The notes beneath the pieces were generated by a model. That model did no database searches and had not been told where the DNA came from. It saw nothing but the letters and a program-made list of their open reading frames with translations. Of a DNA stretch of 64,000 nt, positions 1-64,000 are shown one piece after another (positions within the stretch are counted from its first letter, which is position 1; each line of letters opens with the position of its first letter). Source of the stretch: Rubripirellula reticaptiva (GTDB lineage Bacteria > Planctomycetota > Planctomycetia > Pirellulales > Pirellulaceae); assembly GCF_007860175.1 (NCBI RefSeq), contig NZ_SJPX01000001.1:248001-312000 (forward strand), read 5' to 3'. The translations under genes and the position numbers were made by a program.

Positions 1-1328
1 ACGGCCGACGCGTCAGCGGGCAGATGAGTCGCCGGATTGGCGAATTCACTGGTCACGCCTTCGAGCGAGGACTCGTGATAGCCGACCTTGAAGTCCGTGA
101 ACTTCAAACCATGCGCGGTGCTGATCACGACCGTTTTGTCCGACGACTTGATCACGCCGCGTTTGATCAGTTTAGCCAATACCGCCAAAGCAACGCCTGT
201 GTGCGGGCACGTGAACATACCCGTCAAGTCAGCGTGCGCCGCAGCCGCAGCCAGCTCGTTTTCGCTTGCTTGTTCGACGATCCCATCGGTTTCCTCGACC
301 GCCTTGACGGCTTTGACATAGCTGATCGGATCACCGATTCGGATCGCGTTGGCCAACGTATCACTGGCTGTCACGCTGACCTTATCTTTGAAACCGTTTT
401 TGTAGGACTGATAGAATGGGTTGGCGCGTTCGGCTTGCGCGGCAACCAGTCGTGGCATCCGGTTGATCAGCCCCAAGTCCATCATCAACTGAAACCCTTT
501 GTGCAAGGCGCTGATGTTGCCGAGGTTGCCGACCGGGATCACGATCCAGTCTGGGACTTCCCATTCGAATTGACGAACGATCTCGATTCCCACCGTTTTC
601 TGCCCTTCGATGCGAAGACTGTTCATCGAGTTGGCGAGGTAAATCGAGTTGTCTTTGGTGACCTCTTGGACGATCTTCATGCAGCCGTCGAAGTCCGTAT
701 CGAGTGCCAGGACGTGGGCACCGTTGGCGACCGGCTGGATCAACTGGGCGGTGCTAACTTTGCCGGCCGGCAAAAAGATGATTGCCGGAATTCCAGCGTA
801 CGCAGCATACGCAGACAGCGCTGCGCTAGTGTCACCGGTGCTAGCGCACGCGACCGCTTTGACGCTGCTGCCGCGAGCCATCATTTGCTTGACGACGCTG
901 ACCAGCACTGTCATACCCAAATCTTTGAAGCTGCCGGTGTGGCTGTTGCCACAAAGCTTGATCCACAAATCGGGCACGCCCAATTGCTTGCCAAGTCGCT
1001 CGGCCCAAAACAGGTTCGTGTTGCCTTCGAACATGCTGACAACGTTCTCGTCGGCCAGCGATGGAATCACCCATTCACGCATTCCCCACACGCCGCTGCC
1101 ATAGGGCCAACTGCTGACACTGGCGCGCGAATCAAAAAGCTGTTGCCACTGATAGGCGTTCTTCTTTTGCAGCGGTTCGCGTTCGTGATGCACTTCCAAC
1201 AAACTGCCACAGGTCGGACAGGTATAAATCACATCGTAAATCGAGAATTTTCCCGTGCAGCCAGAAACACAGCGAAAGTAAACCGTTTGGCTTGCGGTAT
1301 CAGTTTGGGGCTCAGCGACAGACGACAT
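1..1328 (-). CDS. thrC: Threonine synthase, 3' end beyond the window
   Basis: Converts O-phospho-homoserine to threonine with PLP, the last step of threonine synthesis in the cytoplasm. The gene reads leftward off the window; about 442 residues are visible. The N-terminus carries a zinc-ribbon-like region (C-V-S-G-C, then C-P-T-C-G). The PLP lysine is in GSFKDLGMT, followed by an [17 protein letters not shown] phosphate-binding stretch and a [15 protein letters not shown] segment, all typical of the long bacterial ThrC. The ATG was chosen because AGGA lies about nine bases upstream and the Cys cluster follows directly. It is divergent from lspA across about 275 bp. The open frame on the opposite strand is a shadow. 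Family assignment is secure; the C-terminus cannot be judged. Confidence 0.93.
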
Positions 1329-1602
1329 TTGAAAATCCTGGAAATTGACGGAGACTCCCCCATTATGTTCGCCACCGCCGATCAGGCAAAGGGCGATGCG
1401 AAAGAGAAGTGCGGAGTTGGGAGTGGAAGATACGTGCGTTCAAATGCCATGGATGTCGCGACGACCGCGTCAGGGCGAGTATCACTGAAAAAACACCTCG
1501 ACAGGCCAGCCTCCTAAAATCCAAAACAACTCTAGAATCGCCCTGCGAGAAACCTAAATCGGTCTGGGCAATCGAGCGGCGTGTTTCTAACGTGGCACGA
1601 CT

Positions 1603-2235
1603 ATGAACTCTCTAGCAACAAACTTCGAGCGAGAAACCGCTTTGACTCCCGCTTTTCCCCTATCTCGCGTCGTCCTGTTTCTTTCGCTGGCCCTGCTGGG
1701 TTCAGTGGCTGATTTATGGACGAAATCGGCAATTTTTGCGTGGCGGGGGCTGCCGGGCCAAAGTGATCCGTGGTGGATCATCGATGGTGTGTTAGGAATC
1801 GAGACCGCAGTCAATATCGGCGCCGTATTTGGGCTGGGCGCCGGAAAAGGTTTGTTTTTCGCCGCTTTTTCAATCGTTGCCGGCATCGGGATCTTGATTT
1901 GGCTGTTCTGGTTCCGAGCCGCCCAGTCGATTTGGCTGACCACCGCACTGGGGATGGTCACCGGCGGCATCATTGGCAACCTGTACGATCGGCTGGGGAT
2001 TTGGTGGCAGGTGGGCTACCCCGAGCAGTGGCAAAGCGGCGTCCGAGACTGGATTTTGTTCCAAATCGACGGCGTTCCCTTGTTCAGCCCATGGCCGAAT
2101 TTCAACATCGCTGATTCGCTGTTGGTGGTCGGCGCAGGCATGTTGCTGTATCAATCGTTCTTTCCTGGCAACGAAGAAACAAACGCACCAACAAACGACT
2201 CACCCGACAGCGTTCAACATGACCCAGCATCCTGA
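1603..2235 (+). CDS. lspA: Signal peptidase II-like prolipoprotein peptidase
   Basis: Inner-membrane aspartyl protease that removes signal peptides from diacylglyceryl-modified prolipoproteins. The 210-residue protein has about four hydrophobic segments and the two family signatures: GGIIGNLYDRL, with the first catalytic Asp near residue 129, and FNIADSLL, with the second near residue 171. The N-terminal VADLWTK matches the conserved D-x-x-T/S-K of LspA. It is somewhat longer than E. coli LspA (164 aa) because of an N-terminal extension, a loop insert rich in Trp before residue 150, and a hydrophilic tail. It overlaps the next gene by 17 bases, so the two are probably co-transcribed. Confidence 0.9.
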   Translation: MNSLATNFERETALTPAFPLSRVVLFLSLALLGSVADLWTKSAIFAWRGLPGQSDPWWIIDGVLGIETAVNIGAVFGLGAGKGLFFAAFSIVAGIGILIWLFWFRAAQSIWLTTALGMVTGGIIGNLYDRLGIWWQVGYPEQWQSGVRDWILFQIDGVPLFSPWPNFNIADSLLVVGAGMLLYQSFFPGNEETNAPTNDSPDSVQHDPAS

Positions 2236-3028
2236 TACTTGGAACACCGAGCACGAAGGCCGACTTTCCGCGATGACCGAGGTCGCAACGGCCGCCGGCA
2301 AACACACGCTGAAGTACTTTCGCAGCGACAGCTTGGTCATTGACGCCAAATCCGACGAGTCGCCGGTCACGATCGCGGACCGCGAAGCCGAACAATTGGT
2401 TCGCAAGCTGATCACGGCAAAATTCCCAACCGACACGGTGCAAGGTGAAGAGTTCGCCGAACAGACGGGCACCAGCCGCTATCGATGGGTCGTCGATCCC
2501 ATCGATGGCACCAAGTCGTTTGTATGCGGCGTGCCGCTTTATTCAACGCTGCTTGCCTTGGAATGGGACGGCAAGCCGCTGGGCGGCGTGATCTTCATCC
2601 CGGCCACCGGCGAGATCATTGTGGCCGCGACAGGGCAGGGCAGTTGGTTCAAAAACAGCGAAGCCGACGACTGGAACCGAGCCGCCGTTTCAAAAAAAGC
2701 AGACATCGCCGAAGCCGTTTTTGTGGTCAGCCAAGTCGACTCGTTCGCCAACCGCGGTGCCGCCGACGCGTATTTGAATCTCGAAAAAGCATCATGGTTG
2801 ACTCGTTCCTGGGGCGACGGCTACGGCTATCTGATGGTCGCGACCGGACGTGCGGACATCATGGTGGACCCGATTTGCAATGCTTGGGACGTGGCCGCGA
2901 TCCTGCCGATCATCCTCGAAGCGGGCGGGAAATTTACGGACTGGGCAGGAATCGAAACCTGCCGCGGCGGTGACGGAGTGGGCACAAACGGACGGCTACA
3001 CGATGCTGTCATGAAAATACTGTCTTAA
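2219..3028 (+). CDS. hisN: Histidinol-phosphatase of the inositol monophosphatase family
   Basis: Predicted to dephosphorylate L-histidinol phosphate in histidine synthesis; a broader inositol-phosphatase activity is possible. The 269-residue protein has the metal-binding signatures of the FIG superfamily: GEE (76-78), DPIDGTKSF (93-101) and NAWDVAAILPIILEAGG near the C-terminus. The WGDGYGY segment resembles the WGDCYGY of HisN-type enzymes, which favours histidinol-phosphatase over generic SuhB. The ATG lies inside the end of lspA, and I see no strong Shine-Dalgarno, so translational coupling is likely. A later in-frame ATG (MTEVATAAG, 18 codons in) would also keep the fold. Confidence 0.85.
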   Translation: MTQHPDTWNTEHEGRLSAMTEVATAAGKHTLKYFRSDSLVIDAKSDESPVTIADREAEQLVRKLITAKFPTDTVQGEEFAEQTGTSRYRWVVDPIDGTKSFVCGVPLYSTLLALEWDGKPLGGVIFIPATGEIIVAATGQGSWFKNSEADDWNRAAVSKKADIAEAVFVVSQVDSFANRGAADAYLNLEKASWLTRSWGDGYGYLMVATGRADIMVDPICNAWDVAAILPIILEAGGKFTDWAGIETCRGGDGVGTNGRLHDAVMKILS

Positions 3029-3052
3029 AAATCTAGGCTTAGCCAAGATTTT
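3028..3052 (+). terminator. Hairpin after hisN
   Basis: The stop region of hisN runs into a stem: AAAATCT pairs with AGATTTT, and GGC pairs with GCC around a TTA loop, with one A-A mismatch between. The descending arm ends in TTTT. It fits an intrinsic terminator separating hisN from the flagellar genes. Confidence 0.5.
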
Positions 3053-3154
3053 CGCTCAAGTGCACGTCGCCTTCGGCCGACGGTTGCCCTTCCATCGACG
3101 ACCACGATTTTCCTAAGCTCCAGCCACAGACATTTTCTTTGTCGACGGAGCGAC

Positions 3155-4015
3155 GTGGTTTTGTTTCAGTTCTGCCGAATAGCGATACTTTTTACACTGC
3201 TGTTTACCAGCAGTCAGTCGCTGCGCGGACAAGACACGCGATCCAGTCAAGACACACAGCCCAGTTCCGACGCACCTACGATTATCTCGCGATCGCCGGT
3301 CACCGTGCCAGCCAACACGCTGGACATGTTGGCCGGCGGTCCCGAAAAATGGACCAGCCCCGAAGGCATGGCCAGCAGCCTGCAAGTGCTATTGTTGTTG
3401 ACCGTGATCAGCATGGCGCCGGCGATCCTGTTGATGACGACCTGCTATGTGCGCATCATCATCGTGCTGGGACTACTGCGCCAAGCGATCGGTTTGCAAT
3501 CGCTGCCGCCTAGCCAAGTGATGACCAGCATTGCGTTGTTCATGACCTTATTCGTGATGACGCCGGTGTGGACCCAGGTCTACGAAACGGCCGTCAAACC
3601 TTACACCGATCCCGATACACCAATGACGCTGGAAGAAGCGTACGAGGCAGGCGCGCTTCCGATTCGCGAATTCATGTCACGTCAGATCGACATGGCTGGC
3701 AACCAAGACGACGTGTTGCTGTTTTATGGCTACATGGACTCCGAAGCTGAACTGCCCACCGGCTATGAAGAAGTCCCGATTCGCGTGTTGTTGCCGGCCT
3801 ACATCCTGAGCGAACTGAAGACATCGTTCTTGATGGGATTCCAAATCTACTTGCCGTTCCTGATCGTTGACCTGGTTGTCGCCAGTGTCACGATCTCGAT
3901 GGGCATGCTGATGCTGCCGCCGCAAGTGATCTCGCTGCCGTTCAAGCTGCTGCTGTTCGTTCTAGTCGATGGCTGGCACCTAGTCGTCAAAATGTTGATG
4001 GACAGCTTTGGATGA
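3155..4015 (+). CDS. fliP: Flagellar export-gate protein FliP
   Basis: Membrane subunit of the flagellar type III export gate. The 286-residue protein starts with a cleavable-looking signal (MVLFQFCRIAILFTLLF) and a polar linker. The conserved FliP core follows: a hydrophobic LLLLTVISMAPAILLMTTCY, then RIIIVLGLLRQAIGLQSLPP, MTSIALFMTLFVMTPVW, and C-terminal membrane helices containing FLMGFQIYLPFLIVDLVVAS and MLMLPPQVISLPFKLLLFV. The start is GTG with GGAG about six bases upstream. It heads the fliP-fliQ-fliR-flhB set; no fliO or fliN is visible upstream. Confidence 0.95.
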   Translation: MVLFQFCRIAILFTLLFTSSQSLRGQDTRSSQDTQPSSDAPTIISRSPVTVPANTLDMLAGGPEKWTSPEGMASSLQVLLLLTVISMAPAILLMTTCYVRIIIVLGLLRQAIGLQSLPPSQVMTSIALFMTLFVMTPVWTQVYETAVKPYTDPDTPMTLEEAYEAGALPIREFMSRQIDMAGNQDDVLLFYGYMDSEAELPTGYEEVPIRVLLPAYILSELKTSFLMGFQIYLPFLIVDLVVASVTISMGMLMLPPQVISLPFKLLLFVLVDGWHLVVKMLMDSFG

Positions 4016-4059
4016 GAGTAGGAAACAGGTGACGGGTGAGAGGACGATACAACGCCACC

Positions 4060-4213
4060 TACCACCTACCACCTGTTACCTACCACCTGTTACCTGTTAC
4101 CTGTTACCTGTTACCTGTTACCTGTTACCTGTTACCTGTTACCTGTTACCTGTTACCTGTTACCTGTTACCTGTTACCTGTTACCTGTTACCTGTTACCT
4201 GTTACCTGTTACC
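4060..4213 (+). repeat. 22-unit heptanucleotide tandem repeat between fliP and fliQ
   Basis: In 7-bp phase the array reads TACCACC, TACCACC, TGTTACC, TACCACC and then 18 perfect copies of TGTTACC (4088-4213). The array fills most of the fliP-fliQ gap and ends 17 bp before the fliQ ATG. Because 7 is not a multiple of 3 and the unit contains no stop in any forward phase, open frames run through the array. Upstream, GGAAACAGGT (4021-4030) is nearly complementary to ACCTGTTACC within the array, so the transcript could fold back on itself. Confidence 0.97.
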
Positions 4214-4230
4214 TACTAAGACCAACTCTC

Positions 4231-4494
4231 ATGGATGCTCCCGCCGCGATTGATCTTTGCCGTTCCGCGATGATGGCCGCCGTCGTGATTGCGATGCCGA
4301 TGCTGTTGGTGGGCATGGCGGCTGGTTTGGCGGTCGGTTTGATGCAAGCGCTGACCCAAGTCCAAGACCAAACAGTGGCTTTTGTCCCCAAGGTTTTGGC
4401 GATGGCGGCCGCTTTGGTGGCGTGCTTGCCTTGGCTGTTGACGCGGTTGGTCGAGTTCACTCGGCACGTGTTTGAGAACGCAGGAATGCATTGA
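4231..4494 (+). CDS. fliQ: Flagellar export-gate protein FliQ
   Basis: Small membrane subunit of the flagellar export gate, 87 residues with two transmembrane helices, the usual size for FliQ. The first helix is AVVIAMPMLLVGMAAGLAVG. The LMQALTQVQDQTVAFVPKVL segment matches the conserved FliQ linker (QA.TQIQEQTL..VPK). The second helix is MAAALVACLPWLLTRL. There is no recognisable Shine-Dalgarno upstream, where the heptamer array lies, so repeat number could affect initiation. The stop TGA overlaps the fliR ATG. Confidence 0.95.
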   Translation: MDAPAAIDLCRSAMMAAVVIAMPMLLVGMAAGLAVGLMQALTQVQDQTVAFVPKVLAMAAALVACLPWLLTRLVEFTRHVFENAGMH

Positions 4495-5300
4495 TGGAAC
4501 CCGTTGCTGACGCATCCAATTCCACCATCTTGGCTCAGTGGCTGATCGATCACTTGGTACTGGGCATGCTCGTGCTAACTCGACTTAGCACGCTGTTGAT
4601 GTCGATGCCGGCAATCGGCACCGGAGTCCCAAATCGCGTTCGCGTTTTTTTGGCGCTGACGATGACGATGCTGATGCTGCCGACCGTCGCTGCGGTCACA
4701 CCGTCGGATTCGCTACCTAACATGGACAATTTGATCGATTTGGTGATCGCGGTCGCGCGCGAGGGCATGATCGGGCTGCTGATTGGTGCGACGGTTCAAT
4801 TGATCATCACCGGTTTGCAATTGGGCGGCGAAGCGATCACCAGCACCGGCGGCATGCAACTTGGTGACGCAATCGACCCGTCCACGCGAAGCAACATGCC
4901 AGCGATTGCTCGTATGGTCGGCATGATGGTCACCGCGGTACTGCTTTGTGTCGGCGGACACCGAATTATTTTGAACGTGCTGTTAGACAGCTTCAAAGCG
5001 TTGCCAGCAGGCGACGTGACGTTTGACGAATCAATGATGACGCTGATCGTCGACCAATTGACGTCCGGAATGGTAGCCGGCATCCGCGTGGCTGCTCCGG
5101 TCATCACGGCACTGTTGCTGGCAAACTTAGTGACTGGCTTGATCAGTCGCACCTTGCCCCAGATCAATGTCTTGGCAATCGGTCTTAGCATCAACGCACT
5201 GGCGATGCTTGTTGTCTTGGCGATCACGATCGGCTCGGCCGGTTTGATTTTCCAAGAAGAACTGGCCGATACTGCGACCCGACTTGGAAACCTCTGGTGA
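4494..5300 (+). CDS. fliR: Flagellar export-gate protein FliR
   Basis: Polytopic membrane subunit of the flagellar export gate (268 residues). Features seen include an N-terminal LVLGMLVLTRLSTLLMSMP helix, a conserved REGMIGLLIGATVQLIITGLQ segment, GGMQLGDAIDPSTRSNMP (the FliR loop usually written G..Q.G......DP), and C-terminal TGLISRTLPQINVLAIGLSI, which matches the P-Q-[ML]-N-[VI] motif. The ATG overlaps the fliQ stop as TGATG, so translation is coupled. flhB follows after 8 bases. Confidence 0.93.
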   Translation: MEPVADASNSTILAQWLIDHLVLGMLVLTRLSTLLMSMPAIGTGVPNRVRVFLALTMTMLMLPTVAAVTPSDSLPNMDNLIDLVIAVAREGMIGLLIGATVQLIITGLQLGGEAITSTGGMQLGDAIDPSTRSNMPAIARMVGMMVTAVLLCVGGHRIILNVLLDSFKALPAGDVTFDESMMTLIVDQLTSGMVAGIRVAAPVITALLLANLVTGLISRTLPQINVLAIGLSINALAMLVVLAITIGSAGLIFQEELADTATRLGNLW

Positions 5301-5308
5301 GCTAAACC

Positions 5309-6391
5309 ATGTCGGAAAGCAGTGGAGACAAGAAGCATTCAGCGTCAGAGAAGAAGCGGCGAGATTCTCGCGAGCAAGGTCAGATCGCAAAGAGCCAGGA
5401 TCTGACCTCGGCCGGGATGCTGCTGGCCGCATTGGGTGCACTTTGGGTATTCGGTGAACCAGCCGCCCAAAACTTAGCCGATGCGATGGCCCATGCTCTT
5501 TCAACACCAAGAATGGGAGCGCTGGGCACCAATGACGCTGCGCATTGGTTGCTGTCGGGATCAGCACGATTAGCGATTGCCGCGGTGCCGATGTTGCTGG
5601 CGATGTTTGTCGCCGGCGTGCTGGTGAATGTGGTTCAAACCGGGCTGGTATTTTCAACGGCAAAGATCGAACCGAAACTTAGCAACATTAGCCCGCTGTC
5701 GGGTGCGAAACGAATCCTGTCGCTGCAGGGCGTCGCGAGGCTCGGGTTCGGCATCTTCAAGCTACTGATCATCGCAGCAGTCGCCTACGCCGCACTCCTG
5801 AGCTATCGCGATCCCATATTCCATCTTGCCCAACTGAGTGTGCCGCAGATCGTCAAAGTGCTGTTCCGAACGATCATCGGAATCTGCGTTTGGATCGGCG
5901 CCGCCTTGTTCGTGCTGGCGATTCTTGAATACGCGTTCCAATGGTGGAAGCAAGAACAAGACATGATGATGACGGACCAAGAGGTCCGCGATGAAATGAA
6001 GGAATCCGAAGGCGATCCGCAGTTCGCCCAGCGACGTCGCCAAGTCCAACGACAAATGATGATGCAACGCGCTGAATCAGAAGTCCCCAAAGCCGACGTC
6101 GTCGTCAGCAACCCAACCGAACTTGCCATCGCAATCAAATACGATCCAACCACGATGCCGGCCCCGATCGTGCTGGCCAAAGGAGCCGGAGTCTTGGCCC
6201 AAAAGATCCGCCGCATCGCGTTAGAAAACGGCATCCCCGTGGTGGAACGCAAACCACTAGCTCAGGTTCTGTACAAGACGGTCGATGTCGGGCAGGTCGT
6301 GCCGACCGAACAGTACCAAGCCGTCGCCGAAGTCCTGCGGTATGTCTACCAGCTGCAAGGCAAAGAAATCCCGAAAGCAACGGCGGCGTAA
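5309..6391 (+). CDS. flhB: Flagellar export switch protein FlhB
   Basis: Controls the switch of the flagellar export apparatus from rod/hook to filament substrates. The 360-residue protein has the charged N-terminus typical of FlhB, four membrane helices (about 35-210), and a cytoplasmic domain. The autocleavage site is NPTE at 268-271, within VVVSNPTELAIAIKYDP. In E. coli and Salmonella the motif is NPTH, and cleavage falls between N and P, so the essential N-P pair is present and only the fourth residue differs. It closes the fliP-Q-R-flhB group. flhA, often adjacent in other bacteria, is 36 kb away here. Confidence 0.95.
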   Translation: MSESSGDKKHSASEKKRRDSREQGQIAKSQDLTSAGMLLAALGALWVFGEPAAQNLADAMAHALSTPRMGALGTNDAAHWLLSGSARLAIAAVPMLLAMFVAGVLVNVVQTGLVFSTAKIEPKLSNISPLSGAKRILSLQGVARLGFGIFKLLIIAAVAYAALLSYRDPIFHLAQLSVPQIVKVLFRTIIGICVWIGAALFVLAILEYAFQWWKQEQDMMMTDQEVRDEMKESEGDPQFAQRRRQVQRQMMMQRAESEVPKADVVVSNPTELAIAIKYDPTTMPAPIVLAKGAGVLAQKIRRIALENGIPVVERKPLAQVLYKTVDVGQVVPTEQYQAVAEVLRYVYQLQGKEIPKATAA

Positions 6392-6474
6392 GAACACCGC
6401 CATCAATCAGTCGAGCGGCCCGTTCGTCACTCGTCAGTCACTAGCGGACTAGGCGTCCAACTTAAACGCTCGAA

Positions 6475-6969
6475 CTAGCCTACGATTTCGCGGACGACTT
6501 TTCGGATGCGCGGTGGCATGATGTAACGCGGGTTGCCCGAATCGTCGTCGCCCGCGTCTTCGGCAAGCTTCAAGAATCGGATATCGAAGCGGTTTTCGAG
6601 TTTGGCGAAAATCGCTTTCGTCGAGCGCATCTTGTTCGGCGGCAACGAAAGAGCTTGATCGAACTCGGCCAACGACCGTGGCGTTTGATCCAGACTCGCG
6701 ATGCCCGATATGAATCGCCAGACACCGCGCTTGCTGATTCGATTGAGCTTCTGTTTCAGCGGCAGCCCGGCCGGTCCGTCCTTCTCTTTTTCGTCGTCTT
6801 GCTGACCTCGCTGGCGATGGCCACCGTTGCCAGGCCGGCAACCGCCGCCACCTCCACCAGGCCCTTCGGGCAGGGGATCGACTCCGGCGCGGCGAAGTCG
6901 TCCGCTTAGCTGGCGAAGTCCGCGCTGGCAGTCGCCGACGTCATCAAGATTGATCATTAAGTAAGGCAT
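6475..6969 (-). CDS. Hypothetical protein with Gly-rich linker
   Basis: I do not recognise this 164-residue protein. It begins MPYLMINLDDVGDCQRGLRQ. A low-complexity Gly-rich and charged segment occupies about residues 40-70. The C-terminal half is mixed helical (SLAEFDQALSLPPNKMRSTK, FAKLENRFDIRFLKLAEDAG), ending basic (PPRIRKVVREIVG). An upstream in-frame ATG twelve codons earlier is possible, but MPYLMINLDD looks like a natural start. It is convergent with flhB and divergent from leuA. The ordered C-terminus suggests a real gene, but no function can be inferred. Confidence 0.6.
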   Translation of the reverse strand: MPYLMINLDDVGDCQRGLRQLSGRLRRAGVDPLPEGPGGGGGGCRPGNGGHRQRGQQDDEKEKDGPAGLPLKQKLNRISKRGVWRFISGIASLDQTPRSLAEFDQALSLPPNKMRSTKAIFAKLENRFDIRFLKLAEDAGDDDSGNPRYIMPPRIRKVVREIVG

Positions 6970-7199
6970 GTGTTTTCCCGTGCAGTGATTTGATTTAAGG
7001 AGCAAACTCCCAGAACGCCCTCACTATACACCGCACGCAACGCTCACGCAAGGCGTACGCAAAATCCCGTGTGGCTAACAGCTTTTGCGGCTTACAAACC
7101 TGTGTTGGCATGGCCTACTGACTTGCGCGGGGCTGGCCCAGTGGGCGGCAACCAAAGATGTGGGTTGCCCGCCAACTCGGCCGTGGCTACGATACGGCC

Positions 7200-7259
7200 A
7201 TGCACAACCAATCCCTCCTCCTATCACTGCTACTATTGCGACGCCGAATCGGCGGGTGA
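7200..7259 (+). CDS. leuL: Leucine-rich leader peptide of leuA (attenuator ORF)
   Basis: A 19-codon ORF reading MHNQSLLLSLLLLRRRIGG. Seven of eight successive codons specify leucine (CTC CTC CTA, TCA, CTG CTA CTA TTG), and they use several isoacceptors. It sits about 140 bp before leuA, and a strong GC-rich hairpin plus T-run lies between them. This is the classical arrangement of a ribosome-mediated leu attenuator: with scarce charged Leu-tRNA the ribosome stalls on the Leu run and the terminator is not formed. No strong ribosome-binding site is visible before the ATG, which is a weakness. The role in regulation is inference from layout. Confidence 0.75.
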   Translation: MHNQSLLLSLLLLRRRIGG

Positions 7260-7289
7260 TGAGGGTTTGTCCGGACCAGAGATTGGTCC
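7242..7289 (+). promoter_or_regulatory. Leader hairpins before the leuA attenuator
   Basis: Two short stems lie between the Leu codons and the terminator. CGCCGA-A-TCGGCG (7242-7254) overlaps the leader-peptide 3' end, and GGACCA-GAGAT-TGGTCC spans 7273-7289. A competing, nested antiterminator pairing is possible: GCGAC (7238-7242) with GTCGC (7313-7317), and CGGGT (7253-7257) with ACCCG (7307-7311). That helix would consume the left arm of the terminator. The stems are seen in the sequence; the switching role is inferred. Confidence 0.45.
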
Positions 7290-7307
7290 ACCAAAAAAAG
7301 ACACTGA

Positions 7308-7339
7308 CCCGAGTCGCTCCGAGCGACTCGGGTTTTTTT
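7308..7339 (+). terminator. Intrinsic terminator in the leuA leader (attenuator)
   Basis: The arm CCCGAGTCGCTC is followed by one C and then its exact complement GAGCGACTCGGG, a 12-bp stem, and then seven T. It lies upstream of leuA, not after a gene on the same strand: the neighbouring gene to the left reads away. Its place therefore fits an attenuator. On the minus strand the stem is also followed after a few bases by a T-run, but no minus gene ends here. Confidence 0.85.
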
Positions 7340-7397
7340 GTGCTTCCATTTCCAATCGTTTCTCTCCCTGTAAATCTCTCGAAGGTTTCTCACAGCG

Positions 7398-8975
7398 ATG
7401 TCGCAAACTACGACGACCACCGAAAGTGATGCACCTGCATCGGGCAATCAAGAACCACGCATGATTCGTATCTTTGATACGACCCTGCGCGATGGCGAGC
7501 AGTCGCCGGGCGCGAGCATGAACTTGGCCGAGAAGCTTGAGGTCGCACAACTCTTGGAATCCATGGGTGTTGACATCATCGAAGCCGGGTTTCCGATCGC
7601 ATCACCGGGTGACTTCGAAGCCGTCAAAGCGATTGCGTCAACGATTCACCAATCGACCGTTTGTGGGCTGGCTCGTTGCAGCGACAAAGACATCGACGCG
7701 GCATGGGAAGCGGTCAAGGGTGCCCGCAACTCGCGGATCCACGTCTTCTTGGCGACCAGTGCCATTCACCGCGAATTCAAACTGCGGATGTCGACGGATG
7801 AAATCGTCGAGCGAGCGGTTGCCGGCGTCAAACGTGCCAAGGCCTACTGTGACGATGTGGAATTTTCACCCGAAGACGCCTGCCGCACCGAGCACGACTT
7901 CTTGTGCCGAGTCGTCGAAGCCGCCATTGATGCGGGCGCGACCACGATCAACGTGCCCGACACCGTTGGCTACGCGACACCAAGTGAAATTTTCGATCGC
8001 TTCACAATGCTGCGAAATCGGGTACCCAATATGGACAAAGCCGTGCTGAGCACTCACTGTCACGATGACCTGGGGATGGCGGTCGCCAACAGCATGGCTG
8101 CCGTTGCCGCCGGTGCTGGCCAAATCGAATGCACGATCAACGGGATCGGCGAGCGAGCGGGCAACGCGGCACTGGAAGAAGTCGTAATGGCGATGAAGAC
8201 TCGCAAAGACTTTTTCAATTGCACGACGCGTATCGACAGCACGCGACTCGTTCCGGCAAGCCGCCTGGTCAGCAAAACCACCGGCATCCAGGTGCAACGC
8301 AACAAAGCCATCGTTGGTCGTAACGCGTTCGCGCACGAATCGGGGATTCATCAAGACGGAATGCTGAAGGAACGCAGCACCTACGAAATCATGTCCCCCG
8401 AAGAAGTTGGTTTTTCCAAAACCGACTTGGTGTTGGGCAAACACAGCGGCCGAGCAGCTTTGGCCGATCGCGCCAAGACGCTCGGTTACACGTTGACCGC
8501 CGAACAACTCAACATCGTGTTCGAACAGTTCAAAGTTCTGGCCGACAAAAAGAAAGAGATGTACGACGGCGACATCGTTGCCTTGGTCCAGCAACAAATC
8601 AGCGGCAGCGTTGAGGAGCAATGGAGTCTTGTCGACTATGTCGTCAGCAGCGGAAAGGGCAGGGGACCGCAAGTCGAATTGACTCTTAGCAACGGCGACG
8701 AACAATTCAGTGAAAAAGTCGAGCAGGGCGACGGACCAATCGACGCAGCGTTTTGGGCGGTGGAAAAGATCACGGGCGTCGACGTTGTCTGCAAAGACTT
8801 TCGCGTACGCAGTGCCACGCTTGGCAGCGATGCGATTGGCGAAGTCAACCTCGAAGTCGACCACAAGGGCCGCACTTACCGAGGCGTCGGGTCCAGCACG
8901 GATACGGTCGAAAGCACGATCCTGGCGATGCTAAACGCGATCAACCGAATCATCGCTGATCGCCCCAAGAGCTAA
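7398..8975 (+). CDS. leuA: 2-isopropylmalate synthase
   Basis: First committed enzyme of leucine synthesis; it condenses acetyl-CoA with 2-oxoisovalerate. The 525-residue protein has the DRE-TIM signature RIFDTTLRDGEQSPGASM near residue 25, the metal-binding HCHDDLGMAVANS, GIGERAGNAALEEVVMA, and the AHESGIHQDGML stretch of the linker. A C-terminal LeuA dimerisation/allosteric domain follows (from about residue 400, QISGSVEEQWSLVDYVVSSG). The length and allosteric domain match LeuA type 1 rather than homocitrate synthase. The gene stands alone, with leuCDB not nearby. A leucine leader peptide and terminator precede it, so attenuation by leucine supply is likely. Confidence 0.95.
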   Translation: MSQTTTTTESDAPASGNQEPRMIRIFDTTLRDGEQSPGASMNLAEKLEVAQLLESMGVDIIEAGFPIASPGDFEAVKAIASTIHQSTVCGLARCSDKDIDAAWEAVKGARNSRIHVFLATSAIHREFKLRMSTDEIVERAVAGVKRAKAYCDDVEFSPEDACRTEHDFLCRVVEAAIDAGATTINVPDTVGYATPSEIFDRFTMLRNRVPNMDKAVLSTHCHDDLGMAVANSMAAVAAGAGQIECTINGIGERAGNAALEEVVMAMKTRKDFFNCTTRIDSTRLVPASRLVSKTTGIQVQRNKAIVGRNAFAHESGIHQDGMLKERSTYEIMSPEEVGFSKTDLVLGKHSGRAALADRAKTLGYTLTAEQLNIVFEQFKVLADKKKEMYDGDIVALVQQQISGSVEEQWSLVDYVVSSGKGRGPQVELTLSNGDEQFSEKVEQGDGPIDAAFWAVEKITGVDVVCKDFRVRSATLGSDAIGEVNLEVDHKGRTYRGVGSSTDTVESTILAMLNAINRIIADRPKS

Positions 8976-9000
8976 AGCTTGCCGAGCAATCGACTGGAAA

Positions 9001-9046
9001 CTTGGATTCTTCCACGCGAGCAATAACGCGTTTGGAAGAATCCAAG
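9001..9046. terminator. 13-bp hairpin between convergent leuA and isomerase-like gene
   Basis: CTTGGATTCTTCC (9001-9013) is exactly complementary to GGAAGAATCCAAG (9034-9046), and ACGCG/CGCGT extends the stem inward. It sits between two convergent stop codons and probably ends transcription from both sides, although there is no long T-run. Confidence 0.6.
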
Positions 9047-9056
9047 GCTACTGCGT

Positions 9057-11399
9057 TTACTCTTTCGCGGTTCTTGGTTCACCATCGCTGTCACCTTCTT
9101 CGGCATCATCGTCGTCGAAGAGGTTTCCAAAATCGACTTGGCCCTCTTCGTCGCCGATTTCCAACGTGGCATCGAGGTCTTCCCCAGCGTCCGACTCGTC
9201 AGCACGATCATTGTCTTGGTGGTTGTCGGAATCGCCGATCTCCGGTGCAAGCACTAGATCATCGCCGCCACCGTTGTCGATTTGAAACGTCAACTCGCCT
9301 GTCACAGGATCGGGCGTCAACTGCAAAGAATCTTCGTCCGTCTCGAACGATTCTTCGCCGCGCATCATATGGATTCTGGGGGTTCCATCACCAGAATCAC
9401 TAGCTTCATCACCAAGCATAGCCTCGAGATCGAGTGGTTCCGAATCAAGCTGATCCGAAATCGAATCGACATCGAGGGCTTGAGCTCTTTCCACGGACCG
9501 ATCCGTCAATTCAACATCAGCCAATTCGGTGGACTTGATTTCATCGTCGTTTGGCGAAGGATCCAGCCCAAGCTCGTCTTGCGAGACCTCGATCCGAACC
9601 GTGTCATCGGTGACCGAAACCGTTTCGAACTTGACGACGTCATTATCGCTGTCACTGGCCGCCGGTTCGCTTAATTGATCGTCAAATTCAGCATCAAGTT
9701 CATCGACATTGACGTCGGACACATCGGTTGCGTCCTCAAACGAAACGGTGTCATCACTCATCGAGACCGTATCCGAATCAGACATTTCTTCAACACCGGA
9801 TTCGATTAAATTCGAATCGAACGCGTCTGATTCGTTATTAAATTCTCCGCTGGTCAGTTCGTCACCCGACACCTCTTCGATGACCAAATCGTCGGCATCG
9901 GCTTCATCATCGCGGCCGAGCGCCCCCGCTGTCGCAGCGATCCCGCCTGCCATTCCTGCGGCCGTGGCTCCGGCGGTTGTCGCGTCCCAACTGGACGAAA
10001 CCTCCTCAGAATTCATCGCGCCGATCAAATCCGGTCCTGAACCTTCTTCTGCCCAAGTGTCCGCTAACGGATCGACTCGACTCAGATCATCGTCAGTTTC
10101 CACCACACCGGACGGACGTGGGAAAATGTCGTCGACGTTGCCACGCAGAACTCGGCGGCCTAGCTCGATCGCCCGCTCTTCGCTCCATCGACATTTGCCA
10201 ACAAAGTGATCCGCCAAAATGTCCGACAACACATGTCGGTACATATCAAACTTCGGCCACACAAATTCAAGCTTGTAAGCGTCGCTGTAGTAACCGATTT
10301 GTTTGGTTTGCGGGACCGCCTCAAGTCTTGCGGCGGCATCACGGGCAATGAAGGACGGAGTATTGCTGTACCACCAATGCCCATTGGTGATCACGTTCGG
10401 GAAGATCCACGCATAACTGACCAGTTCTTGATTCGTGACACTCGCCAATACCGAAATCGGGAACTTCACTTTCGGAAACGCATTGAACAGTTCGCGGTAC
10501 TGGATCAAGGACACGCGACTGTCGTATAAATCTTGACCTTGAAAAACGCCACCCTCATAAACCCCGCGGTTCACCCCGATCATTAAATCGAATGGCAAAC
10601 CAAATTCATCGCAGAGCTCAGTGATCGTCCAGAAGACGCGGCGAGAAAGTGCTTGCTTGTGGGAATCATCCGCTAACACGCCTCGGCGTAAAACCGCGTC
10701 GAGCGCCGACGTTGCCCGGCCATCACCGACCGGTGCGGGCGAGAAAGTTGGGGGCAGCGAAATCGCGCAGGCTCGTGCACCACGACTGACAAAGTGTTGA
10801 AAGCGTTGACGCAGTGATGCTCGCAGCGATGCTAGCGATCCATCCAATTCGATTCCCGTGCAAGCGGCCAACCGCGCGCGGACTTCGGGCTTGGACAAGT
10901 GAAAGACCAAGTCGTCGGTTCGCAGGCACGGGATGTAAGTGTCTGTGTCGAATCCGGCCAAATCGTCATCGAAATCATTCGTCAAGAAGACAGCTTCGAC
11001 GTTACTTTGGTCCAGCACGATTTGCGGCCACTCGGCGGATGCCATCTGGGACTCGGCGCTGTCGTAAAGCGATTCCCAATTCGACGCATCAATACGATCG
11101 CCGTCAAAGCCAAAGAACATCCGACAGATTTCGACCAACCAGCGATACTGGGCAGTGTTCTCGAGAGGCAACAGATTTTCGACCAATCGGCGAACCAATT
11201 CACGCGGCCCAATACCCGACTCTTCGATCTGGTCTTTGGGCATACCAGCCGAATGGGCCAGTTCCGTGTAATAGTGATATCCCAACAAATCCGCGAGCGT
11301 CGTTGATCCCGCTGCATGAGGATTGATGTGTGTGTGAGGATCGATTAGTCGAATCGACGCAATCGCTTCGTAAATCGAATCGCGGGCAGAGTCAGACAT
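9057..11399 (-). CDS. Uronate isomerase-like amidohydrolase with long acidic tail
   Basis: Residues 1 to about 430 resemble the glucuronate/uronate isomerase family of the amidohydrolase superfamily. They show an N-terminal IDPHTHINPHAAG with the HxH metal site, DLLGYHYYTEL, a middle LPFDLMIGVNRG, and VITNGHWWYSNTPSFIARDA. The remaining 350 residues are Asp/Glu/Ser-rich and lack clear fold motifs, apart from an Ala/Gly-rich patch (TAGATAAGMAGGIAATAGAL) near residue 480. The protein is 780 aa where the family is usually 430-470 aa. The substrate is unknown; the first domain may isomerise a uronate or be a diverged hydrolase. It is convergent with leuA and divergent from the htrA gene. Confidence 0.75.
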   Translation of the reverse strand: MSDSARDSIYEAIASIRLIDPHTHINPHAAGSTTLADLLGYHYYTELAHSAGMPKDQIEESGIGPRELVRRLVENLLPLENTAQYRWLVEICRMFFGFDGDRIDASNWESLYDSAESQMASAEWPQIVLDQSNVEAVFLTNDFDDDLAGFDTDTYIPCLRTDDLVFHLSKPEVRARLAACTGIELDGSLASLRASLRQRFQHFVSRGARACAISLPPTFSPAPVGDGRATSALDAVLRRGVLADDSHKQALSRRVFWTITELCDEFGLPFDLMIGVNRGVYEGGVFQGQDLYDSRVSLIQYRELFNAFPKVKFPISVLASVTNQELVSYAWIFPNVITNGHWWYSNTPSFIARDAAARLEAVPQTKQIGYYSDAYKLEFVWPKFDMYRHVLSDILADHFVGKCRWSEERAIELGRRVLRGNVDDIFPRPSGVVETDDDLSRVDPLADTWAEEGSGPDLIGAMNSEEVSSSWDATTAGATAAGMAGGIAATAGALGRDDEADADDLVIEEVSGDELTSGEFNNESDAFDSNLIESGVEEMSDSDTVSMSDDTVSFEDATDVSDVNVDELDAEFDDQLSEPAASDSDNDVVKFETVSVTDDTVRIEVSQDELGLDPSPNDDEIKSTELADVELTDRSVERAQALDVDSISDQLDSEPLDLEAMLGDEASDSGDGTPRIHMMRGEESFETDEDSLQLTPDPVTGELTFQIDNGGGDDLVLAPEIGDSDNHQDNDRADESDAGEDLDATLEIGDEEGQVDFGNLFDDDDAEEGDSDGEPRTAKE

Positions 11400-11705
11400 G
11401 GCAGCAGGCTATCAGCGTCGAGTGGAATTAGAGTGGGAAGCTAGCAATGGATCGTACGCCAATCGACGCAGGTTGTGTCGACGGGCACCCGATAAGATAG
11501 TCGCTTGGTTGGCCCCAATCATCGGCATCAAGCCTCGGTAAAAACGAAAATCGGGGCAGGGCGGGGCGATTGTGACGGGACAGAACCCCAACGACGCCCC
11601 AAATGAGTCGAAAAATCCTAACCCTTTCAGTTGGCGCTGCGCTACAATGGATCGGTCGCCTGCTCGACGTTTCCCGGTCACTACCCGACAGAGTCGCCAA
11701 AGATC
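11400..11705. other. Divergent intergenic region upstream of htrA
   Basis: About 300 bp between the start of the isomerase-like gene (minus) and the chosen start of the protease (plus). Promoters for both should be here, but I cannot pick them with confidence. It contains one plus-strand GGGCAGGG (11554-11561). A TTG start at 11631, in frame with the protease, would extend it into this region, but the added residues do not look conserved. Confidence 0.5.
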
Positions 11706-13199
11706 ATGCTCGAGGATCCAACGCCGATCGATACCGACATGCCGAAACAAGCGTCTAGCGAGAGCCCGATTCAGGATCCGCGGCCCAAGCCGAACATTGC
11801 CCCCCCCAAAGGATCGGCAACTCAGCCAATTGCCGAAAACTCAACCGCAGCAATGCCTGCGTTGACCTCAACGTCCAGTCGCGACAAGTCGGCCATCCAA
11901 ACCGAAGCGCCGGCAACCTATGCAATCACGCTGCAACGTTTCGATAGCGTCAACAGCCAGCGACTGATCCCACCACCGCCGCCGCGAACCGTCGAAACAT
12001 TGAGAGTCGATTCTTCGACTCAAGGATCTCGCAAGAAAACGACCACCAAGCGTCGGTTACGTCGCCCAGATCCGCTAACGCAAAGTCTGATCCTGCTTGC
12101 CACGATGTCCATCATTCTGCTGGCCGCTCGGTTCATCGTGCCTCAGATCGTCGAAGAGACTCGGTACGCGTGGCGTCGCGGCGAGATGCGAGCAGAACAC
12201 GAAACAGGAACGGAGGGACTTCGCAACGTTTCGCTTGACACACTGAGCGACGCCTACCAAATGGTCAATTCGGCCGTTGGCCCGAGCGTTGTCCATATTG
12301 ACGTGCAGCGCCGCGAACCGATCAACGAAGCCAGCATCACGGCGTTGTTATCCAACCGCGCCGCGCCGGCATCGGACCAAGGCAGTGGTGTCGTCGTCGA
12401 TGCAGAAGGCTACTTACTGACCAATCGCCATGTGATCGCCGACGGCGAGGACATCCGCGTTACCCTCAGCGATGGGCGGCGAGTATCAGCGGTTGTCTTA
12501 GGCACCGACGCGCTAACCGACTTGGCACTTTTGAAAGTCAACTGCGACGGGCTGATCCCGATTCCGTGGGGAAACAGCGATCGCTGCAACGTGGGATCGC
12601 CGGTCTGGGCCGTAGGCAGTCCGTTCGGATTGGACCGAACGGTGACCTTTGGAATCCTTAGCGGCAAGCACCGCATGGTCCGCGCCAGTACTCAGTACCA
12701 AGACTTCATGCAAAGCGACGTGGCGGTCAATCCGGGCAACAGTGGCGGCCCGTTGGTTGATGCGCGAGGGACGCTTGTCGGAATCAACACGGCCATCGTC
12801 GGTGACACCTATCAGGGCGTCAGTTTTTCGATCCCCAGCAATGTCGTCAAACAGGTCTACGAACGTTTGCGAGCGCATGGCAAAGTCGAGCGAGGATTTC
12901 TTGGCGTCATCTTGGCCGAAGTACCCGATGACGAACTTGTCGGTGACAACGCTCGCATGCGTGGAGCACAGGTAACCCAGATCCCGACACTCGATTCACC
13001 AGCCGGTCGAGCCGGCTTATTGGCTGGTGACATCATTTTGTCCGTTGATAACGCGATGGCTCGGGACAAAAACCACCTGATGCAGTTGATCGGCCAGGCC
13101 GCATCGGGTGAGCAGATCGAATTGCAGATTCAACGCAGCGGCCAACCCAAGGACATCAAGGTGGTTCTGGGCGTCCGACCGGAATCGTTTGCTCCCTAG
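11706..13199 (+). CDS. htrA: HtrA/DegP-type membrane-anchored serine protease with PDZ domain
   Basis: Envelope quality-control protease, 497 residues. It has a long disordered Pro/Ser-rich cytoplasmic N-terminus (about 1-120) and one transmembrane helix (about 125-150, LILLATMSIILLAARFIV). The trypsin-like domain has the complete triad: His242 in LLTNRHVIADG, Asp272 in TDALTDLALLKV, and Ser346 in VNPGNSGGPLVD. A single PDZ domain covers about 390-490 (GFLGVI..., SPAGRAGLLAGDIILSVDN). It resembles DegS/HtrA anchored proteases more than soluble DegP, which has two PDZ domains. The ATG in ATCATGCTCGAG was chosen; MPKQ, 12 codons on, is an alternative. Confidence 0.92.
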   Translation: MLEDPTPIDTDMPKQASSESPIQDPRPKPNIAPPKGSATQPIAENSTAAMPALTSTSSRDKSAIQTEAPATYAITLQRFDSVNSQRLIPPPPPRTVETLRVDSSTQGSRKKTTTKRRLRRPDPLTQSLILLATMSIILLAARFIVPQIVEETRYAWRRGEMRAEHETGTEGLRNVSLDTLSDAYQMVNSAVGPSVVHIDVQRREPINEASITALLSNRAAPASDQGSGVVVDAEGYLLTNRHVIADGEDIRVTLSDGRRVSAVVLGTDALTDLALLKVNCDGLIPIPWGNSDRCNVGSPVWAVGSPFGLDRTVTFGILSGKHRMVRASTQYQDFMQSDVAVNPGNSGGPLVDARGTLVGINTAIVGDTYQGVSFSIPSNVVKQVYERLRAHGKVERGFLGVILAEVPDDELVGDNARMRGAQVTQIPTLDSPAGRAGLLAGDIILSVDNAMARDKNHLMQLIGQAASGEQIELQIQRSGQPKDIKVVLGVRPESFAP

Positions 13200-13310
13200 G
13201 ATTCCGCCTTTAGAAACTGACATCTTTAGATACAGGGATTCTGGACCTCTGGAATCCTCTCAGCTGGAAACGGGGGCAGCGTCGGTCAATTCACCGATTA
13301 ACATGGGTGC

Positions 13311-13343
13311 CGCAGGACAAAAAATCGAATCGTCCTGCGTTTT
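13311..13343 (+). terminator. Probable terminator after the HtrA gene
   Basis: CGCAGGAC (13311-13318) and its complement GTCCTGCG (13332-13339) enclose an A-rich 13-base loop and are followed by TTTT. It lies between the protease stop and the next ATG and fits a weak intrinsic terminator. Confidence 0.5.
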
Positions 13344-13373
13344 ACGAATCTCGTAAATTTTCGGCGACATTTA

Positions 13374-14798
13374 ATGGATGCTCCGGCGCCCCTTCTGAAC
13401 TCATCGAGCTCGCACCCCTTGGCCAACGACCGAACCATCAGCGGTACTTCACGGATTGCCGCGGTCGCGGGACTTCCCGCAGCCTGCTTCCTGATGGTCG
13501 CCATAGCGGCTTTTTTCAACACGGTCGACATCAACGCCTATTTTGATGCAGACGATGACCACTTAAGCGTCGATTGGCCCGTCATGGTCAAGCTTGCGAT
13601 TGCTGGAATTTGCGGAATTGTTGGAGTCGCTGGTGTCATCTTCGACCGCTCTGTCCGCCGCAGTTTAATGACACTGCCTGGCATCTTTCTTGTCGCCTTA
13701 GCCGCGGTTTTCTTAGCGACTTCGGTGGTTGCGTACGAGGAGACGGCGACGATTTCTCGCGCAGCGGCGATAATCAATGTTGCCTATCTGTGCTTTGTTC
13801 CGACCGCAATTTCGATCTTGGGTCTTCGCCGTTTGATGATCGCATGCCTGATCGGAATGGTGACAAACCTAATCGTCAACTGGGGCATGTACTTGTTCTG
13901 GCCCGCGGTAGGCGTGTTCGAAGAGGAACTTGGAAACCAAACTTTTGTCAATCGAATGGGCGGCCTTGGCCACCCGAATGCCATCGCAAGAACGGGCGTC
14001 TTATCCAGCCTGCTGTCACTGGCAATGCTGCGAGGACTAGGCGAACACAACGCCAATACGGCATCGGGCCAACTTGCTTCGAAGGCACGGCAGGCCGTTT
14101 CCGGATGGTCTCGACTGGTTTTGCTCGCGATCATTGGAATTTCATTGCTAACGATGGCAGCCGCGTACAGCCGCAGTGGATTTGCGGCTGGTTTCATGGC
14201 AGCAGCGGTCTTGATGATCGACCGTCTTTTCAGCCGTGCCGGGATCCTGATTTCGCTTTCCGCCGTCTTGGTACTCTCGATAGGGTTTATCGGCGTTGAA
14301 TTGCTGAGCGAGAAGATGATCCGCGGTGACTCGGTCACCTCAATGGTGACAAAAACTGGCGAGATCGACGAGCTGACCTCGGCAACCGGCCGAACCGAAA
14401 TCTGGGGCGAAGCGATCCGTTTGATCCGCGAGCGACCATTGACGGGCTGGGGACTCAACAGCACGCCTAAATTGATGGCCGACTTCTCACTGCACACCCA
14501 CAACCTGTTGCTGCACGTTTGCTTTTCTGGTGGGCTGATCGCCGGGCTACTGATTCTGATCCTGCTGGGCTGGAACTTGTTTTACGGCGTCCCGAGTCCG
14601 CTGCCGATCGTCCGTTCCATTTCAACGTATGTGCTTGTTTCCGGCATTTTTGAAGACACGGTGCTGGACACTTTCGCATCACCGTCAACGATTTGGTGGT
14701 TCGTGGTTCTGCTTTATCCGGCGATCGAAATGTCGCGACGAGCCAGCCAGACGCCTCGTACAGGCGTCGAAAGCGATTCCATCCCGGCGTATACTTAG
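13374..14798 (+). CDS. O-antigen ligase/polymerase-like membrane protein
   Basis: A 474-residue polytopic membrane protein with about eleven hydrophobic segments. A large polar loop in the second half contains TSATGRTEIWGEAIRLIRER, PLTGWGLNSTP and DFSLHTHNLLLHVCFSGG. Together the G-R..IW...., P..G.G and HNxxL patterns are the Wzy_C signature of O-antigen ligases and polysaccharide polymerases. It probably joins or polymerises lipid-linked glycans at the outer face of the inner membrane. No glycan cluster is directly adjacent; the flippase and glycosyltransferases lie 6-10 kb downstream. The exact substrate cannot be read. Confidence 0.82.
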   Translation: MDAPAPLLNSSSSHPLANDRTISGTSRIAAVAGLPAACFLMVAIAAFFNTVDINAYFDADDDHLSVDWPVMVKLAIAGICGIVGVAGVIFDRSVRRSLMTLPGIFLVALAAVFLATSVVAYEETATISRAAAIINVAYLCFVPTAISILGLRRLMIACLIGMVTNLIVNWGMYLFWPAVGVFEEELGNQTFVNRMGGLGHPNAIARTGVLSSLLSLAMLRGLGEHNANTASGQLASKARQAVSGWSRLVLLAIIGISLLTMAAAYSRSGFAAGFMAAAVLMIDRLFSRAGILISLSAVLVLSIGFIGVELLSEKMIRGDSVTSMVTKTGEIDELTSATGRTEIWGEAIRLIRERPLTGWGLNSTPKLMADFSLHTHNLLLHVCFSGGLIAGLLILILLGWNLFYGVPSPLPIVRSISTYVLVSGIFEDTVLDTFASPSTIWWFVVLLYPAIEMSRRASQTPRTGVESDSIPAYT

Positions 14799-14898
14799 CA
14801 ACGCCATCTGAAACGCGACCAAATCGCCGTTTTGAGTCGCAAATCTGCCCACCCCCAGCTAGATCAACTTGTTTAACCTTTCGACCGAGTACTGCGAC

Positions 14899-16125
14899 AT
14901 GCGTCCGCTTGACCTGCTTTCATCGTTTCTTTGTCACCGCTTTGCCGTGGCTTTCGCCGCAACGGCCGTGACCATCGTCGGGGCTAACGCCGAAGCACCT
15001 GCCAAACCCGCTGCGACTGATTCAGCCCAGCTTGGGATCTCTGCGACCGAGCCCAGCGAAGGCCCATCGGTCAAAGTCGACAGCGGCTATATGGTTCCGT
15101 ACACGACCAAGATCCCAGGCACCGACGTGACGATCGACATGGTCCCCGTCCCCGGCGGCAAGTTTCTGATGGGCAGCCCCGACAGCGAAGCCGATCGCGG
15201 TGACGACGAAGGCCCGCAAGTCCAAGTCGTGGTTGACCCGATGTGGGTTGCCAAAACCGAAACGACTTGGGGTCAATACAAAGAATTCATGCGTTTATAC
15301 GCCATTTTTAAAGAATTCGAGTCGTCCGGAAAACGAATTGTCGACGAATCCAACAAGATCGACGCGATTACCGCACCCACCGAACTGTACGAGCCCAGCT
15401 ATACATTCGAATACGGCGAAGAACCCGAACAGGCCGCTGTCACGATGACCCAGTACGCGGCACAGCAGTTCACCAAGTGGCTGACCCGCGTCACCGGGTC
15501 ACAATACCGTTTGCCGACCGAAGCCGAATGGGAATACGCCGCACGTGCTGGATCAACGACTGCATTTAGCTGGGGTGATAGCGCCGACGACATCGACGAA
15601 TATGCCTGGTACTACGACAACGCTGACGAGGGCCAATTGCCCGTTGGAACCAAGAAACCAAACGCCTTCGGCTTGTACGACATGCACGGCAACGTCGCCG
15701 AGTTGACCGCCAACGCGCACACTGAAAATTACGACGAATACAAAGCCAAAGAACCCATCAATGCCACCGACGTGGTGAAGTGGGGCGAAACCGCATCGGG
15801 TGTCGTCGTGCGTGGCGGCAGCTGGGAAGGTGATCCCGAAAATCTTCGCAGCGCAGCTCGATTGGTCAGCGATGACGAAGAGTGGAAAACAGACGACCCC
15901 AACTTTCCCCGCAGCCCATGGTGGTTCACAAGTGACCCAGCGCGAGGCGTCGGCTTTCGATTGTTCCGCAGCTATCGACCGCTTAGTGACGAAAAGATTG
16001 TCAACTTCCACGAAGCTGTCGCCGAAGATGTCCTCAGCGACATCGAGTCGCGAGTGCTCGGTGGCCGCGGTGGCTACGGTCTTGTCGACCCGAGCTTGCC
16101 CGACGCCATCAAAGAAATGAAGTAA
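14899..16125 (+). CDS. Secreted formylglycine-generating-enzyme-like (SUMF1) protein
   Basis: A 408-residue exported protein. The signal peptide is MRPLDLLSSFLCHRFAVAFA..., ending near ANA-EA. The FGE-sulfatase domain runs from about residue 75: PGTDVTIDMVPVPGGKFLMG, RGDDEGPQVQVVVDPMWVAKTE split by the usual turns, YRLPTEAEWEYAARAGSTTA, NAFGLYDMHGNVAEL, VVRGGSWEGDPENLRSAAR and GVGFRLFR. I do not see the paired active-site cysteines of true FGE, so it may be a structural or binding variant rather than a sulfatase activator. A TTG ten codons upstream is in frame, but the ATG gives the better signal peptide. Confidence 0.85.
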   Translation: MRPLDLLSSFLCHRFAVAFAATAVTIVGANAEAPAKPAATDSAQLGISATEPSEGPSVKVDSGYMVPYTTKIPGTDVTIDMVPVPGGKFLMGSPDSEADRGDDEGPQVQVVVDPMWVAKTETTWGQYKEFMRLYAIFKEFESSGKRIVDESNKIDAITAPTELYEPSYTFEYGEEPEQAAVTMTQYAAQQFTKWLTRVTGSQYRLPTEAEWEYAARAGSTTAFSWGDSADDIDEYAWYYDNADEGQLPVGTKKPNAFGLYDMHGNVAELTANAHTENYDEYKAKEPINATDVVKWGETASGVVVRGGSWEGDPENLRSAARLVSDDEEWKTDDPNFPRSPWWFTSDPARGVGFRLFRSYRPLSDEKIVNFHEAVAEDVLSDIESRVLGGRGGYGLVDPSLPDAIKEMK

Positions 16126-16169
16126 GCAAACAACGACTGTCGCAACCACCATTGCAAACGATATCGCAG

Positions 16170-16188
16170 TGCAGGCTGCTCGCCTGCA
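16170..16188 (+). terminator. Hairpin between FGE-like gene and asd
   Basis: TGCAGGC (16170-16176) and GCCTGCA (16182-16188) form a 7-bp stem with a five-base loop, followed by AACCTTGTTT. It is a plausible terminator of the upstream gene. Confidence 0.4.
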
Positions 16189-16239
16189 AACCTTGTTTCA
16201 AATATCTAGTACCTATCACCCAATACTTATTTCTCCACT

Positions 16240-17253
16240 GTGTACGAAACCATTGCTTTGGTCGGCGCGACTGGCGCCGTCGGACGAATCGTCCTTGATC
16301 AACTCGTCCAACGACAGTTTCCCTACAAGCGACTAAAATTGCTGGCTTCTCAGCGGTCAGTCGGCACTGAGATCCGCGTCGGCGACGAAACGATCAAAGT
16401 CGAGTTGCTAGAACCCAGTGCATTCAAAGGCGTTGACCTGGTAATCGCTAGCACGCCAGACGAAGTATCCGCCGAGTTCGCTCAGTGGGCTGTTGATGCG
16501 GGCGCAGTCGTGGTCGACGAAAGTGCGTATTGGCGAATGGATCCGTCGGTCCCCCTTGTCGTTCCGGAAGTCAATCCCGAAGCGGTCAAACACCACTCGG
16601 GCATCATCGCCAGCCCCAACTGCAGCACCACACAAATGGTCGTCGCGCTGGCACCCCTGCACAAAGCCGCCGTCGTCAAACGCGTCGTCGTCAGCACCTA
16701 TCAGGCAACTAGCGGCGCGGGCATTGCGGGCAACGAAGAACTCCGCGACAGCGTTCGTCGTTCGCTTGCCGGACAGACTCATCCGCCGAAAACGTTTGCG
16801 CACCCGATCGCTTTCAACCTAATCCCGCAGATCGGATCCGAAAAGCAAGATGGCTACACCAGCGAAGAAATGAAGATGGTGTACGAGACTCGCAAAATTC
16901 TTGGTGACGACAGTATCCAAGTCTGCCCGACTTGCGTGCGTGTTCCCGTGATGATCGGACATAGCGAGTCGATCCTTGTCGAAACTGAGCGGCCGCTAAC
17001 GGCCATGGAAGCCACCGAGTTGTTCCGCGGCGCCGAAGGCATCACCGTGGTCGACGACTTGGCGGCCAAACAGTATCCGATGCCTCGTGATTGTGATGGC
17101 AAAGACGACGTGTTCGTTGGGCGTATTCGTCACGACATCAGCGGCCCCAACGGGATCGCATTCTGGTGCGTCAGCGACAACCTGCGGAAAGGTGCTGCCA
17201 CCAACGCCATCCAAATCGCCGAACTGCTGGTTCGAAACGCGGCTAACGCTTAG
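16240..17253 (+). CDS. asd: Aspartate-semialdehyde dehydrogenase
   Basis: NADPH-dependent reduction of aspartyl phosphate to aspartate semialdehyde, the branch point to Lys, Met and Thr and to diaminopimelate. The 337-residue protein starts at a GTG directly followed by the dinucleotide-binding ETIALVGATGAVGR. The active-site Cys is in SPNCSTTQMV near residue 130, followed by VSTYQATSGAGIAG. FNLIPQIGSEKQDGYT, TCVRVPVMIGHSESI and a C-terminal LRKGAATNAIQIAELL complete the family pattern. No other pathway gene is adjacent, although thrC is at the window's left edge. Confidence 0.95.
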   Translation: MYETIALVGATGAVGRIVLDQLVQRQFPYKRLKLLASQRSVGTEIRVGDETIKVELLEPSAFKGVDLVIASTPDEVSAEFAQWAVDAGAVVVDESAYWRMDPSVPLVVPEVNPEAVKHHSGIIASPNCSTTQMVVALAPLHKAAVVKRVVVSTYQATSGAGIAGNEELRDSVRRSLAGQTHPPKTFAHPIAFNLIPQIGSEKQDGYTSEEMKMVYETRKILGDDSIQVCPTCVRVPVMIGHSESILVETERPLTAMEATELFRGAEGITVVDDLAAKQYPMPRDCDGKDDVFVGRIRHDISGPNGIAFWCVSDNLRKGAATNAIQIAELLVRNAANA

Positions 17254-17387
17254 TTGCATCGCAGCTCAAAGATCGAGAAGAGTTCGTAGCGAAAGCCTTC
17301 AAGACTTTCGACGTTCTCCGGACAGCCATCGCCGAATGTCTTGCCGACTTCCGCCATCGGCGAACCACCACCCATACGATTTGACTT

Positions 17388-18170
17388 GTGCCCGGTACCT
17401 TCAAACTAACCGTCGCCTATGACGGTACCGATTTCGCGGGTTGGCAGGTTCAAACCAATACCAACAAACGCACGATCCAAGGCGCCATGCAGCGCGCGGT
17501 CAGGAAAGTGACCGGCCAAGACGCCATCGTCATGGGCAGTGGGCGCACCGACGCCGGCGTTCACGCGCTGGCCCAAGTCGCTTGCGTTCGAATCCCGAAC
17601 TGGCGTCACCCGGCCAAGACATTGATCCGAGCCATCAACGTCCGCCTACCCGATACGGTTTCGGTGCTCGATGCGGTCGAAGCCCCCGATGACTTTCACC
17701 CGATCCGCGACGCTATCGGCAAACGCTACCGATACCAACTGCAGATCGGCGGTATGCGAGATGCATTTGACCACCGATACCGCTGGCACCACCACGCCCA
17801 ACTTGACCTGGACGCGATGCGCGACGCGGCTGCGAGGATTGTTGGTAAAGCCGATTTCGCGAGCTTCCAAGGTGCCGGTTCTGTTCGCAAAACCACCACT
17901 CGAGACGTCCGCGCCTGTGACATCATCATCCAGCCCACCACCACGGACCAGCGCGCTCACATCGCCATCGAAGTCGAAGCCGATGGATTTCTCTACAACA
18001 TGGTCCGCAACATCGTCGGATCATTAGTCTCGGTCGGCCTAGGCCAACACGCCCCAAGCTGGATCGACCAAGTCATCGCAGCCAAGGACCGCCGACAAGC
18101 CGCACAAACCGCACCGGCACACGGACTGTTCATGATCCGAGTCGACTACCCAACCGACAACGACCTGTAA
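17388..18170 (+). CDS. truA: tRNA pseudouridine(38-40) synthase
   Basis: Isomerises uridines 38, 39 and 40 in the tRNA anticodon arm. The 260-residue protein starts at GTG: FKLTVAYDGTDFAGWQVQ is the conserved TruA N-terminus. The catalytic Asp is in MGSGRTDAGVHALAQ. FHPIRDAIGKRYRYQL, DFASFQGAGS, and GFLYNMVRNIVGSLVSVG follow in family order. It is close to the E. coli protein (270 aa) in length. It lies 134 bp after asd on the same strand, possibly in the same transcript. Confidence 0.95.
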   Translation: MPGTFKLTVAYDGTDFAGWQVQTNTNKRTIQGAMQRAVRKVTGQDAIVMGSGRTDAGVHALAQVACVRIPNWRHPAKTLIRAINVRLPDTVSVLDAVEAPDDFHPIRDAIGKRYRYQLQIGGMRDAFDHRYRWHHHAQLDLDAMRDAAARIVGKADFASFQGAGSVRKTTTRDVRACDIIIQPTTTDQRAHIAIEVEADGFLYNMVRNIVGSLVSVGLGQHAPSWIDQVIAAKDRRQAAQTAPAHGLFMIRVDYPTDNDL

Positions 18171-18489
18171 CGCTCGTTCGACGATACACAGCCGTCGAAT
18201 TTCATGGTCGAGAAATTCACACGGTTTCTTCACAATCGTTGCACCGGCAATTGTCTGCTGCATCCCGACAGAGAAAACTCGCCACTCAACGACAAAATTT
18301 CTTGAGCTTCTCGCGGTCGCTTATGGCGAATTCAGGTCCGTTCTATCGGCTCAATGGACAACCTCGCCAATGTGAAGAACCACTTACAAAGTGTTCATTC
18401 AATATTCACGGAATCCAGTGGCGATGGATGCGTATGCTATGCGACGGTCCGATGACATGTCGCTGGACTTCTATCAATGAAGATTGGAA
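18171..18489. other. Intergenic region upstream of kinase-FHA pair
   Basis: About 320 bp with no ORF I would defend and no clear hairpin terminator. It should hold the promoter for the kinase gene, but no convincing -35/-10 pair stands out. Confidence 0.4.
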
Positions 18490-20019
18490 ATGCAAACGGG
18501 AACCTCGATCAACAGCGCTACGACGACTCAACCAGTCCCACCTCAACCGGTCTTGGACGAGGCGACTCGTTCGTTCGTGAAACGTTCGTTGGCGGCTGGC
18601 TTGGTCGAAGTTAGCGACCTGAAAAAGGTCGTCGTGTCACTGATGGCTGAGAGTCTAGTGTTCTCGCCCGAACGACTGGCCGGCGGCTTAGTCGGTGCCG
18701 GGATCCTAACCCAATGGCAAGCGACCAAACTTTTGTCGGGCAAAAGCAAAGGCTTTTACTTGGGCAGCTACCGTCTGCTGCGTCCACTCGGTCGCGGAGG
18801 CATGGGCGTCGTGTATCTGGGCGAACACCACGTGATGAAGCGGTTGATGGCGCTGAAGATTTTGCCCCCCGAAGCGTCTGGAGACGCGCGACGCATCAAA
18901 CGTTTTCAAGACGAAGCGAAAGCTTGCGCGCAGCTTGACCATCCCAACATTGTTCGTGCTTACGATTTTTCACAAGCCAGCGGCAAGCTTTACATCGTGA
19001 TGGAGTACGTCGATGGCATCGACCTGCACCAAGCCGTCGCGCGAGATGGAAAGATGTCGGTCGCCGAAGCAATGGACGCACTAACGCAAGCGGCTGCCGG
19101 CCTGGCTCACGCGCACGAGCGAGGCATCATTCACCGCGACATCAAACCGTCCAACTTGATGTTGCGGACCGACGGTGTTTTAAAAGTCAGCGATCTAGGA
19201 CTAGCTCGCATTGGCTGGACCGACGGCGAAGACGAGAGCCGACGGCTGATGGGCACCGCTGATTTTGTTGCACCTGAACAAGCCATCAACAGTCAATCGG
19301 TCGACGCACGAGCTGACATTTATTCGCTAGGGTGTTCGCTCTATTTCTTATTGACCGGACGTGCCCCCTTTGATGGTACGACGGTCGCACAGCGATTGGC
19401 CAAGCATCAAACCGCCGCCGTCCCTGACGTTCGGCAGCGGCGCCCCGATTGCCCCGCCGGAGTCGCCGAACTGTTGATGCGGATGATGGCGAAACGCCCC
19501 GAGGACCGCCCCAAGTCGGCAGTCGAGTTGATCTCGCAGTTGAAGCGATTCGGCGGACTTGGAACAGATTCGAATAATCATCCGCTTCGCCATGTGGCGC
19601 CGGCCAGCGACACGGCCATCGATGAAATGACTTATCAAGCCACCATCGACGACAGCTCGCTTTCGTCCGATGGCGAGGTCGAAATCGTTGCTGATGAATC
19701 CGTATTTGATTTTGGCGATCTGCCGCCGGTCGATATGGCCAGCGTTGTGATGAGCAAACCCGTCGCAATAGCAAATGCCGGTCCCATCAAACCCAAGTCA
19801 GTGGCGGGCGAACGAAATTCACCAACTTCAAACGGCAGTGCCTCGAACAACCAGCAAGTATTGCTAGGCGTCGGACTAGCGTTTGCGATGATCGCGCTGG
19901 TTGCGGTGATCGGACTCGGGTTCATTTCCATGTCACGTCCATTGCCTCAGGCAGTGCCCAAAATCAAAGTGACCGAAGGTGGAAAAGACGGTTCCGTCAT
20001 CATTCTGCAGCAACCCTAG
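18490..20019 (+). CDS. Hanks-type Ser/Thr protein kinase with C-terminal membrane anchor
   Basis: Predicted membrane kinase of 509 residues. An N-terminal helical region of about 85 residues (including LTQWQATKLLSGKSKGFYLG) precedes the catalytic domain, an arrangement common in planctomycete kinases. Catalytic features seen: glycine loop LGRGGMGVVY, lysine near residue 123 in MALKIL, HRDIKPSNLML near 215, DLG in place of DFG near 235, MGTADFVAPEQA, and DIYSLGCSLYFLLTG. An acidic linker leads to one transmembrane helix near residue 465 and a short external tail. All catalytic residues are present. It lies 19 bp before an FHA-domain gene, and FHA domains bind phospho-threonine, so the two probably form a signalling pair. 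Confidence 0.92.
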   Translation: MQTGTSINSATTTQPVPPQPVLDEATRSFVKRSLAAGLVEVSDLKKVVVSLMAESLVFSPERLAGGLVGAGILTQWQATKLLSGKSKGFYLGSYRLLRPLGRGGMGVVYLGEHHVMKRLMALKILPPEASGDARRIKRFQDEAKACAQLDHPNIVRAYDFSQASGKLYIVMEYVDGIDLHQAVARDGKMSVAEAMDALTQAAAGLAHAHERGIIHRDIKPSNLMLRTDGVLKVSDLGLARIGWTDGEDESRRLMGTADFVAPEQAINSQSVDARADIYSLGCSLYFLLTGRAPFDGTTVAQRLAKHQTAAVPDVRQRRPDCPAGVAELLMRMMAKRPEDRPKSAVELISQLKRFGGLGTDSNNHPLRHVAPASDTAIDEMTYQATIDDSSLSSDGEVEIVADESVFDFGDLPPVDMASVVMSKPVAIANAGPIKPKSVAGERNSPTSNGSASNNQQVLLGVGLAFAMIALVAVIGLGFISMSRPLPQAVPKIKVTEGGKDGSVIILQQP

Positions 20020-20038
20020 CACACCAAAGGAAAAATCC

Positions 20039-21034
20039 TTGATTCGCTCGGCAGTACTCGAAACGGCTTGCGCACGACTGATCCTCCAAACGGGCAGCTT
20101 GGCTGGTTTAGAGGCTCCGTTGATGACGGGTTTTTATATGATCGGCCGACATGCAGATTGTCAGATCCGCCCCAAGACACGGTCAGTCAGCCGACGACAC
20201 TGCTTGCTCCAATGCCAAGATAAATCAGTGCAATTGATGGATCTGAACAGCACCAGCGGTACCCGGGTGAACGATGAGAAAATCGAACCGAAAACGTGGC
20301 GTTTGCTTTTTGAGGGCGATCGGGTCCGATGCGGCAAAATTGAATTTCGCGTGGGCCTGACTGCTCAACGGCCCCCCAGACCAGCGATCAACAATCGCAT
20401 TACCGCTGCGAAGCTAACCACAGCACAAATCAAGCCTCCTCGCATCGAGGCACTTCCGACCAAACTCACCGCTCAACCCAGCGACCGCATGACCTCCATC
20501 GCCCCACCCGAATCTCAGCCGAATTCTCCGTCGATCGTCAATGGAGCGGCTTGGGAATCATTTGACATCGCCGGATTCCTTGAAACCGAAGACAATCAAG
20601 ATCGTGAAGCACGGTACGACCGAATTCGGACCGAGAATGCCGAGGCGATTGCAGCAGAGAACCTGCGAGACCGCCAATTTGACGACACCCAATTTGATGA
20701 CACGATGGTCGAAGACAGTAGCGACGATATTGCACCGTATAACGATGTTGACGCATCCTCGCTTGCCGCTTCGTTCAACAGTGGTGCGACCACGCAGCCC
20801 AAGTCATCGCAGCCCAAGTCGTCGCAGCCCAAGCCGTCGCGGCCCGATAGGCCGCAGCCCAGAACGAAACGAAACTGGAACTTGGCCGCTCGGTTCACCC
20901 TTCCCTACGAACCCGACGCGATCAAGTTAACTGCGGCTTGGATTCTCGCCGCAGCCATCGTTGGGCTGGTCGCTTGGAAGGCCTATCATTTTTCCGCTAA
21001 ACCGGATGTACGCGTGATCCAGACAATCGACTGA
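20039..21034 (+). CDS. FHA-domain protein with C-terminal transmembrane helix
   Basis: Starts at TTG with AAAGGA about ten bases upstream; no ATG gives a complete FHA domain. Residues about 12-105 form the FHA domain: GFYMIGRHADCQIRP, SVSRRHCLLQ, LMDLNSTSGTRVND, the G-R, S-x-x-H and N-S/T-G signature positions. A polar disordered linker of about 180 residues follows, including a short QPKSS repeat. One transmembrane helix (WILAAAIVGLVAWKAYHF) is close to the C-terminus, so the FHA domain should face the cytoplasm. It is probably co-transcribed with the kinase gene 19 bp upstream, whose autophosphorylated form may be its ligand (inference). Confidence 0.85.
   Translation: MIRSAVLETACARLILQTGSLAGLEAPLMTGFYMIGRHADCQIRPKTRSVSRRHCLLQCQDKSVQLMDLNSTSGTRVNDEKIEPKTWRLLFEGDRVRCGKIEFRVGLTAQRPPRPAINNRITAAKLTTAQIKPPRIEALPTKLTAQPSDRMTSIAPPESQPNSPSIVNGAAWESFDIAGFLETEDNQDREARYDRIRTENAEAIAAENLRDRQFDDTQFDDTMVEDSSDDIAPYNDVDASSLAASFNSGATTQPKSSQPKSSQPKPSRPDRPQPRTKRNWNLAARFTLPYEPDAIKLTAAWILAAAIVGLVAWKAYHFSAKPDVRVIQTID
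20795..20839 (+). repeat. Three 15-bp repeats inside the FHA gene
   Basis: Three near-identical 15-bp units encode QPKSS, QPKSS and QPKPS in the linker of the FHA protein, and degenerate copies continue to about 20865. The unit length keeps the frame, so copy-number change would only alter linker length. Confidence 0.85.
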
Positions 21035-21099
21035 CGAAGTTGCCGATTTTTGGATGCCGGGTTTAGAAGACTTTTAGGGCGCGACTATACTCGCCCCTC

Positions 21100-22476
21100 A
21101 TGACCACTTCTGCCAACCATCCCGATTCGACGCCTCCGCAGGCGACTGCATCGGACGGCGCGAGCGCGGATACGCCCACGGGCGATGCCGCCCCAGCGGG
21201 CGAGTCGGCGGCAGAGTCGGCTAAATCCGCCAGCGGCAAGAAACGCAAAGCACTGCAGTTCATTTCGACCGTCGGATTCGCATTCGCCATCGTCGGTCTC
21301 CAGCTCGGCCAAGGCATCCTGCTGGCCCGGTTGCTGGGCCCGGTCGGCCGCGGCGAATATGCCGCAGCGGTACTTTACGTCCAGATGCTGTTGTACGTAG
21401 GACTGTTTGGCGGGCTGGAAGTGATCTGTCGCCGTGCGGCCGAAGACAAACAGGCCAGCGAGGGACAAATTGGCGACCCTTTCAAACTTCGCCGAGCCGC
21501 ACTTTGGCTGGGCATCACGACCGGCACCGTCACATCGCTGATTGCCGTGGGATTGAACCTAGTCGCATTGCCAGCCGACAAACGGTTTCTGATTCCTGTC
21601 GCGATCCTGTGTTCGCTCAGCATCCTGGGCCAACACGCGATGCTGATCATGACGGCAGTCGACCGTGGCCGTGGCGAGTTTGGCAAGTACAACATCCGCC
21701 GGCTGATCGCCGCGGCCTCGTTCCCGATGCTGTTGCTGATCACGGCCTTGATGATGCCGATCGATGTGATGACAGCCGCTTGGTTGTTCGTCGCTGCGTC
21801 GGTGATTTCGATGATCGCGTGCTTAGCCGGCGTGCCACGCCCATTCACGGGGGCAAGCGAACCGAGCGTGCCAGTGTTGACCCGCGAAAGTCGGCCCTAC
21901 GGGTACTCGATGCTGGTGACGGACCTGTTCGAGCGACTCGATCTGCTGCTTGTTTTATGGCTCGCACCGCTGATCCAGCAAGGCTTCTATGCCGCGATGG
22001 TGCCGGCGGTTTACCCGTTGACGGTGATCCCCAATACGCTGGGCCTGTTCCTCTTCAACGCCGGTGCCAGCAAGGAAGGCCGTCTGAAAACCCGTGACAT
22101 CCACCGAATTTTGGGATCATCGCTGGCCATTCAAACCATCAGCACGATCGCTTTCATGTTGTTGATCGGGCCAATGGTGCGGCTATTTTACGGCGAAGAC
22201 TTCGAACCGGCGATTAAGTTTGCCATGTGGCTGGCCCCGGCATCGGCAATCAAGGGCGTGCTGCAGGGCCTGGACAGCTATCTGAAGGGGCGAGGGCGAC
22301 CACTGGCGCCGATCCGAGCTCGGTTTCTGGCAATCGCGGTCATGATAGTGTCCACTTGGGCACTATTTAGTACCTATGGAACTCTCGCCGTCGCCATGGC
22401 AGCCTTGGCGGGCCAGGTTGTTTGTCTGATCTGGTTGACTAGCATCGTGTATTCAGATGTTCAGCGTCACGAATAA
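21100..22476 (+). CDS. Polysaccharide flippase (Wzx/MATE-like)
   Basis: A 458-residue polytopic membrane protein, probably translocating lipid-linked oligosaccharide across the inner membrane. After a hydrophilic Ala/Ser/Gly-rich N-terminus (about 45 residues), the first helix pair contains FISTVGFAFAIVGLQLGQGILLARLLGPVGRGEYAAAVLY when read in segments, the typical flippase N-terminus. About twelve helices follow, with the GxFLFNAGASKEGR region and a C-terminal LKGRGRPLAPIRARFLAIAV. Two glycosyltransferase genes follow at once (6-bp gap, then a 4-bp overlap), making a short glycan-assembly operon. Confidence 0.88.
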   Translation: MTTSANHPDSTPPQATASDGASADTPTGDAAPAGESAAESAKSASGKKRKALQFISTVGFAFAIVGLQLGQGILLARLLGPVGRGEYAAAVLYVQMLLYVGLFGGLEVICRRAAEDKQASEGQIGDPFKLRRAALWLGITTGTVTSLIAVGLNLVALPADKRFLIPVAILCSLSILGQHAMLIMTAVDRGRGEFGKYNIRRLIAAASFPMLLLITALMMPIDVMTAAWLFVAASVISMIACLAGVPRPFTGASEPSVPVLTRESRPYGYSMLVTDLFERLDLLLVLWLAPLIQQGFYAAMVPAVYPLTVIPNTLGLFLFNAGASKEGRLKTRDIHRILGSSLAIQTISTIAFMLLIGPMVRLFYGEDFEPAIKFAMWLAPASAIKGVLQGLDSYLKGRGRPLAPIRARFLAIAVMIVSTWALFSTYGTLAVAMAALAGQVVCLIWLTSIVYSDVQRHE

Positions 22477-22482
22477 TTCAAC

Positions 22483-23661
22483 ATGAAACCCGCCCCATCA
22501 ACCGCCGTCGAAGACGCTCACGTCGTGTTTCTGGTCAACTTTGTTGCGCCTAACCTGATCGCGGTTTGCCAACAAATCGCTGCTCGAGTCGGCAAGTTCA
22601 CGATCCTGTCGTCGGTCGCGATGGAATCCAACCGCGACTGGCAGACGGAGTGGGGCGACTTAGACGTTCGCGTTCAAAAGACGTGGACCATCACCCGCCA
22701 TCCTAAGCATCCGGGCGGATACGTCGAAGTCAACTACGTTCATATCCCAACCGATACGCTCGGCCAACTTCGTCGGCTCAAACCTGATGCGATCGTTTCA
22801 CTAGAACTCGGTGCTCGAACGGCTTGGTCATCGCTCTACAAGAGCCTGCATCGCAAGTGTGTCCATATCACCTCGGTGTACGCGTCGGAACGAAGCGAAA
22901 GCGGTCGTGGACGACTGCGAGGCTGGCTGCGACGACGGTTGCTCCGCCGCGCCCAGTGGGTGACCCACAACGGTCCAAGCTGCCAACGATTATTGCTGTC
23001 GTTCGGCGCCGATCCCAATCGCATGTCGTCGTGGAATTATGCGGCCGATCCCAACAAAGCTTACCGCGGTCCGATCACGCAGAAGTCTGACCGTTCGTCG
23101 TTGAAAATGCTTACCGTTGGACAATTGAGCGAGCGAAAGGGCGTCACTCAGGCGCTTCAGCAATTGTCCCAATGGGCAACCGCCCATCCCGACGTATCGA
23201 TCGTTTGGAACGTCGTTGGCAATGGTCCGTTGATGGAATCGATGAAGGCGACATCGTTGCCGGCGAACTTGACGATGCTCTTGCACGGTCACTGTGGCCC
23301 CGAAGCGATCGCAGACCAGTACCGCGACAACGACTTGATGCTGTTCCCAACTCTGGCTGATGAATGGGGATTGGTCGTCGACGAATCGCTACAGTCCGGC
23401 TTGCCCGTCATCGGCAGCCTGTACAGCCAAGCCGTCACGACGCTGATCACCGACGGCTGCGAAGGCATGGTTTACGATCCCGAAGAACCATCATCGCTTG
23501 CCCAAGCGATTGATCGCATTCTGGCGATGCCCGACGAGGACTATCAACGCATGCCCGAGACGGCTCGACTCACCGGAGCCGCGAGAACGCCCGAAGCATC
23601 GGCGGATCAACTTGTCAACGCCATCCGAATGGCCATGCAATCCAATGCGAGGGCACGATGA
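22483..23661 (+). CDS. Glycosyltransferase, GT4-like
   Basis: Cytoplasmic or membrane-associated sugar transferase of the GT-B fold (392 residues). The C-terminal Rossmann half shows KMLTVGQLSERKGVTQAL, SIVWNVVGNGPLMESMK, and DLMLFPTLADEWGLVVDESL, the E-x7-E region typical of GT4 retaining enzymes, then SGLPVIGSLYSQA. The N-terminal half (PDAIVSLELGARTAW) is the acceptor side. Donor and acceptor sugars cannot be read. It lies between the flippase and a second glycosyltransferase with which it overlaps by ATGA. Confidence 0.88.
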   Translation: MKPAPSTAVEDAHVVFLVNFVAPNLIAVCQQIAARVGKFTILSSVAMESNRDWQTEWGDLDVRVQKTWTITRHPKHPGGYVEVNYVHIPTDTLGQLRRLKPDAIVSLELGARTAWSSLYKSLHRKCVHITSVYASERSESGRGRLRGWLRRRLLRRAQWVTHNGPSCQRLLLSFGADPNRMSSWNYAADPNKAYRGPITQKSDRSSLKMLTVGQLSERKGVTQALQQLSQWATAHPDVSIVWNVVGNGPLMESMKATSLPANLTMLLHGHCGPEAIADQYRDNDLMLFPTLADEWGLVVDESLQSGLPVIGSLYSQAVTTLITDGCEGMVYDPEEPSSLAQAIDRILAMPDEDYQRMPETARLTGAARTPEASADQLVNAIRMAMQSNARAR

Positions 23662-24809
23662 ACTCATCGACCATTGCGAACAATCACCCGGATCTACCGG
23701 GCACGTCTAAGCCGCTTCGAGTGGCCATCTACACGGCCGATCAAAATCCGCACCGTGACCGCAGTCAAGGCATCACGTCGATGACGCGAACGCTGATGGA
23801 AGAGTTTGCCTTGCGCCGTGATCTGCAGATGACTCAAGTGATCAGTCGCAGTTCGTATCGACATTCCGATGCGGCAGTTCAAACCAAGTCGATTCCGTTT
23901 CGAACCGACGGACGAATCGGACGAGTTCTGGCCGACGCAATCCACCCCTGGCTCGCACGCCCCGCGGTGGACCTTTGGTATTACCCCAAGGGCTACGTGT
24001 CGCAGTACTCGCATCCGCATCAACCATCGGTCGGCACGATGCACGACACGATCGTACAACACTATGCCGATCACTATCCCGAAACTCGCAGCCCGCGCGC
24101 GTTCAAGTACTGGATCGGTGTCACCCGGCGCAGCTTAAAAGAACTTTCGTACGTGCTGACGATTTCCCAGCATGCTGCGTCTCAATTGAAACAGTTCTGC
24201 GACCGCTACGACATTCCTCAACCGCAAATGGAAGTCACCTACGAGGGCAGTTCATGGGAATCGATTCGCCATATCCGTCACGAAAAAGACGACTGTGTCA
24301 CTCACCTCGCGTCACCGGCGCCTCACAAAGGCACCAACCGTTTGCTGACGTTCTGGCAAACATTGCAATCACGCGGACGCGACCTTCCCAAGCTCGAACT
24401 GATCGGCAACCTCGACCAAGCTGGCGAAGAACTTTTTGAAACTCTTCGTGGCGTGATTCGCCACAAGCCGCAAGCAACCGCCGATCTGCAAGCCTCGATT
24501 GGCAAGGCTCGCGCGCTCTTGCTGCCTAGCGAGATCGAAGGATTCGGACTGCCGGCTTTGGAAGCCTATTACGTCGGCACGCCAACTTGCTATGTCCGTG
24601 ACACGTCGGTCGGGGAAGTCGTCGCGGACCAGGGCAGGGCAGGGGAGTTCAATTTGACGGACGTCGACGACTTTGAAAAAGCACTCGACTGGTCCCTGAG
24701 TGTCGACGAACCGACCATCCGCGCGATCGGCGATGCGATGCACGCACGATTTGCCAACCGAGTCATCGCCGACCGTGTTGTCGCAGCCTTTCGCCGCGCC
24801 GTGGTCTAG
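23658..24809 (+). CDS. Glycosyltransferase, GT1/GT4 group
   Basis: A 383-residue GT-B fold transferase with KPLRVAIYTADQN at the N-terminus, PSVGTMHDTI, YVLTISQHAASQLKQF in the interdomain region, then VTHLASPAPHKGTNRLLTFW, KLELIGNLDQ and ALLLPSEIEGFGLPALEAYY, the GT4 donor-binding E-G-F-G..x..E motif. The ATG overlaps the stop of the preceding glycosyltransferase, so translation is coupled. The segment QGRAGEF is encoded by two overlapping plus-strand GGGCAGGG motifs (24632-24644), with an AGG arginine codon. Confidence 0.88.
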   Translation: MNSSTIANNHPDLPGTSKPLRVAIYTADQNPHRDRSQGITSMTRTLMEEFALRRDLQMTQVISRSSYRHSDAAVQTKSIPFRTDGRIGRVLADAIHPWLARPAVDLWYYPKGYVSQYSHPHQPSVGTMHDTIVQHYADHYPETRSPRAFKYWIGVTRRSLKELSYVLTISQHAASQLKQFCDRYDIPQPQMEVTYEGSSWESIRHIRHEKDDCVTHLASPAPHKGTNRLLTFWQTLQSRGRDLPKLELIGNLDQAGEELFETLRGVIRHKPQATADLQASIGKARALLLPSEIEGFGLPALEAYYVGTPTCYVRDTSVGEVVADQGRAGEFNLTDVDDFEKALDWSLSVDEPTIRAIGDAMHARFANRVIADRVVAAFRRAVV

Positions 24810-24893
24810 GGATGTGGTGTAGGATGGCCCTCGAGTGAACCGGCAATTCCCTTGCCGCCAATCCCTACGACACAAACCATCAAGCGTTTCACA

Positions 24894-25466
24894 ATGGCCA
24901 AGGATCGGACCACACCAACCCGGACCGCACAAATCGTGTCGCCCGCGTTGTGGTTGCTGATTGATGGCTACAACGTCCTGGCTCCGACCGCCCCACCACG
25001 AAACCCAGGTGCAAACTGGCTTCATCAAGAACGGATGCTGCTGATCAACCGATTGGCCGAGCACCTTGATAGCGAAACGCGGCGTCGGACCTGCGTCGTT
25101 TTCGATGCCGCCAACCCACCCCGCGATCGACCGCACCGATTCACGATCAACGATATCGACGTGGTCTTCGCCATCGAGTATCCCGAGGCAGACGACTTAT
25201 TGGAAGAACTGATCGCAGCTCACCCGACACCAAAGACATTGGCAGTTGTCTCGTCAGACGCTCGGGTCCAGACAGCCGCGAAACGCAAACGTTGCCGATC
25301 CTTCGATTCGCAACTTTGGCTCGACGACTTGCTTGACGGAAATGTTCGCTTGGCCGTCGATCCGGCGCCGACCCAACCAACAACACCCAATCGCATCAAA
25401 CCGGCACCACCATCCGAATCCGATGTTGCCGATTGGATGCGAGAATTCGGATTCGACGAAAATTAA
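24894..25466 (+). CDS. NYN-domain (YacP-like) predicted ribonuclease
   Basis: A 190-residue protein with the NYN/PIN-like signature WLLIDGYNVL near residue 22, followed by CVVFDAANPPRDRP, IDVVFAIEYPEADDLLEELI and TLAVVSSDARVQTAAKRKRC. Conserved acids at DGYN, DA, EADD and SSD fit the metal centre of this nuclease fold. YacP-type proteins (Rae1 of Bacillus) act on RNA at the ribosome; that role here is only inference. An upstream in-frame TTG would add 14 residues. The C-terminal tail is Pro/Thr-rich, then DVADWMREFGFDEN. Confidence 0.82.
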   Translation: MAKDRTTPTRTAQIVSPALWLLIDGYNVLAPTAPPRNPGANWLHQERMLLINRLAEHLDSETRRRTCVVFDAANPPRDRPHRFTINDIDVVFAIEYPEADDLLEELIAAHPTPKTLAVVSSDARVQTAAKRKRCRSFDSQLWLDDLLDGNVRLAVDPAPTQPTTPNRIKPAPPSESDVADWMREFGFDEN

Positions 25467-25480
25467 AGGTTAAGGTATCC

Positions 25481-27619
25481 ATGTCATCGAGAAAACTGAT
25501 TGCCCCCAGTCTGTTGGGACTCGTCTTCATTGCCGTCTGGAATCTGACCTCGATGGCAGACGACCAAACCGGCAGTGAAACGCTTGCAGGCGATCGTCTG
25601 GTTCGTGAGTACTTTGAGATTCAAACCGAACAACTGTCAAAGCAGGTGCTGCCCCCGGACACCACACTGCAGCAGTGGAAGGACGGCCGGCCTGAACTGC
25701 AACGGCAACTACGCGACATGCTGGGGCTCGATCCCATGCCACCTCGCACTTCCTTGCAAGCCGAAGTTGTCGGTTCCATGCTGCACGGCGACTACCGGGT
25801 CGAGCGACTGCACTTCCAACCTTCACCCGGGCTCTACGTCGCCGCCAACTTCTACCTTCCCGCCAAAGTCGAAACGCGGTTACCGACAATCTTGTACGGC
25901 TGTGGCCACGCCAAGCAAGCCGCTGGCAAACTTAGCTACGGCAACAAGACCGCCTACCACCATCACGGCGTTTGGTTCGCTCGTAACGGCTACGCGTGCT
26001 TGATCATTGACACGATTCAGTGGGGCGAGTTCCTAGGCGATCACCACGGAACGTACAGGTTGAAACAGTGGTGGTGGAACAATCGAGGCTACACGCCGGC
26101 GGGAGTCGAAGCGTGGACGTGCGTGCGGGCTTTGGACTATTTAGAGACTCGGCCCGAGGTTGATTCCGACCGCTTCGGTGTGACCGGTCGCTCCGGCGGA
26201 GGCGCGTATTCTTGGTGGGTGACCGGGATCGATGATCGCGTCAAAGTCGCCGTGCCGGTTGCCGGTATCACGACGCTTCGAAACCATGTGGTCGATGGGT
26301 GCGTGGAAGGACACTGCGACTGCATGTACATGATCAACACTTACCGGTGGGACTATTCGATGGTCGCCGCGATGGCGGCACCGCGTCCACTGTTAATTGC
26401 CAACAGTGATAAAGACACGATCTTCCCGCTCGACGGTGTTCTTGCGATCCATCAACAAGTTCGTGACGTCTATCGCCTGTACGGCCAGGACGACAAGCTC
26501 GGACTGCAGATCACCGAAGGCCCGCACCGCGATACCCAGGAACTTCGCGTTCACGCATTCCGGTGGTTCAACCGCTGGTTAAAAGACGATGACTCGTTGA
26601 TTCAGTTTCCAGCGGAGAAGACTTTGACGCCCGAAGAATTGAAGGTGTTTGATGAACTTCCCGCTGATCAAACTGTGACGACGATTCAGGAATCGTTCGT
26701 CCCCAAAGTTGACGCAGGCGAACTACCGTCCACGGACGAAGCACTGTTAAAACGAACGGAACAATGGGTCAATGATCTGAACACAAAAACATTCGCGGGT
26801 TGGCCAGATGCCTCGCAACCAATACCCTTGAATACGGCCCACTCTGAAACGCTGCGCAATGATTCGGTCCAGTGTCAGGTTTACGATTTCGATAGCCAAC
26901 GACCGTATCGCTTACCATTCTACGTTTTGCGCCCGCGTGACGCGGTTGAGAAACCCAAGTCGGTGCATCTGGTCGTGCTGCACGCTGAAGACTGGACCGC
27001 GATCGAGAACGACTTAAAAACGCTCGCTTCGACTGCACCGCCGGTAGATTCAAAGGCCAACTCCCAGGCGGGCCATACCGGATCGACGCCGACGTTATCC
27101 GAGCTCGTCGAAAGCAATCCTGACGCCGCGGTGCTGCTCTTTGCGCCACGCGGGGTCGGATCAACGCGGTGGACGGGCGACGACCGATCAGCGGACCATC
27201 TGCTGCGACGATTCATGCTGCTTGGGCAAACGGCCGATGGCATGAGAATTTGGGACATCCGCCGATGTCTCGGAGCCATGGGCGACGTCCCAGAACTCAG
27301 TGGACTCCCCGTTACCGCGACTGGCCGCAGTACCGCTGCCGCTTGGTTACTGTACGCGAGTCTTCAGTCGCCCATTCTTGCGAAGCCCAACGTCGCAAAA
27401 TTGAGCCTGGTGGATTTGCCAACGACCAATCGTGACGCGATCTCGCTGCTCAATGTCAGCCGGGTGATTGAGATACCACAAGCCGTCCTGGCGGCAACCA
27501 CGAAAGTTCAATCAGTTGAATTGGTCAGCAGCCGATCCGGCGATTCCGATTGGCAGGCGATCGCAGACGCATCAAATCGGTTCGCCACATCAGTTAACAT
27601 AAAGCGTTCAACGGATTGA
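25481..27619 (+). CDS. Secreted alpha/beta-hydrolase (acetyl-xylan-esterase-like)
   Basis: A 712-residue exported protein with a signal peptide (RKLIAPSLLGLVFIAVWNL, cleavage near SMA-DD). An alpha/beta-hydrolase core carries the nucleophile elbow GVTGRSGGGAYSWW, with Ser in G-R-S-G-G. A strand PRPLLIANSDKDTIFPLDG supplies the acid position, and EGPHRDTQELRVHAFRWFNR carries the likely catalytic His. This is the layout of secreted planctomycete esterases related to acetyl-xylan esterase and prolyl oligopeptidase. The last 300 residues form a second, less recognisable hydrolase-like region. The substrate is unknown, probably an acylated glycan. AAGG precedes the ATG. It is followed by an oxidoreductase and a serine hydrolase on the same strand. 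Confidence 0.78.
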   Translation: MSSRKLIAPSLLGLVFIAVWNLTSMADDQTGSETLAGDRLVREYFEIQTEQLSKQVLPPDTTLQQWKDGRPELQRQLRDMLGLDPMPPRTSLQAEVVGSMLHGDYRVERLHFQPSPGLYVAANFYLPAKVETRLPTILYGCGHAKQAAGKLSYGNKTAYHHHGVWFARNGYACLIIDTIQWGEFLGDHHGTYRLKQWWWNNRGYTPAGVEAWTCVRALDYLETRPEVDSDRFGVTGRSGGGAYSWWVTGIDDRVKVAVPVAGITTLRNHVVDGCVEGHCDCMYMINTYRWDYSMVAAMAAPRPLLIANSDKDTIFPLDGVLAIHQQVRDVYRLYGQDDKLGLQITEGPHRDTQELRVHAFRWFNRWLKDDDSLIQFPAEKTLTPEELKVFDELPADQTVTTIQESFVPKVDAGELPSTDEALLKRTEQWVNDLNTKTFAGWPDASQPIPLNTAHSETLRNDSVQCQVYDFDSQRPYRLPFYVLRPRDAVEKPKSVHLVVLHAEDWTAIENDLKTLASTAPPVDSKANSQAGHTGSTPTLSELVESNPDAAVLLFAPRGVGSTRWTGDDRSADHLLRRFMLLGQTADGMRIWDIRRCLGAMGDVPELSGLPVTATGRSTAAAWLLYASLQSPILAKPNVAKLSLVDLPTTNRDAISLLNVSRVIEIPQAVLAATTKVQSVELVSSRSGDSDWQAIADASNRFATSVNIKRSTD

Positions 27620-27701
27620 ATCGCAAACTGAATTTTGCGGATCGACCTGTTGCCACATCGGATGGCAGTAATCGACTTCTGTTCTCAATGGGTAGAAACA
27701 A

Positions 27702-29030
27702 ATGCATACGGCTGCTTCGCAACAGCGGCGACTGTTCCTTCAAGCCGGCGCGGCGATCACCGCGTCGATGCTTGCTGGCACATCCTCGGCCCAATCCCCA
27801 GAATCCGCCCCGGACCCCGTGACCGACGACCAAGGCAAGCTGGACGGCCAAAAAGTTCGGCTAGCAGTCATCGGAGCCAATAACCGTGGCACCGCGTTAA
27901 TCAAAGGTTTCAACGCCAATCCGAACGCCGAAGTCGTTGCGGTTTGTGATGTCGATTCCGATGTCCTGCAGCGGACAGCTGCGTTGATCAATCAACCGAG
28001 CGGAGGCAAACCGACGACTTACGTAGATCTACGTCACGTCCTGGATCGCCCCGACATTGATGCCATCGTCGTTGCCACGCCCAACCACTGGCACGCGCCG
28101 GCGACCATTCTCGGCTGCGCCGCCGGCAAACACGTTTACGTCGAAAAGCCATGCAGCCAAACGCCCGAGGAAGGTGTCTTGGCAGTCCAAGCGGCTCGCA
28201 AGCACGACCGCGTCGTCATGATGGGATCACAGCGACGCAGTTGGCCCGCCGTCATCGCAGCAATGAACTTGGTTCACTCTGGACGAATCGGCAAAGTTTC
28301 CTACGCACGAACTTGGTACAACAATCGCCGCACATCGGTCGGGGTGGGAAATCAGGTGCCCGCTCCGCAAACACTTGACTGGGACCTATGGCAAGGACCA
28401 GCCCCGCGTCGCCCGTACGTCGACAACATCGTTCACTACAACTGGCACTGGCATTGGCACTGGGGCAACGGTGAACTGGGGAACAACGGCATCCACGTGC
28501 TGGACCTCGCTCGGTGGGGGATGCAGGTGACGTATCCAAATCGCGTCACCGCCGGTGGCGGGAAATACCGCTACCAAGACGACCAGCAAACTCCCGACAC
28601 GATGATGGTCACCTACGACTTCCCCGAATCGAAAACCATCACTTGGGAAGGACTCAGTTGGTCGCCGATGGGAGCTCACGACACGTCGGTTGGTGTCAGC
28701 TTTCATGGTTCTGAAGGGACTCTGGTCGTCTTCGGACAAGGCTACACACTGTACGATGATCACAACAAAGAGATCGAAACGGTCACCGACGCGGGTGGGG
28801 ACACGGCCCACTTGGATCAGTTTGTCCAGTGCATCCGCAATGGTGGCACGCCCAATACCGATATCCAAGTCGCGCACGACAGCACTTTGCTGACACACCT
28901 GGGCAACATGGCCTACCGCACCGGTGGACTGCTGAATATCAATCCGAAGAATGGCAAGCCGATAGACAATCAAGCCGCCACCGCATTGTGGGGCCGCGAA
29001 TACGAACAAGGATGGAAACCCATTGTTTAG
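27702..29030 (+). CDS. Tat-exported Gfo/Idh/MocA-family oxidoreductase
   Basis: NAD(P)-dependent sugar or cyclitol dehydrogenase family, 442 residues. The N-terminus QQRRLFLQAGAAITASMLAG looks like a twin-arginine signal, common for this family in planctomycetes. The Rossmann motif is VRLAVIGANNRGTALIKGF, followed by VAVCDVDSDV. The conserved EKP triad is in HVYVEKPCSQ, with ATPNHWHAPA before it and GNNGIHVLDLARWG in the C-terminal domain. The substrate is unknown. The next gene starts 8 bases before its stop, so they are co-translated. Confidence 0.88.
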   Translation: MHTAASQQRRLFLQAGAAITASMLAGTSSAQSPESAPDPVTDDQGKLDGQKVRLAVIGANNRGTALIKGFNANPNAEVVAVCDVDSDVLQRTAALINQPSGGKPTTYVDLRHVLDRPDIDAIVVATPNHWHAPATILGCAAGKHVYVEKPCSQTPEEGVLAVQAARKHDRVVMMGSQRRSWPAVIAAMNLVHSGRIGKVSYARTWYNNRRTSVGVGNQVPAPQTLDWDLWQGPAPRRPYVDNIVHYNWHWHWHWGNGELGNNGIHVLDLARWGMQVTYPNRVTAGGGKYRYQDDQQTPDTMMVTYDFPESKTITWEGLSWSPMGAHDTSVGVSFHGSEGTLVVFGQGYTLYDDHNKEIETVTDAGGDTAHLDQFVQCIRNGGTPNTDIQVAHDSTLLTHLGNMAYRTGGLLNINPKNGKPIDNQAATALWGREYEQGWKPIV

Positions 29031-30144
29031 AAGATTGTTTAGCAGATTCCTTCTAGTGGCAATTTTGTCGTGCGCATCGTCCGCCGCCTGGGCCGATTCA
29101 GCATCCGCGACCAAATTGCTAGAGGAAGCGATTCGGTCGGGCCAGACCGCTGGCGTAGTCGTCTCGATGACACTCGGTTCCGAAATGATCTACCAGGTTG
29201 CTCTAGGCGACGCCCAGACTGAACCCGAGCCACGCCCAATGACGATGGACACGTTGTTTGACCTAGCGTCACTGACCAAACCGATTGCAACCGCTACGTC
29301 GATTATGATCTTGGCGGACCAAGACCGTGTGCAACTCGATGAACCAGCGGCGACTTACTGGCCACCATTTGCGATCCACGGCAAAGACACGATCACGGTC
29401 CGTGACCTGCTATTACACCGGAGCGGCTTGATTGCCGACAACTCGCTGTCGGACTACAGCGACGATCAGTCCGCCAACTGGGCCAACATCGCTCAGCTAC
29501 GGCCAACGATGCCACCAGGTCAGACCTTTCGATACTCGGATGTCGGATTCCAGGTACTAGGGAAGTTGGTGGAAGAAGTCAGCGACATGCCACTGGATCA
29601 ATTCGCTCTGCAGAACATCTTCGCACCTCTGAAAATGACGCGGACCCGATACAACCCATCGCAACAACTCGGCAAGCAGGAAGCAGCCCAAGCGGCGGCA
29701 ACAGAGCAGCGAGACGGGCAATGGATGGTCGGTGAAGTTCATGACCCGCGAGCATTTCGGATGGGCGGTGTCGCCGGGCATGCTGGACTATTCTCAACCG
29801 CCGGAGACCTGATCCGTTTCGGGCAATCATTCTTAAAATTTTCCTTCCCGGATCATCCCGCCATCCTGCGCACCGCAACCATGGCAGAGATGACGAAACC
29901 TACCGCAGTCCCCAAAGGCATTCGCGGACTGGGATGGGACATGCGCACCGCCTATTCGTCCAACCGAGCGGAATCGTTTTCCGATGCCGCGTTTGGTCAT
30001 GGCGGGTTTACCGGAACCGTTTTATGGATCGACCCGGCACAGCAAATCGTTTTTGTCTTGCTGAGCAATCGCCTGCATCCCGACGGCGACGGCAGTGTCA
30101 ATCGCTTGGCAGCTCAAGTAGCCGACGAAATCCTAAAACCTTGA
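29023..30144 (+). CDS. Secreted beta-lactamase-family serine hydrolase (class C-like)
   Basis: A 373-residue exported protein of the beta-lactamase/penicillin-binding-protein fold. The signal peptide is FRRLFSRFLLVAILSCASSA. The catalytic S-x-x-K is in LFDLASLTKPIATA, the tyrosine motif is FRYSDVGFQ (Y-S-D in place of Y-S-N), and the third motif is FGHGGFTGT (H-G-G). These features fit esterase-type EstB/PBP-like members more than true resistance enzymes. The start is TTG within the end of the preceding gene; another in-frame TTG lies four codons later. It is convergent with the DUF1501 gene after a 27-bp gap. Confidence 0.85.
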   Translation: MFRRLFSRFLLVAILSCASSAAWADSASATKLLEEAIRSGQTAGVVVSMTLGSEMIYQVALGDAQTEPEPRPMTMDTLFDLASLTKPIATATSIMILADQDRVQLDEPAATYWPPFAIHGKDTITVRDLLLHRSGLIADNSLSDYSDDQSANWANIAQLRPTMPPGQTFRYSDVGFQVLGKLVEEVSDMPLDQFALQNIFAPLKMTRTRYNPSQQLGKQEAAQAAATEQRDGQWMVGEVHDPRAFRMGGVAGHAGLFSTAGDLIRFGQSFLKFSFPDHPAILRTATMAEMTKPTAVPKGIRGLGWDMRTAYSSNRAESFSDAAFGHGGFTGTVLWIDPAQQIVFVLLSNRLHPDGDGSVNRLAAQVADEILKP

Positions 30145-30171
30145 CGGATCGTTCGTGTTGCGAAACTCAAA

Positions 30172-31602
30172 TTAGGCGAGAATGTCGTTGATTACGCTTC
30201 CGTGAACGTCCGTCAGCCGGAATCGTCGGCCTTGGTACTTGTACGTCAAACGTTCGTGATCGATGCCCATCAAATGCAGAATGGTGGCGTTGAAGTCGTG
30301 CACATGGACACCGTTTTCAATGACGTTGTAACCAAACTCGTCGGTCGTCCCGTGAGTGATCCCGGGCTTGATCCCGCCACCGGCCATCCATGAAGTGAAA
30401 CATCGAGGATGGTGATCGCGTCCATAGTTGTCGGCGCTCAACACGCCCTGGGTGTAAGACGTCCGGCCAAACTCGCCGCCCCAAATCACCAGGGTGTCAT
30501 CAAGCATCCCCAGTCGTTTCAGATCAGTCACAAGCGCCGCCGATGCTTGGTCCGTTTCTTTCGCCTGACCGGCAATCTGTTTCGGCAAGTTGGAGTGCTG
30601 GTCCCACCCCTGGTGATACAACTGAATGAACCGAACATCTCGCTGTGCCAATCGCCGGGCAAGCAAACAATTCGCCGCGAACGTTCCGGGTGTGCGGGCG
30701 TCTTCGCCATAAAGTTCGAACGTCGATTCAGGTTCATCCGAAAAGTCAGCCACCTCAGGCACACTCGACTGCATTCGAAACGCCATTTCATACTGTGCGA
30801 TTCGCGATTCAATTTCACCGTCTAGCTCTTTGCCGAACTGATGTTGGTTCAGCGAGTTGATCGCATCAAGCTGAGCTCGACGACGCGAGGGTGTGATGCC
30901 TTCGGGATTTGACAAATACAAGACGGGATCGCTGCCGCCACGAAACTGGACGCCCTGGTACTGTGAATCGAGGAACCCGTTGCCCCACAATCGGGAGTAC
31001 AGAGGTTGCCCACCTTGCCCGGCGGTGACCAATACGATGAACGCCGGCAAGTCTTCGTTCTCGCTGCCCAAACCGTACGACAACCAAGACCCCAGCGAAG
31101 GTCGACCGGCGATCTGTGAACCGGTCTGGAACATCGTCACAGCCGGATCATGGTTGATCGCTTCGGTGTGCATCGATTTGATAAAACAAACATCGTCAAC
31201 GATGCCGCGATGGTGCGGCAACAGATCGCTGAGCCAGGCACCGGACTCGCCGTGCTGCGAAAACTTGAATTTCGAACTCGCCAGCGGCAATGACGATTGG
31301 TTGACCGACATCCCCGTCAATCGCTGCTCGCCACGAACGGCGGGTGGTAATTCTTGGCCGTGCATTTTGGTCAACAGCGGCTTGTAGTCAAACAAGTCCT
31401 GCTGTGCCGGACCACCGGATTGAAACAGATAAATGATCCGCTTCGCCTTGGGTTCAAAATGAGTCTTTGGCAACGGTGCGGCCGGCGCGTCGGCCACCGC
31501 ATCTTTGCCCAACATTGACGCCAGCGCGGCGATACCGACACTGGTGCACCCATTCTTGAAAAAGACGCGACGGTTCGAAGCGAATGGATCAGGTGAATTC
31601 AT
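30172..31602 (-). CDS. DUF1501 family protein
   Basis: A 476-residue protein of the DUF1501 (sulfatase/alkaline-phosphatase-like) family. The N-terminal SNRRVFFKNGCTSVGIAALA looks like a twin-arginine signal. Typical segments are YLFQSGGPAQQDLFDYKPLL, HGQELPP, the Gly-rich middle region GSWLSYGLGSENEDLPAF, and C-terminal IWGGEFGRTSYTQG, NYGRDHHPRCFTSWMAGGGI and DFNATILHLMGIDHERLTYK. The conserved D and H residues suggest a metal-dependent alkaline-phosphatase fold. The function of the family is not established. It follows the PSD1-protein gene after 67 bp, the standard pairing in planctomycetes. Confidence 0.92.
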   Translation of the reverse strand: MNSPDPFASNRRVFFKNGCTSVGIAALASMLGKDAVADAPAAPLPKTHFEPKAKRIIYLFQSGGPAQQDLFDYKPLLTKMHGQELPPAVRGEQRLTGMSVNQSSLPLASSKFKFSQHGESGAWLSDLLPHHRGIVDDVCFIKSMHTEAINHDPAVTMFQTGSQIAGRPSLGSWLSYGLGSENEDLPAFIVLVTAGQGGQPLYSRLWGNGFLDSQYQGVQFRGGSDPVLYLSNPEGITPSRRRAQLDAINSLNQHQFGKELDGEIESRIAQYEMAFRMQSSVPEVADFSDEPESTFELYGEDARTPGTFAANCLLARRLAQRDVRFIQLYHQGWDQHSNLPKQIAGQAKETDQASAALVTDLKRLGMLDDTLVIWGGEFGRTSYTQGVLSADNYGRDHHPRCFTSWMAGGGIKPGITHGTTDEFGYNVIENGVHVHDFNATILHLMGIDHERLTYKYQGRRFRLTDVHGSVINDILA

Positions 31603-31669
31603 CGTGACGTTAAATGCTTTGAGTTGCTGATTTGTTTCAAGGGAGTCGGTACAGTGGCGGGTGAAGGAA

Positions 31670-34600
31670 TCACCGTTTCCAAATCGTCGCGTCCAGATTC
31701 AGGATCGCTTGACAGACCGTTGTCATCGCCGCCAATTGGACCGGATCAATGAACTCGTTGATTTCCTTATCGCCCGAGTCAATCAACTTCTTGGCCTCGT
31801 CCGGATGGTCCGTATAGAACGCGACTTCGTCCTTCAATAAACCTGCCAGCACTTCGCTTTCTCGGTCATCAGGCTTGCGGCCCGCCAAACGCAAGAACGC
31901 TTGCTCGACCGGCGAATCGTCTTTCATCACTTGCTCGGCCAGCACGCGAGCCGCTTCGACGAACTGAACGTCATTGAGCAACACCAACGCCTGCAGCGGA
32001 GTGTTCGTTCGGGATCGCTTGACCGTGCAGACTTCACGTGTCGTTGAATCGAACGCCAACATATTGGGCAGGGGCGCCGTGCGTTTCCAAACCGAATACA
32101 ACGACCGACGGTACAACGCCTGCCCAACCGATTGCTGGTACGGCGGTGACATTCCGTTGGATTCTTTCCACAAGTCTTCGCCCGGCTGATAGGGCGACAC
32201 CGGCGGACCGCCTGTTTCGGGGTCCATGAGCCCCGATGCTGCCAACGCTACGTCACGGATCTGCTCGGCTGCCAATCGATAGGCGGGGCCACGGGCGAGC
32301 AATCGATTGGTGGGATCTGCCACGATCGATTTCTCGTCGGTTTTCGAATCTTGACGGTACGTTGCCGACAGCACGATTTGCTTACAAAGCCGTTTTACAT
32401 CCCAACCGGCACTGACGAAATCACGCGCCAACCAGTCCAACAATTCGGGATGCGTTGGCAGATCGCCCTGCGAACCAAAATTCTCGGACGTGTGAACCAG
32501 CGGCTCTGCAAAGAAGTTGCCCCAAACGCGGTTCACCGCGACGCGTGATGTCAGCGGATGATTGGGATGGGTCACCCACTGGGCCAATCCCAAACGATCC
32601 TTTGGCCCATCGTTGGGAATCGGAATCGCCGACAATGTCTGGCGATTGACCAGTGTCTTGTCGCTGGTGACCGCGTCGTACTGACCGCGTGCCAATACGT
32701 GCGCGGAACGAACTTCAGGCATCTCTCGCATGATCGGAATTTCGTTCATGACTTCTTCGGCCATCACCCACGCCTTTCGTGCGTCGGTCAGTTTGCTCAT
32801 CGCGGCGCGGGCCGCCTCGTCAATCGCCGTCGTGTAATAAGCGTAGTAGGCGTCGTCGTCCAGACTCGTTTTACCAGTCACCAATTGTGAAATCTCGGAC
32901 ATTGTCAACGCGCGGGTATAGACGCGAACGTCATCAATCAATCCTCCGTCGAGTCCACGAGCACGGAAACGTTGCCCGACGACAAACTCGCCACCGTGAT
33001 CGACGAGCACGTTGCAGCTCTTTTTCAGTTCGTCCCGAAGCACCACTGTTTCAAGCGGCTTGCCATCGAGGAACAACAACAGTCCCGACGCCGCTGAAGA
33101 TCCGTCGTACGTCGCCGTCACTTGGTGCCACTGGTCCACGGGAATGGGATCTACCGTGCGGACGCCGATGGCGTTTCCGGGCCAAACCCGATACATCCGC
33201 GATTCAAGGTGTCCGTCTTCGATCGTCAGATCCCAACCGTTGTACCCACAGTCGGTACCGCGAGTGTGGTGCGCGATCACACTTCGCTGACCAGTGCGTT
33301 TGGTTTCGCGAAACGTGACCACAACACTGATTGGCAACCAGCGGTCGAAAGGTTCAATCCCATGAGTCGTCACGCCTCGTTCGCCATCAAGCTTCATCGC
33401 TCGGCGAGATAGCGGTTCAGGAGAATCGGACTTGTCGGCCGCTACGCTGGGGTCCATTCGAACGACACTTGAATCGGTGACCTCGACTAACTCGGGCATT
33501 GTTGTCCAGGACCGATCAGACTCGGATGGATGATAGACCTCTTTGAACGAGTTATCGAAACTAAGGTCAAAACCAAGGGCCAGTTTAAGATCAGGAATGA
33601 CAAGCGTTTCAGGTGCGTCTGCTTTCCAAGCGGTGAACCGTTCGCGTGAACCATCGACGGCCGCTTGATAAGCTTGCTCGGCTTTGGCGAGGTTGTTTCG
33701 AGCTTGCGTGAGCGCAGCTTCTTGGTCCGGTGTCGGCAATAAGATCGAAGGGCAGGGCACTTTGTCGGTTCGATCGTAAACGCCGCTTTCGTCGATCGAA
33801 TTGAAGTACGCCGAGAACGAATAGTAATCGCGCATCGGAATCGGATCGTACTTGTGGTCGTGGCAACGACAGCACTCCATCGTCAATCCCAAGACCGCCG
33901 TACCGAAGGTGTGCACTCGGTCAGCCACGTTTTCAATTCGCCACTCTTCGAATACCGCTCCGCCTTCGTTGTTGAGTCGGTGAATCCGATTGAACGCGGT
34001 GGCAAGCCTTTGCTGGCGAGTGGGATTGTCCAGCAGGTCACCGGCCAACTGCCAGGTCAGAAAATCGTTATACGGCAAATTGTCGTTGTATGCCTGCACC
34101 ACCCAGTCCCGATAAGGCCACTGGGTATTCAGTTTGTCCGATTGATACCCATACGAATCGGCATAGCGAGCAGCGTCCAACCAAGCGACCGCCATGTGTT
34201 CACCGAACGCGGGCGCATCAAGCAATCGTTGGACAACCCTTTCGTAGGCAGCGTCGAGATTCCTATCAGGCGAACTTGCGACCGATGCTTCGAACGTCTT
34301 GATCTGCCCGAGTGTCGGTGGCAGTCCGGTCAGATCCAGAGTCACACGCCGAAACCATCGCAGCGGATCGGCGGGCAAGGCTGGCGTCAAACCAGCTTCT
34401 TCGACTTTCGCCAATACAAACTGGTCGATCGGCAGGTCGCTCCAGTGACTGTCTTTGACCGAGGGAATGGGCACCGATTCGGGCAACGGTTCGAACGCCC
34501 AGTGACCTTGATACGGTGCACCGGCGTCAATCCACCGGCGAAGCATATCGCGATCAGCATCCGTCAACTCAAGGTTTGACTCGGGCGGTGGCATCATCGC

Positions 34601-34840
34601 GTCAGGATCGTCGCTGGTAACCCGGTCCATCAATTCACCCGACTCGATGACATCGATCGCTGCTTCGCGATTGTCCAGCCTCAGCCCAGCTTCTTGGTGC
34701 GTTTCGTCAGGTCCGTGACAGTAATAGCACTTGTCCGACAGGATCGGCCGAATGTCACGGTTGAAGTTGACATCGCCAGCATGCGCCGAAGCCGCCAACA
34801 TCAAAACAGTGGCCAGCGCGAATGAGGTTTTGAATCGCAT
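31670..34840 (-). CDS. PSD1/DUF1549/LamG/DUF1553 giant secreted protein
   Basis: A 1056-residue exported protein with a signal peptide ending near AHA-GD. A cytochrome-like CYYCH (residues 38-42) within a planctomycete cytochrome-c (PSD1) domain is followed by DUF1549 (RWFRRVTLDLTGLPPT, WLDAARYADSYGYQ, DFLTWQLAGDLL, ECCRCHDHKYDPIP). A concanavalin/LamG-like region spans about 500-650, and DUF1553 is at the C-terminus (HPLTSRVAVNRVWGNFF, LLDWLARDFV, RSLYSVWKRTAPLPNMLAFD, TPLQALVLLND). A second C-x-x-C-H sits in ECCRCHDHK. The family may act in redox or glycan breakdown at the cell surface; this is unproven. It is divergent from the PAS-AraC regulator. Confidence 0.92.
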   Translation of the reverse strand: MRFKTSFALATVLMLAASAHAGDVNFNRDIRPILSDKCYYCHGPDETHQEAGLRLDNREAAIDVIESGELMDRVTSDDPDAMMPPPESNLELTDADRDMLRRWIDAGAPYQGHWAFEPLPESVPIPSVKDSHWSDLPIDQFVLAKVEEAGLTPALPADPLRWFRRVTLDLTGLPPTLGQIKTFEASVASSPDRNLDAAYERVVQRLLDAPAFGEHMAVAWLDAARYADSYGYQSDKLNTQWPYRDWVVQAYNDNLPYNDFLTWQLAGDLLDNPTRQQRLATAFNRIHRLNNEGGAVFEEWRIENVADRVHTFGTAVLGLTMECCRCHDHKYDPIPMRDYYSFSAYFNSIDESGVYDRTDKVPCPSILLPTPDQEAALTQARNNLAKAEQAYQAAVDGSRERFTAWKADAPETLVIPDLKLALGFDLSFDNSFKEVYHPSESDRSWTTMPELVEVTDSSVVRMDPSVAADKSDSPEPLSRRAMKLDGERGVTTHGIEPFDRWLPISVVVTFRETKRTGQRSVIAHHTRGTDCGYNGWDLTIEDGHLESRMYRVWPGNAIGVRTVDPIPVDQWHQVTATYDGSSAASGLLLFLDGKPLETVVLRDELKKSCNVLVDHGGEFVVGQRFRARGLDGGLIDDVRVYTRALTMSEISQLVTGKTSLDDDAYYAYYTTAIDEAARAAMSKLTDARKAWVMAEEVMNEIPIMREMPEVRSAHVLARGQYDAVTSDKTLVNRQTLSAIPIPNDGPKDRLGLAQWVTHPNHPLTSRVAVNRVWGNFFAEPLVHTSENFGSQGDLPTHPELLDWLARDFVSAGWDVKRLCKQIVLSATYRQDSKTDEKSIVADPTNRLLARGPAYRLAAEQIRDVALAASGLMDPETGGPPVSPYQPGEDLWKESNGMSPPYQQSVGQALYRRSLYSVWKRTAPLPNMLAFDSTTREVCTVKRSRTNTPLQALVLLNDVQFVEAARVLAEQVMKDDSPVEQAFLRLAGRKPDDRESEVLAGLLKDEVAFYTDHPDEAKKLIDSGDKEINEFIDPVQLAAMTTVCQAILNLDATIWKR

Positions 34841-34967
34841 ATTGAGTCAGCACGATGAGTTGAATTGATCAGCAGCAGGGTGCCGCCGAGTTTCAGAAAC
34901 CACATCTTCGTCCAAACACGGCGTGGAATCTTGCACAACGGCACCTGATCCTGTGTAAAATCCACGC

Positions 34968-35723
34968 ATGGAAACTACCAACTTCAAAGATCGCTTTTTT
35001 CGGCGTTTGGACTCGCACGAACAGGTATTCGCTTTGCTGGACCTCTTGCCGGGACTGTCCTTTTTCGTGAAAGACCGCCAGGGTCGATTTGCGGCCCTGA
35101 ACCGCCGGGGCTGCGAGTACTGTGGCGTGGCGACCGAAGCCGACGCGATCGGCAAAACCGATCACGACTTCTTCCCCAAACAGCGTGCCGACGAATACCG
35201 TGCCGATGATTTGCTGGTGCTTCGGTCAGGCGAACCGATCCTCAATCGGGTGGAAAGTGCTCCCGAATCAGCCGGATCCCCGCGACTGGTCATGACCAGT
35301 AAGGTGCCGCTGCTTGATCAACGGAAACGAGTGATTGGCGTGGCAGGCTTTTCTCGCCAAGTCGACCAGATTCGCCAGCCTCAAGGCACCGTCGCCGCGT
35401 TCGCAGAAGTCATCGAGCACATGCACCAGAACTACGCCGACAACTTGGTCACCGCCGAACTAGCGGTGATGGCCGGGCTGTCACAGAGCCAATTCGAACG
35501 CCGTTTTCGCCGCGCATTTGGGGCTTCGCCGCGGCAGTATTTGATGCGAATTCGCGTCGAGCATGCCGCCGAAATGCTTTTGACGCGGTCGCAGACGGTG
35601 GTCAAAGTTGCACTCGACTGCGGTTTCTATGACCATGCTCATTTTAGCCGCAGCTTCCGCCGGATCATGAACGCGACGCCTTCCGAGTACCGCTTTCGAA
35701 ACCGGCGACCATCCTCACACTGA
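34968..35723 (+). CDS. PAS-domain AraC-family transcription regulator
   Basis: A 251-residue regulator. Residues about 18-130 form a PAS domain (LPGLSFFVKDRQGRFAALNR, IGKTDHDFFPKQRADEYRAD). Residues about 150-245 carry two helix-turn-helix motifs of AraC type: ELAVMAGLSQSQFERRFRRA, and VALDCGFYDHAHFSRSFRR with the C-terminal ATPSEYR signature. It is divergent from the PSD1-DUF1501 operon across 127 bp, which makes that operon the likely target (inference). Its stop overlaps the putA stop by 9 bp in convergent orientation. The PAS ligand is unknown. Confidence 0.92.
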   Translation: METTNFKDRFFRRLDSHEQVFALLDLLPGLSFFVKDRQGRFAALNRRGCEYCGVATEADAIGKTDHDFFPKQRADEYRADDLLVLRSGEPILNRVESAPESAGSPRLVMTSKVPLLDQRKRVIGVAGFSRQVDQIRQPQGTVAAFAEVIEHMHQNYADNLVTAELAVMAGLSQSQFERRFRRAFGASPRQYLMRIRVEHAAEMLLTRSQTVVKVALDCGFYDHAHFSRSFRRIMNATPSEYRFRNRRPSSH

Positions 35724-38700
35724 CCGACGAACTTCCTCGCCTCGTCGTCCAAGGTTTCCATAGCGGTGGTAGTCATGCGAGATCGATTGCTCATCGAGAT
35801 ATCGCAAGCATTCGATCGAAGCTTCGGCCAACACGGGTTCGGCAATCACGGTCACAAAGTGCTCGGCGCACACAGCGGTGGATTCAGAGCCAGTCGAAAT
35901 CGCAGACAGTCTTCGCAAGCGTTTGACATCACCACTTACGATTCGTGATGCAAGCTCGCTATCGGTTTCATCGATCGGTTCAATCAAACCAGGAACATAG
36001 TCGGCAATCGCATCGAACCATTCGCTCCACGCATCCGGCGTGCCAGGATCGCTGGACAACGTGACCGGCGTGCCAACCGAAACCGCAGCGATAACGGCGA
36101 ACAGAGCATCGCGAATCGAGTCAACGACTTCGACGCGAATCGTAGTGGCAACCACGGGGCGGTATCGACGCAAATTGTCTTGTCCGAGCACTCGGACAGT
36201 GTCGTGACTAAGCGAAAACTCAGTTTCCATCGCCCAGTGACAGTCCGTGACCATCTGCGATAGCGAGTGCAGAAATTTCGCGTCGAAGGACTCGGCCGAC
36301 AAACTCGCCAACCAATCTCGCAAGGCGCTGGAAGGATACGATTCGTCGCGAGTATCATCCACCGCCGCATCATCGATCGCAGCAGCGTCCATTGCCTGCG
36401 GTGCAACGTCTGCGATTCGCATCAAGGCCAGAACATAGTGCGGACCGCCCGCTTTCACGCCTGGGCCGTAAGCGCTAAGCCCAACGCCCCCGAACGGTTG
36501 CCTTAGCACGATCGCGCCGGTCGTTGAACGGTTGATGTACAGATTGCCGGCGTGAATGGATTGCTTCCACAATTCGATTTCGCGGTCGTCCAAACTTTCC
36601 AGTCCGCTGGTCAATCCGTATCCCGTCGAGCGAACGATATCGATCGCTTCTTCCAATCGCGAAAACGGCATCACACCGAGGACCGGTCCAAACAACTCAG
36701 TCAAGTGCGCGAAGCCGCCGGGGTTCAAATTCCATTTGACGCCGGGCTTAAAGAGGTTTGGCTGCCCGACCACATGTTCAGGCGCGACCAACCAAGTCTC
36801 GTCGTCCTCAAGCGTTTTCATGCCGCGTGTGAGGGTCTGGCCAGGCGGACCAATCAACGGCCCCATCTTCGTGGACAAGTCCCAAGCTGATCCAACGGGA
36901 ATGCTCTCGACGGCATCAGCGAACGTTTCACGAAACGCAGGATCGTCGAAGATTTCTTTTTCGAGCAACAGCAACGAAGTCGCACTGCATTTCTGGCCAC
37001 CATGTCCAAACGCCGATTGAATGACGTGCTTGATCGCCAAGTCACGGTCCGCCATTGCAGTGACGATCGTCGCGTTCTTGCCACCGGTTTCCGCCAATAA
37101 GTGCAAGTCGGGCCGCACGGCCAACATGCGTTTCGCCGTCGACGTGCCGCCCGTCAAGATTACCGTATCGACCTTCGGATTCGCCACCAGTCCGGCTTCC
37201 GCATCAACGTCTTCGCACGGAATCATCTGCAGCACGTCGCGAGGAACCCCACCGTCCCAAAATGCTTGGCAAACTTGCGAAGCGACCAATACGGTTTCCG
37301 ACGCGGGCTTCAAGATGACCGTGTTGCCCGCCGCGATCGCAGCCGCGATGCCACCGCAGGGAATCGCCAAGGGAAAGTTCCAAGGCGTGATCACGGCTAC
37401 AACACCGCGCGGGCTAGTCGTGAGCGATTCACGATTTGCCCAGTCCAACATTGTCAGCGGATAGAACTCGCAAAAGTCGATCGCTTCGCTGACTTCGGGA
37501 TCCGATTCCAGCACCGTCTTACCACCGTCGGCAACCATCGCGCCGATCAAATCTCCCCGTCGCTGGCGCAACAACTGTGCCACGTCACGAAGCACACGAT
37601 GACGCTTGGCAAGATCCGTCGACTTCCAATCACTGCGATCGGCCAAAGCGATCTCGACGGCTTGTTCGACTTGCGATCGATGCGCCACTTGGTAGCGGCA
37701 AACCACCGTACCTGGGCGTGATGGATCAAATGATTCTCGCAAACATGACTCGTCACGATCGACTTTCTGATCACCGATCCAAAGTTCAACCTCAGTGGCG
37801 TTTTCGCCGGAGCGAACAATCCAGCGATCTAAAATCTCTTGTGCCCAAACGGAGTTCGCTGGCACAGCCCAGTCCGTATCAGGCTCGTTAATGTATGCCG
37901 ACCAATGTTCCGAAATGCCGGATTCAAGCGGGGCAGGGCAGGGCGGTGGTTCGTGACGATCCACGTTTCGGCGCGGCGCCGAGGAAACGGTTGTCATCAT
38001 GGCATACGATTTTTCGAAATCGTATGCCAGCGAATCGAACTCTGGCGTATCGGGTTTCAACCGATACGTGTGTCGCAAAAAGTTTTGCGGTCCCGTATTT
38101 TCGTCCAGCCGACGGATCAGATAGCCAATCGCGTTGATGAACTCGTCTTGTCGACACGCCGGGGCGTACAACAACATGTTATCAGCATGTTCACTGATCG
38201 CACGACGCTGATGGTTGGCCATCCCTTCGAGCATCTCGATTTGGATCGCATCGGTGTCCTTGATCGAATCGGCCCAGATCAACCCAAGGGCAACGTCGAA
38301 CAAATTGTGCGACGCCAGCCCGACACGCAGAACACCTTCCTTGGCAGCGTCAATCAGCTCACGCAGCATCCGCTTGTAATTCGCATCGGTTTCCACTTTC
38401 GTGGAATAAGTCGCCTGAGCACAACCGGCGATCGACGCTTCGACACGTTCGAGTTCCAAGTTCGCGCCTTTGACCAACCGGATCGTCAGTGGAGTTCCTC
38501 CCTTGGCCACCCGGTCGTGCGACCAACCGATCAATCGCTGCATCACCGGGTACGAATCCGGAATGTAAGCCTGCAGGGCGATGCCCGCGCGAGTCTGCTC
38601 GAGTCCTGGTCGGTCGAGCGTTTCGCAAAGGATGTCAGCGGTCAGGTAGAGATCACGATACTCTTCCATATCCAAGTAGATGAATTTGCCCACGCCGGTA

Positions 38701-39368
38701 ACTGGATCGATTTCACGATCGGCGGTCCGATACAACGTCTCCAAACGATCAGAAACTTTGGCGATCGTATGAGGACGGCTAATCGACGAAATCTGGCTAT
38801 CGATGGTCGATACTTTGACAGACAGACATCGAACGTCGGGCAAACGAATCGCTTCGATGCAGCGCCGCATTCGATTGCGAGTCTCATCCTCGCCAAGAAT
38901 CGCTTCGCCCAACAGGTTCACGTTCATGCCAACACCCTGACTTTGGCGAGCCCGCAAGTGACGCGTCAAAAGTTCGGGTTCGGCCGGTAAGATCACGTTG
39001 GCGGTTTCTCGCCGCATTTTTTCTTTGACCATCGGCACCGCAACGCCCGGCAGGTACTCACCAAACGACTGAAACCCCAGCAACATGGCTTGTTCGACGG
39101 GACTAAAGAAGCGAGGTATCCCTTGGACATCCAATAGGTGCGTCAATTGGTCCGCTACGCGGGCCGGCGAGTGAGTCCGAAAGGCTTGGTCCGTCATCTC
39201 AACCAGAGTCGCCTTGTCAGCCTTATGACAGATCATCCGATCAAGTTCGGCTTGTTGGCGTCTTTCCTGCGGTGTCTGCAGCTTTGAAGCCTCGGCCAAC
39301 AATTGGGCGGCCAATCGGATTGCTAGGCGTACGTCGCTGGAATCGTTGGTTTCTGGGGTATCGGCCAT
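35715..39368 (-). CDS. putA: Bifunctional proline dehydrogenase / delta-1-pyrroline-5-carboxylate dehydrogenase
   Basis: Oxidises proline to glutamate in two steps, 1217 residues. The proline dehydrogenase barrel occupies about 100-500 (RLVKGANLELER, VGLASHNLFDVALG, GYLIRRLDENTGPQNFLRH). The aldehyde dehydrogenase domain follows: VVAVITPWNFPLAIPCGG, VILKPASETVLVASQ, LLAETGGKNATIV, and the catalytic Cys in GHGGQKCSATSLLL. The last 200 residues resemble the C-terminal domain of long PutA. There is no N-terminal ribbon-helix-helix domain, so it is not an autorepressor. The start ATG has GAGGAG eight bases upstream; an upstream ATG 20 codons earlier lacks that support. It is divergent from serC. 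Confidence 0.95.
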   Translation of the reverse strand: MADTPETNDSSDVRLAIRLAAQLLAEASKLQTPQERRQQAELDRMICHKADKATLVEMTDQAFRTHSPARVADQLTHLLDVQGIPRFFSPVEQAMLLGFQSFGEYLPGVAVPMVKEKMRRETANVILPAEPELLTRHLRARQSQGVGMNVNLLGEAILGEDETRNRMRRCIEAIRLPDVRCLSVKVSTIDSQISSISRPHTIAKVSDRLETLYRTADREIDPVTGVGKFIYLDMEEYRDLYLTADILCETLDRPGLEQTRAGIALQAYIPDSYPVMQRLIGWSHDRVAKGGTPLTIRLVKGANLELERVEASIAGCAQATYSTKVETDANYKRMLRELIDAAKEGVLRVGLASHNLFDVALGLIWADSIKDTDAIQIEMLEGMANHQRRAISEHADNMLLYAPACRQDEFINAIGYLIRRLDENTGPQNFLRHTYRLKPDTPEFDSLAYDFEKSYAMMTTVSSAPRRNVDRHEPPPCPAPLESGISEHWSAYINEPDTDWAVPANSVWAQEILDRWIVRSGENATEVELWIGDQKVDRDESCLRESFDPSRPGTVVCRYQVAHRSQVEQAVEIALADRSDWKSTDLAKRHRVLRDVAQLLRQRRGDLIGAMVADGGKTVLESDPEVSEAIDFCEFYPLTMLDWANRESLTTSPRGVVAVITPWNFPLAIPCGGIAAAIAAGNTVILKPASETVLVASQVCQAFWDGGVPRDVLQMIPCEDVDAEAGLVANPKVDTVILTGGTSTAKRMLAVRPDLHLLAETGGKNATIVTAMADRDLAIKHVIQSAFGHGGQKCSATSLLLLEKEIFDDPAFRETFADAVESIPVGSAWDLSTKMGPLIGPPGQTLTRGMKTLEDDETWLVAPEHVVGQPNLFKPGVKWNLNPGGFAHLTELFGPVLGVMPFSRLEEAIDIVRSTGYGLTSGLESLDDREIELWKQSIHAGNLYINRSTTGAIVLRQPFGGVGLSAYGPGVKAGGPHYVLALMRIADVAPQAMDAAAIDDAAVDDTRDESYPSSALRDWLASLSAESFDAKFLHSLSQMVTDCHWAMETEFSLSHDTVRVLGQDNLRRYRPVVATTIRVEVVDSIRDALFAVIAAVSVGTPVTLSSDPGTPDAWSEWFDAIADYVPGLIEPIDETDSELASRIVSGDVKRLRRLSAISTGSESTAVCAEHFVTVIAEPVLAEASIECLRYLDEQSISHDYHRYGNLGRRGEEVRRSV

Positions 39369-39513
39369 TTTGGTGCTCCTCAGCGAACCGCCCGGTTCGC
39401 AACCTTCCGCACCCTTGGCGAGAAGCATAGAATCCGGAATCAGAAGCGACGATGAACATCATTTTTTCACCGTGCTTTCCCATGATACCTTTCCAATCAG
39501 GAAACTTCGATCC

Positions 39514-40626
39514 ATGAGTGCCACCGCGACCACTGAGCGGGTCTTCAATTTTTCGGCCGGCCCCGCCGCCTTGCCCGTTTCGGTACTTCAGGAGATCCAA
39601 GACGAACTTCTGTGTTATCCCGGCGCCGGCGCGTCGGTGATGGAACTGAGCCACCGAGGCAAGGTCTTCATCCAGATCATGGAAGAAGCCGAAGCATCGA
39701 TTCGCTCGCTGTTTGGCATTTCAGACGACTACGCTGTGCTGTTGCTACAAGGCGGCGCGGCGCTTCAGTTTTCGATGATTCCCTGCAACTTGCTTCGCGA
39801 CAGCGGCAAGTCGGCTTCGTACCTGCTAACCGGTGCATGGGGTAAGAAAGCGATTGGCGAAGCCAAGAAAGAAGGCACGGTCGATACGATTTACTCGGCT
39901 GCCGATACAGGCTTTGACCGAGTACCCAAGGCCGGCGATTACACCGTCAAAGACGATTCGGCGTACCTGTATTACTGCAGCAACGAAACGATCGAAGGCG
40001 TTCAGTTTCAATCCGAACCCGAATGTCCAACCAGCGTGCCACTGATTAGTGACGCCTCGAGCGATTTTCTGTCTCGACCACTGGACATCGACAAGTACGG
40101 CCTGATTTACGCGTGTGCTCAAAAGAACGCCGGCCCGGCTGGCGTTACCGTCGTCGTGATCCGTCGCGATCTGTTGGAAATGGGCAGCGACAAGTTGCCC
40201 GGTTACCTGAACTACAAGAACCACGCCGATAACGACTCGATGTGGAACACGCCCCCGACATTCCCAATCTATGTACTGGGTAAAGTTGCAAAGTGGTTGT
40301 CCAGTGACATCGGTGGCTTGGCCGCGATGGAAAAGCTGAATCACGAGAAGTCAAACTTGCTGTACCAAGTCATCGACAAGTACCCCGAGTTTTACTTGGG
40401 CCATGCTCAGGTCGATTGCCGATCGAAGATGAACGCAACGTTCAATCTGCCCAGTAGTGGGTTGTTAGAAGCTTTTGTCAGCGAAGCCGGCAAAAACAAT
40501 CTGCAGAACCTAAAGGGTCACCGCAGCGTCGGAGGCATCCGTGCCAGCGTCTACAACGCGATGCCGCTTGAAGGTGCCCAAGCACTGGCAAGCTTCATGG
40601 ACGACTTTGCAGCCAAGAATGGTTAG
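39514..40626 (+). CDS. serC: Phosphoserine aminotransferase
   Basis: PLP enzyme making phosphoserine from 3-phosphohydroxypyruvate, second step of serine synthesis. The 370-residue protein begins RVFNFSAGPAALPVSVLQEI, the hallmark SerC N-terminus. Other features are MELSHRGKVF, LLLQGGAALQFSMIP, SSDFLSRPLDIDKYGLIYA and the PLP lysine near residue 203 in CAQKNAGPAGVTVVVI, then NTPPTFPIYVLGKV. AGGAA precedes the ATG. It is followed after 140 bp by serA on the same strand, so two of the three serine-synthesis steps are side by side. Confidence 0.96.
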   Translation: MSATATTERVFNFSAGPAALPVSVLQEIQDELLCYPGAGASVMELSHRGKVFIQIMEEAEASIRSLFGISDDYAVLLLQGGAALQFSMIPCNLLRDSGKSASYLLTGAWGKKAIGEAKKEGTVDTIYSAADTGFDRVPKAGDYTVKDDSAYLYYCSNETIEGVQFQSEPECPTSVPLISDASSDFLSRPLDIDKYGLIYACAQKNAGPAGVTVVVIRRDLLEMGSDKLPGYLNYKNHADNDSMWNTPPTFPIYVLGKVAKWLSSDIGGLAAMEKLNHEKSNLLYQVIDKYPEFYLGHAQVDCRSKMNATFNLPSSGLLEAFVSEAGKNNLQNLKGHRSVGGIRASVYNAMPLEGAQALASFMDDFAAKNG

Positions 40627-40766
40627 TAGTCGACGTCAGCTTGTTTTTCCGGGTAGCAAAACTTGTCAAGAGTTTCGCTACCGATGCGGGTCAATGTGGG
40701 CCAGGACGATACCGATACCTGGCCAAAGTCCCTTTCCAATTTACTCTCAACGCTATTTCATTGTCC

Positions 40767-41942
40767 ATGTACAAGATCCTGACGCTCAACAACATTTCGC
40801 CCCTCGGTCTGCAACGTCTGCCTCGTGATAAATACGAGATCGGGTCCGAAATCAGTCAACCCGACGGCGTCCTACTGCGTTCGTTCAAAATGCACGACAT
40901 GGACATCCCAACGTCCGTCAAAGCGATTGGTCGCGCCGGCGCCGGGGTGAACAACATCCCCGTCGACGAAATGACCAAGCGTGGCGTCCCCGTCTTTAAC
41001 GCGCCGGGCGCGAACGCCAATGCAGTCAAAGAGCTGGTCCTGGCGGGCCTACTGATGGCGTCTCGCAACATCCATGGTGCGATGAAATTTGCAGCGGGAA
41101 TCCAAGGCGACGATGCAGCCGTTTCGGTCGCGGTCGAAGCCGGCAAGAAGAACTTTGTCGGATCGGAATTGCCGTCCAAGACGCTCGGCGTGATCGGACT
41201 CGGCGCCATCGGTGTACGCGTCGCCAATGCTGCGTTGTCATTGGGCATGAAGGTCGTTGGTTACGACCCGCTGATCTCGGTCCAAAGCGCTTGGCAATTG
41301 TCCAGCGGAGTCGAAAAAGCAGTCAGTCTTGATAGCCTGTTTTCCCAATGCGATGCCATCACCGTTCACGTGCCACTGATCGATGCGACTCGCGGCATCG
41401 TCAATGCCGACCGATTGAAGATGATGCCCAAGGGTGGCATCATCGTGAACTTAGCACGTGGCGGAATCTGCGATGACAAGGCGGTTCTAGCGTCACTCGA
41501 CTCCGGACACACAGCCGCTTATGTGATTGACTTCCCAACCGAAGCGCTGATGAAGCACGCCAAAGTGATTTCGTTTCCTCACCTGGGTGCATCGACCAAC
41601 GAAGCTGAAGAAAATTGCGCCGTGATGGTGGCAGACAGCGTCAGTGGTTTCCTGCAGGACGGGACAGTGACCAATGCCGTCAACTTTCCCGAGGCTTTCA
41701 TGCCACGAAATAGTGGCACACGGATCACGATCGCAAACGCAAACGTCCCTAACATGGTGGGTCAAATCTCAACAATTTTGGCCAATGCAGGATTGAATAT
41801 CGCCGACCTATTGAACAAGTCTCGCGGTGACATCGCGTACACGATCATCGACCTAGACGGTGACATCGACGATCAAACGCTCGAGTCACTTCGAGGTATC
41901 AAAGGCGTGCTTTCGCTGCGAAAACTACCACCGGTCGCCTAA
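40767..41942 (+). CDS. serA: D-3-phosphoglycerate dehydrogenase with ACT domain
   Basis: First step of serine synthesis, NAD-dependent oxidation of 3-phosphoglycerate. The protein is 391 residues, the short SerA type. The N-terminal substrate domain includes VKAIGRAGAGVNNIP. The nucleotide-binding motif is GVIGLGAIGVRVANAALSLG. The catalytic R/E/H region is VNLARGGICDDKAVL and KVISFPHLGASTNEAEENCA. A C-terminal ACT domain (TRITIANANVPNMVGQIS, then ILANAGLNIADLLNKSRGD) probably binds serine for feedback control. The ATG was chosen over an upstream alternative because YKILTLNNIS begins the conserved part. Confidence 0.94.
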   Translation: MYKILTLNNISPLGLQRLPRDKYEIGSEISQPDGVLLRSFKMHDMDIPTSVKAIGRAGAGVNNIPVDEMTKRGVPVFNAPGANANAVKELVLAGLLMASRNIHGAMKFAAGIQGDDAAVSVAVEAGKKNFVGSELPSKTLGVIGLGAIGVRVANAALSLGMKVVGYDPLISVQSAWQLSSGVEKAVSLDSLFSQCDAITVHVPLIDATRGIVNADRLKMMPKGGIIVNLARGGICDDKAVLASLDSGHTAAYVIDFPTEALMKHAKVISFPHLGASTNEAEENCAVMVADSVSGFLQDGTVTNAVNFPEAFMPRNSGTRITIANANVPNMVGQISTILANAGLNIADLLNKSRGDIAYTIIDLDGDIDDQTLESLRGIKGVLSLRKLPPVA

Positions 41943-42242
41943 CAACGACGCGTTAGCGCCTGATCACTGATCGGAATGCACCGGGATAACGTCCCGGACG
42001 CACACGGAAACCTACAGTGGTCAGGCAGTGAATTGCTCGAATCACAATGGTGCTTCGTCTCCCCCCAGATCAAGCCGCACCCGCCAAGCCCCGCCCCCAA
42101 GAGGCCCTGGCTTGATGATCATTACCTGCAGCGGGGAGAGACTATCTTAGCGCCGGCGCCGCGGCTAACCTGAGTCCGAAAGAGGCGTTCGTATCATCGC
42201 CTCGAGTTGCAAGACGCATCTTTCGGCGAAGGTTTCCTGAGC
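41943..42242. other. Structured intergenic region after serA
   Basis: About 300 bp without an ORF I would defend. It contains a 6-bp GC stem (CCGGGA/TCCCGG, 41981-41997) that may terminate serA, and a larger nested fold described separately. The DUF2726-like ORF could start at a TTG in this stretch (42207). Confidence 0.5.
42057..42142 (+). ncRNA. Candidate structured RNA between serA and DUF2726-like gene
   Basis: Two nested stems: GTCTC plus CCCC (42057-42066) pairs with GGGG plus GAGAC (42133-42142) with one interruption. Inside, ATCAAGCC (42069-42076) pairs exactly with GGCTTGAT (42109-42116). The inner loop is C-rich. It could be a small RNA, a 5' leader element of the next gene, or a 3' stabiliser of serA. 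No known riboswitch consensus was recognised. Confidence 0.3.
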
Positions 42243-42785
42243 ATGCCTGCAAAGGTTCAACAAGGCTGGGCGAAAACGCTAAGTGGTCTCATGGGGCGCA
42301 AGCAAGGCCCAGCGACTCCTAGCGTAACGATCTCGCGCGACCAGTTTCTGCAGACCGATGAACTCGAGTTTTTTCACCGCTTGGTCGCCGCCATAGGAAA
42401 ACGAGGCATTGTCTGCCCCAAGACGCGAGCCATCGATGTCGTTCGTTTGACAAATGCATCAGCGCACCTTAAAGATGCTGTGCGATTGAATCTAAAGCAG
42501 ATCAACTTTCTTATCATCGAGCCACGATCTGGGGTTCCGATCTGCGCCATCCAAACAGAGCTAATCCAAAATCGCCGCGGACGACTACAAGAAGACTTCC
42601 TTCGCAACGTCCTCCGCTCGGCCGACCTGCCACTGATTCGAATCTCGATCACCAAGATGCCGTCGGTTGGATCGATTCGCGACCTGCTGATGCCGATCAT
42701 CGAAAACCGAGAAAACGAACTCACCCAAACTTCGCAGATGATTCACGGCCCGCACGACAACGCCGCCCGCCAAGCAGGAAGCTAA
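42243..42785 (+). CDS. DUF2726-like protein
   Basis: A 180-residue protein whose central region resembles DUF2726, a restriction-endonuclease-like fold: FLQTDELEFFHRLVAAIGKR, GIVCPKTRAIDVVRL, LKQINFLIIEPRSGVPICAI, then LIQNRRGRLQEDFLRNVLRS and LPLIRISITKM. The D-F/L-L and Q/E positions fit a degenerate nuclease core, though I do not see a full PD-(D/E)xK. The ATG was chosen over the upstream TTG. It stands between serA and flhA and has no clear partner. Function unknown. Confidence 0.6.
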   Translation: MPAKVQQGWAKTLSGLMGRKQGPATPSVTISRDQFLQTDELEFFHRLVAAIGKRGIVCPKTRAIDVVRLTNASAHLKDAVRLNLKQINFLIIEPRSGVPICAIQTELIQNRRGRLQEDFLRNVLRSADLPLIRISITKMPSVGSIRDLLMPIIENRENELTQTSQMIHGPHDNAARQAGS

Positions 42786-42932
42786 TTGCAAGCGATTTTG
42801 GAACCCCAGGCATCCAACACAAACAGCCGTGTCTGCCCAAATCGCCAAGCCAGTGCCCCCGATTGAATATTGGACGGCGCGAACTTCTCTGGACCGCAAC
42901 CTGCGGTTTCCTGTAACGTCGAACCGTAGTGC

Positions 42933-42947
42933 TGGCAAAGGGATTGC
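42933..42947 (+). promoter_or_regulatory. Sigma-54-type promoter before flhA
   Basis: TGGCA, six bases, then TTGC, with the GG and GC doublets separated by exactly ten bases, as in the -24/-12 consensus TGGCAC-N5-TTGC. It lies 30 bp before the flhA ATG, giving an expected 5' UTR of about 20 bases. Sigma-54 control of early/middle flagellar genes is common in other bacteria. No activator gene is in view. Confidence 0.45.
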
Positions 42948-42977
42948 CGGCTTCGGCGTTGCCAGAAGGATTCGACG

Positions 42978-45044
42978 ATGCAGTTCTTGATGAAGTACCG
43001 AGACTTGGTGCTGCCACTTGGCATCATCGGTTGCTTGGTCGTCATCTTGGTACCGCTTCCACCGGCACTGATGGACTTGCTGTTGGCCGCCAATATCACG
43101 GTCGGAGTGATCGTGTTGGTGACCACCATCTACATCTCAACTCCACTTGAATTCAGCATTTTTCCATCGCTTTTGCTAGCGACCACGCTCGCCCGGTTGG
43201 TGCTTAATGTCGCGACGACCAGGCTGATTTTGACCGGCGCCGACGGCAAAGGCATGGGCGCCGCCGGTGGCGTGATCCAGCAATTCGGCGAATTTGTCGC
43301 GGGCGATCGCATCGAGGTCGGCGTGATCATCTTCGTCATCATTGTTTTGATTCAGTTCATCGTGATCACCAAGGGTGCAACTCGGATCAGCGAAGTGGCA
43401 GCCCGTTTCGCGTTGGACGGAATGCCCGGTCGACAAATGGCGATTGATGCCGACTTGAACGCCGGTCTGATCGACGAAAAACAAGCTCAAGAACGCCGCG
43501 AAGAAGTCGCTGGCCAAGCTGACTTCTATGGGGCCATGGACGGTGCTAGCAAATTCGTACGCGGTGACGCGGTCGCCGGTATCGTGATCACAGTCGTCAA
43601 CGTGATTGGTGGACTGTACATCGGTGTGATGCAAGCCGGAATGAGCATCACTGAAGCAGCCGCCCTCTTTACAAAACTGACCATCGGTGACGGACTGGTC
43701 AGCCAAGTGCCCGCGCTGTTGATTTCGTTGGCGGCCGGTTTGCTAGTCACCAGAAGTGCCAAGAAGGCAAGCCTACCAACTCAGTTTCTGCAACAGTTGT
43801 TCGGCAATCCTAAGGCGTTGTTTGTTGCCGGCGGATTCTTATTGCTGTTGATCGTAACCAAGCTACCCGCGATCCCGATGGCTACTCTTGGCATTGGTTG
43901 TATCGGATTGGCCGTCGTCATGAATCGTCAAACGGCCCAAAAAGGCGTTGACGACGCCGCCAGCGCAGAAGCCAAACGAACGGCAGCAGCTGTACCGCCC
44001 GAAAAACGCGTTGAAGATTTCTTGGCGATCGACCCTATGGAAATCTCCATCGGTCTCGGCCTACTAAGCCTTGCCGACCCGGCCCGCGGCGGCGACCTGA
44101 TGCAACGGATCACCGGCGTTCGAAACGCGATTGCGACCGACATTGGCGTCATTCTGCCAAAGGTACGCGTACGAGACGAAATGACACTGGGCCAATTCGA
44201 ATACGAAATTCGCATTCAAGGGAATCCGATCGGCGGGGCGTCGGTACTGCCTGATCGACTGCTGGCAATCGACAGCGGACATACCACCGGCGTGATCGAC
44301 GGCGAACCTACTCGCGACCCAACCTTTGGCGAGCCTGCGGTTTGGATTGACCCGATGCGGCGCGAACAAGCCGCAATCTACGGTTACACAACGGTCGAAC
44401 CGGGAGCTGTTCTAGCGACTCATTTACAAGAAGTTGCCCGCCGCCACGCCGACGAACTGCTCTCGAGAGATGCAACCAAACACTTGATCGACGAACTACG
44501 CGAAGCATCCCCCACCGTCGTGGACGAACTGGTCCCCGGCGTGATGAAAGTCAGCGATGTTCAACAAGTTCTACATCTGTTGCTGCGTGAAGACGTCCCC
44601 ATTCGTCAACTTGGCATCATCATGGAAACGCTTGGCGACTTTGCCACACGAACCAAAGATCCAATTTGGCTTTGCGAGTACGTTCGCCACCGCTTGGCAC
44701 GCACGATCAGTTCGCGTTATCGCGACGAACAGGGCCAACTGCACGTGATGGCGCTCGACCCAGCCATGGAAGACCGTATCGCAGCAGGCATCGAACACAA
44801 TGATCGCGGATTATTTATCCGAATGAGCCCAACAGCGATCGACTCGACTTGCGACAAGATCCAACAAGGGATTAAGAAACTATCAACCGCGGGTCATCCA
44901 CCGTTGGTTTTGGTCAGTCCGAAAATTCGGCCAGGTCTTCGACAAATGACCGCGTCGGCATTGCCGCGACTAAGAGTCCTTTCGTACAACGAAATTACCC
45001 AAGACACAAAAATCGAATCTCACGGCGTGATCACAGATCTGTAG
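42978..45044 (+). CDS. flhA: Flagellar export-gate protein FlhA
   Basis: Large membrane component of the flagellar export gate (688 residues). The N-terminal half has about eight helices and the conserved cytoplasmic FHIPEP-type loop: RISEVAARFALDGMPGRQMA, IDADLNAGLIDEKQAQERRE, and FYGAMDGASKFVRGDAVAGI. The C-terminal cytoplasmic domain contains LPDRLLAIDSGHTTGVIDG and LLREDVPIRQLGIIMETLGD, where export substrates and chaperones dock in known FlhA. It is followed 60 bp later by flhF. It sits far from fliP-Q-R-flhB. Confidence 0.96.
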   Translation: MQFLMKYRDLVLPLGIIGCLVVILVPLPPALMDLLLAANITVGVIVLVTTIYISTPLEFSIFPSLLLATTLARLVLNVATTRLILTGADGKGMGAAGGVIQQFGEFVAGDRIEVGVIIFVIIVLIQFIVITKGATRISEVAARFALDGMPGRQMAIDADLNAGLIDEKQAQERREEVAGQADFYGAMDGASKFVRGDAVAGIVITVVNVIGGLYIGVMQAGMSITEAAALFTKLTIGDGLVSQVPALLISLAAGLLVTRSAKKASLPTQFLQQLFGNPKALFVAGGFLLLLIVTKLPAIPMATLGIGCIGLAVVMNRQTAQKGVDDAASAEAKRTAAAVPPEKRVEDFLAIDPMEISIGLGLLSLADPARGGDLMQRITGVRNAIATDIGVILPKVRVRDEMTLGQFEYEIRIQGNPIGGASVLPDRLLAIDSGHTTGVIDGEPTRDPTFGEPAVWIDPMRREQAAIYGYTTVEPGAVLATHLQEVARRHADELLSRDATKHLIDELREASPTVVDELVPGVMKVSDVQQVLHLLLREDVPIRQLGIIMETLGDFATRTKDPIWLCEYVRHRLARTISSRYRDEQGQLHVMALDPAMEDRIAAGIEHNDRGLFIRMSPTAIDSTCDKIQQGIKKLSTAGHPPLVLVSPKIRPGLRQMTASALPRLRVLSYNEITQDTKIESHGVITDL

Positions 45045-45104
45045 GCTTCAAAACCCCAGTTCTACCGTTCACAAAACAACGTTCTGTAAATCGTAATCCT
45101 TCCC

Positions 45105-46346
45105 ATGATTCCCGACGTTCCCTCCATGCACATTCGCACCTTTCGAGCAGCCAGCTTGCAAGACGCCTTGGAACAGATCCGTCACCAGATGGGACCGGAC
45201 GCATCGGTGCTGCACACGCGGCAAGTGCGAGACGGTTGGATGGGCTGGCTCGGGCGCACTTATGTTGAAGTCACGGCCGGACTGCGTGACGGCGAATCAG
45301 CCGCTGCCAAAGCAGGCAACCCCGCCGATGCGATCGATTCGCGGCACGCCTCGACCAACCATCCGCACCCACCGCGAAACACACCATCACACGGCAACTC
45401 GGCTAGTCCGATTCGCATCGCCGACCACGCCTACGACTTTAGCGACGCAGCGGCGAGAAACGACCGGGGCAGGGAAGGGTACTTGTCAAATTCAGCGTCA
45501 CTTCCAATTTCGCTGCAATCGTATCGCGAGGAACTGATCAGCGCGGGTGTCGGATCTTCAACGGCAGACCGATGGCTAACCGCAACCGCCAGCTTTGCAG
45601 CCGGACTTGGCGATGCACCGGGCGGCCAATTCGTTTCGGGCACGCCATGGATGGAACACCTTCAGCGGACAATCGGACGCGAACTACGAATCGGCAGCCC
45701 GATTCTGACCCAACCTGGCGACCGCCGAATCGTTGCTCTCGTTGGACCGACTGGCGTTGGCAAAACCACCACCGTCGCCAAGTTGGCGGCTGGTTTTCGA
45801 ATCGAAGCACGCCGGCGAGTCGGTTTGCTGACGATCGACACATTCCGAATCGCAGCAGTCCAGCAACTAAAGGCTTACGCCGAGATCATGGACCTACCGA
45901 TGGAAGTCGTCGAAAACGAAAGCCAGATGCAACCGGCATTGGACCGACTCGGCGATGTTGACTTGGTCCTGATTGACACTGCTGGACGAAGTCCCCGCAG
46001 CGACGCGAGAATCGACCAATTGGTCGGCATGCTTCACAGCGCACAACCCGACGAAACTCACTTGGTGCTTAGCAGCAACAGCTCCGCCAGCGTGATCCGA
46101 TCAACGCTTGATGGGTTTGCACCAGTCCAACCGACCTCGGCCATTCTAACCAAGCTTGACGAGACGCCGCACACCGCAGGCGTGTTGTCGGCAATTGCAG
46201 CGAGCGATCGCTTCGCCGGCATACCGCTTAGCTACGTCACCAACGGACAACAAGTCCCCGACGATATCGCCATCGCCGAACCGGAATACTTGTTGTCACG
46301 GTTGCTGCCGGCGCGAATGACATTATCGCAAATCGAAGCGGCCTAA
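45105..46346 (+). CDS. flhF: Flagellar SRP-like GTPase FlhF
   Basis: GTPase that sets flagellum position and number in polarly flagellated bacteria. The 413-residue protein has an N-terminal B domain (HIRTFRAASLQDALEQIRHQ), a linker, an N domain, and an SRP-type G domain: VALVGPTGVGKTTTVAKLAA (about 211-230), LLTIDTFRIAAVQQLKAYAE, LVLIDTAGRSPRSD, and ILTKLDETPHTAG. A second ATG eight codons downstream (MHIRTFRAAS) is the more natural FlhF start. It follows flhA on the same strand. The flhG (MinD-like) partner, commonly next, is not found here. Confidence 0.93.
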   Translation: MIPDVPSMHIRTFRAASLQDALEQIRHQMGPDASVLHTRQVRDGWMGWLGRTYVEVTAGLRDGESAAAKAGNPADAIDSRHASTNHPHPPRNTPSHGNSASPIRIADHAYDFSDAAARNDRGREGYLSNSASLPISLQSYREELISAGVGSSTADRWLTATASFAAGLGDAPGGQFVSGTPWMEHLQRTIGRELRIGSPILTQPGDRRIVALVGPTGVGKTTTVAKLAAGFRIEARRRVGLLTIDTFRIAAVQQLKAYAEIMDLPMEVVENESQMQPALDRLGDVDLVLIDTAGRSPRSDARIDQLVGMLHSAQPDETHLVLSSNSSASVIRSTLDGFAPVQPTSAILTKLDETPHTAGVLSAIAASDRFAGIPLSYVTNGQQVPDDIAIAEPEYLLSRLLPARMTLSQIEAA

Positions 46347-46504
46347 CAGAAACAAAAAAGAATAACTGATGACCCAACCCTAGAACGCCGATACTGACAC
46401 TGAGGCGTTTCGCAAAACACAAAACTAGCTTTAGCAAAACTTTTTGCGACCGAACAACTCACCCAAGAAACTAAATAACTGACTCTGACGAAACCGACTC
46501 AACC

Positions 46505-46774
46505 GTGTCACGAAGCTTTGCTGTATCGCTTGGCACTCTCGCCATGGCCTTGGTGGTCCTGCGAGGGGCCATCGGCGGCGAACTGGCCGGTCAAGTCGCC
46601 TGCGAATCAATTGTCGCTTTGATAATTTTCGCCGGCGTTGGATACGTTTCCGGATGGATCGCAGACTACTTGATACGCGATGCACTTGAACGAAACTTTC
46701 GAGCTCGCGTCGATTGGTATCGAGATGGTTTAACGGATTCGGTTTACGACAAGACAAATTCATCGAAAGACTGA
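46505..46774 (+). CDS. Small two-helix membrane protein in the flagellar cluster
   Basis: An 89-residue protein starting at GTG. Two hydrophobic segments (SLGTLAMALVVLRGAIGG, and SIVALIIFAGVGYVSGWIAD) are followed by a charged tail (IRDALERNFRARVDWYRDGL). I do not recognise the family. It is between flhF and the flagellar sigma factor, on the same strand, so a flagellar or anchoring role is possible. No strong ribosome-binding site is seen, which lowers the confidence. Confidence 0.55.
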   Translation: MSRSFAVSLGTLAMALVVLRGAIGGELAGQVACESIVALIIFAGVGYVSGWIADYLIRDALERNFRARVDWYRDGLTDSVYDKTNSSKD

Positions 46775-46803
46775 AGGGCACGGATGCTCGCAAAGGTTGA
46801 TTG

Positions 46804-46920
46804 ATGATGATGAGGAAGCGGAAAGGATTTACTTTGGCAAGGATGCTAAGTGATCCCAACCGCGACCCGTATTGGAACTTCTCCACTGCGGATTTTTTTG
46901 AGACCGGTATGCTCCGGTGA
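46804..46920 (+). CDS. Possible 38-residue small protein before fliA
   Basis: Three tandem ATG codons open a 38-codon frame (MMMRKRKGFTLARMLSDP and on, ending ADFFETGMLR). The composition is protein-like, but it uses several AGG codons and contains a T-run, and no homology can be claimed. It may be a real small gene, a leader of fliA, or chance. Confidence 0.25.
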   Translation: MMMRKRKGFTLARMLSDPNRDPYWNFSTADFFETGMLR

Positions 46921-46986
46921 AGACGCCTGTCTTTGCGGAGCAAGTGCAGCACGACGCTGCGATACATAACTTTCACGGAGGATTGG

Positions 46987-47784
46987 ATGGCAGCGACAGC
47001 CACAGCCGACGACGAGATCCTGCAAGTCTGGCAAGAATTCAAAAAGCTGGAAAAGGATGCTCACGACTACGAAGACCTCCGAAACCGGTTGGTTGAGCGT
47101 TACATGCCATTGGTCCGCTATAACGGCGAACGAATCTGGCAACGTCTCCCCGATGGTGTCGAACTCGACGACCTTATCAGCGCCGGCATTTTCGGCTTGA
47201 TGGACGCCATCGACGCGTACGACATGGAACGTGGTGTTAAGTTTGAAACCTACTGTGTCCCACGGATTCGTGGTGCCATGTTGGACGAACTTCGCACCAT
47301 GGACTGGGTACCGCGACTTGTTCGCAGCAAAGCCAGCAAACTGGCCGCCGCGAAGAAGGCACTCGAAACCAAACACGGTCGCGCTCCGACCGTCATCGAG
47401 CTGTCCGAACACATGGAACTGCCGGTCGCCGAGATCGAAAAAATGCAGTCTGACGCTAACGCTGTTGGCGTCGTATCGCTTAACAAGAAGTGGTACGAAA
47501 CGGACAGCTATAAGGACGTTCGCGAAATCGACGTGCTAGAGGACAAGAAGGGCGAAGACCCAACTCGTCGCGTGCAGAAGAACGACCTGATGCGATTGGT
47601 CACCAAGGGACTCAATCGCAACGAACGGTTGATCATCATTCTGTATTACTACGAAGAATTGACGATGAAAGAAATCGGCGCTACGCTCGATCTTTCGGAA
47701 TCACGCGTCAGCCAGATGCACACTTCCATCGTTAACCGATTGCAACAACAACTTGGCTATCGACGACTAGAATTTGGCGCCTAG
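46987..47784 (+). CDS. fliA: Flagellar sigma factor (sigma-28, FliA/WhiG type)
   Basis: RNA polymerase sigma factor for late flagellar genes, 265 residues. Region 2 includes LVERYMPLVRYNGERIWQRL, GVELDDLISAGIFGLMDAID, and YDMERGVKFETYCVPRIRGA, followed by MLDELRTMDWVPR, the region 2.4/3 signature of FliA. Region 4 contains LNRNERLIIILYYYEELTMK, and EIGATLDLSESRVSQMHTSI. The start has GGAGG seven bases upstream; the longer frame lacks this. A terminator follows. Confidence 0.95.
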   Translation: MAATATADDEILQVWQEFKKLEKDAHDYEDLRNRLVERYMPLVRYNGERIWQRLPDGVELDDLISAGIFGLMDAIDAYDMERGVKFETYCVPRIRGAMLDELRTMDWVPRLVRSKASKLAAAKKALETKHGRAPTVIELSEHMELPVAEIEKMQSDANAVGVVSLNKKWYETDSYKDVREIDVLEDKKGEDPTRRVQKNDLMRLVTKGLNRNERLIIILYYYEELTMKEIGATLDLSESRVSQMHTSIVNRLQQQLGYRRLEFGA

Positions 47785-47814
47785 CCAAACAAAAGCATCG
47801 ACATCGAAACAAAG

Positions 47815-47846
47815 ACGGCGACTCTGTAAAGAGCCGCCGTTTTTTC
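47815..47846 (+). terminator. Intrinsic terminator after fliA
   Basis: ACGGCG plus CTCT pairs with AGAG plus CGCCGT around a GTAA tetraloop, with a single A-C mismatch, and is followed by six T. It is well placed, 30 bp after the fliA stop. Confidence 0.85.
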
Positions 47847-47864
47847 GTTTTCGGGCACGACAAA

Positions 47865-48956
47865 TCAATTTCCTGATTTGCGATAGCAGATCAGGTCGTA
47901 GCCTTGCACGGTCTTGACGCTGTCGCAGTACAAGTTGGGCCAGTTCTGATCCTCGTACTTGTCGGTTTGCTTCGTAACGACCCACACATCACCACCGGGC
48001 CGAAGGCAATTCGAAGCGGTTTGGATGAAGTGTTCCGAAATGGCGAAATTGCCGTAGTAGGGCGGGTTCAGTAATGCGATGTCGCACGGCAGCACATCCA
48101 ACTCGCCATCGTGATTCAAGATGGCCGTTAAGTTGGTGATCTCGTTCGCTGCGACCGCTGATTCAACGCACTGAATCGAACGTGCGTTGCAGTCCACCGC
48201 ATAAACTTGGCCGGTTCGCGATCGCAGCGCCGCAGCTAAGGCAACTGCGCCGTTACCGCATCCCATTTCAAGCACATTGGCACCTTCGGGGATAACGACT
48301 TCGCGCATCATGACTCGCGCGGCGTTATCGATCGATCGATGCGCAAACATCGATGGGCGAGAGAACGTTTTCAAAAGCCGGCCATCAGCGCGAAACTCAA
48401 TTTCGGCTGCGAACGAACGAACCTTCTTAAGCTCGGACTTCTTCTTCGCCACATACGACCAACCGGCCTCGGTCTGCTGGCAGTGAACCTTGGCAAACAA
48501 CGCTTGCATCTGAGCCAGCAACCACTGGTCCTGCGGCGAGTTGACGGCGGCAACGAGGTGCCCACCGATGCGCAGTCGCTGGTAGGATTGCTGCAACAAG
48601 TCGCGGTTCATCTCAGCTTCGCCGTTCTTTAGTACTGGCAGAACGACAAGGTCCACGACGACCTCTGGCAAATCGGCGCTGCAAACGATTTCGACGCGAG
48701 TGCTCTGTGACTGAGCCATCGCCGACGCTTTTGATGATCGGTGCGAATCGACATACCAACTGATCACTCGAGCGCCGGGATAACGTCGTTCCAACTCGAA
48801 TGCTGCTTGACCGCGTCCAGGCGACATCACCAGACAAGTCTTGACCGATGGATCCATGATTGAAGGAAACGCGCCGATCGCCAACTCCTCAGATGGGAGC
48901 GCGGGCAGTCGGGAGAGTTGCGAATGGTTCGAAAGTTCATCAGCAGAGTCAGTCAT
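47865..48956 (-). CDS. RsmC/RlmG-type rRNA guanine-N2 methyltransferase
   Basis: A 363-residue two-domain SAM methyltransferase. The N-terminal domain is a degenerate MTase fold (TCLVMSPGRGQAAFELERRY). The C-terminal domain is active: NVLEMGCGNGAVALAAALRS is motif I, VYAVDCNARSIQCVESAV binds SAM ribose, and CDIALLNPPYYGNFAI carries the NPPY catalytic motif of N2-guanine methyltransferases. The C-terminus includes GGDVWVVTKQTDKYE. RsmC (16S G1207) and RlmG (23S G1835) have this two-domain form; which target applies cannot be decided. It is convergent with fliA. Confidence 0.85.
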   Translation of the reverse strand: MTDSADELSNHSQLSRLPALPSEELAIGAFPSIMDPSVKTCLVMSPGRGQAAFELERRYPGARVISWYVDSHRSSKASAMAQSQSTRVEIVCSADLPEVVVDLVVLPVLKNGEAEMNRDLLQQSYQRLRIGGHLVAAVNSPQDQWLLAQMQALFAKVHCQQTEAGWSYVAKKKSELKKVRSFAAEIEFRADGRLLKTFSRPSMFAHRSIDNAARVMMREVVIPEGANVLEMGCGNGAVALAAALRSRTGQVYAVDCNARSIQCVESAVAANEITNLTAILNHDGELDVLPCDIALLNPPYYGNFAISEHFIQTASNCLRPGGDVWVVTKQTDKYEDQNWPNLYCDSVKTVQGYDLICYRKSGN

Positions 48957-49171
48957 GCCGCGATTGTAGACGCAGCGAACCTAGATCCCAAGAAGGTAGC
49001 CTTGTCTAATCTCGCCCCGACTAGATCAACTCAAAAAAATCTGCTTTGATCTCGACGCAGGGCAGGGTGAACTGCCCAAAGAGAGAATTCCTAGAGCGGT
49101 CGCGATCACGCAAGAAAGCAATTAACATGGCGGTAACGTTCACGTTTTAGCGTCCCTCTCATCGATGCCCC

Positions 49172-49702
49172 ATGTCTGACTCGCAACCCGATCTACTGAC
49201 TGACGCACCATCCGATCCTGCGGCAAAGGAAGTCACCGAGCCTTCAGTGATCAGTTCAGGGACCGGTGCAGATGATGCCGATGACCGAACCCCAGCGGCA
49301 AATGAAGCACCATCGATCAGCAAAAGCCAACGAGTCCGCGACTACATTGCGGCGAACCCCAAAGCTCGCAACAAAGACATTGTCACAGCACTTGGTTCTT
49401 TCGGCATCAAGGTTGGCGATGTGGCGAGCGTCAAGTCAAAATTAAGACAACACGGGGACAAGCCCGCTCTCAAACGCCGCGGCCGACCAAAAGGTCCGAA
49501 AAAATCGGAGTCCAAAGTTGCCTCCGATCCCAAACCAGCTAAGTCAACAGCGAAGCCTGCGCGTCCAGCCATGGTATCGTCGACCGATGCAACCGTCGGT
49601 ATCGATGTGCTGGAACAATGCGTCGAGTTCATTCGCAAAGCCGGTGGCATCGACCACGCACAAAACGCCCTCGACCTGATTCGTCGCATCCGATCTCTGT
49701 AG
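49172..49702 (+). CDS. AT-hook-containing hypothetical DNA-binding protein
   Basis: A 176-residue protein. After an acidic N-terminus (about 50 residues), ISKSQRVRDYIAANPKARNK and IVTALGSFGIKVGDVASVKS suggest a small winged-helix-like unit. ALKRRGRPKGPKKSESKV has the R-G-R-P core of an AT-hook, which binds the minor groove of AT-rich DNA. A Lys/Ala/Pro linker and a helical C-terminus (LEQCVEFIRKAGGIDHAQNA) follow. It could be a nucleoid-associated protein or a regulator. It stands 214 bp after the methyltransferase start, divergent from it, and just before a glycosyltransferase. Function inferred only from motifs. Confidence 0.65.
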   Translation: MSDSQPDLLTDAPSDPAAKEVTEPSVISSGTGADDADDRTPAANEAPSISKSQRVRDYIAANPKARNKDIVTALGSFGIKVGDVASVKSKLRQHGDKPALKRRGRPKGPKKSESKVASDPKPAKSTAKPARPAMVSSTDATVGIDVLEQCVEFIRKAGGIDHAQNALDLIRRIRSL

Positions 49703-49742
49703 CCCGCTATCGAATCGAATTCTTTCCTGAAAGCCCATTGCA

Positions 49743-50918
49743 TTGCGAATCGCTCACGTCATCACTCGAATGATCATTGGCGGCGCGCAAGAAAACACGC
49801 TGCTGAATTGCTTGGATTTGGTTCGCGACTACGGTGACGACGTTCTTTTGATCACAGGTCCTTCGGTTGGTCCCGAAGGAGACTTGCTTAGCCAGGGCAG
49901 AGCAGGGGACTTACCAGTTCGAATCCTGCCCAATTTGCTGCGTTCGATTCACCCTAGTCGTGACTGGGCGGCCAGTCGTTCGATCCGCCAAGCGATTCGC
50001 GAATTCAAACCTGACGTTGTCCATACTCATAGCGCAAAAGGTGGAATGCTTGGCCGATATGTGGCTTGGGATGAACAAGTCCCTGCGGTTATCCACTCGG
50101 TTCACGGCGCTCCGTTCCATCCCTATCAATCCGCGGTCGCAAGAGAGTTCTTTCGGCGCTGTGAAAAATGGGCGGCGAAACATTGTCACCGGATGATCAG
50201 TGTTGCAGACGCAATGACCGACCTGATGGTCAAAGCAAATGTCGCGCCGCGCGAAAAATTCCAAACCATTTACAGCGGCATGGATGTCGAACCATTCGTC
50301 CACGCCAACGATCACCGTGATGCCGTGCGTCAAAAATGGGGTTTTGAAAACCATCATGTTGTCATCGGCAAGATTGCTCGACTATTTCACCTGAAAGGGC
50401 ACGACGACTTGGTAACCGCAGCGGCGGAAGTGGTCGGCCAAAATGCCAACGTTCGCTTCCTATTGGTCGGCGATGGAATTTTACGGCCCAGTTTGAAAAA
50501 GCGAATCGACGAACTCGGGCTAACGCATCACTTCGTCTTCACAGGCCTGGTACCTCCAACTGAGGTCCCGTCTCTGATCGGTGCCATGGACGTGCTGGTC
50601 CATACGTCATACCGCGAAGGGCTGGCTCGAGCCCTGCCGCAAGCCTTGATTGCCGGAAAGCCAATCGTCAGCTACGACGTCGACGGGGCCAGAGAAGTCA
50701 CCATCGACGATCTGACCGGATTCTTGATCCCAGCCCAGGACACGGGCCAACTGGCCCGTTCGCTGGTCCAACTTGCCGGCGACGAACCAATGAGGCGTCG
50801 GATGGGCAGGGAAGGGCAGTCGCGTTTTACCGACCAATTTCGGCATCAAACGATGACCAAAGAAATTCGACACCTGTACGGGGAGGTTCTGGCGAGCAAA
50901 TCGCCAAGACCCGTCTGA
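49743..50918 (+). CDS. Glycosyltransferase, GT4 family
   Basis: A 391-residue GT-B fold enzyme beginning at TTG with RIAHVITRMIIGGAQENTLL, the typical GT4 N-terminal G-G-A-x-x. Further motifs are VVHTHSAKGGMLGRYVAW, VIHSVHGAPF, and in the C-terminal half VIGKIARLFHLKGHDDLVTA, FLLVGDGILRPSLKKRIDEL, and MDVLVHTSYREGLARALPQA. It probably acts in exopolysaccharide or lipid glycosylation. It is alone between the AT-hook gene and a kinase. The QGRAGD segment lies on a degenerate GGGCAGAG motif, and MGREGQ on a KOPS-like motif (50804-50811). Confidence 0.9.
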   Translation: MRIAHVITRMIIGGAQENTLLNCLDLVRDYGDDVLLITGPSVGPEGDLLSQGRAGDLPVRILPNLLRSIHPSRDWAASRSIRQAIREFKPDVVHTHSAKGGMLGRYVAWDEQVPAVIHSVHGAPFHPYQSAVAREFFRRCEKWAAKHCHRMISVADAMTDLMVKANVAPREKFQTIYSGMDVEPFVHANDHRDAVRQKWGFENHHVVIGKIARLFHLKGHDDLVTAAAEVVGQNANVRFLLVGDGILRPSLKKRIDELGLTHHFVFTGLVPPTEVPSLIGAMDVLVHTSYREGLARALPQALIAGKPIVSYDVDGAREVTIDDLTGFLIPAQDTGQLARSLVQLAGDEPMRRRMGREGQSRFTDQFRHQTMTKEIRHLYGEVLASKSPRPV

Positions 50919-51021
50919 TCTTCCCTGGTGGCGAAATCTTGCGTTATCATGTCGAATTACGCAGACCGTACCGTTTGCCAATTTGCGCCCAGCAACCCGC
51001 TTCCTCTCAGCATCCTGACAA

Positions 51022-51987
51022 ATGTCGAAATCACGCGACTTTCTCGGCCCCTATCGGCTCGCCCGCTTGATCCGTGGCGGCAGCACTGCTGAAGTCTGGG
51101 AAGCGATCGACGAGAACACCCAAGAACGATTCGCTTTGAAAGTGCTGCGTGAAAGCAAAGCCGACAAAGCCGAAATCGCGTTGTTGAAACATGAGTACAC
51201 CGTCGCGAAAGACTTGGCCAGTCCGCGAATCATTAAGGTGATTGACATGCGTGAGGACAATGGCCGCACGTACTTAGTGCTTGAACTGTTCAGCGAACTG
51301 AACATGAAGCAAGCATTGCGTCGCGGACCAGAATCTCTTGCTTTCATGCTTGGCAAAATTGTTGAGCAATCTGCCGAGGGACTCTACTACATGCACACTA
51401 AGAATTGGCTTCACCTTGATATCAAGCCTGATAACTTTCTGGTCAGCCGCGAAGGTGTTGTGAAGCTGATTGACTTCACGATCTCACAAAAGAAAAAAAC
51501 AGGACTTAGCAAATTATTTCATAGTGAAAAAGTTGCTAAAGGCACTCGCAGTTATATGGCTCCGGAACAGATTCGCCGCAAAGTTTGCGACGAACGCACC
51601 GACATCTATTCATTTGGATGCGTCCTATATGAACTGGTGACCGGCAAACCACCATTCACCGGCGACACACCAAACGACCTGCTTAATAAACACCTAACCG
51701 CCTCGATCCCAAGCCCAATCGTCCATAACGACAATGTGACACGAGAATTCGCGGACTTGGTCAAAAGCATGATGGCCAAAAAACCCGATAGCCGGCCGCC
51801 GTCGATGTGGGAGTTTTTAAAGGTGTTGCGAGGCATTGAAATTTTCAACAAGCGACCTCGAAAACCAAAGATAAGTGTTTTCGACAACATGCCAGGCATC
51901 AAAGGCGCCGAAGACATGCTGTTAAAAGATCGCGGGCTCGAAGACGATGATGATGACGAAGATCAACAAGTAACGGAGGGTCGATAA
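51022..51987 (+). CDS. Ser/Thr protein kinase with atypical HLD and DFT motifs, coupled to accA
   Basis: A 321-residue cytoplasmic kinase without a transmembrane helix. It has the glycine loop LIRGGSTAEVWEA, Lys40 in FALKVL, Glu in ALLKHEYTVAKDL, HLDIKPDNFLV at 131-141 (the usual HRD lacks its Arg), LIDFTISQ at 149-156 (DFG with Thr for Gly), GTRSYMAPEQIR, and DIYSFGCVLYELVTG. The essential Lys and both Asp residues are present, so activity is plausible but probably not activation-loop regulated as in RD kinases. The acidic tail ends at a stop that overlaps the accA ATG, so the two are translated together. Confidence 0.9.
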   Translation: MSKSRDFLGPYRLARLIRGGSTAEVWEAIDENTQERFALKVLRESKADKAEIALLKHEYTVAKDLASPRIIKVIDMREDNGRTYLVLELFSELNMKQALRRGPESLAFMLGKIVEQSAEGLYYMHTKNWLHLDIKPDNFLVSREGVVKLIDFTISQKKKTGLSKLFHSEKVAKGTRSYMAPEQIRRKVCDERTDIYSFGCVLYELVTGKPPFTGDTPNDLLNKHLTASIPSPIVHNDNVTREFADLVKSMMAKKPDSRPPSMWEFLKVLRGIEIFNKRPRKPKISVFDNMPGIKGAEDMLLKDRGLEDDDDDEDQQVTEGR

Positions 51988-52952
51988 TGAGTGGCGGTCC
52001 CGGATTAGAATTTGAATCGAACATTGCAGTACTTGAAGAACAAATTGCGCAGCTCGAACGACGCACCGATCGCACCGACGAAATCGAAGTCGAAATGCGA
52101 GGGCTGCGTTTGGAACTGGTCAAACAGCTTCGCGAAACGTACAGCTCGCTGAACGCGTGGCAGACCGTTCAAGTTTCGCGGCACAAGAACCGCCCGTACA
52201 CACGCGACTATCTGAATTTGGCGTTCGACGAGTTCGTCGAATTGCACGGCGACAAACACTTCGGCGACGACCGCGCGATGCTTTCGGGCTTTGCCAAACT
52301 GGATCGGTTCAAGGTCATGGTGCTCGGTCACCAGAAAGGTCGCACATACAAAGAACGCGCCGCCTGCCACTTCGGATGCGCTCATCCCGAAGGCTACCGC
52401 AAGGCGATGATCCGAATGCGGATCGCCGAGAAGTACAAACTGCCGCTGATCTGTTTTATCGACACACCCGGTGCGTACCCGGGAATCGGCGCAGAAGAAC
52501 GTGGCCAGGCCCAAGTGATTGCCGAGAGCATGTTCATGATGAGCCGACTGAAAACACCGGTCATTTGCGTCGTCATCGGCGAAGGCGGATCGGGTGGCGC
52601 GCTGGGCATCGGCGTGGGCGATCGAGTGGCCGTTTTGGAGCACGCTTACTACAGCGTCATCAGCCCGGAAGGGTGCGCCGGAATCCTGTGGAAGAGCCAC
52701 GAGCACGCACCCAAAGCGGCGGCGGCTTTGAGGTTCACCAGCGGCGATCTGAAGCGGCTTGGCGTGGTCGACGATGTGCTCGAAGAACCACTCGGCGGCG
52801 CCCACCGCGACCATCACCAAATGGCGTCACGGTTGAAAACTTATCTGTCGCGAACACTGTCGGAACTTGAGCAGAAGAGTGACAAAGAACTCGTCGACGA
52901 GCGCTACGAAAAGTTCCGCCGCATCGGCGTCTTCATGGAACAAGCCGTCTGA
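51987..52952 (+). CDS. accA: Acetyl-CoA carboxylase carboxyltransferase subunit alpha
   Basis: One of two carboxyltransferase subunits that make malonyl-CoA, the first step of fatty-acid synthesis. The 321-residue protein starts with the coiled-coil LEEQIAQLERRTD, then YTRDYLNLAFDEFVELHGDK, and the crotonase-fold core: GAYPGIGAEERGQAQVIAES, VVIGEGGSGGALGIGVGDRV, and YSVISPEGCAGILWKSHEHA. GGAGG lies a few bases before the ATG, which overlaps the kinase stop as TAATG. The kinase upstream may act on AccA or simply share its transcript (inference). No accD, accB or accC is adjacent. Confidence 0.96.
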   Translation: MSGGPGLEFESNIAVLEEQIAQLERRTDRTDEIEVEMRGLRLELVKQLRETYSSLNAWQTVQVSRHKNRPYTRDYLNLAFDEFVELHGDKHFGDDRAMLSGFAKLDRFKVMVLGHQKGRTYKERAACHFGCAHPEGYRKAMIRMRIAEKYKLPLICFIDTPGAYPGIGAEERGQAQVIAESMFMMSRLKTPVICVVIGEGGSGGALGIGVGDRVAVLEHAYYSVISPEGCAGILWKSHEHAPKAAAALRFTSGDLKRLGVVDDVLEEPLGGAHRDHHQMASRLKTYLSRTLSELEQKSDKELVDERYEKFRRIGVFMEQAV

Positions 52953-52963
52953 ACACAGACGGC
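52944..52963 (+). terminator. 8-bp hairpin spanning the accA stop
   Basis: GCCGTCTG and CAGACGGC form a perfect 8-bp stem around AACA and include the stop codon. There is no T-run, so it may be a Rho-assisted terminator or a transcript-end stabiliser. It lies 50 bp before the dif-like site. Confidence 0.45.
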
Positions 52964-53320
52964 CAAACGGCTGGGAAGAGCGTCATCCACGGGCGATTCC
53001 AAACCGCCCCGCAACGTCCGATAATGCCTCTTATGTTGTATTGCAGGTACGGTTTTCCCCGTATCTGGCGTGATTTTGCTTTTCGAGCCGCCCACTGCAC
53101 CGACCCATGGCGATGGCGAGCCTACACGGCGGCTCGCACGCCAATCATTTGCGAATCCAGAACACCAAGTGTTCGCCCTTTGAACAGCCGCGTCACAACT
53201 GTTCGCCAAATTTTGAGCCGAGCCTGCGCCCGCACACATTCGCCAAACCGATCAGCAAACAGACAGATTCTGCTCGCTTGATTCAGTGCATCAATCGCAA
53301 ACCGAGACCCGCCCAACGCA
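52953..53320. other. Intergenic region with the dif-like site
   Basis: 368 bp between the convergent accA and cvpA stops. Apart from the hairpin at its left edge and the dif-like sequence at 53014-53041, I see no ORF with protein-like composition and no further repeats. Confidence 0.6.
53014..53041 (+). other. dif: Candidate dif site (XerC/XerD recombination site)
   Basis: A 28-bp sequence in the dif layout: XerC-like arm ACGTCCGATAA, 6-bp centre TGCCTC, XerD-like arm TTATGTTGTAT. The right arm matches the E. coli XerD arm TTATGTTAAAT at nine of eleven positions. The inner ATAA...TTAT symmetry is typical of dif. The left arm is less like E. coli, as usual for this arm. It is intergenic, lies between convergent genes, and falls within the interval where the KOPS-like motif reverses strand. 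That agreement is what raises it above a chance match. Confidence 0.7.
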
Positions 53321-54004
53321 TCAACGTTGGTATGATCCGTTGATCGATTGCCGAGCCTGTTGAGTGTTCCAAGCGGGTGCTGCGGCGGGCGGTTGCCAGG
53401 GGGCGGATTCGACAAAACCGGCGGCCGCTTGGCCGAGCCCACCGATCGGACGAACTTCGCCGCTAGCGATGTTCGATCGGGCTGACTCGGCTTCGTGGAA
53501 TTGCTGCTCGAATCGATCCAGGTACGGACCGATCACTTCGTGGATTTCCGGCGGGATCACAGATTGGCTTTGGTCAAGAACTTTAGCGATATAAATCCCG
53601 CTTTTGCTTTGCACGACTTTTTCGCGAACTTGCTGACCCGCCAACGTGACAGCGAACATCGTGATCAAGGTGCAGTACAGCGATCCCTTCAACAACCCGA
53701 ACACAGCGCCGATGTGATTGTCGAACTCCTTCAATTTCATCCGATCGATCGAACTGCTGATCATCCGAAACGCAACCCAGATCAGCAGCGACGTTCCGAT
53801 GAACAGAATCAACATCGCCAAGAACTGGTTCCACGGCGGCTCGACACTGATCGATCGTCCGAATGGCTCGCGCAGCTTCAAAGCCACAAAATAGCTTCCC
53901 AAGATCGAAGCGATCGAGGCAAGTTGCCAAGCAAGTCCTTTGACGGCGCCGAACAACATCGCGCCAATCAAAACGACCAACATCACAATGTCGTAGATCT
54001 CCAT
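53321..54004 (-). CDS. CvpA family membrane protein
   Basis: A 227-residue protein of the CvpA (colicin V production) family. The N-terminus MEIYDIVMLVVLIGAMLFGA is followed by VKGLAWQLASIASILGSYFV, the conserved G-x-x-x-G-x-x-x-Q pattern, and two further helices (FLAMLILFIGTSLLIWVAFR, and AVFGLLKGSLYCTLITMFAV). The C-terminal 80 residues are polar. CvpA proteins are inner-membrane proteins linked to envelope function, with no known enzyme activity. A start three codons upstream (MYLMEIYD) is also possible. Convergent with accA across the dif-like region. Confidence 0.82.
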   Translation of the reverse strand: MEIYDIVMLVVLIGAMLFGAVKGLAWQLASIASILGSYFVALKLREPFGRSISVEPPWNQFLAMLILFIGTSLLIWVAFRMISSSIDRMKLKEFDNHIGAVFGLLKGSLYCTLITMFAVTLAGQQVREKVVQSKSGIYIAKVLDQSQSVIPPEIHEVIGPYLDRFEQQFHEAESARSNIASGEVRPIGGLGQAAAGFVESAPWQPPAAAPAWNTQQARQSINGSYQR

Positions 54005-54272
54005 CAAATACATCCATGAAGGTAGGGAGAGAGCGGTGGGGGCGTGGCAAGAGGCCAGTGGAGAATGAGCGAAAATGAGGGAAGGGTGTTGATAGCAAAA
54101 AATCTGCGATCGGCACTCAGTCGGACTATAGCGATCGGCAGCATCGGATCGAATACCAATCCGACAACTCATCCGCAGCACGTTGCGCTAGCGTTGAGTC
54201 CCACAAAAAGACTATCTACGTAGGAGTCCGGAAGTTCCCCGTCCACTCCCCTGCCCTGGCTTGCTTACCCGA

Positions 54273-55001
54273 GTGGCAGATTTCAAATCGCACATTACTG
54301 GAAGCACGCTCGTCGGAGTCGCCTACGGCTACTGGGGCGTGGTCAGCCAATCCATGTCGCTGGAAAGCGGAATTTTGGCCGGTGGCGTGTGCGCGGTCAG
54401 CGGAATGCTGCCCGACCTGGATAGCGACTCGGGCATACCGCTTCGCGAGACCAGCATGTTCGTGGCGGCGATCGCGCCGATTCTGATGATCGATCGATTC
54501 CGCGACATTGGGCTGTCCCATGAATCGATGGCGCTCGCCGCGATGCTGATCTATGTGGCAATTCGATTCATCGCCGTCGAGTTCTTCAAACGATATACCG
54601 TTCACCGAGGAATGTGGCACAGCATCCCGGCTGCGCTGATCGCTGGAATGTTGGCGTACTTGGTCATGCCATGCCCGAGCGAATCTGTTCGAGTCTACAA
54701 ATCCATCGCCGTCGTGCTTGGATTCATCGTTCACTTGACAATGGATGAAATCTGGGCAATTGACATTGGACTTGGATTTCGCCTTAAAAAATCCTTCGGA
54801 ACAGCGCTAAAGTTTGTTGGCCCCAACATGATGATCAACGTCGCGATCTACGCACAATTGGGTCTGCTGATCTATCTCGCCATGAGCGATCACGGAATTG
54901 TTGACCGAATACGTTCTCGCACTGACTTGGAACGTCAATACATCGCGCAACCCGGACCACCACTGTTTGATCCTGCACGATGGAATGGAAAGCGATACTA
55001 A
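54273..55001 (+). CDS. YdjM/DUF457-type membrane metal-dependent hydrolase
   Basis: A 242-residue membrane protein. The N-terminal [32 protein letters not shown], and [20 protein letters not shown] carry the His and Asp residues of the YdjM/LexA-regulated membrane hydrolase family, and [12 protein letters not shown] adds another. About five hydrophobic segments are seen. GTG was chosen as start because ADFKSHI begins the conserved part; a TTG four codons earlier is the alternative. Its stop TAA overlaps the stop of dtd on the other strand. Confidence 0.8.
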
Positions 55002-55447
55002 ACCAACGGCGATCGGTCCAATACAATCGTTACGGGACCATCGTTCACTAACGAAACTTTCATGTCGGCAGCAAAAACACCTAGCTCGACCTTGATACCA
55101 CGCTGAGCAATCGTAGCCGCATAGAGTTGATAGAGTCGCTTTGCGATTGGAGGATCGGCGGCATCGGTGAACGAGGGTCGCCGGCCTTTTCGGCAATCTG
55201 CCAGCAATGTGAATTGGCTAACCGCTAGGACTGCGCCGCCAATGTCCTCGACCGACTGGTTCATTTTTCCATGTCGGTCTTCAAAGATACGAAGCCCACA
55301 TGTCTTATCGGCCAGCCAACGGACCTCGTCTTCGCCATCGCCCTGCCCTACCCCTACCAACGCCAACAAACCTTGCTGGATCTGGCCAACCACCTCACCA
55401 TCCACTCGCACAATCGCCTCGGCAACTCGCTGCAACACGACTCTCAT
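54998..55447 (-). CDS. dtd: D-aminoacyl-tRNA deacylase
   Basis: Removes D-amino acids mischarged on tRNA. At 149 residues it has normal Dtd size. It begins [20 protein letters not shown], then [40 protein letters not shown] (the S-Q-F-T-L motif), and [15 protein letters not shown] (the N-x-G-P-V-T motif); the two motifs form the active site. The ATG was taken over a longer frame because conserved Dtd begins with M-R-x-V-x-Q. It shares its stop region with the YdjM-like gene. Confidence 0.95.
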
Positions 55448-55567
55448 TGGACCACTCTTGCTTGATTCGTTTTGGTAAAATTCATTCGGTAGGTTCGTCC
55501 AGTGTGTTTGACTCGCGAAAAAAGGGGAGTCCACCGGCGCCTAAAATAATCGACTCGGACCCTCATC

Positions 55568-56482
55568 ATGCCATTTCTGTTCACCTGTCCCGAATGCAAT
55601 ACGAAGACCCAGGTCGACGATCGATTCAGCGGACTGGCTGGACAGTGCGTGACGTGCGGCGCAGCGATTGTAATGCCAAAATTCGCAACCCAGTCCCCTG
55701 CCCTGCCCTCGCCACAGAACGTACCAACCAAACGAAATTTCGGTTGGCTGGCGGCCGTGCTGGTAACCGTCTTACTCGTCGGCAGCTTGTTGTTTGCAGC
55801 TATTCGATTTGGCGGCCAAACGATGTCGACGCTTGCCACCAGCCGAGAACAAACGGCATCCATTCGCAACCTGGAAAAGATCGCAGCCGCGATGGCGGCT
55901 TATGCAGCAGACCATGGAACGTATCCGCCACCGATGATCCGCGACGCAAAGCAACAACCGATGCATTCCTGGCGAGTACTGTTGTTGCCCTATCTCGGCG
56001 AAGACGAACTGTACAACCGCTTCAATCTTCAATTGCCATGGGACCATCCGGCCAACCGAAACGCGGCCGACTTTGGTATGCCGAAGGTGTACCAACACCC
56101 CTCGGCGATTGCCAATGGACTCTATGGACAGTCAAGCTATTTCTTAGTGACCGGCCCGGGAACCCTGTTTCCGACCCAAGGCGCGTTGGGACCGTCCGAC
56201 ATCACCGATGATCCCTCCCAAACGATCTTGATAACCGAAGCGGTTTTCAATTCGCCCTCGTCACTTTGGACCGAACCGATCGACCTCGACATCATCCGGA
56301 TGCAAGGCAACGTTGGCAGTGGCTTTGGAAACGAACCGGGCGGATTGACAGCCGGCGGCGTGGCAGTCGTAACCACTGATGGACGCGGTCACTTCATACC
56401 GGACACAATCGATCCGGCGATTTTCAGAGCTTTAGTGACGCCGCAAGGCGGCGAACGACTCGCCGATGACCTGCTTGACTGA
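55568..56482 (+). CDS. DUF1559 protein with zinc-ribbon N-terminus
   Basis: A 304-residue protein. The N-terminal CPECNTKTQ and CVTCGAAI form a C-x2-C...C-x2-C zinc ribbon. One transmembrane helix is at about 58-78 (FGWLAAVLVTVLLVGSLLFA). The DUF1559 part has NLEKIAAAMAAYAADHGTYP, SWRVLLLPYLGEDELYNRFN, and NRNAADFGMPKVYQ, with the late TAGGVAVVTTDGRGHFIP. In typical planctomycete DUF1559 proteins a pilin-like N-terminal cleavage motif precedes the helix; here the ribbon is there instead. Function unknown. Divergent from dtd. Confidence 0.85.
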   Translation: MPFLFTCPECNTKTQVDDRFSGLAGQCVTCGAAIVMPKFATQSPALPSPQNVPTKRNFGWLAAVLVTVLLVGSLLFAAIRFGGQTMSTLATSREQTASIRNLEKIAAAMAAYAADHGTYPPPMIRDAKQQPMHSWRVLLLPYLGEDELYNRFNLQLPWDHPANRNAADFGMPKVYQHPSAIANGLYGQSSYFLVTGPGTLFPTQGALGPSDITDDPSQTILITEAVFNSPSSLWTEPIDLDIIRMQGNVGSGFGNEPGGLTAGGVAVVTTDGRGHFIPDTIDPAIFRALVTPQGGERLADDLLD

Positions 56483-56574
56483 ACAAGTCCCCCATTGCCG
56501 TGCGGATCAAAATCAACACGCGGCTCAGAATCTAGATTGGGTGCTCGGTCGCGAAACTCGATTCGGCGACAACC

Positions 56575-58023
56575 TTACGACAAGAATCCGATTGGATACG
56601 AAGTACCGGCGCCGAAGAAATTTCGGATATTAGGCAGGATATGTTCCATGTTATTGTCATTGGCAACGCCATACCACATCGCCAATTCAGCGGCCATTTG
56701 ATCAACGGATGTCGTCGGCAGCAAACGCCCACGGCCCAAGTCCAAAGCATTCCCTGACGCAAGCGACAACGGATAGTCGCCATGAATTCGCCCACCAGTG
56801 ACCGGACCGCCCATTACGATCTGGTTTCCACCCCAGGCGTGATCACTGCCCTTGCCGTTGCTACTAAGCGTTCGGCCAAAATCACTTGCCGTGAACGTGA
56901 CCACGTCGTTGGTCATATTCAATTCGTCAATCGAATCCTGGAAACTTTTCAACGCCTGGCTGACCGTCGCCAGGTTGGTATCTTGGGCTCCAATCAAATT
57001 ATCGTGATTGTCCCAGCCGCCGACGCCAACAAAGAAAATCTGGCGTGACTGGCCGATGCTTTCGTGCGCACCGATCGACTTGGCGATCATTCGCAATTGA
57101 CTCTGCAATCGGGACGGCGACGTTGGGAAAAACTGATCAACGGTTGTAATTTGATCAACGGCATCATTGAAAGAAATCGCAGCGTCCAAAGCTGTGCGAT
57201 TCATCTTGGCAAACGTCTTCTCCATCAAGTTGGCGTAAGAACGGGAAAGCACATCGTCCGTCAGCGTCGTAAATATTTTTGCCTGCGTCCAAGTGGGACC
57301 ATACCAGCCAACCTCTTGTGCACCATTGCTGGTGACCACATAAGGAACCACCGAACCGCCGGTTTGCAAAAGATTGACCGAGTCCAGCGACATGTTCATC
57401 GAAATCGCAGGATTCGTATTGACCGTATCAGTGATCATATCAGCCATTCGGCCCGCCCACCCAGTGACCTGTGAGCGAGACTGAGGGACGGAAGTCATCC
57501 AGTGCTGTTGCAGGTCCGAGTGCGAGAACAAACCGAGCGGCAGATTCGCTCGCGATTGGTACTGAGCCATTGTGGTCGGCTCGACCAGGCTGCCGACGTT
57601 GGCAAGGAAAGTTGCCTTCCCTTGGTCGAACAGCGTTTTGACTTCGGGCATAGACGGGTGAATGCCGAACTGGCGTCCCGATACCGAATCCGTGATCGCG
57701 GTCGCTGCGAGTTCCGATGCCGGAATCCCAAGCGCACCGTTGCCAGCGGTGTAGTCGCCACCACGAGCGGCCAGATAATCCGCATGCTCGGACGAAGTTA
57801 AGGGCGTCAGCATATTGAACGAATCGTTTCCGCCAAACAAGAAAACACAGACGAGCGCCTTGTAGCCAGACAATCCTGATGTTTGCGCGACCGCGGTGTT
57901 AGTCGCCGACAGATTCAACATCGTCGACAAGAGCGAAGTGTTGGTAAGCGCCGCACAGCCACCCGCCAACTTTAGAATGTCACGGCGTGAGGTGTCTTTA
58001 GCAACTATGTGTGAGCGTTTCAT
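56575..58023 (-). CDS. DUF1501 family protein (second copy)
   Basis: A 482-residue protein with a twin-arginine leader (TSRRDILKLAGGCAALTNTS). DUF1501 motifs include ALVCVFLFGGNDSFNMLTPL, the G-I-H-P-S-M-P stretch, WMTSVPQSRSQVTGWAGRMA, GVGGWDNHDNLIGAQ and TASDFGRTLSSNGKGSDHAW with GNQIVMGGPV. It is of the DUF1800-associated subtype: the next upstream gene, 58 bp away, encodes DUF1800. It differs in sequence from the DUF1501 protein at 30-31.6 kb. Probably exported and metal-dependent; activity unknown. Confidence 0.92.
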   Translation of the reverse strand: MKRSHIVAKDTSRRDILKLAGGCAALTNTSLLSTMLNLSATNTAVAQTSGLSGYKALVCVFLFGGNDSFNMLTPLTSSEHADYLAARGGDYTAGNGALGIPASELAATAITDSVSGRQFGIHPSMPEVKTLFDQGKATFLANVGSLVEPTTMAQYQSRANLPLGLFSHSDLQQHWMTSVPQSRSQVTGWAGRMADMITDTVNTNPAISMNMSLDSVNLLQTGGSVVPYVVTSNGAQEVGWYGPTWTQAKIFTTLTDDVLSRSYANLMEKTFAKMNRTALDAAISFNDAVDQITTVDQFFPTSPSRLQSQLRMIAKSIGAHESIGQSRQIFFVGVGGWDNHDNLIGAQDTNLATVSQALKSFQDSIDELNMTNDVVTFTASDFGRTLSSNGKGSDHAWGGNQIVMGGPVTGGRIHGDYPLSLASGNALDLGRGRLLPTTSVDQMAAELAMWYGVANDNNMEHILPNIRNFFGAGTSYPIGFLS

Positions 58024-58081
58024 CGCAAGGACTCAAGTGATAAGTAGTCGGTTGGATTAGGTAACAATCAGGAACGGGACA

Positions 58082-60019
58082 CTATTCTTCGATCGCAGCA
58101 AACGGCGAAGTAAGCACCGAAATCAACGTCGATAAAACGCGAAACTCACCAGCTCGTGTTTGCCATGCTGGCGTACCATTGGCATTACCGATCATCCAAT
58201 CGGTTTCTTTCAAGACGACGTAGGCAATCTCGTCTTTGAACTCTTGCGGCATCGTTCCGGAACAGAACAGCAGGTCGTACTTGTCAATCAAAGTGACTAA
58301 GTTACTAACGGCTGCCTCGGAACGCTGGATTGCCTCCCAAGCCGCATCGGTCAAGTTTCCTTTATTGGTCAGATCGTCTTCGTTGACCAGCGCACGGTCG
58401 GCATCCAAGTTGAATGTCAGATTACATTCCATGTTGTAAACGGATCCGTTGCTGGCAGTGAACCTTGCCCCACCGCGATTCAGATCGCCGATGTACCGGT
58501 TGACCAAACGGTTTGCCGTTACAGCTGTCATCTGCTGGAACTCGGGCGCTACCAAGTTCCCGTTCGGAATTCGCCGCGATGGCTGGAACCCGATCAAGTC
58601 ACCCGGTGGTTGGAAACCCGGCAAGAAAAAGCTAAAGACGCTAGGCGACTTATAGGGCTCTTGTGTCCAGTCATAATCACGCGGCGTCACCATCGCATAA
58701 CCATTGGCATAGTCGCTTGTCGCTTCTAAGCCACGCATCAAAGACGTGTAACGAATCACCGGCTCACGCAATCGGGAATACTCAGTCCCACGCGTAGCAA
58801 CGTCGACTCGATTCGGACTTCGCAGCACTCGGACACGAACCGAACGCCAGGCTTCAGGATCGATCAAAATAGCTTTAACAACCGCCTTCATATCGCCTTT
58901 GACCCCCTGCCCGTTGTTGTCAAACGTCCGAGCGACTCGGCGGATGTAGGCTCGCGATGGATTACTTTTAACAAGCCGCTGAATCAACCGATACGAAATG
59001 AACGGCGCGACGTTGGCGTGATCAAATAAATCATCCAGCGCCGCCGCGATGTCGGCGTCACCATCGTCGACATCGACAACTTGCCCGCTGACCAAGGTCT
59101 TGGGTTCGGTGTCGTGTTCGTGCTGGGCCATTTCCATGGGGTACAAAAAGTCGTTGCCCGAATAAAAGACCCGATTGTTTGTGCTGGTATCACTCGGCTT
59201 GAAAGTTAGCCCCGTGAACACCCGAGCAAGTTCTTTGATCGTTTCGTTCGTGTACGTTGGAATCAGTTCGCCACTGAGAGTGGTCTTCAATCGCCCGTCG
59301 TTGTAGAGCTCATACAGACCGATCGAGAACAATTGCATGACTTCGCGAGCATAGTTTTCGTCTGGATAACGAACACCATTCGTCTTGCGATTTCGCATGT
59401 GGCTGAGATAAACCCCCATCACCGGGTGATAGGTCACATCTTGAAGTAGATCGCGGTAGTTTCCGAACGCACCGTTGACCAAAACATCGTAGTAATTTGT
59501 GACTCCGACCCAGCGGCCGACTCCCGAAAGATTACCGAGGCCGGTGTCATTAAATCCGGCTCCGTCTTCGCTGGTGACAAGAATCTGACTGAGCGCCCAG
59601 GCAACTCGCTGACGCAATTGGTCGTCGGCCTGCAGCGAAGCCGTCCACCAGGCGTGGTGCCGAAAACGCTGAATCCAAACGTTGTTCTGGCCAGACGTGA
59701 ATCCGTCGTTGGCGATCATGCTCATCATCAACGGCTGGTGCTCAGTCGCTGGCAGCGCAAATTGAGCATCGATCCATTCTTCGCACGCAGGACGAATACC
59801 GATTTGATTGATTCGGCCAGCCAAAGTATCGATGTCGGCCATCGTAGGCCCAAACGTTGCGCGATTGAGGAACTGCGCGGCAAAGACTTTACTTTTCATC
59901 AGCTTGGCAGCGATGGGACTATCGACTTCGAAAGTCCCTGCCGATGCTACCGACGAAGAAAGTGCAAGCAGACAGAGGACGGCCAGCCCTCGAGAGATCA
60001 GCGTTTGGAAACTGAACAT
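58082..60019 (-). CDS. DUF1800 family protein
   Basis: A 645-residue exported protein with a signal peptide (SFQTLISRGLAVLCLLALSS, cleavage near ASA-GT). DUF1800 features: AAQFLNRATFGPTMADIDTL, EEWIDAQFALP, RHHAWWTASLQADDQLRQRV, AWALSQILVTS, DENYAREVMQLFSIGLYELY, and SYRLIQRLVKSNPSRAYIRR. The fourth in-frame start codon was chosen because AAGG lies about eight bases before it; the GTG three codons earlier lies within that site. DUF1800 and DUF1501 form a conserved pair in planctomycetes and are co-transcribed here. Activity unknown. Confidence 0.92.
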   Translation of the reverse strand: MFSFQTLISRGLAVLCLLALSSSVASAGTFEVDSPIAAKLMKSKVFAAQFLNRATFGPTMADIDTLAGRINQIGIRPACEEWIDAQFALPATEHQPLMMSMIANDGFTSGQNNVWIQRFRHHAWWTASLQADDQLRQRVAWALSQILVTSEDGAGFNDTGLGNLSGVGRWVGVTNYYDVLVNGAFGNYRDLLQDVTYHPVMGVYLSHMRNRKTNGVRYPDENYAREVMQLFSIGLYELYNDGRLKTTLSGELIPTYTNETIKELARVFTGLTFKPSDTSTNNRVFYSGNDFLYPMEMAQHEHDTEPKTLVSGQVVDVDDGDADIAAALDDLFDHANVAPFISYRLIQRLVKSNPSRAYIRRVARTFDNNGQGVKGDMKAVVKAILIDPEAWRSVRVRVLRSPNRVDVATRGTEYSRLREPVIRYTSLMRGLEATSDYANGYAMVTPRDYDWTQEPYKSPSVFSFFLPGFQPPGDLIGFQPSRRIPNGNLVAPEFQQMTAVTANRLVNRYIGDLNRGGARFTASNGSVYNMECNLTFNLDADRALVNEDDLTNKGNLTDAAWEAIQRSEAAVSNLVTLIDKYDLLFCSGTMPQEFKDEIAYVVLKETDWMIGNANGTPAWQTRAGEFRVLSTLISVLTSPFAAIEE

Positions 60020-60556
60020 CACCATCACCTTAGTTTGGACGCACGCAAGTGCCGAAAAGGGGTATTCCTATGCCGCTGCCTATAGGTCGATCACGCCATA
60101 AAATGGGGTCATAGGTGGAACAGCCGAGCAGCAAAAGAGGAGGGTCGACAGGATTATAAGGCCGGTCAACTTCCCGCTAGCGTACTGCTATGGTTTCGCC
60201 GCGTCAAATGAACAATCCGCTCAAATTCACGCTACAGACGGACAACAGCCACAAAACACCCCCTGAATGAGTATTCCCCGTCACACCCTTAGCGCTGACT
60301 GGCTCGGGCAAGTTGGTCGGGCAGAGTCTCGGTCAACTTCGAAAAAATTGGCGTCAGACAGAAGGTGACCGTTACGTCGAAGAATAATCCTGTCCAATCG
60401 GCCTCGCGGCCTGATCGGACAGAAATTGAGTGAAATACCGCAAAAGCGACGGTGAAGACGTTAGATGGTTTCGAGCTCGATGCCTACGAAACGAGGCAAC
60501 CTCAGATGACCGAAGTTGGGATCGAGATTTTCAGCAAACCTGAGTAGCTACAAACC
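60020..60556. other. Intergenic region between argG and the DUF1800 operon
   Basis: About 540 bp with no ORF I would defend. The left part should hold the DUF1800-DUF1501 promoter, but none is clear. The right part contains a strong hairpin, listed separately. Confidence 0.5.
60390..60422 (-). terminator. Strong hairpin downstream of argG
   Basis: CTGTCC pairs with GGACAG, ATC with GAT and GCC with GGC, around a TCGC loop, with one mismatch and a bulge. On the minus strand it follows the argG stop by 135 bp and is followed by GATTATTCTT. It fits an argG terminator, or a stable RNA element. Confidence 0.5.
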
Positions 60557-61771
60557 TTAGTAGCTACGTGGCTTGACGGTGCCCTGCACGCGCGATGGCA
60601 GACCCTGAATTCGCAAGAATCCTTCGGCGTCGTCTTGGTTGTACGATCCGCCGCCTTCCATCGTGGCGATCTCAGCGTCGTATAGGCTGTTCGGGCTAGT
60701 TCGCGAATCAACGCTAATGTTGCCTTTGTACAACTTCAGCGTTACGTCACCGGTGACGGGCTTCTGCGCTTCCTTAATGAACGCCAACAAGGCATCCATT
60801 TTGGGCGTGTACCAGAAACCGTAGTAAACCATCTCGGCAACTTCGGGCGCCATGCGATCTCGCATGTGCATCAGATCGCGATCCATCGTCAACTGTTCAA
60901 CGTTCATCAGCGCGTTATACAGAATCGTCATACCTGGCGACTCGTACACACCACGACTCTTCATGCCGACGAATCGGTTTTCAACCATGTCGATACGGCC
61001 GACACCATTCCGACCTCCGATCGTGTTGAGCCCCTCGACCATCTCGAGCGGCGAAACCTTTTTGCCGTTCAGCGTCGTTGGCACGCCGGAAACGAATCCG
61101 ATCGACACCGATTCGGACTTATCAGGTGCTTCCTGCGGGCTGACGCCCATTCCAAAATCGACCAACTCGACACCGTTGATATCAAGTTCTTCCAATTGCC
61201 CTGCTTCGTAGCTGATGTGCAGCACGTTCTCGTCGCTGCTGTACGGTTTGCTGGTCGACGCTTTGACGGGAATGTTCTTGTCTTTGCAGTACGCGATCAA
61301 CTCGGTCCGACCGGGGAATGCTTCGCGGAATTCTTTGATGCGCCATGGAGCGATCATTTCGACCTTGGGATCCAAGGCTTCGGCAGCCAGCTGGAATCGG
61401 CATTGGTCATTTCCTTTGCCGGTCGCACCGTGAGCGTACGCGGTCGCGCCGACTTCGCGAGCGACTTGTAAACAAATCTTGCTGATCAGCGGACGGGCGA
61501 TTGACGTGCCGAGCAAGTAGATCTGCTCGTACTTCGCTTGCCACGCCAAAACGGGAAAAGCAAAGTCGCGGCACAGTTCTTCGCGAACGTCGATGGCACG
61601 GTACGATGCAGCTCCGCCATCTTCGGCCTTCTTCTTGATCGCGGCACGGTCTTCACAGGGTTGCCCCAAGTCGACGTAGACGGCGTGAACTTCGTAGCCT
61701 TGATCTTGAAGCCAACCGAGAATCACGGAAGTATCCAAGCCGCCGGAGTAAGCCAGTACACACTTTTTCAT
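60557..61771 (-). CDS. argG: Argininosuccinate synthase
   Basis: ATP-dependent joining of citrulline and aspartate, the penultimate step of arginine synthesis. The 404-residue protein starts MKKCVLAYSGGLDTSVILGW, with the PP-loop SGGLDTS. Other features are VYVDLGQPCEDRAAI, AYAHGATGKGNDQCRFQLAA (citrulline/aspartate site), GRNGVGRIDMVENRFVGMKS, and YDAEIATMEGGGSYNQDDAE near the end. The length matches the bacterial type-1 enzyme. A longer frame upstream (54 codons) does not look coding. It is divergent from larB. Confidence 0.97.
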   Translation of the reverse strand: MKKCVLAYSGGLDTSVILGWLQDQGYEVHAVYVDLGQPCEDRAAIKKKAEDGGAASYRAIDVREELCRDFAFPVLAWQAKYEQIYLLGTSIARPLISKICLQVAREVGATAYAHGATGKGNDQCRFQLAAEALDPKVEMIAPWRIKEFREAFPGRTELIAYCKDKNIPVKASTSKPYSSDENVLHISYEAGQLEELDINGVELVDFGMGVSPQEAPDKSESVSIGFVSGVPTTLNGKKVSPLEMVEGLNTIGGRNGVGRIDMVENRFVGMKSRGVYESPGMTILYNALMNVEQLTMDRDLMHMRDRMAPEVAEMVYYGFWYTPKMDALLAFIKEAQKPVTGDVTLKLYKGNISVDSRTSPNSLYDAEIATMEGGGSYNQDDAEGFLRIQGLPSRVQGTVKPRSY

Positions 61772-61862
61772 TACGATGATGTCCGCAAAAACTGTTAGAT
61801 GACGAAGTTGACAAAGGAAGCCATAGAGATGAATTTTGTAACCTTTCGCGAGCGTTTCGCCC

Positions 61863-62717
61863 ATGCCTGAGCAAAACGGAATCCCCTCTGCCCTGCTTTG
61901 CCTGCTTTCCGAGGTCATCGCAGGACGCGCCACGGCGACTGATTTGGTCCATCAAATCGGCTTGTTGGCAGTCCCTGAAACAGCGACTGATGCGGCGGAT
62001 GGAACGTCCATGACAGAGATTGACGGCGCAACGGTGGACCTCGGCCGCAAGGCCCGCTGCGGATTCGGCGAAGTGATCTACGGGCCCGGGAAATCCGCTG
62101 ACCTAGTCGCAAGGCTGATCGAAACGCAATTAGAGGCTGGGCAAGACTCGTTGGTGACGCGAATCGATCCGCAGACCGCCGTTGCAGCGACCCATCGGTT
62201 TACACACGCTCGACACAACCCCGTCGCCCGAACGCTACGCGTCAGCAGTGCTCCGATTGTGTCTGGTCTGCAGCCATCCCCCAACGGTCTGCATGTCGCC
62301 GTCGTCACCGCGGGCAGCACCGATGCACCGGTCGCCGAAGAAGCGATCGAGACCATTGAGTGGATGGGAGTCCCCGTTTCTCGGTTTGACGACATTGGCG
62401 TGGCCGGCCCCCAGCGACTGATCGCGGCGGTGCCAAAACTTCGAGAAGCGTCCGCCGTTGTGGTGGTGGCCGGCATGGAGGGAGCTCTGCCGTCCGTCGT
62501 GGCCGGGCATTTGGCGGTTCCCATTTTTGCGGTCCCAACCAGCGTCGGCTACGGCGCATCGCTGGGCGGGCTGACGCCGCTGCTGGGAATGCTGTCCGCC
62601 TGCGCCGCGAACGTTGCGGTGGTCAACATCGACGCCGGATTCAAAGGCGGTTATCTGGCCGGCATGGTCGTTTCACAGTTACGTCAAGTAACACCTGATA
62701 CCTGTCAAGCAAGCTAG
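61863..62717 (+). CDS. larB: Nickel-pincer cofactor biosynthesis protein LarB
   Basis: PurE-like enzyme that carboxylates nicotinic acid adenine dinucleotide in synthesis of the nickel-pincer cofactor of lactate racemase. The 284-residue protein has the LarB N-terminal half (DLGRKARCGFGEVIYGPGKS) and the AIR-carboxylase-like C-terminal half: VAVVTAGSTDAPVAEEAIET, AVVVVAGMEGALPSVVAGHL, FAVPTSVGYGASLGGLTPLL, and NIDAGFKGGYLAGMV. larA, larC and larE are not in the window. It is followed after 30 bp by nnrD on the same strand. Confidence 0.93.
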   Translation: MPEQNGIPSALLCLLSEVIAGRATATDLVHQIGLLAVPETATDAADGTSMTEIDGATVDLGRKARCGFGEVIYGPGKSADLVARLIETQLEAGQDSLVTRIDPQTAVAATHRFTHARHNPVARTLRVSSAPIVSGLQPSPNGLHVAVVTAGSTDAPVAEEAIETIEWMGVPVSRFDDIGVAGPQRLIAAVPKLREASAVVVVAGMEGALPSVVAGHLAVPIFAVPTSVGYGASLGGLTPLLGMLSACAANVAVVNIDAGFKGGYLAGMVVSQLRQVTPDTCQAS

Positions 62718-62747
62718 ATCTTTGTCAGCCTACAAACGGACTCCTTC

Positions 62748-63641
62748 ATGCCAACACAGTCTCGCCCTCCGGTTCAGATACCTGAGCGCACCCAAGATGC
62801 GCACAAAGGCACGTTTGGCCGCGTGCTGCTCATTGGCGGTTCGCGTGGCATGAGTGGTTCAATCTCACTGTCGTCGGTGGCGACACTGAAGACAGGATCT
62901 GGCCTCGTCACCGCAGCGGTCCCCAATCGGTGCTTAGAAACGGTAGCAGCCTTCCATCCTTGCTTGATGACGATCCCGTTGCCCGACGACGACAAGGGCA
63001 CGTTTTCAGTGGAGGCATCAACGTCGGTTGCGACGCGACTCGCAAAGGTCGATGCGGTCGGCGCAGGCCCTGGAATGACGACCGGCGCCGGATCCGTGCG
63101 GATCGTCGAGCGATTGATCGCCGCATCGGGGCTGCCGCGAGTGCTAGATGCCGATGCGATCAACGTGTTGGCCGAACTGGCCTGGGCGTCGTCGGCAACT
63201 GCTGACCATACCGGACCGCTTGTGCTAACACCTCATCCAGGTGAACTCCAGCGACTGGTCGGCGTACCGGCCAAACACCGGACAGATCAAATCAATGCAG
63301 CGGAGAAACTGTCCGATCAAACAGGCGCGGTGATCGTCGTCAAAGGAGGACCAACGGTCGTGGTCGGGCTCGGCCAACGTTACACCAATTCGACGGGCAA
63401 CCCCGGCATGGCGACGGCCGGATCGGGCGACGTATTGACGGGCGTGGTCACATCTTTGCTGGGCCAAGGGCTTTCGCCGTGGGACGCAGCCCGACTTGCG
63501 GTCTGGATTCATGGGCGGGCGGGCGATTTGGCGGCCAAGTTGACCGGGCAAGCCGGATTGACTGCACTAGAGATATTGCAGTGCTTGCCGCAAGCGGTTG
63601 TGGATGCGCAGGCTAGAAGCTTTCCGGTTGACGGCGCATAA
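62748..63641 (+). CDS. nnrD: ADP-dependent NAD(P)H-hydrate dehydratase
   Basis: Repairs hydrated NAD(P)H, 297 residues, ribokinase-like fold. Features in order: GTFGRVLLIGGSRGMSGSIS, LKTGSGLVTAAVPNRCLETV, AVGAGPGMTTGAG, LDADAINVLAE, VLTPHPGELQRLVG, and the nucleotide-binding NPGMATAGSGDVLTGVVTSL, with the catalytic Asp in GSGD. It is the stand-alone dehydratase without the fused NnrE epimerase domain, which must be encoded elsewhere. It shares a strand with larB and with the riboflavin kinase gene that follows. Confidence 0.95.
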   Translation: MPTQSRPPVQIPERTQDAHKGTFGRVLLIGGSRGMSGSISLSSVATLKTGSGLVTAAVPNRCLETVAAFHPCLMTIPLPDDDKGTFSVEASTSVATRLAKVDAVGAGPGMTTGAGSVRIVERLIAASGLPRVLDADAINVLAELAWASSATADHTGPLVLTPHPGELQRLVGVPAKHRTDQINAAEKLSDQTGAVIVVKGGPTVVVGLGQRYTNSTGNPGMATAGSGDVLTGVVTSLLGQGLSPWDAARLAVWIHGRAGDLAAKLTGQAGLTALEILQCLPQAVVDAQARSFPVDGA

Positions 63642-63703
63642 TTTGTGCGGGCCAGGACTCGCCGGCCACACTCCCCTGCCCTTCACTGCAATTTGCCCTT
63701 CTC

Positions 63704-64000
63704 GTGACGAAAATCGTTCCGCTCGCCAACGTCACCGATGCCAACGACCAGGCTCGGCTGGCGCATCTTCGCGGAGGAGCCGTCTCGATCGGCAACTTTG
63801 ACGGAGTCCACCGCGGCCACGCTGCCCTGTTGAAACAACTGCGCCGTGCAGCCGATCGTGTTGGCGGCCCCGCCGTCGCCATCGCGCTGGCCCCGCATCC
63901 AGCAGAGATTCTGAGGCCAGACAAAGCCCCGCCGAAGCTGGCTTCGCTGAAACGGCGAGCCGAACTGATGACCGATCTCGGCGTCGATGCTCTGGTGATT
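63704..64000 (+). CDS. ribF: Bifunctional riboflavin kinase/FAD synthetase, start only
   Basis: Only about 99 residues lie in the window; the gene runs off the right edge. The start is GTG. The conserved GAVSIGNFDGVHRGHAALLK is the nucleotidyltransferase signature of RibF (G-N-F-D-G-V-H-x-G-H), and AIALAPHPAEILRPDKAP is the following conserved segment. The full protein would make FMN from riboflavin and then FAD. A CCCTGCCC motif lies in the short gap after nnrD. Confidence 0.9.
   Translation, partial: MTKIVPLANVTDANDQARLAHLRGGAVSIGNFDGVHRGHAALLKQLRRAADRVGGPAVAIALAPHPAEILRPDKAPPKLASLKRRAELMTDLGVDALVI

Follow-up and report, generated by a model that had tools for sequence, protein, structure and literature searches.

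The window analysed here, the whole stretch of DNA under study, comprises 64,000 nt of the forward strand of Rubripirellula reticaptiva (Pirellulaceae; GCF_007860175.1, NZ_SJPX01000001.1, positions 248,001-312,000), whose genome is assembled as 7.85 Mb in 13 contigs. It contains accA, encoding acetyl-CoA carboxylase carboxyltransferase alpha (51987..52952, plus strand; PF03255, E=5e-133), and a gene of opposite orientation for a CvpA-like membrane protein (53321..54181, minus strand; PF02674, E=2e-22). The intergenic region that they flank on the left and right, respectively, holds a dif-like site of 28 bp at 53014..53041 (plus strand), ACGTCCGATAA-TGCCTC-TTATGTTGTAT, with two 11-bp arms around a 6-bp centre. 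On both sides of this site the octamer GGGCAGGG recurs. To the left, single copies pointing toward dif are found on the plus strand at 2633..2640, 6868..6875, 8657..8664, 11554..11561, 32066..32073, 33750..33757 and 49060..49067, together with overlapping double motifs, also on the plus strand, of the form GGGCAGGGCAGGG (24632..24644 and 37931..37943) or GGGCAGGGAAGGG (45467..45479 and 50804..50816, the final one left of dif). To the right, the nearest copy at 54249..54256 is on the minus strand and directed back at dif, as are the copies at 58905..58912 and 63674..63681 and an overlapping pair of GGGTAGGG and GGGCAGGG at 55341..55353; a double motif GGGCAGGGCAGGG occupies 55696..55708 on the same strand.

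Counting all sites in the window, GGGCAGGG occurs 13 times on the plus and 0 times on the minus strand from 2633 to 50811, and 0 times on the plus and 6 times on the minus strand from 54249 to 63681 (Fisher p = 3.7e-5 for the strand switch). All 19 places and strands reported in the preliminary description were reproduced, and the convergence that it had located near 51-54 kb gained a physical candidate, the dif-like site lying inside the 50.8-54.2 kb gap where the strand switches. Dinucleotide shuffling of the window gives 1.37 expected sites, with a highest count of 6 in 100 shuffles, against 19 observed with 0 discordant. The octamer matches GGGNAGGG, the E. coli KOPS consensus (PMC2680272), as had been proposed. 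This consensus has 24 sites in the window, of which 2 are discordant; both are the variant GGGAAGGG pointing away from dif (20898..20905, minus strand; 54079..54086, plus strand). A second polarised 8-mer family, the phases of ACCTGTT, is a single tandem array at 4072-4212 of the window.

The polarity extends beyond the window. The ratio of GGGCAGGG copies directed toward and away from dif is 40:1 within 100 kb, 57:1 within 200 kb and 60:2 within 290 kb, and when all 8-mers with at least 10 occurrences within these distances were ranked by binomial p, GGGCAGGG came first at each (13,325 8-mers tested in the 200 kb scan). The shuffles and the ranked scans rule out chance as the source of the polarity. 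Per 50-kb step outward the dif-pointing copies number 26, 14, 10, 7, 1 and 4, so the motif is denser near dif, and its density is 107 per Mb within 290 kb and 15 per Mb elsewhere. Farther out than 290 kb, the remaining 7.27 Mb hold 108 sites, about the rate of the reversed control. The strand bias anticipated for the whole genome thus exists around dif, whereas the overall counts are balanced (87/83 per strand; reversed control 55/65), because polarisation and enrichment are limited to about 200-300 kb on each side of dif. The double motif GGGCAGGGNAGGG behaves in the same way, with 14 of its 16 genomic copies within 292 kb of dif, 14/14 correctly oriented, and 0 for the control. As the preliminary description had noted, genes of either orientation carry the motif: a simple longest-ORF gene call places 22 of the 60 dif-pointing copies within 290 kb in sense, 25 in antisense and 13 in intergenic DNA.

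The 20-bp core of the dif-like site has a single match in the 7.85 Mb at up to 3 mismatches, its reversed control having 2. Compared with each other's reverse complement, the arms agree at only 5/11 positions. The sequence TTATGTT on the putative XerD side of the site resembles that of known dif sites. A 19-base pattern of the site is present, at up to 2 mismatches, in 40/40 sampled genomes of the window's class.

With accA as the anchor gene, a dif-like site with conserved arms was found in 71 of 80 named relatives' loci. In these 71 loci GGGCAGGG points toward dif 555 times and away 23 times, the toward-dif copies being in the majority in 68, and the control GGGACGGG, of the same composition, is unpolarised (15:11). 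The other forms of GGGNAGGG converge as well (A 47:13, G 87:9, T 81:5), so that tolerance at the N position is included. Where dif is inverted relative to accA (16 loci) the motifs converge on dif regardless (166:11), and in TBK1r, where dif lies 12.3 kb beyond accA, plus-strand motifs run on up to dif. Scans of all 8-mers put GGGCAGGG first in TBK1r (48:2 within 100 kb). The octamer is also first in G177, from another family of the same order (25:2), and second in G317, from another family of the same class (21:1), and in G349 (12:0, non-significant after correction for 5702 tests). Around the dif-like sites of two far members of the phylum the octamer is unpolarised: 3:3 in G227, where all GGGNAGGG forms together give 18:3, and 10:9 in G366. 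The overlapping double motif of TBK1r has all 13 of its genome copies within 275 kb of dif (control 1), 6/6 on the plus strand to the left and 7/7 on the minus strand to the right. In SV_7m_r the polarity reaches further than in R. reticaptiva, with 67:7 across the 1.35 Mb left of dif among the matches listed. A second convergence or inversion past about 1.39 Mb in this genome, where only plus copies occur among the matches listed, was considered and rejected; eight samples up to 2.6 Mb give plus counts that agree with these matches, and the plus-only stretch is taken as an artefact of the listing because the samples carry minus matches there.

The R. reticaptiva genome encodes one FtsK with a gamma domain above the cut-off, and alpha and motor domains as well. 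The gamma domain aligns with the solved FtsK gamma domains 2j5o, 2ve8/2ve9 and 2j5p. KOPS reading in E. coli involves R1300, E1303 and E1306 (PMC2680272); with the E. coli numbering derived in the present analysis, the aligned residues are K, D and A, and because these named contacts differ, KOPS binding by this FtsK is not guaranteed. Motif scans limited to 850 kb of the R. reticaptiva sequence and to other available loci gave no XerC or XerD candidate. In Planctopirus limnophila, which lacks FtsZ, ftsK is reported as essential and ftsI, ftsW and mreB as dispensable (PMC6952346, PMC10632474).

Very probably, the window covers the zone in which this planctomycete resolves chromosome dimers, with GGGCAGGG as KOPS converging on dif. 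The FtsK gamma domain would read GGGCAGGG, and the pump, once loaded and possibly positioned at the bud neck, would travel in the 5'-to-3' direction of the motif and reach dif from either side. At dif it would encounter the Xer recombinases, for which ACGTCCGATAATGCCTCTTATGTTGTAT is the putative target, and switch on the crossover that converts a dimeric chromosome into two monomers.

The preliminary description had further read the convergence as that of a terminus, and this part did not hold. GC skew is equally negative on either side of dif in the window (-0.036 left, -0.037 right) and below zero in 38/38 20-kb bins of the contig from 0 to 760 kb. The skew comparison that it proposed shows no switch at 53 kb, and the outcome it had named as a refutation, a skew extremum far from that point, did occur; the sign turns positive near dnaA at 1.04 Mb of contig C1, 742 kb from dif. 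A skew changing from plus to minus at a site opposite oriC, as for a replication terminus, is not found at dif. The complete SV_7m_r genome has skew flips at about 0 (dnaA) and 3.3-3.65 Mb, and its dif, at 1.35 Mb, lies roughly 27-32% of the genome away from the skew shift. Among the genomes examined, the skew clearly changes sign at dif in the distant G227 alone, with a weak change in G317; the 10-kb flanks of dif in CA13 differ in sign, yet at 5.9 Mb the skew is positive again. Judged by composition, the dif/KOPS zone lies away from the skew-defined terminus. The KOPS interpretation survives the failed skew test because dif, the relatives and FtsK back it independently of skew.

It could be argued that dif is the true terminus after all, with replication starting near parB, on the opposite side of the circle, and with skew shaped by an older origin or by some factor unrelated to replication. 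In SV_7m_r and TBK1r, a longer, second DnaA-like gene is found at distances of about 0.15 and 0.25 Mb from parB, and the few GGGCAGGG copies in the SV_7m_r samples turn from minus to plus somewhere in the interval 4.4-5.4 Mb, in the vicinity of parB (4.59 Mb). However, the longer DnaA-like gene is not close to parB in CA13 (0.6 Mb), G177 (0.9 Mb) and G349 (2.7 Mb), GC and AT skew in SV_7m_r, followed across 20 samples, trace a square wave whose flips are half a circle apart, and the skew turns near dnaA also in R. reticaptiva, in G349 and, less sharply, in CA13. We consider this explanation rather unlikely. G-rich words are usually found on the leading strand, and GGGCAGGG is itself G-rich, so the polarity could arise secondarily from the composition of the strands, or from codon usage, near a skew switch. 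Dif has no such switch, the motif is as common in antisense as in sense, and GGGACGGG is unpolarised; these skew, orientation and control counts refute a compositional or codon-usage origin, the chance of which is negligible. Moreover, one KOPS arm opposes the local skew in each of R. reticaptiva, TBK1r, G349 and G177; left of dif in R. reticaptiva, GGGCAGGG occupies the G-poor strand. Near dif the motif direction tracks dif rather than the G-rich strand. It is also very improbable that GGGCAGGG is another oriented signal, such as a Chi-like recombination stimulator or another AIMS, that points here by accident. AIMS are described as a wider class than KOPS that increases toward the terminus (PMC5993296), but GGGCAGGG conforms to the E. 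coli consensus, and the turn sits at dif in related loci and follows a moved or inverted dif.

With KOPS converging on dif as the preferred reading, the relation of dif to other landmarks suggests that the class may keep two axes: a replication axis from dnaA to the compositional terminus, and a segregation axis from parABS to the KOPS-marked dif, the latter pair tending to lie near 180 degrees apart and rotating freely against the former. We hold this proposal tentatively, its chances being just short of even. The distance between dif and parB averages 42.9% of the circle in 10 genomes, with one clear miss, and that between dif and dnaA 20.1%, with a spread of 9-39%, in 7 genomes; in these percentages four genome lengths are rounded to 0.1 Mb and the CA13 contig covers 8.58 of 9.5 Mb. 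The parB positions were predicted before the parB search. The prediction error was 4.4% of the circle in SV_7m_r, 5.9% in G115, 7.4% in CA13 and 14.5% in TBK1r, and the best ParB match of R. reticaptiva is, as predicted, away from dnaA (C1), on contig C5. In G177 the prediction missed by 28% of the circle, a miss that is probably real because a parS with 1 mismatch adjoins parB. The ParB matches of G115, G371 and G317 have 45-46% identity and may be non-orthologous; G115 has several weaker matches and a 1-mismatch parS just 22% of the circle from dif, and in G317 a parS cluster at 2.63 Mb is apart from the best ParB match at 3.19 Mb. Consensus parS was absent from G000, G001 and G002 even at 1 mismatch, G003 had a single 1-mismatch match, and exact parS occurred in just 12/35 further genomes. 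Far from dif, 12 SV_7m_r samples in which the dif and skew axes conflict favour the dif axis by 12:2 for GGGCAGGG and 17:9 for all GGGNAGGG, which is only suggestive; the TBK1r samples at 9.6, 10.0, 10.5 and 0.25 Mb hold one plus motif apiece, contrary to the dif axis. If the proposal is true, centromere and FtsK, rather than replication order, would determine how the chromosome is ordered in the FtsZ-less bud during division. This may explain why Planctopirus cannot do without ftsK but can do without other divisome genes.

Oriented octamers read by a gamma domain of the FtsK family are also known from SpoIIIE/SRS and from the KOPS of Lactococcus, with motif sequences that differ from GGGCAGGG. 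The present locus offers a concrete candidate substrate for the FtsK that is essential in the FtsZ-less P. limnophila. It also supplies a candidate dif for the Planctomycetes, in which the Kono 2011 all-phylum survey predicted none (0/1 genome; PMC3025954). Like the dif sites of that survey, it is an intergenic 28-mer with a single genome match. In Proteobacteria and Firmicutes, the outliers of that survey lay at most 3% of the genome from the skew shift-point (PMC3025954), whereas dif here is 0.74 Mb from dnaA and that of SV_7m_r well off the shift. The dif/KOPS zone thus lies inside a skew arm and provides a natural setting in which to ask whether the resolution of dimers and the direction of FtsK have to be coupled to the termination of replication. 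In E. coli, dif is at the replichore junction, and KOPS are biased around the whole chromosome at similar density, with about one GGGNAGGG per 12 kb (PMC3140498); in R. reticaptiva, dif is elsewhere by GC skew, the enrichment is regional, and the gamma contacts are substituted. Shared with the E. coli KOPS/FtsK-gamma/XerCD-dif system are an 8-mer consensus with C preferred, its direction toward a 28-bp dif (11+6+11), an encoded FtsK-gamma domain, and overlapping KOPS, which have been employed in E. coli assays (PMC2680272).

The octamer GGGCAGGG, a form of the KOPS consensus GGGNAGGG that in E. coli is read by the gamma domain of FtsK, occurs 13 times on the plus strand of the window between 2633 and 50811 and six times on the minus strand between 54249 and 63681, where 1.37 copies in all would be expected. 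There is no exception to this strand pattern, and the switch near 51-54 kb put forward in the preliminary description is borne out with zero discordant copies. The full consensus brings five extra variant sites in the window, of which two, both GGGAAGGG, are discordant (20898, minus strand; 54079, plus strand). Between the last plus and the first minus octamer lies an intergenic site, ACGTCCGATAATGCCTCTTATGTTGTAT (53014-53041), flanked by accA and a cvpA-like gene, which we take to be dif from its resemblance to E. coli dif. Its 20-bp core has no second match in the genome at up to three mismatches; a reversed control gave two matches. The closest relatives of the accA gene are from Rubripirellula and Rhodopirellula (88% identity), and genes with DUF1559, DUF1501 and DUF1800 domains are also present; both point to a probable member of Pirellulaceae (Planctomycetota).

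The polarity of the octamer is a property of the region around dif and not of the whole genome (7.85 Mb in 13 contigs). Over the whole genome the strands are balanced, with 87 forward and 83 reverse copies (reversed control 55/65). The window covers bases 248001-312000 of contig C1 (1.78 Mb). In 850 kb of this contig all 8-mers with at least 10 occurrences were ranked by binomial p, and GGGCAGGG came first at each of three distances from dif: up to 100 kb (40:1), up to 200 kb (57:1) and up to 290 kb (60:2). In successive 50-kb steps outward, 26, 14, 10, 7, 1 and 4 copies point toward dif and 1, 0, 0, 0, 1 and 1 away from it. The other 108 copies are spread over 7.27 Mb, and their density of about 15 per Mb equals that of the control. 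The overlapping double GGGCAGGGNAGGG has 14 of its 16 copies within 292 kb of dif, all 14 correctly oriented. A second strand-biased 8-mer family in the scan stems from a 7-bp unit (phase ACCTGTT) repeated in tandem at 4072-4212 of the window (C1:252072-252212); one 8-bp phase of this array gives 19 matches.

The dif site is conserved in relatives. A strict pattern found it in 71 of 80 named accA loci; six of the nine others break off between 33 bp and 4.3 kb past accA, and the remaining three (L064, L066 and L067) are Stieleria-type loci from genomes in which dif is more distant or sits on a different contig. The site has the orientation of accA in 55 of the 71 loci, 50 bp to 2 kb past the gene (median about 0.16 kb), and is inverted in 16 (L082, L085, L089-L093, L097-L100, L102, L104-L106 and L121), 0.5-4.7 kb past it. 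Alignment of 72 sites, including that of the window, gives an information content of 1.73 bits per base for the 28-mer, compared with 0.24 for the upstream and 0.50 for the downstream flank; the arm columns are in part set by the search pattern, while flanks and centre are free of it. When two mismatches are allowed, a 24-letter pattern that fixes 19 bases is present in 228 of 392 genomes of the phylum (reversed control 10 of 392, counted by hand). It is present in all 40 sampled genomes that belong to the family, order or class of the studied strain, the strain itself included, with one copy in 36 and two in four. Three genomes of family f36 (G296, G270 and G340) carry 20, 5 and 4 dif-like matches, possibly dif-borne mobile elements.

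Convergence of KOPS on dif is also conserved. Over the 71 loci GGGCAGGG points toward dif 555 times and away 23 times, with toward exceeding away in 68 loci, the reverse in one and equality in two. The other forms of GGGNAGGG also converge (A 47:13, G 87:9, T 81:5), and the comparison words GGGACGGG and CGGGAGGG give 15:11 and 17:11. Natural rearrangements support the association. Where dif is inverted (16 loci), the octamers keep converging on it (166:11). The distance from accA to dif grows to 12-13 kb in TBK1r and Rhodopirellula sp. SM50, whose accA loci hold plus motifs only (7:0 and 9:0); at L064, with dif on a different contig, the ratio is 7:1. In TBK1r the plus motifs extend to dif and are followed by minus motifs, with one plus copy 1 kb beyond dif, and in this 10.8-Mb genome all 13 copies of the overlapping double GGGCAGGGCAGGG are correctly oriented and within 275 kb of dif. 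Among 8-mers up to 100 kb from dif the octamer ranks first in TBK1r (48:2) and in G177, from another family of the order (25:2), and second in G317, from another family of the class (21:1), and in G349 (12:0). Its polarity over the same distance is absent in the far phylum members G227 (3:3) and G366 (10:9); in G227 the GGGNAGGG forms together are 18:3 toward dif.

The preliminary description read the switch as the replication terminus, and GC skew speaks against this reading. Within the window the skew is practically equal on the two sides of dif (left -0.036, right -0.037). Each of the 38 20-kb bins that cover 0-760 kb of C1 is negative; the five bins after these, the last of the 850 kb, give +0.009, -0.024, -0.049, -0.022 and +0.001. 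In 6-kb samples the skew is still -0.042 at 1.02 Mb but positive at 1.06 Mb (+0.049) and 1.12 Mb (+0.079), and is mixed beyond (+0.005, -0.020, +0.038). This flip is near dnaA (DnaA_C domain, C1:1,042,594), from which dif is 742 kb, or 9.4% of the genome, away. The dif zone is not at the skew terminus. The single 7.107-Mb chromosome of SV_7m_r (20 samples) has positive skew at 0.1-3.3 Mb and negative skew at 3.65-6.85 Mb, with AT skew opposite, dnaA at 0.001 Mb and dif at 1.348 Mb. Within its positive arm, among the matches listed, plus motifs fall from 67 (seven minus) over the 1.35 Mb that precede dif on the left to 23 over the 1.58 Mb to the right (p=6e-8), where completeness was judged from agreement with the skew-survey samples; the listed matches inform on polarity for the first 1.4 Mb. 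G349, with dnaA at 0.001 Mb and dif at 1.957 Mb, is positive to about 3.15 Mb and then negative in five of seven samples. The layout of CA13 is less clean because the skew changes sign in the 10-kb flanks of dif at 5.762 Mb (+0.051 left, -0.041 right); in the wider samples it is below zero at 4.4 and 4.7 Mb, close to zero to the left and right of dnaA (4.904 Mb) and above zero at 5.1, 5.4 and 5.9 Mb, and it reads -0.014 at 6.4 Mb. TBK1r has weak skew across the genome, negative on both sides of dif. The distant G227 (4.08 Mb) has an ordinary layout, with dnaA at 0.001 Mb, parS and parB at 0.061 Mb and a skew sign change at dif (2.15 Mb).

Two DnaA-like genes are present per genome in the studied strain (C1:1042594 and C3:143274), SV_7m_r, TBK1r, CA13, G349 and G177. 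The short one (open frame of 369-387 aa) is near the skew flip in those examined, namely the studied strain, SV_7m_r, G349 and CA13. The longer one (466-721 aa) lies elsewhere, 0.15 Mb from parB in SV_7m_r, 0.25 Mb in TBK1r and 0.6-2.7 Mb in CA13, G177 and G349.

What tends to lie roughly opposite dif is the presumed centromere (parS and parB). In G349 three parS (one exact, two with one mismatch) adjoin parA and parB at 5.16 Mb; their distance from dif is 49.8% of the circle, and parS-dif distances in G391, G309 and G317 are 47.4%, 49.8% and 48.7% (hand arithmetic). The parB positions in five further genomes were predicted in writing before the search; the distance from dif is 45.6% in SV_7m_r, 44.1% in G115, 42.6% in CA13 and 35.5% in TBK1r, and G177 at 22.0% is a clear miss. 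Of the 14 genomes searched, the studied genome, G097 and G379 were set aside for their many contigs and G227 as the outgroup; in the other 10 the distance averages 42.9% of the circle (p=1e-5 versus uniform, an optimistic value because the genomes are related). The dif-dnaA distance averages 20.1% in seven genomes (p=0.81), and parB-dnaA distances are 20-47% in the six class genomes measured. Consensus parS is absent from the studied genome, SV_7m_r and TBK1r, and CA13 has a single match with one mismatch; all four have a ParB-like gene, and parS may have a changed sequence in this lineage.

The studied genome has one match to the FtsK gamma domain (E=7.8e-25; locus L001, contig C5 near 836.7 kb), in a protein that also has the alpha and motor domains. 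The gamma domain aligns with solved FtsK gamma structures, presumably those from P. aeruginosa and E. coli. In the recognition helix IGYGRAAKLIDFMAE, K, D and A align (numbering counted by hand) to R1300, E1303 and E1306, the residues to which KOPS reading is ascribed in E. coli (PMC2680272). These residues differ from those of E. coli, whereas the KOPS motif is the same. Motif scans of 850 kb of C1 and of the collected relative loci gave no candidate for XerC or XerD. The arrangement of motifs and dif and its conservation are shown by the sequences; we infer that FtsK, sited at the bud neck, would load on KOPS and pump from both sides toward dif, where its gamma domain would switch on the Xer crossover. 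A slow-growing budding cell may complete replication before segregation; the centromere and dif, rather than oriC and the terminus, would then set the order, which is our conjecture. In P. limnophila FtsK is described as essential and ftsI, ftsW and mreB as dispensable (PMC6952346, PMC10632474).

Judged by titles and abstract openings, the matches listed, which include few subscription journals, hold no report of dif, KOPS or an off-terminus layout in Planctomycetota, and the available sections of PMC10591338, PMC11975371 and PMC7901474 mention dif and KOPS in general terms only. According to Kono et al. (2011), dif was predicted in 0 of 1 Planctomycetes genome, and in Proteobacteria and Firmicutes the outliers in the distance between dif and the skew shift reached at most 3% of the genome (PMC3025954). 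In P. aeruginosa a moved parS continues to separate before all other loci but has to remain in the roughly 650 kb that surround oriC, and parS shifts of 650 and 400 kb are tolerated in V. cholerae and C. crescentus (PMC5098823). The narrow KOPS enrichment described here is similar in size to the E. coli region of high FtsK activity, which spans about 400 kb; in E. coli, however, KOPS are just as dense outside that region (PMC3140498).
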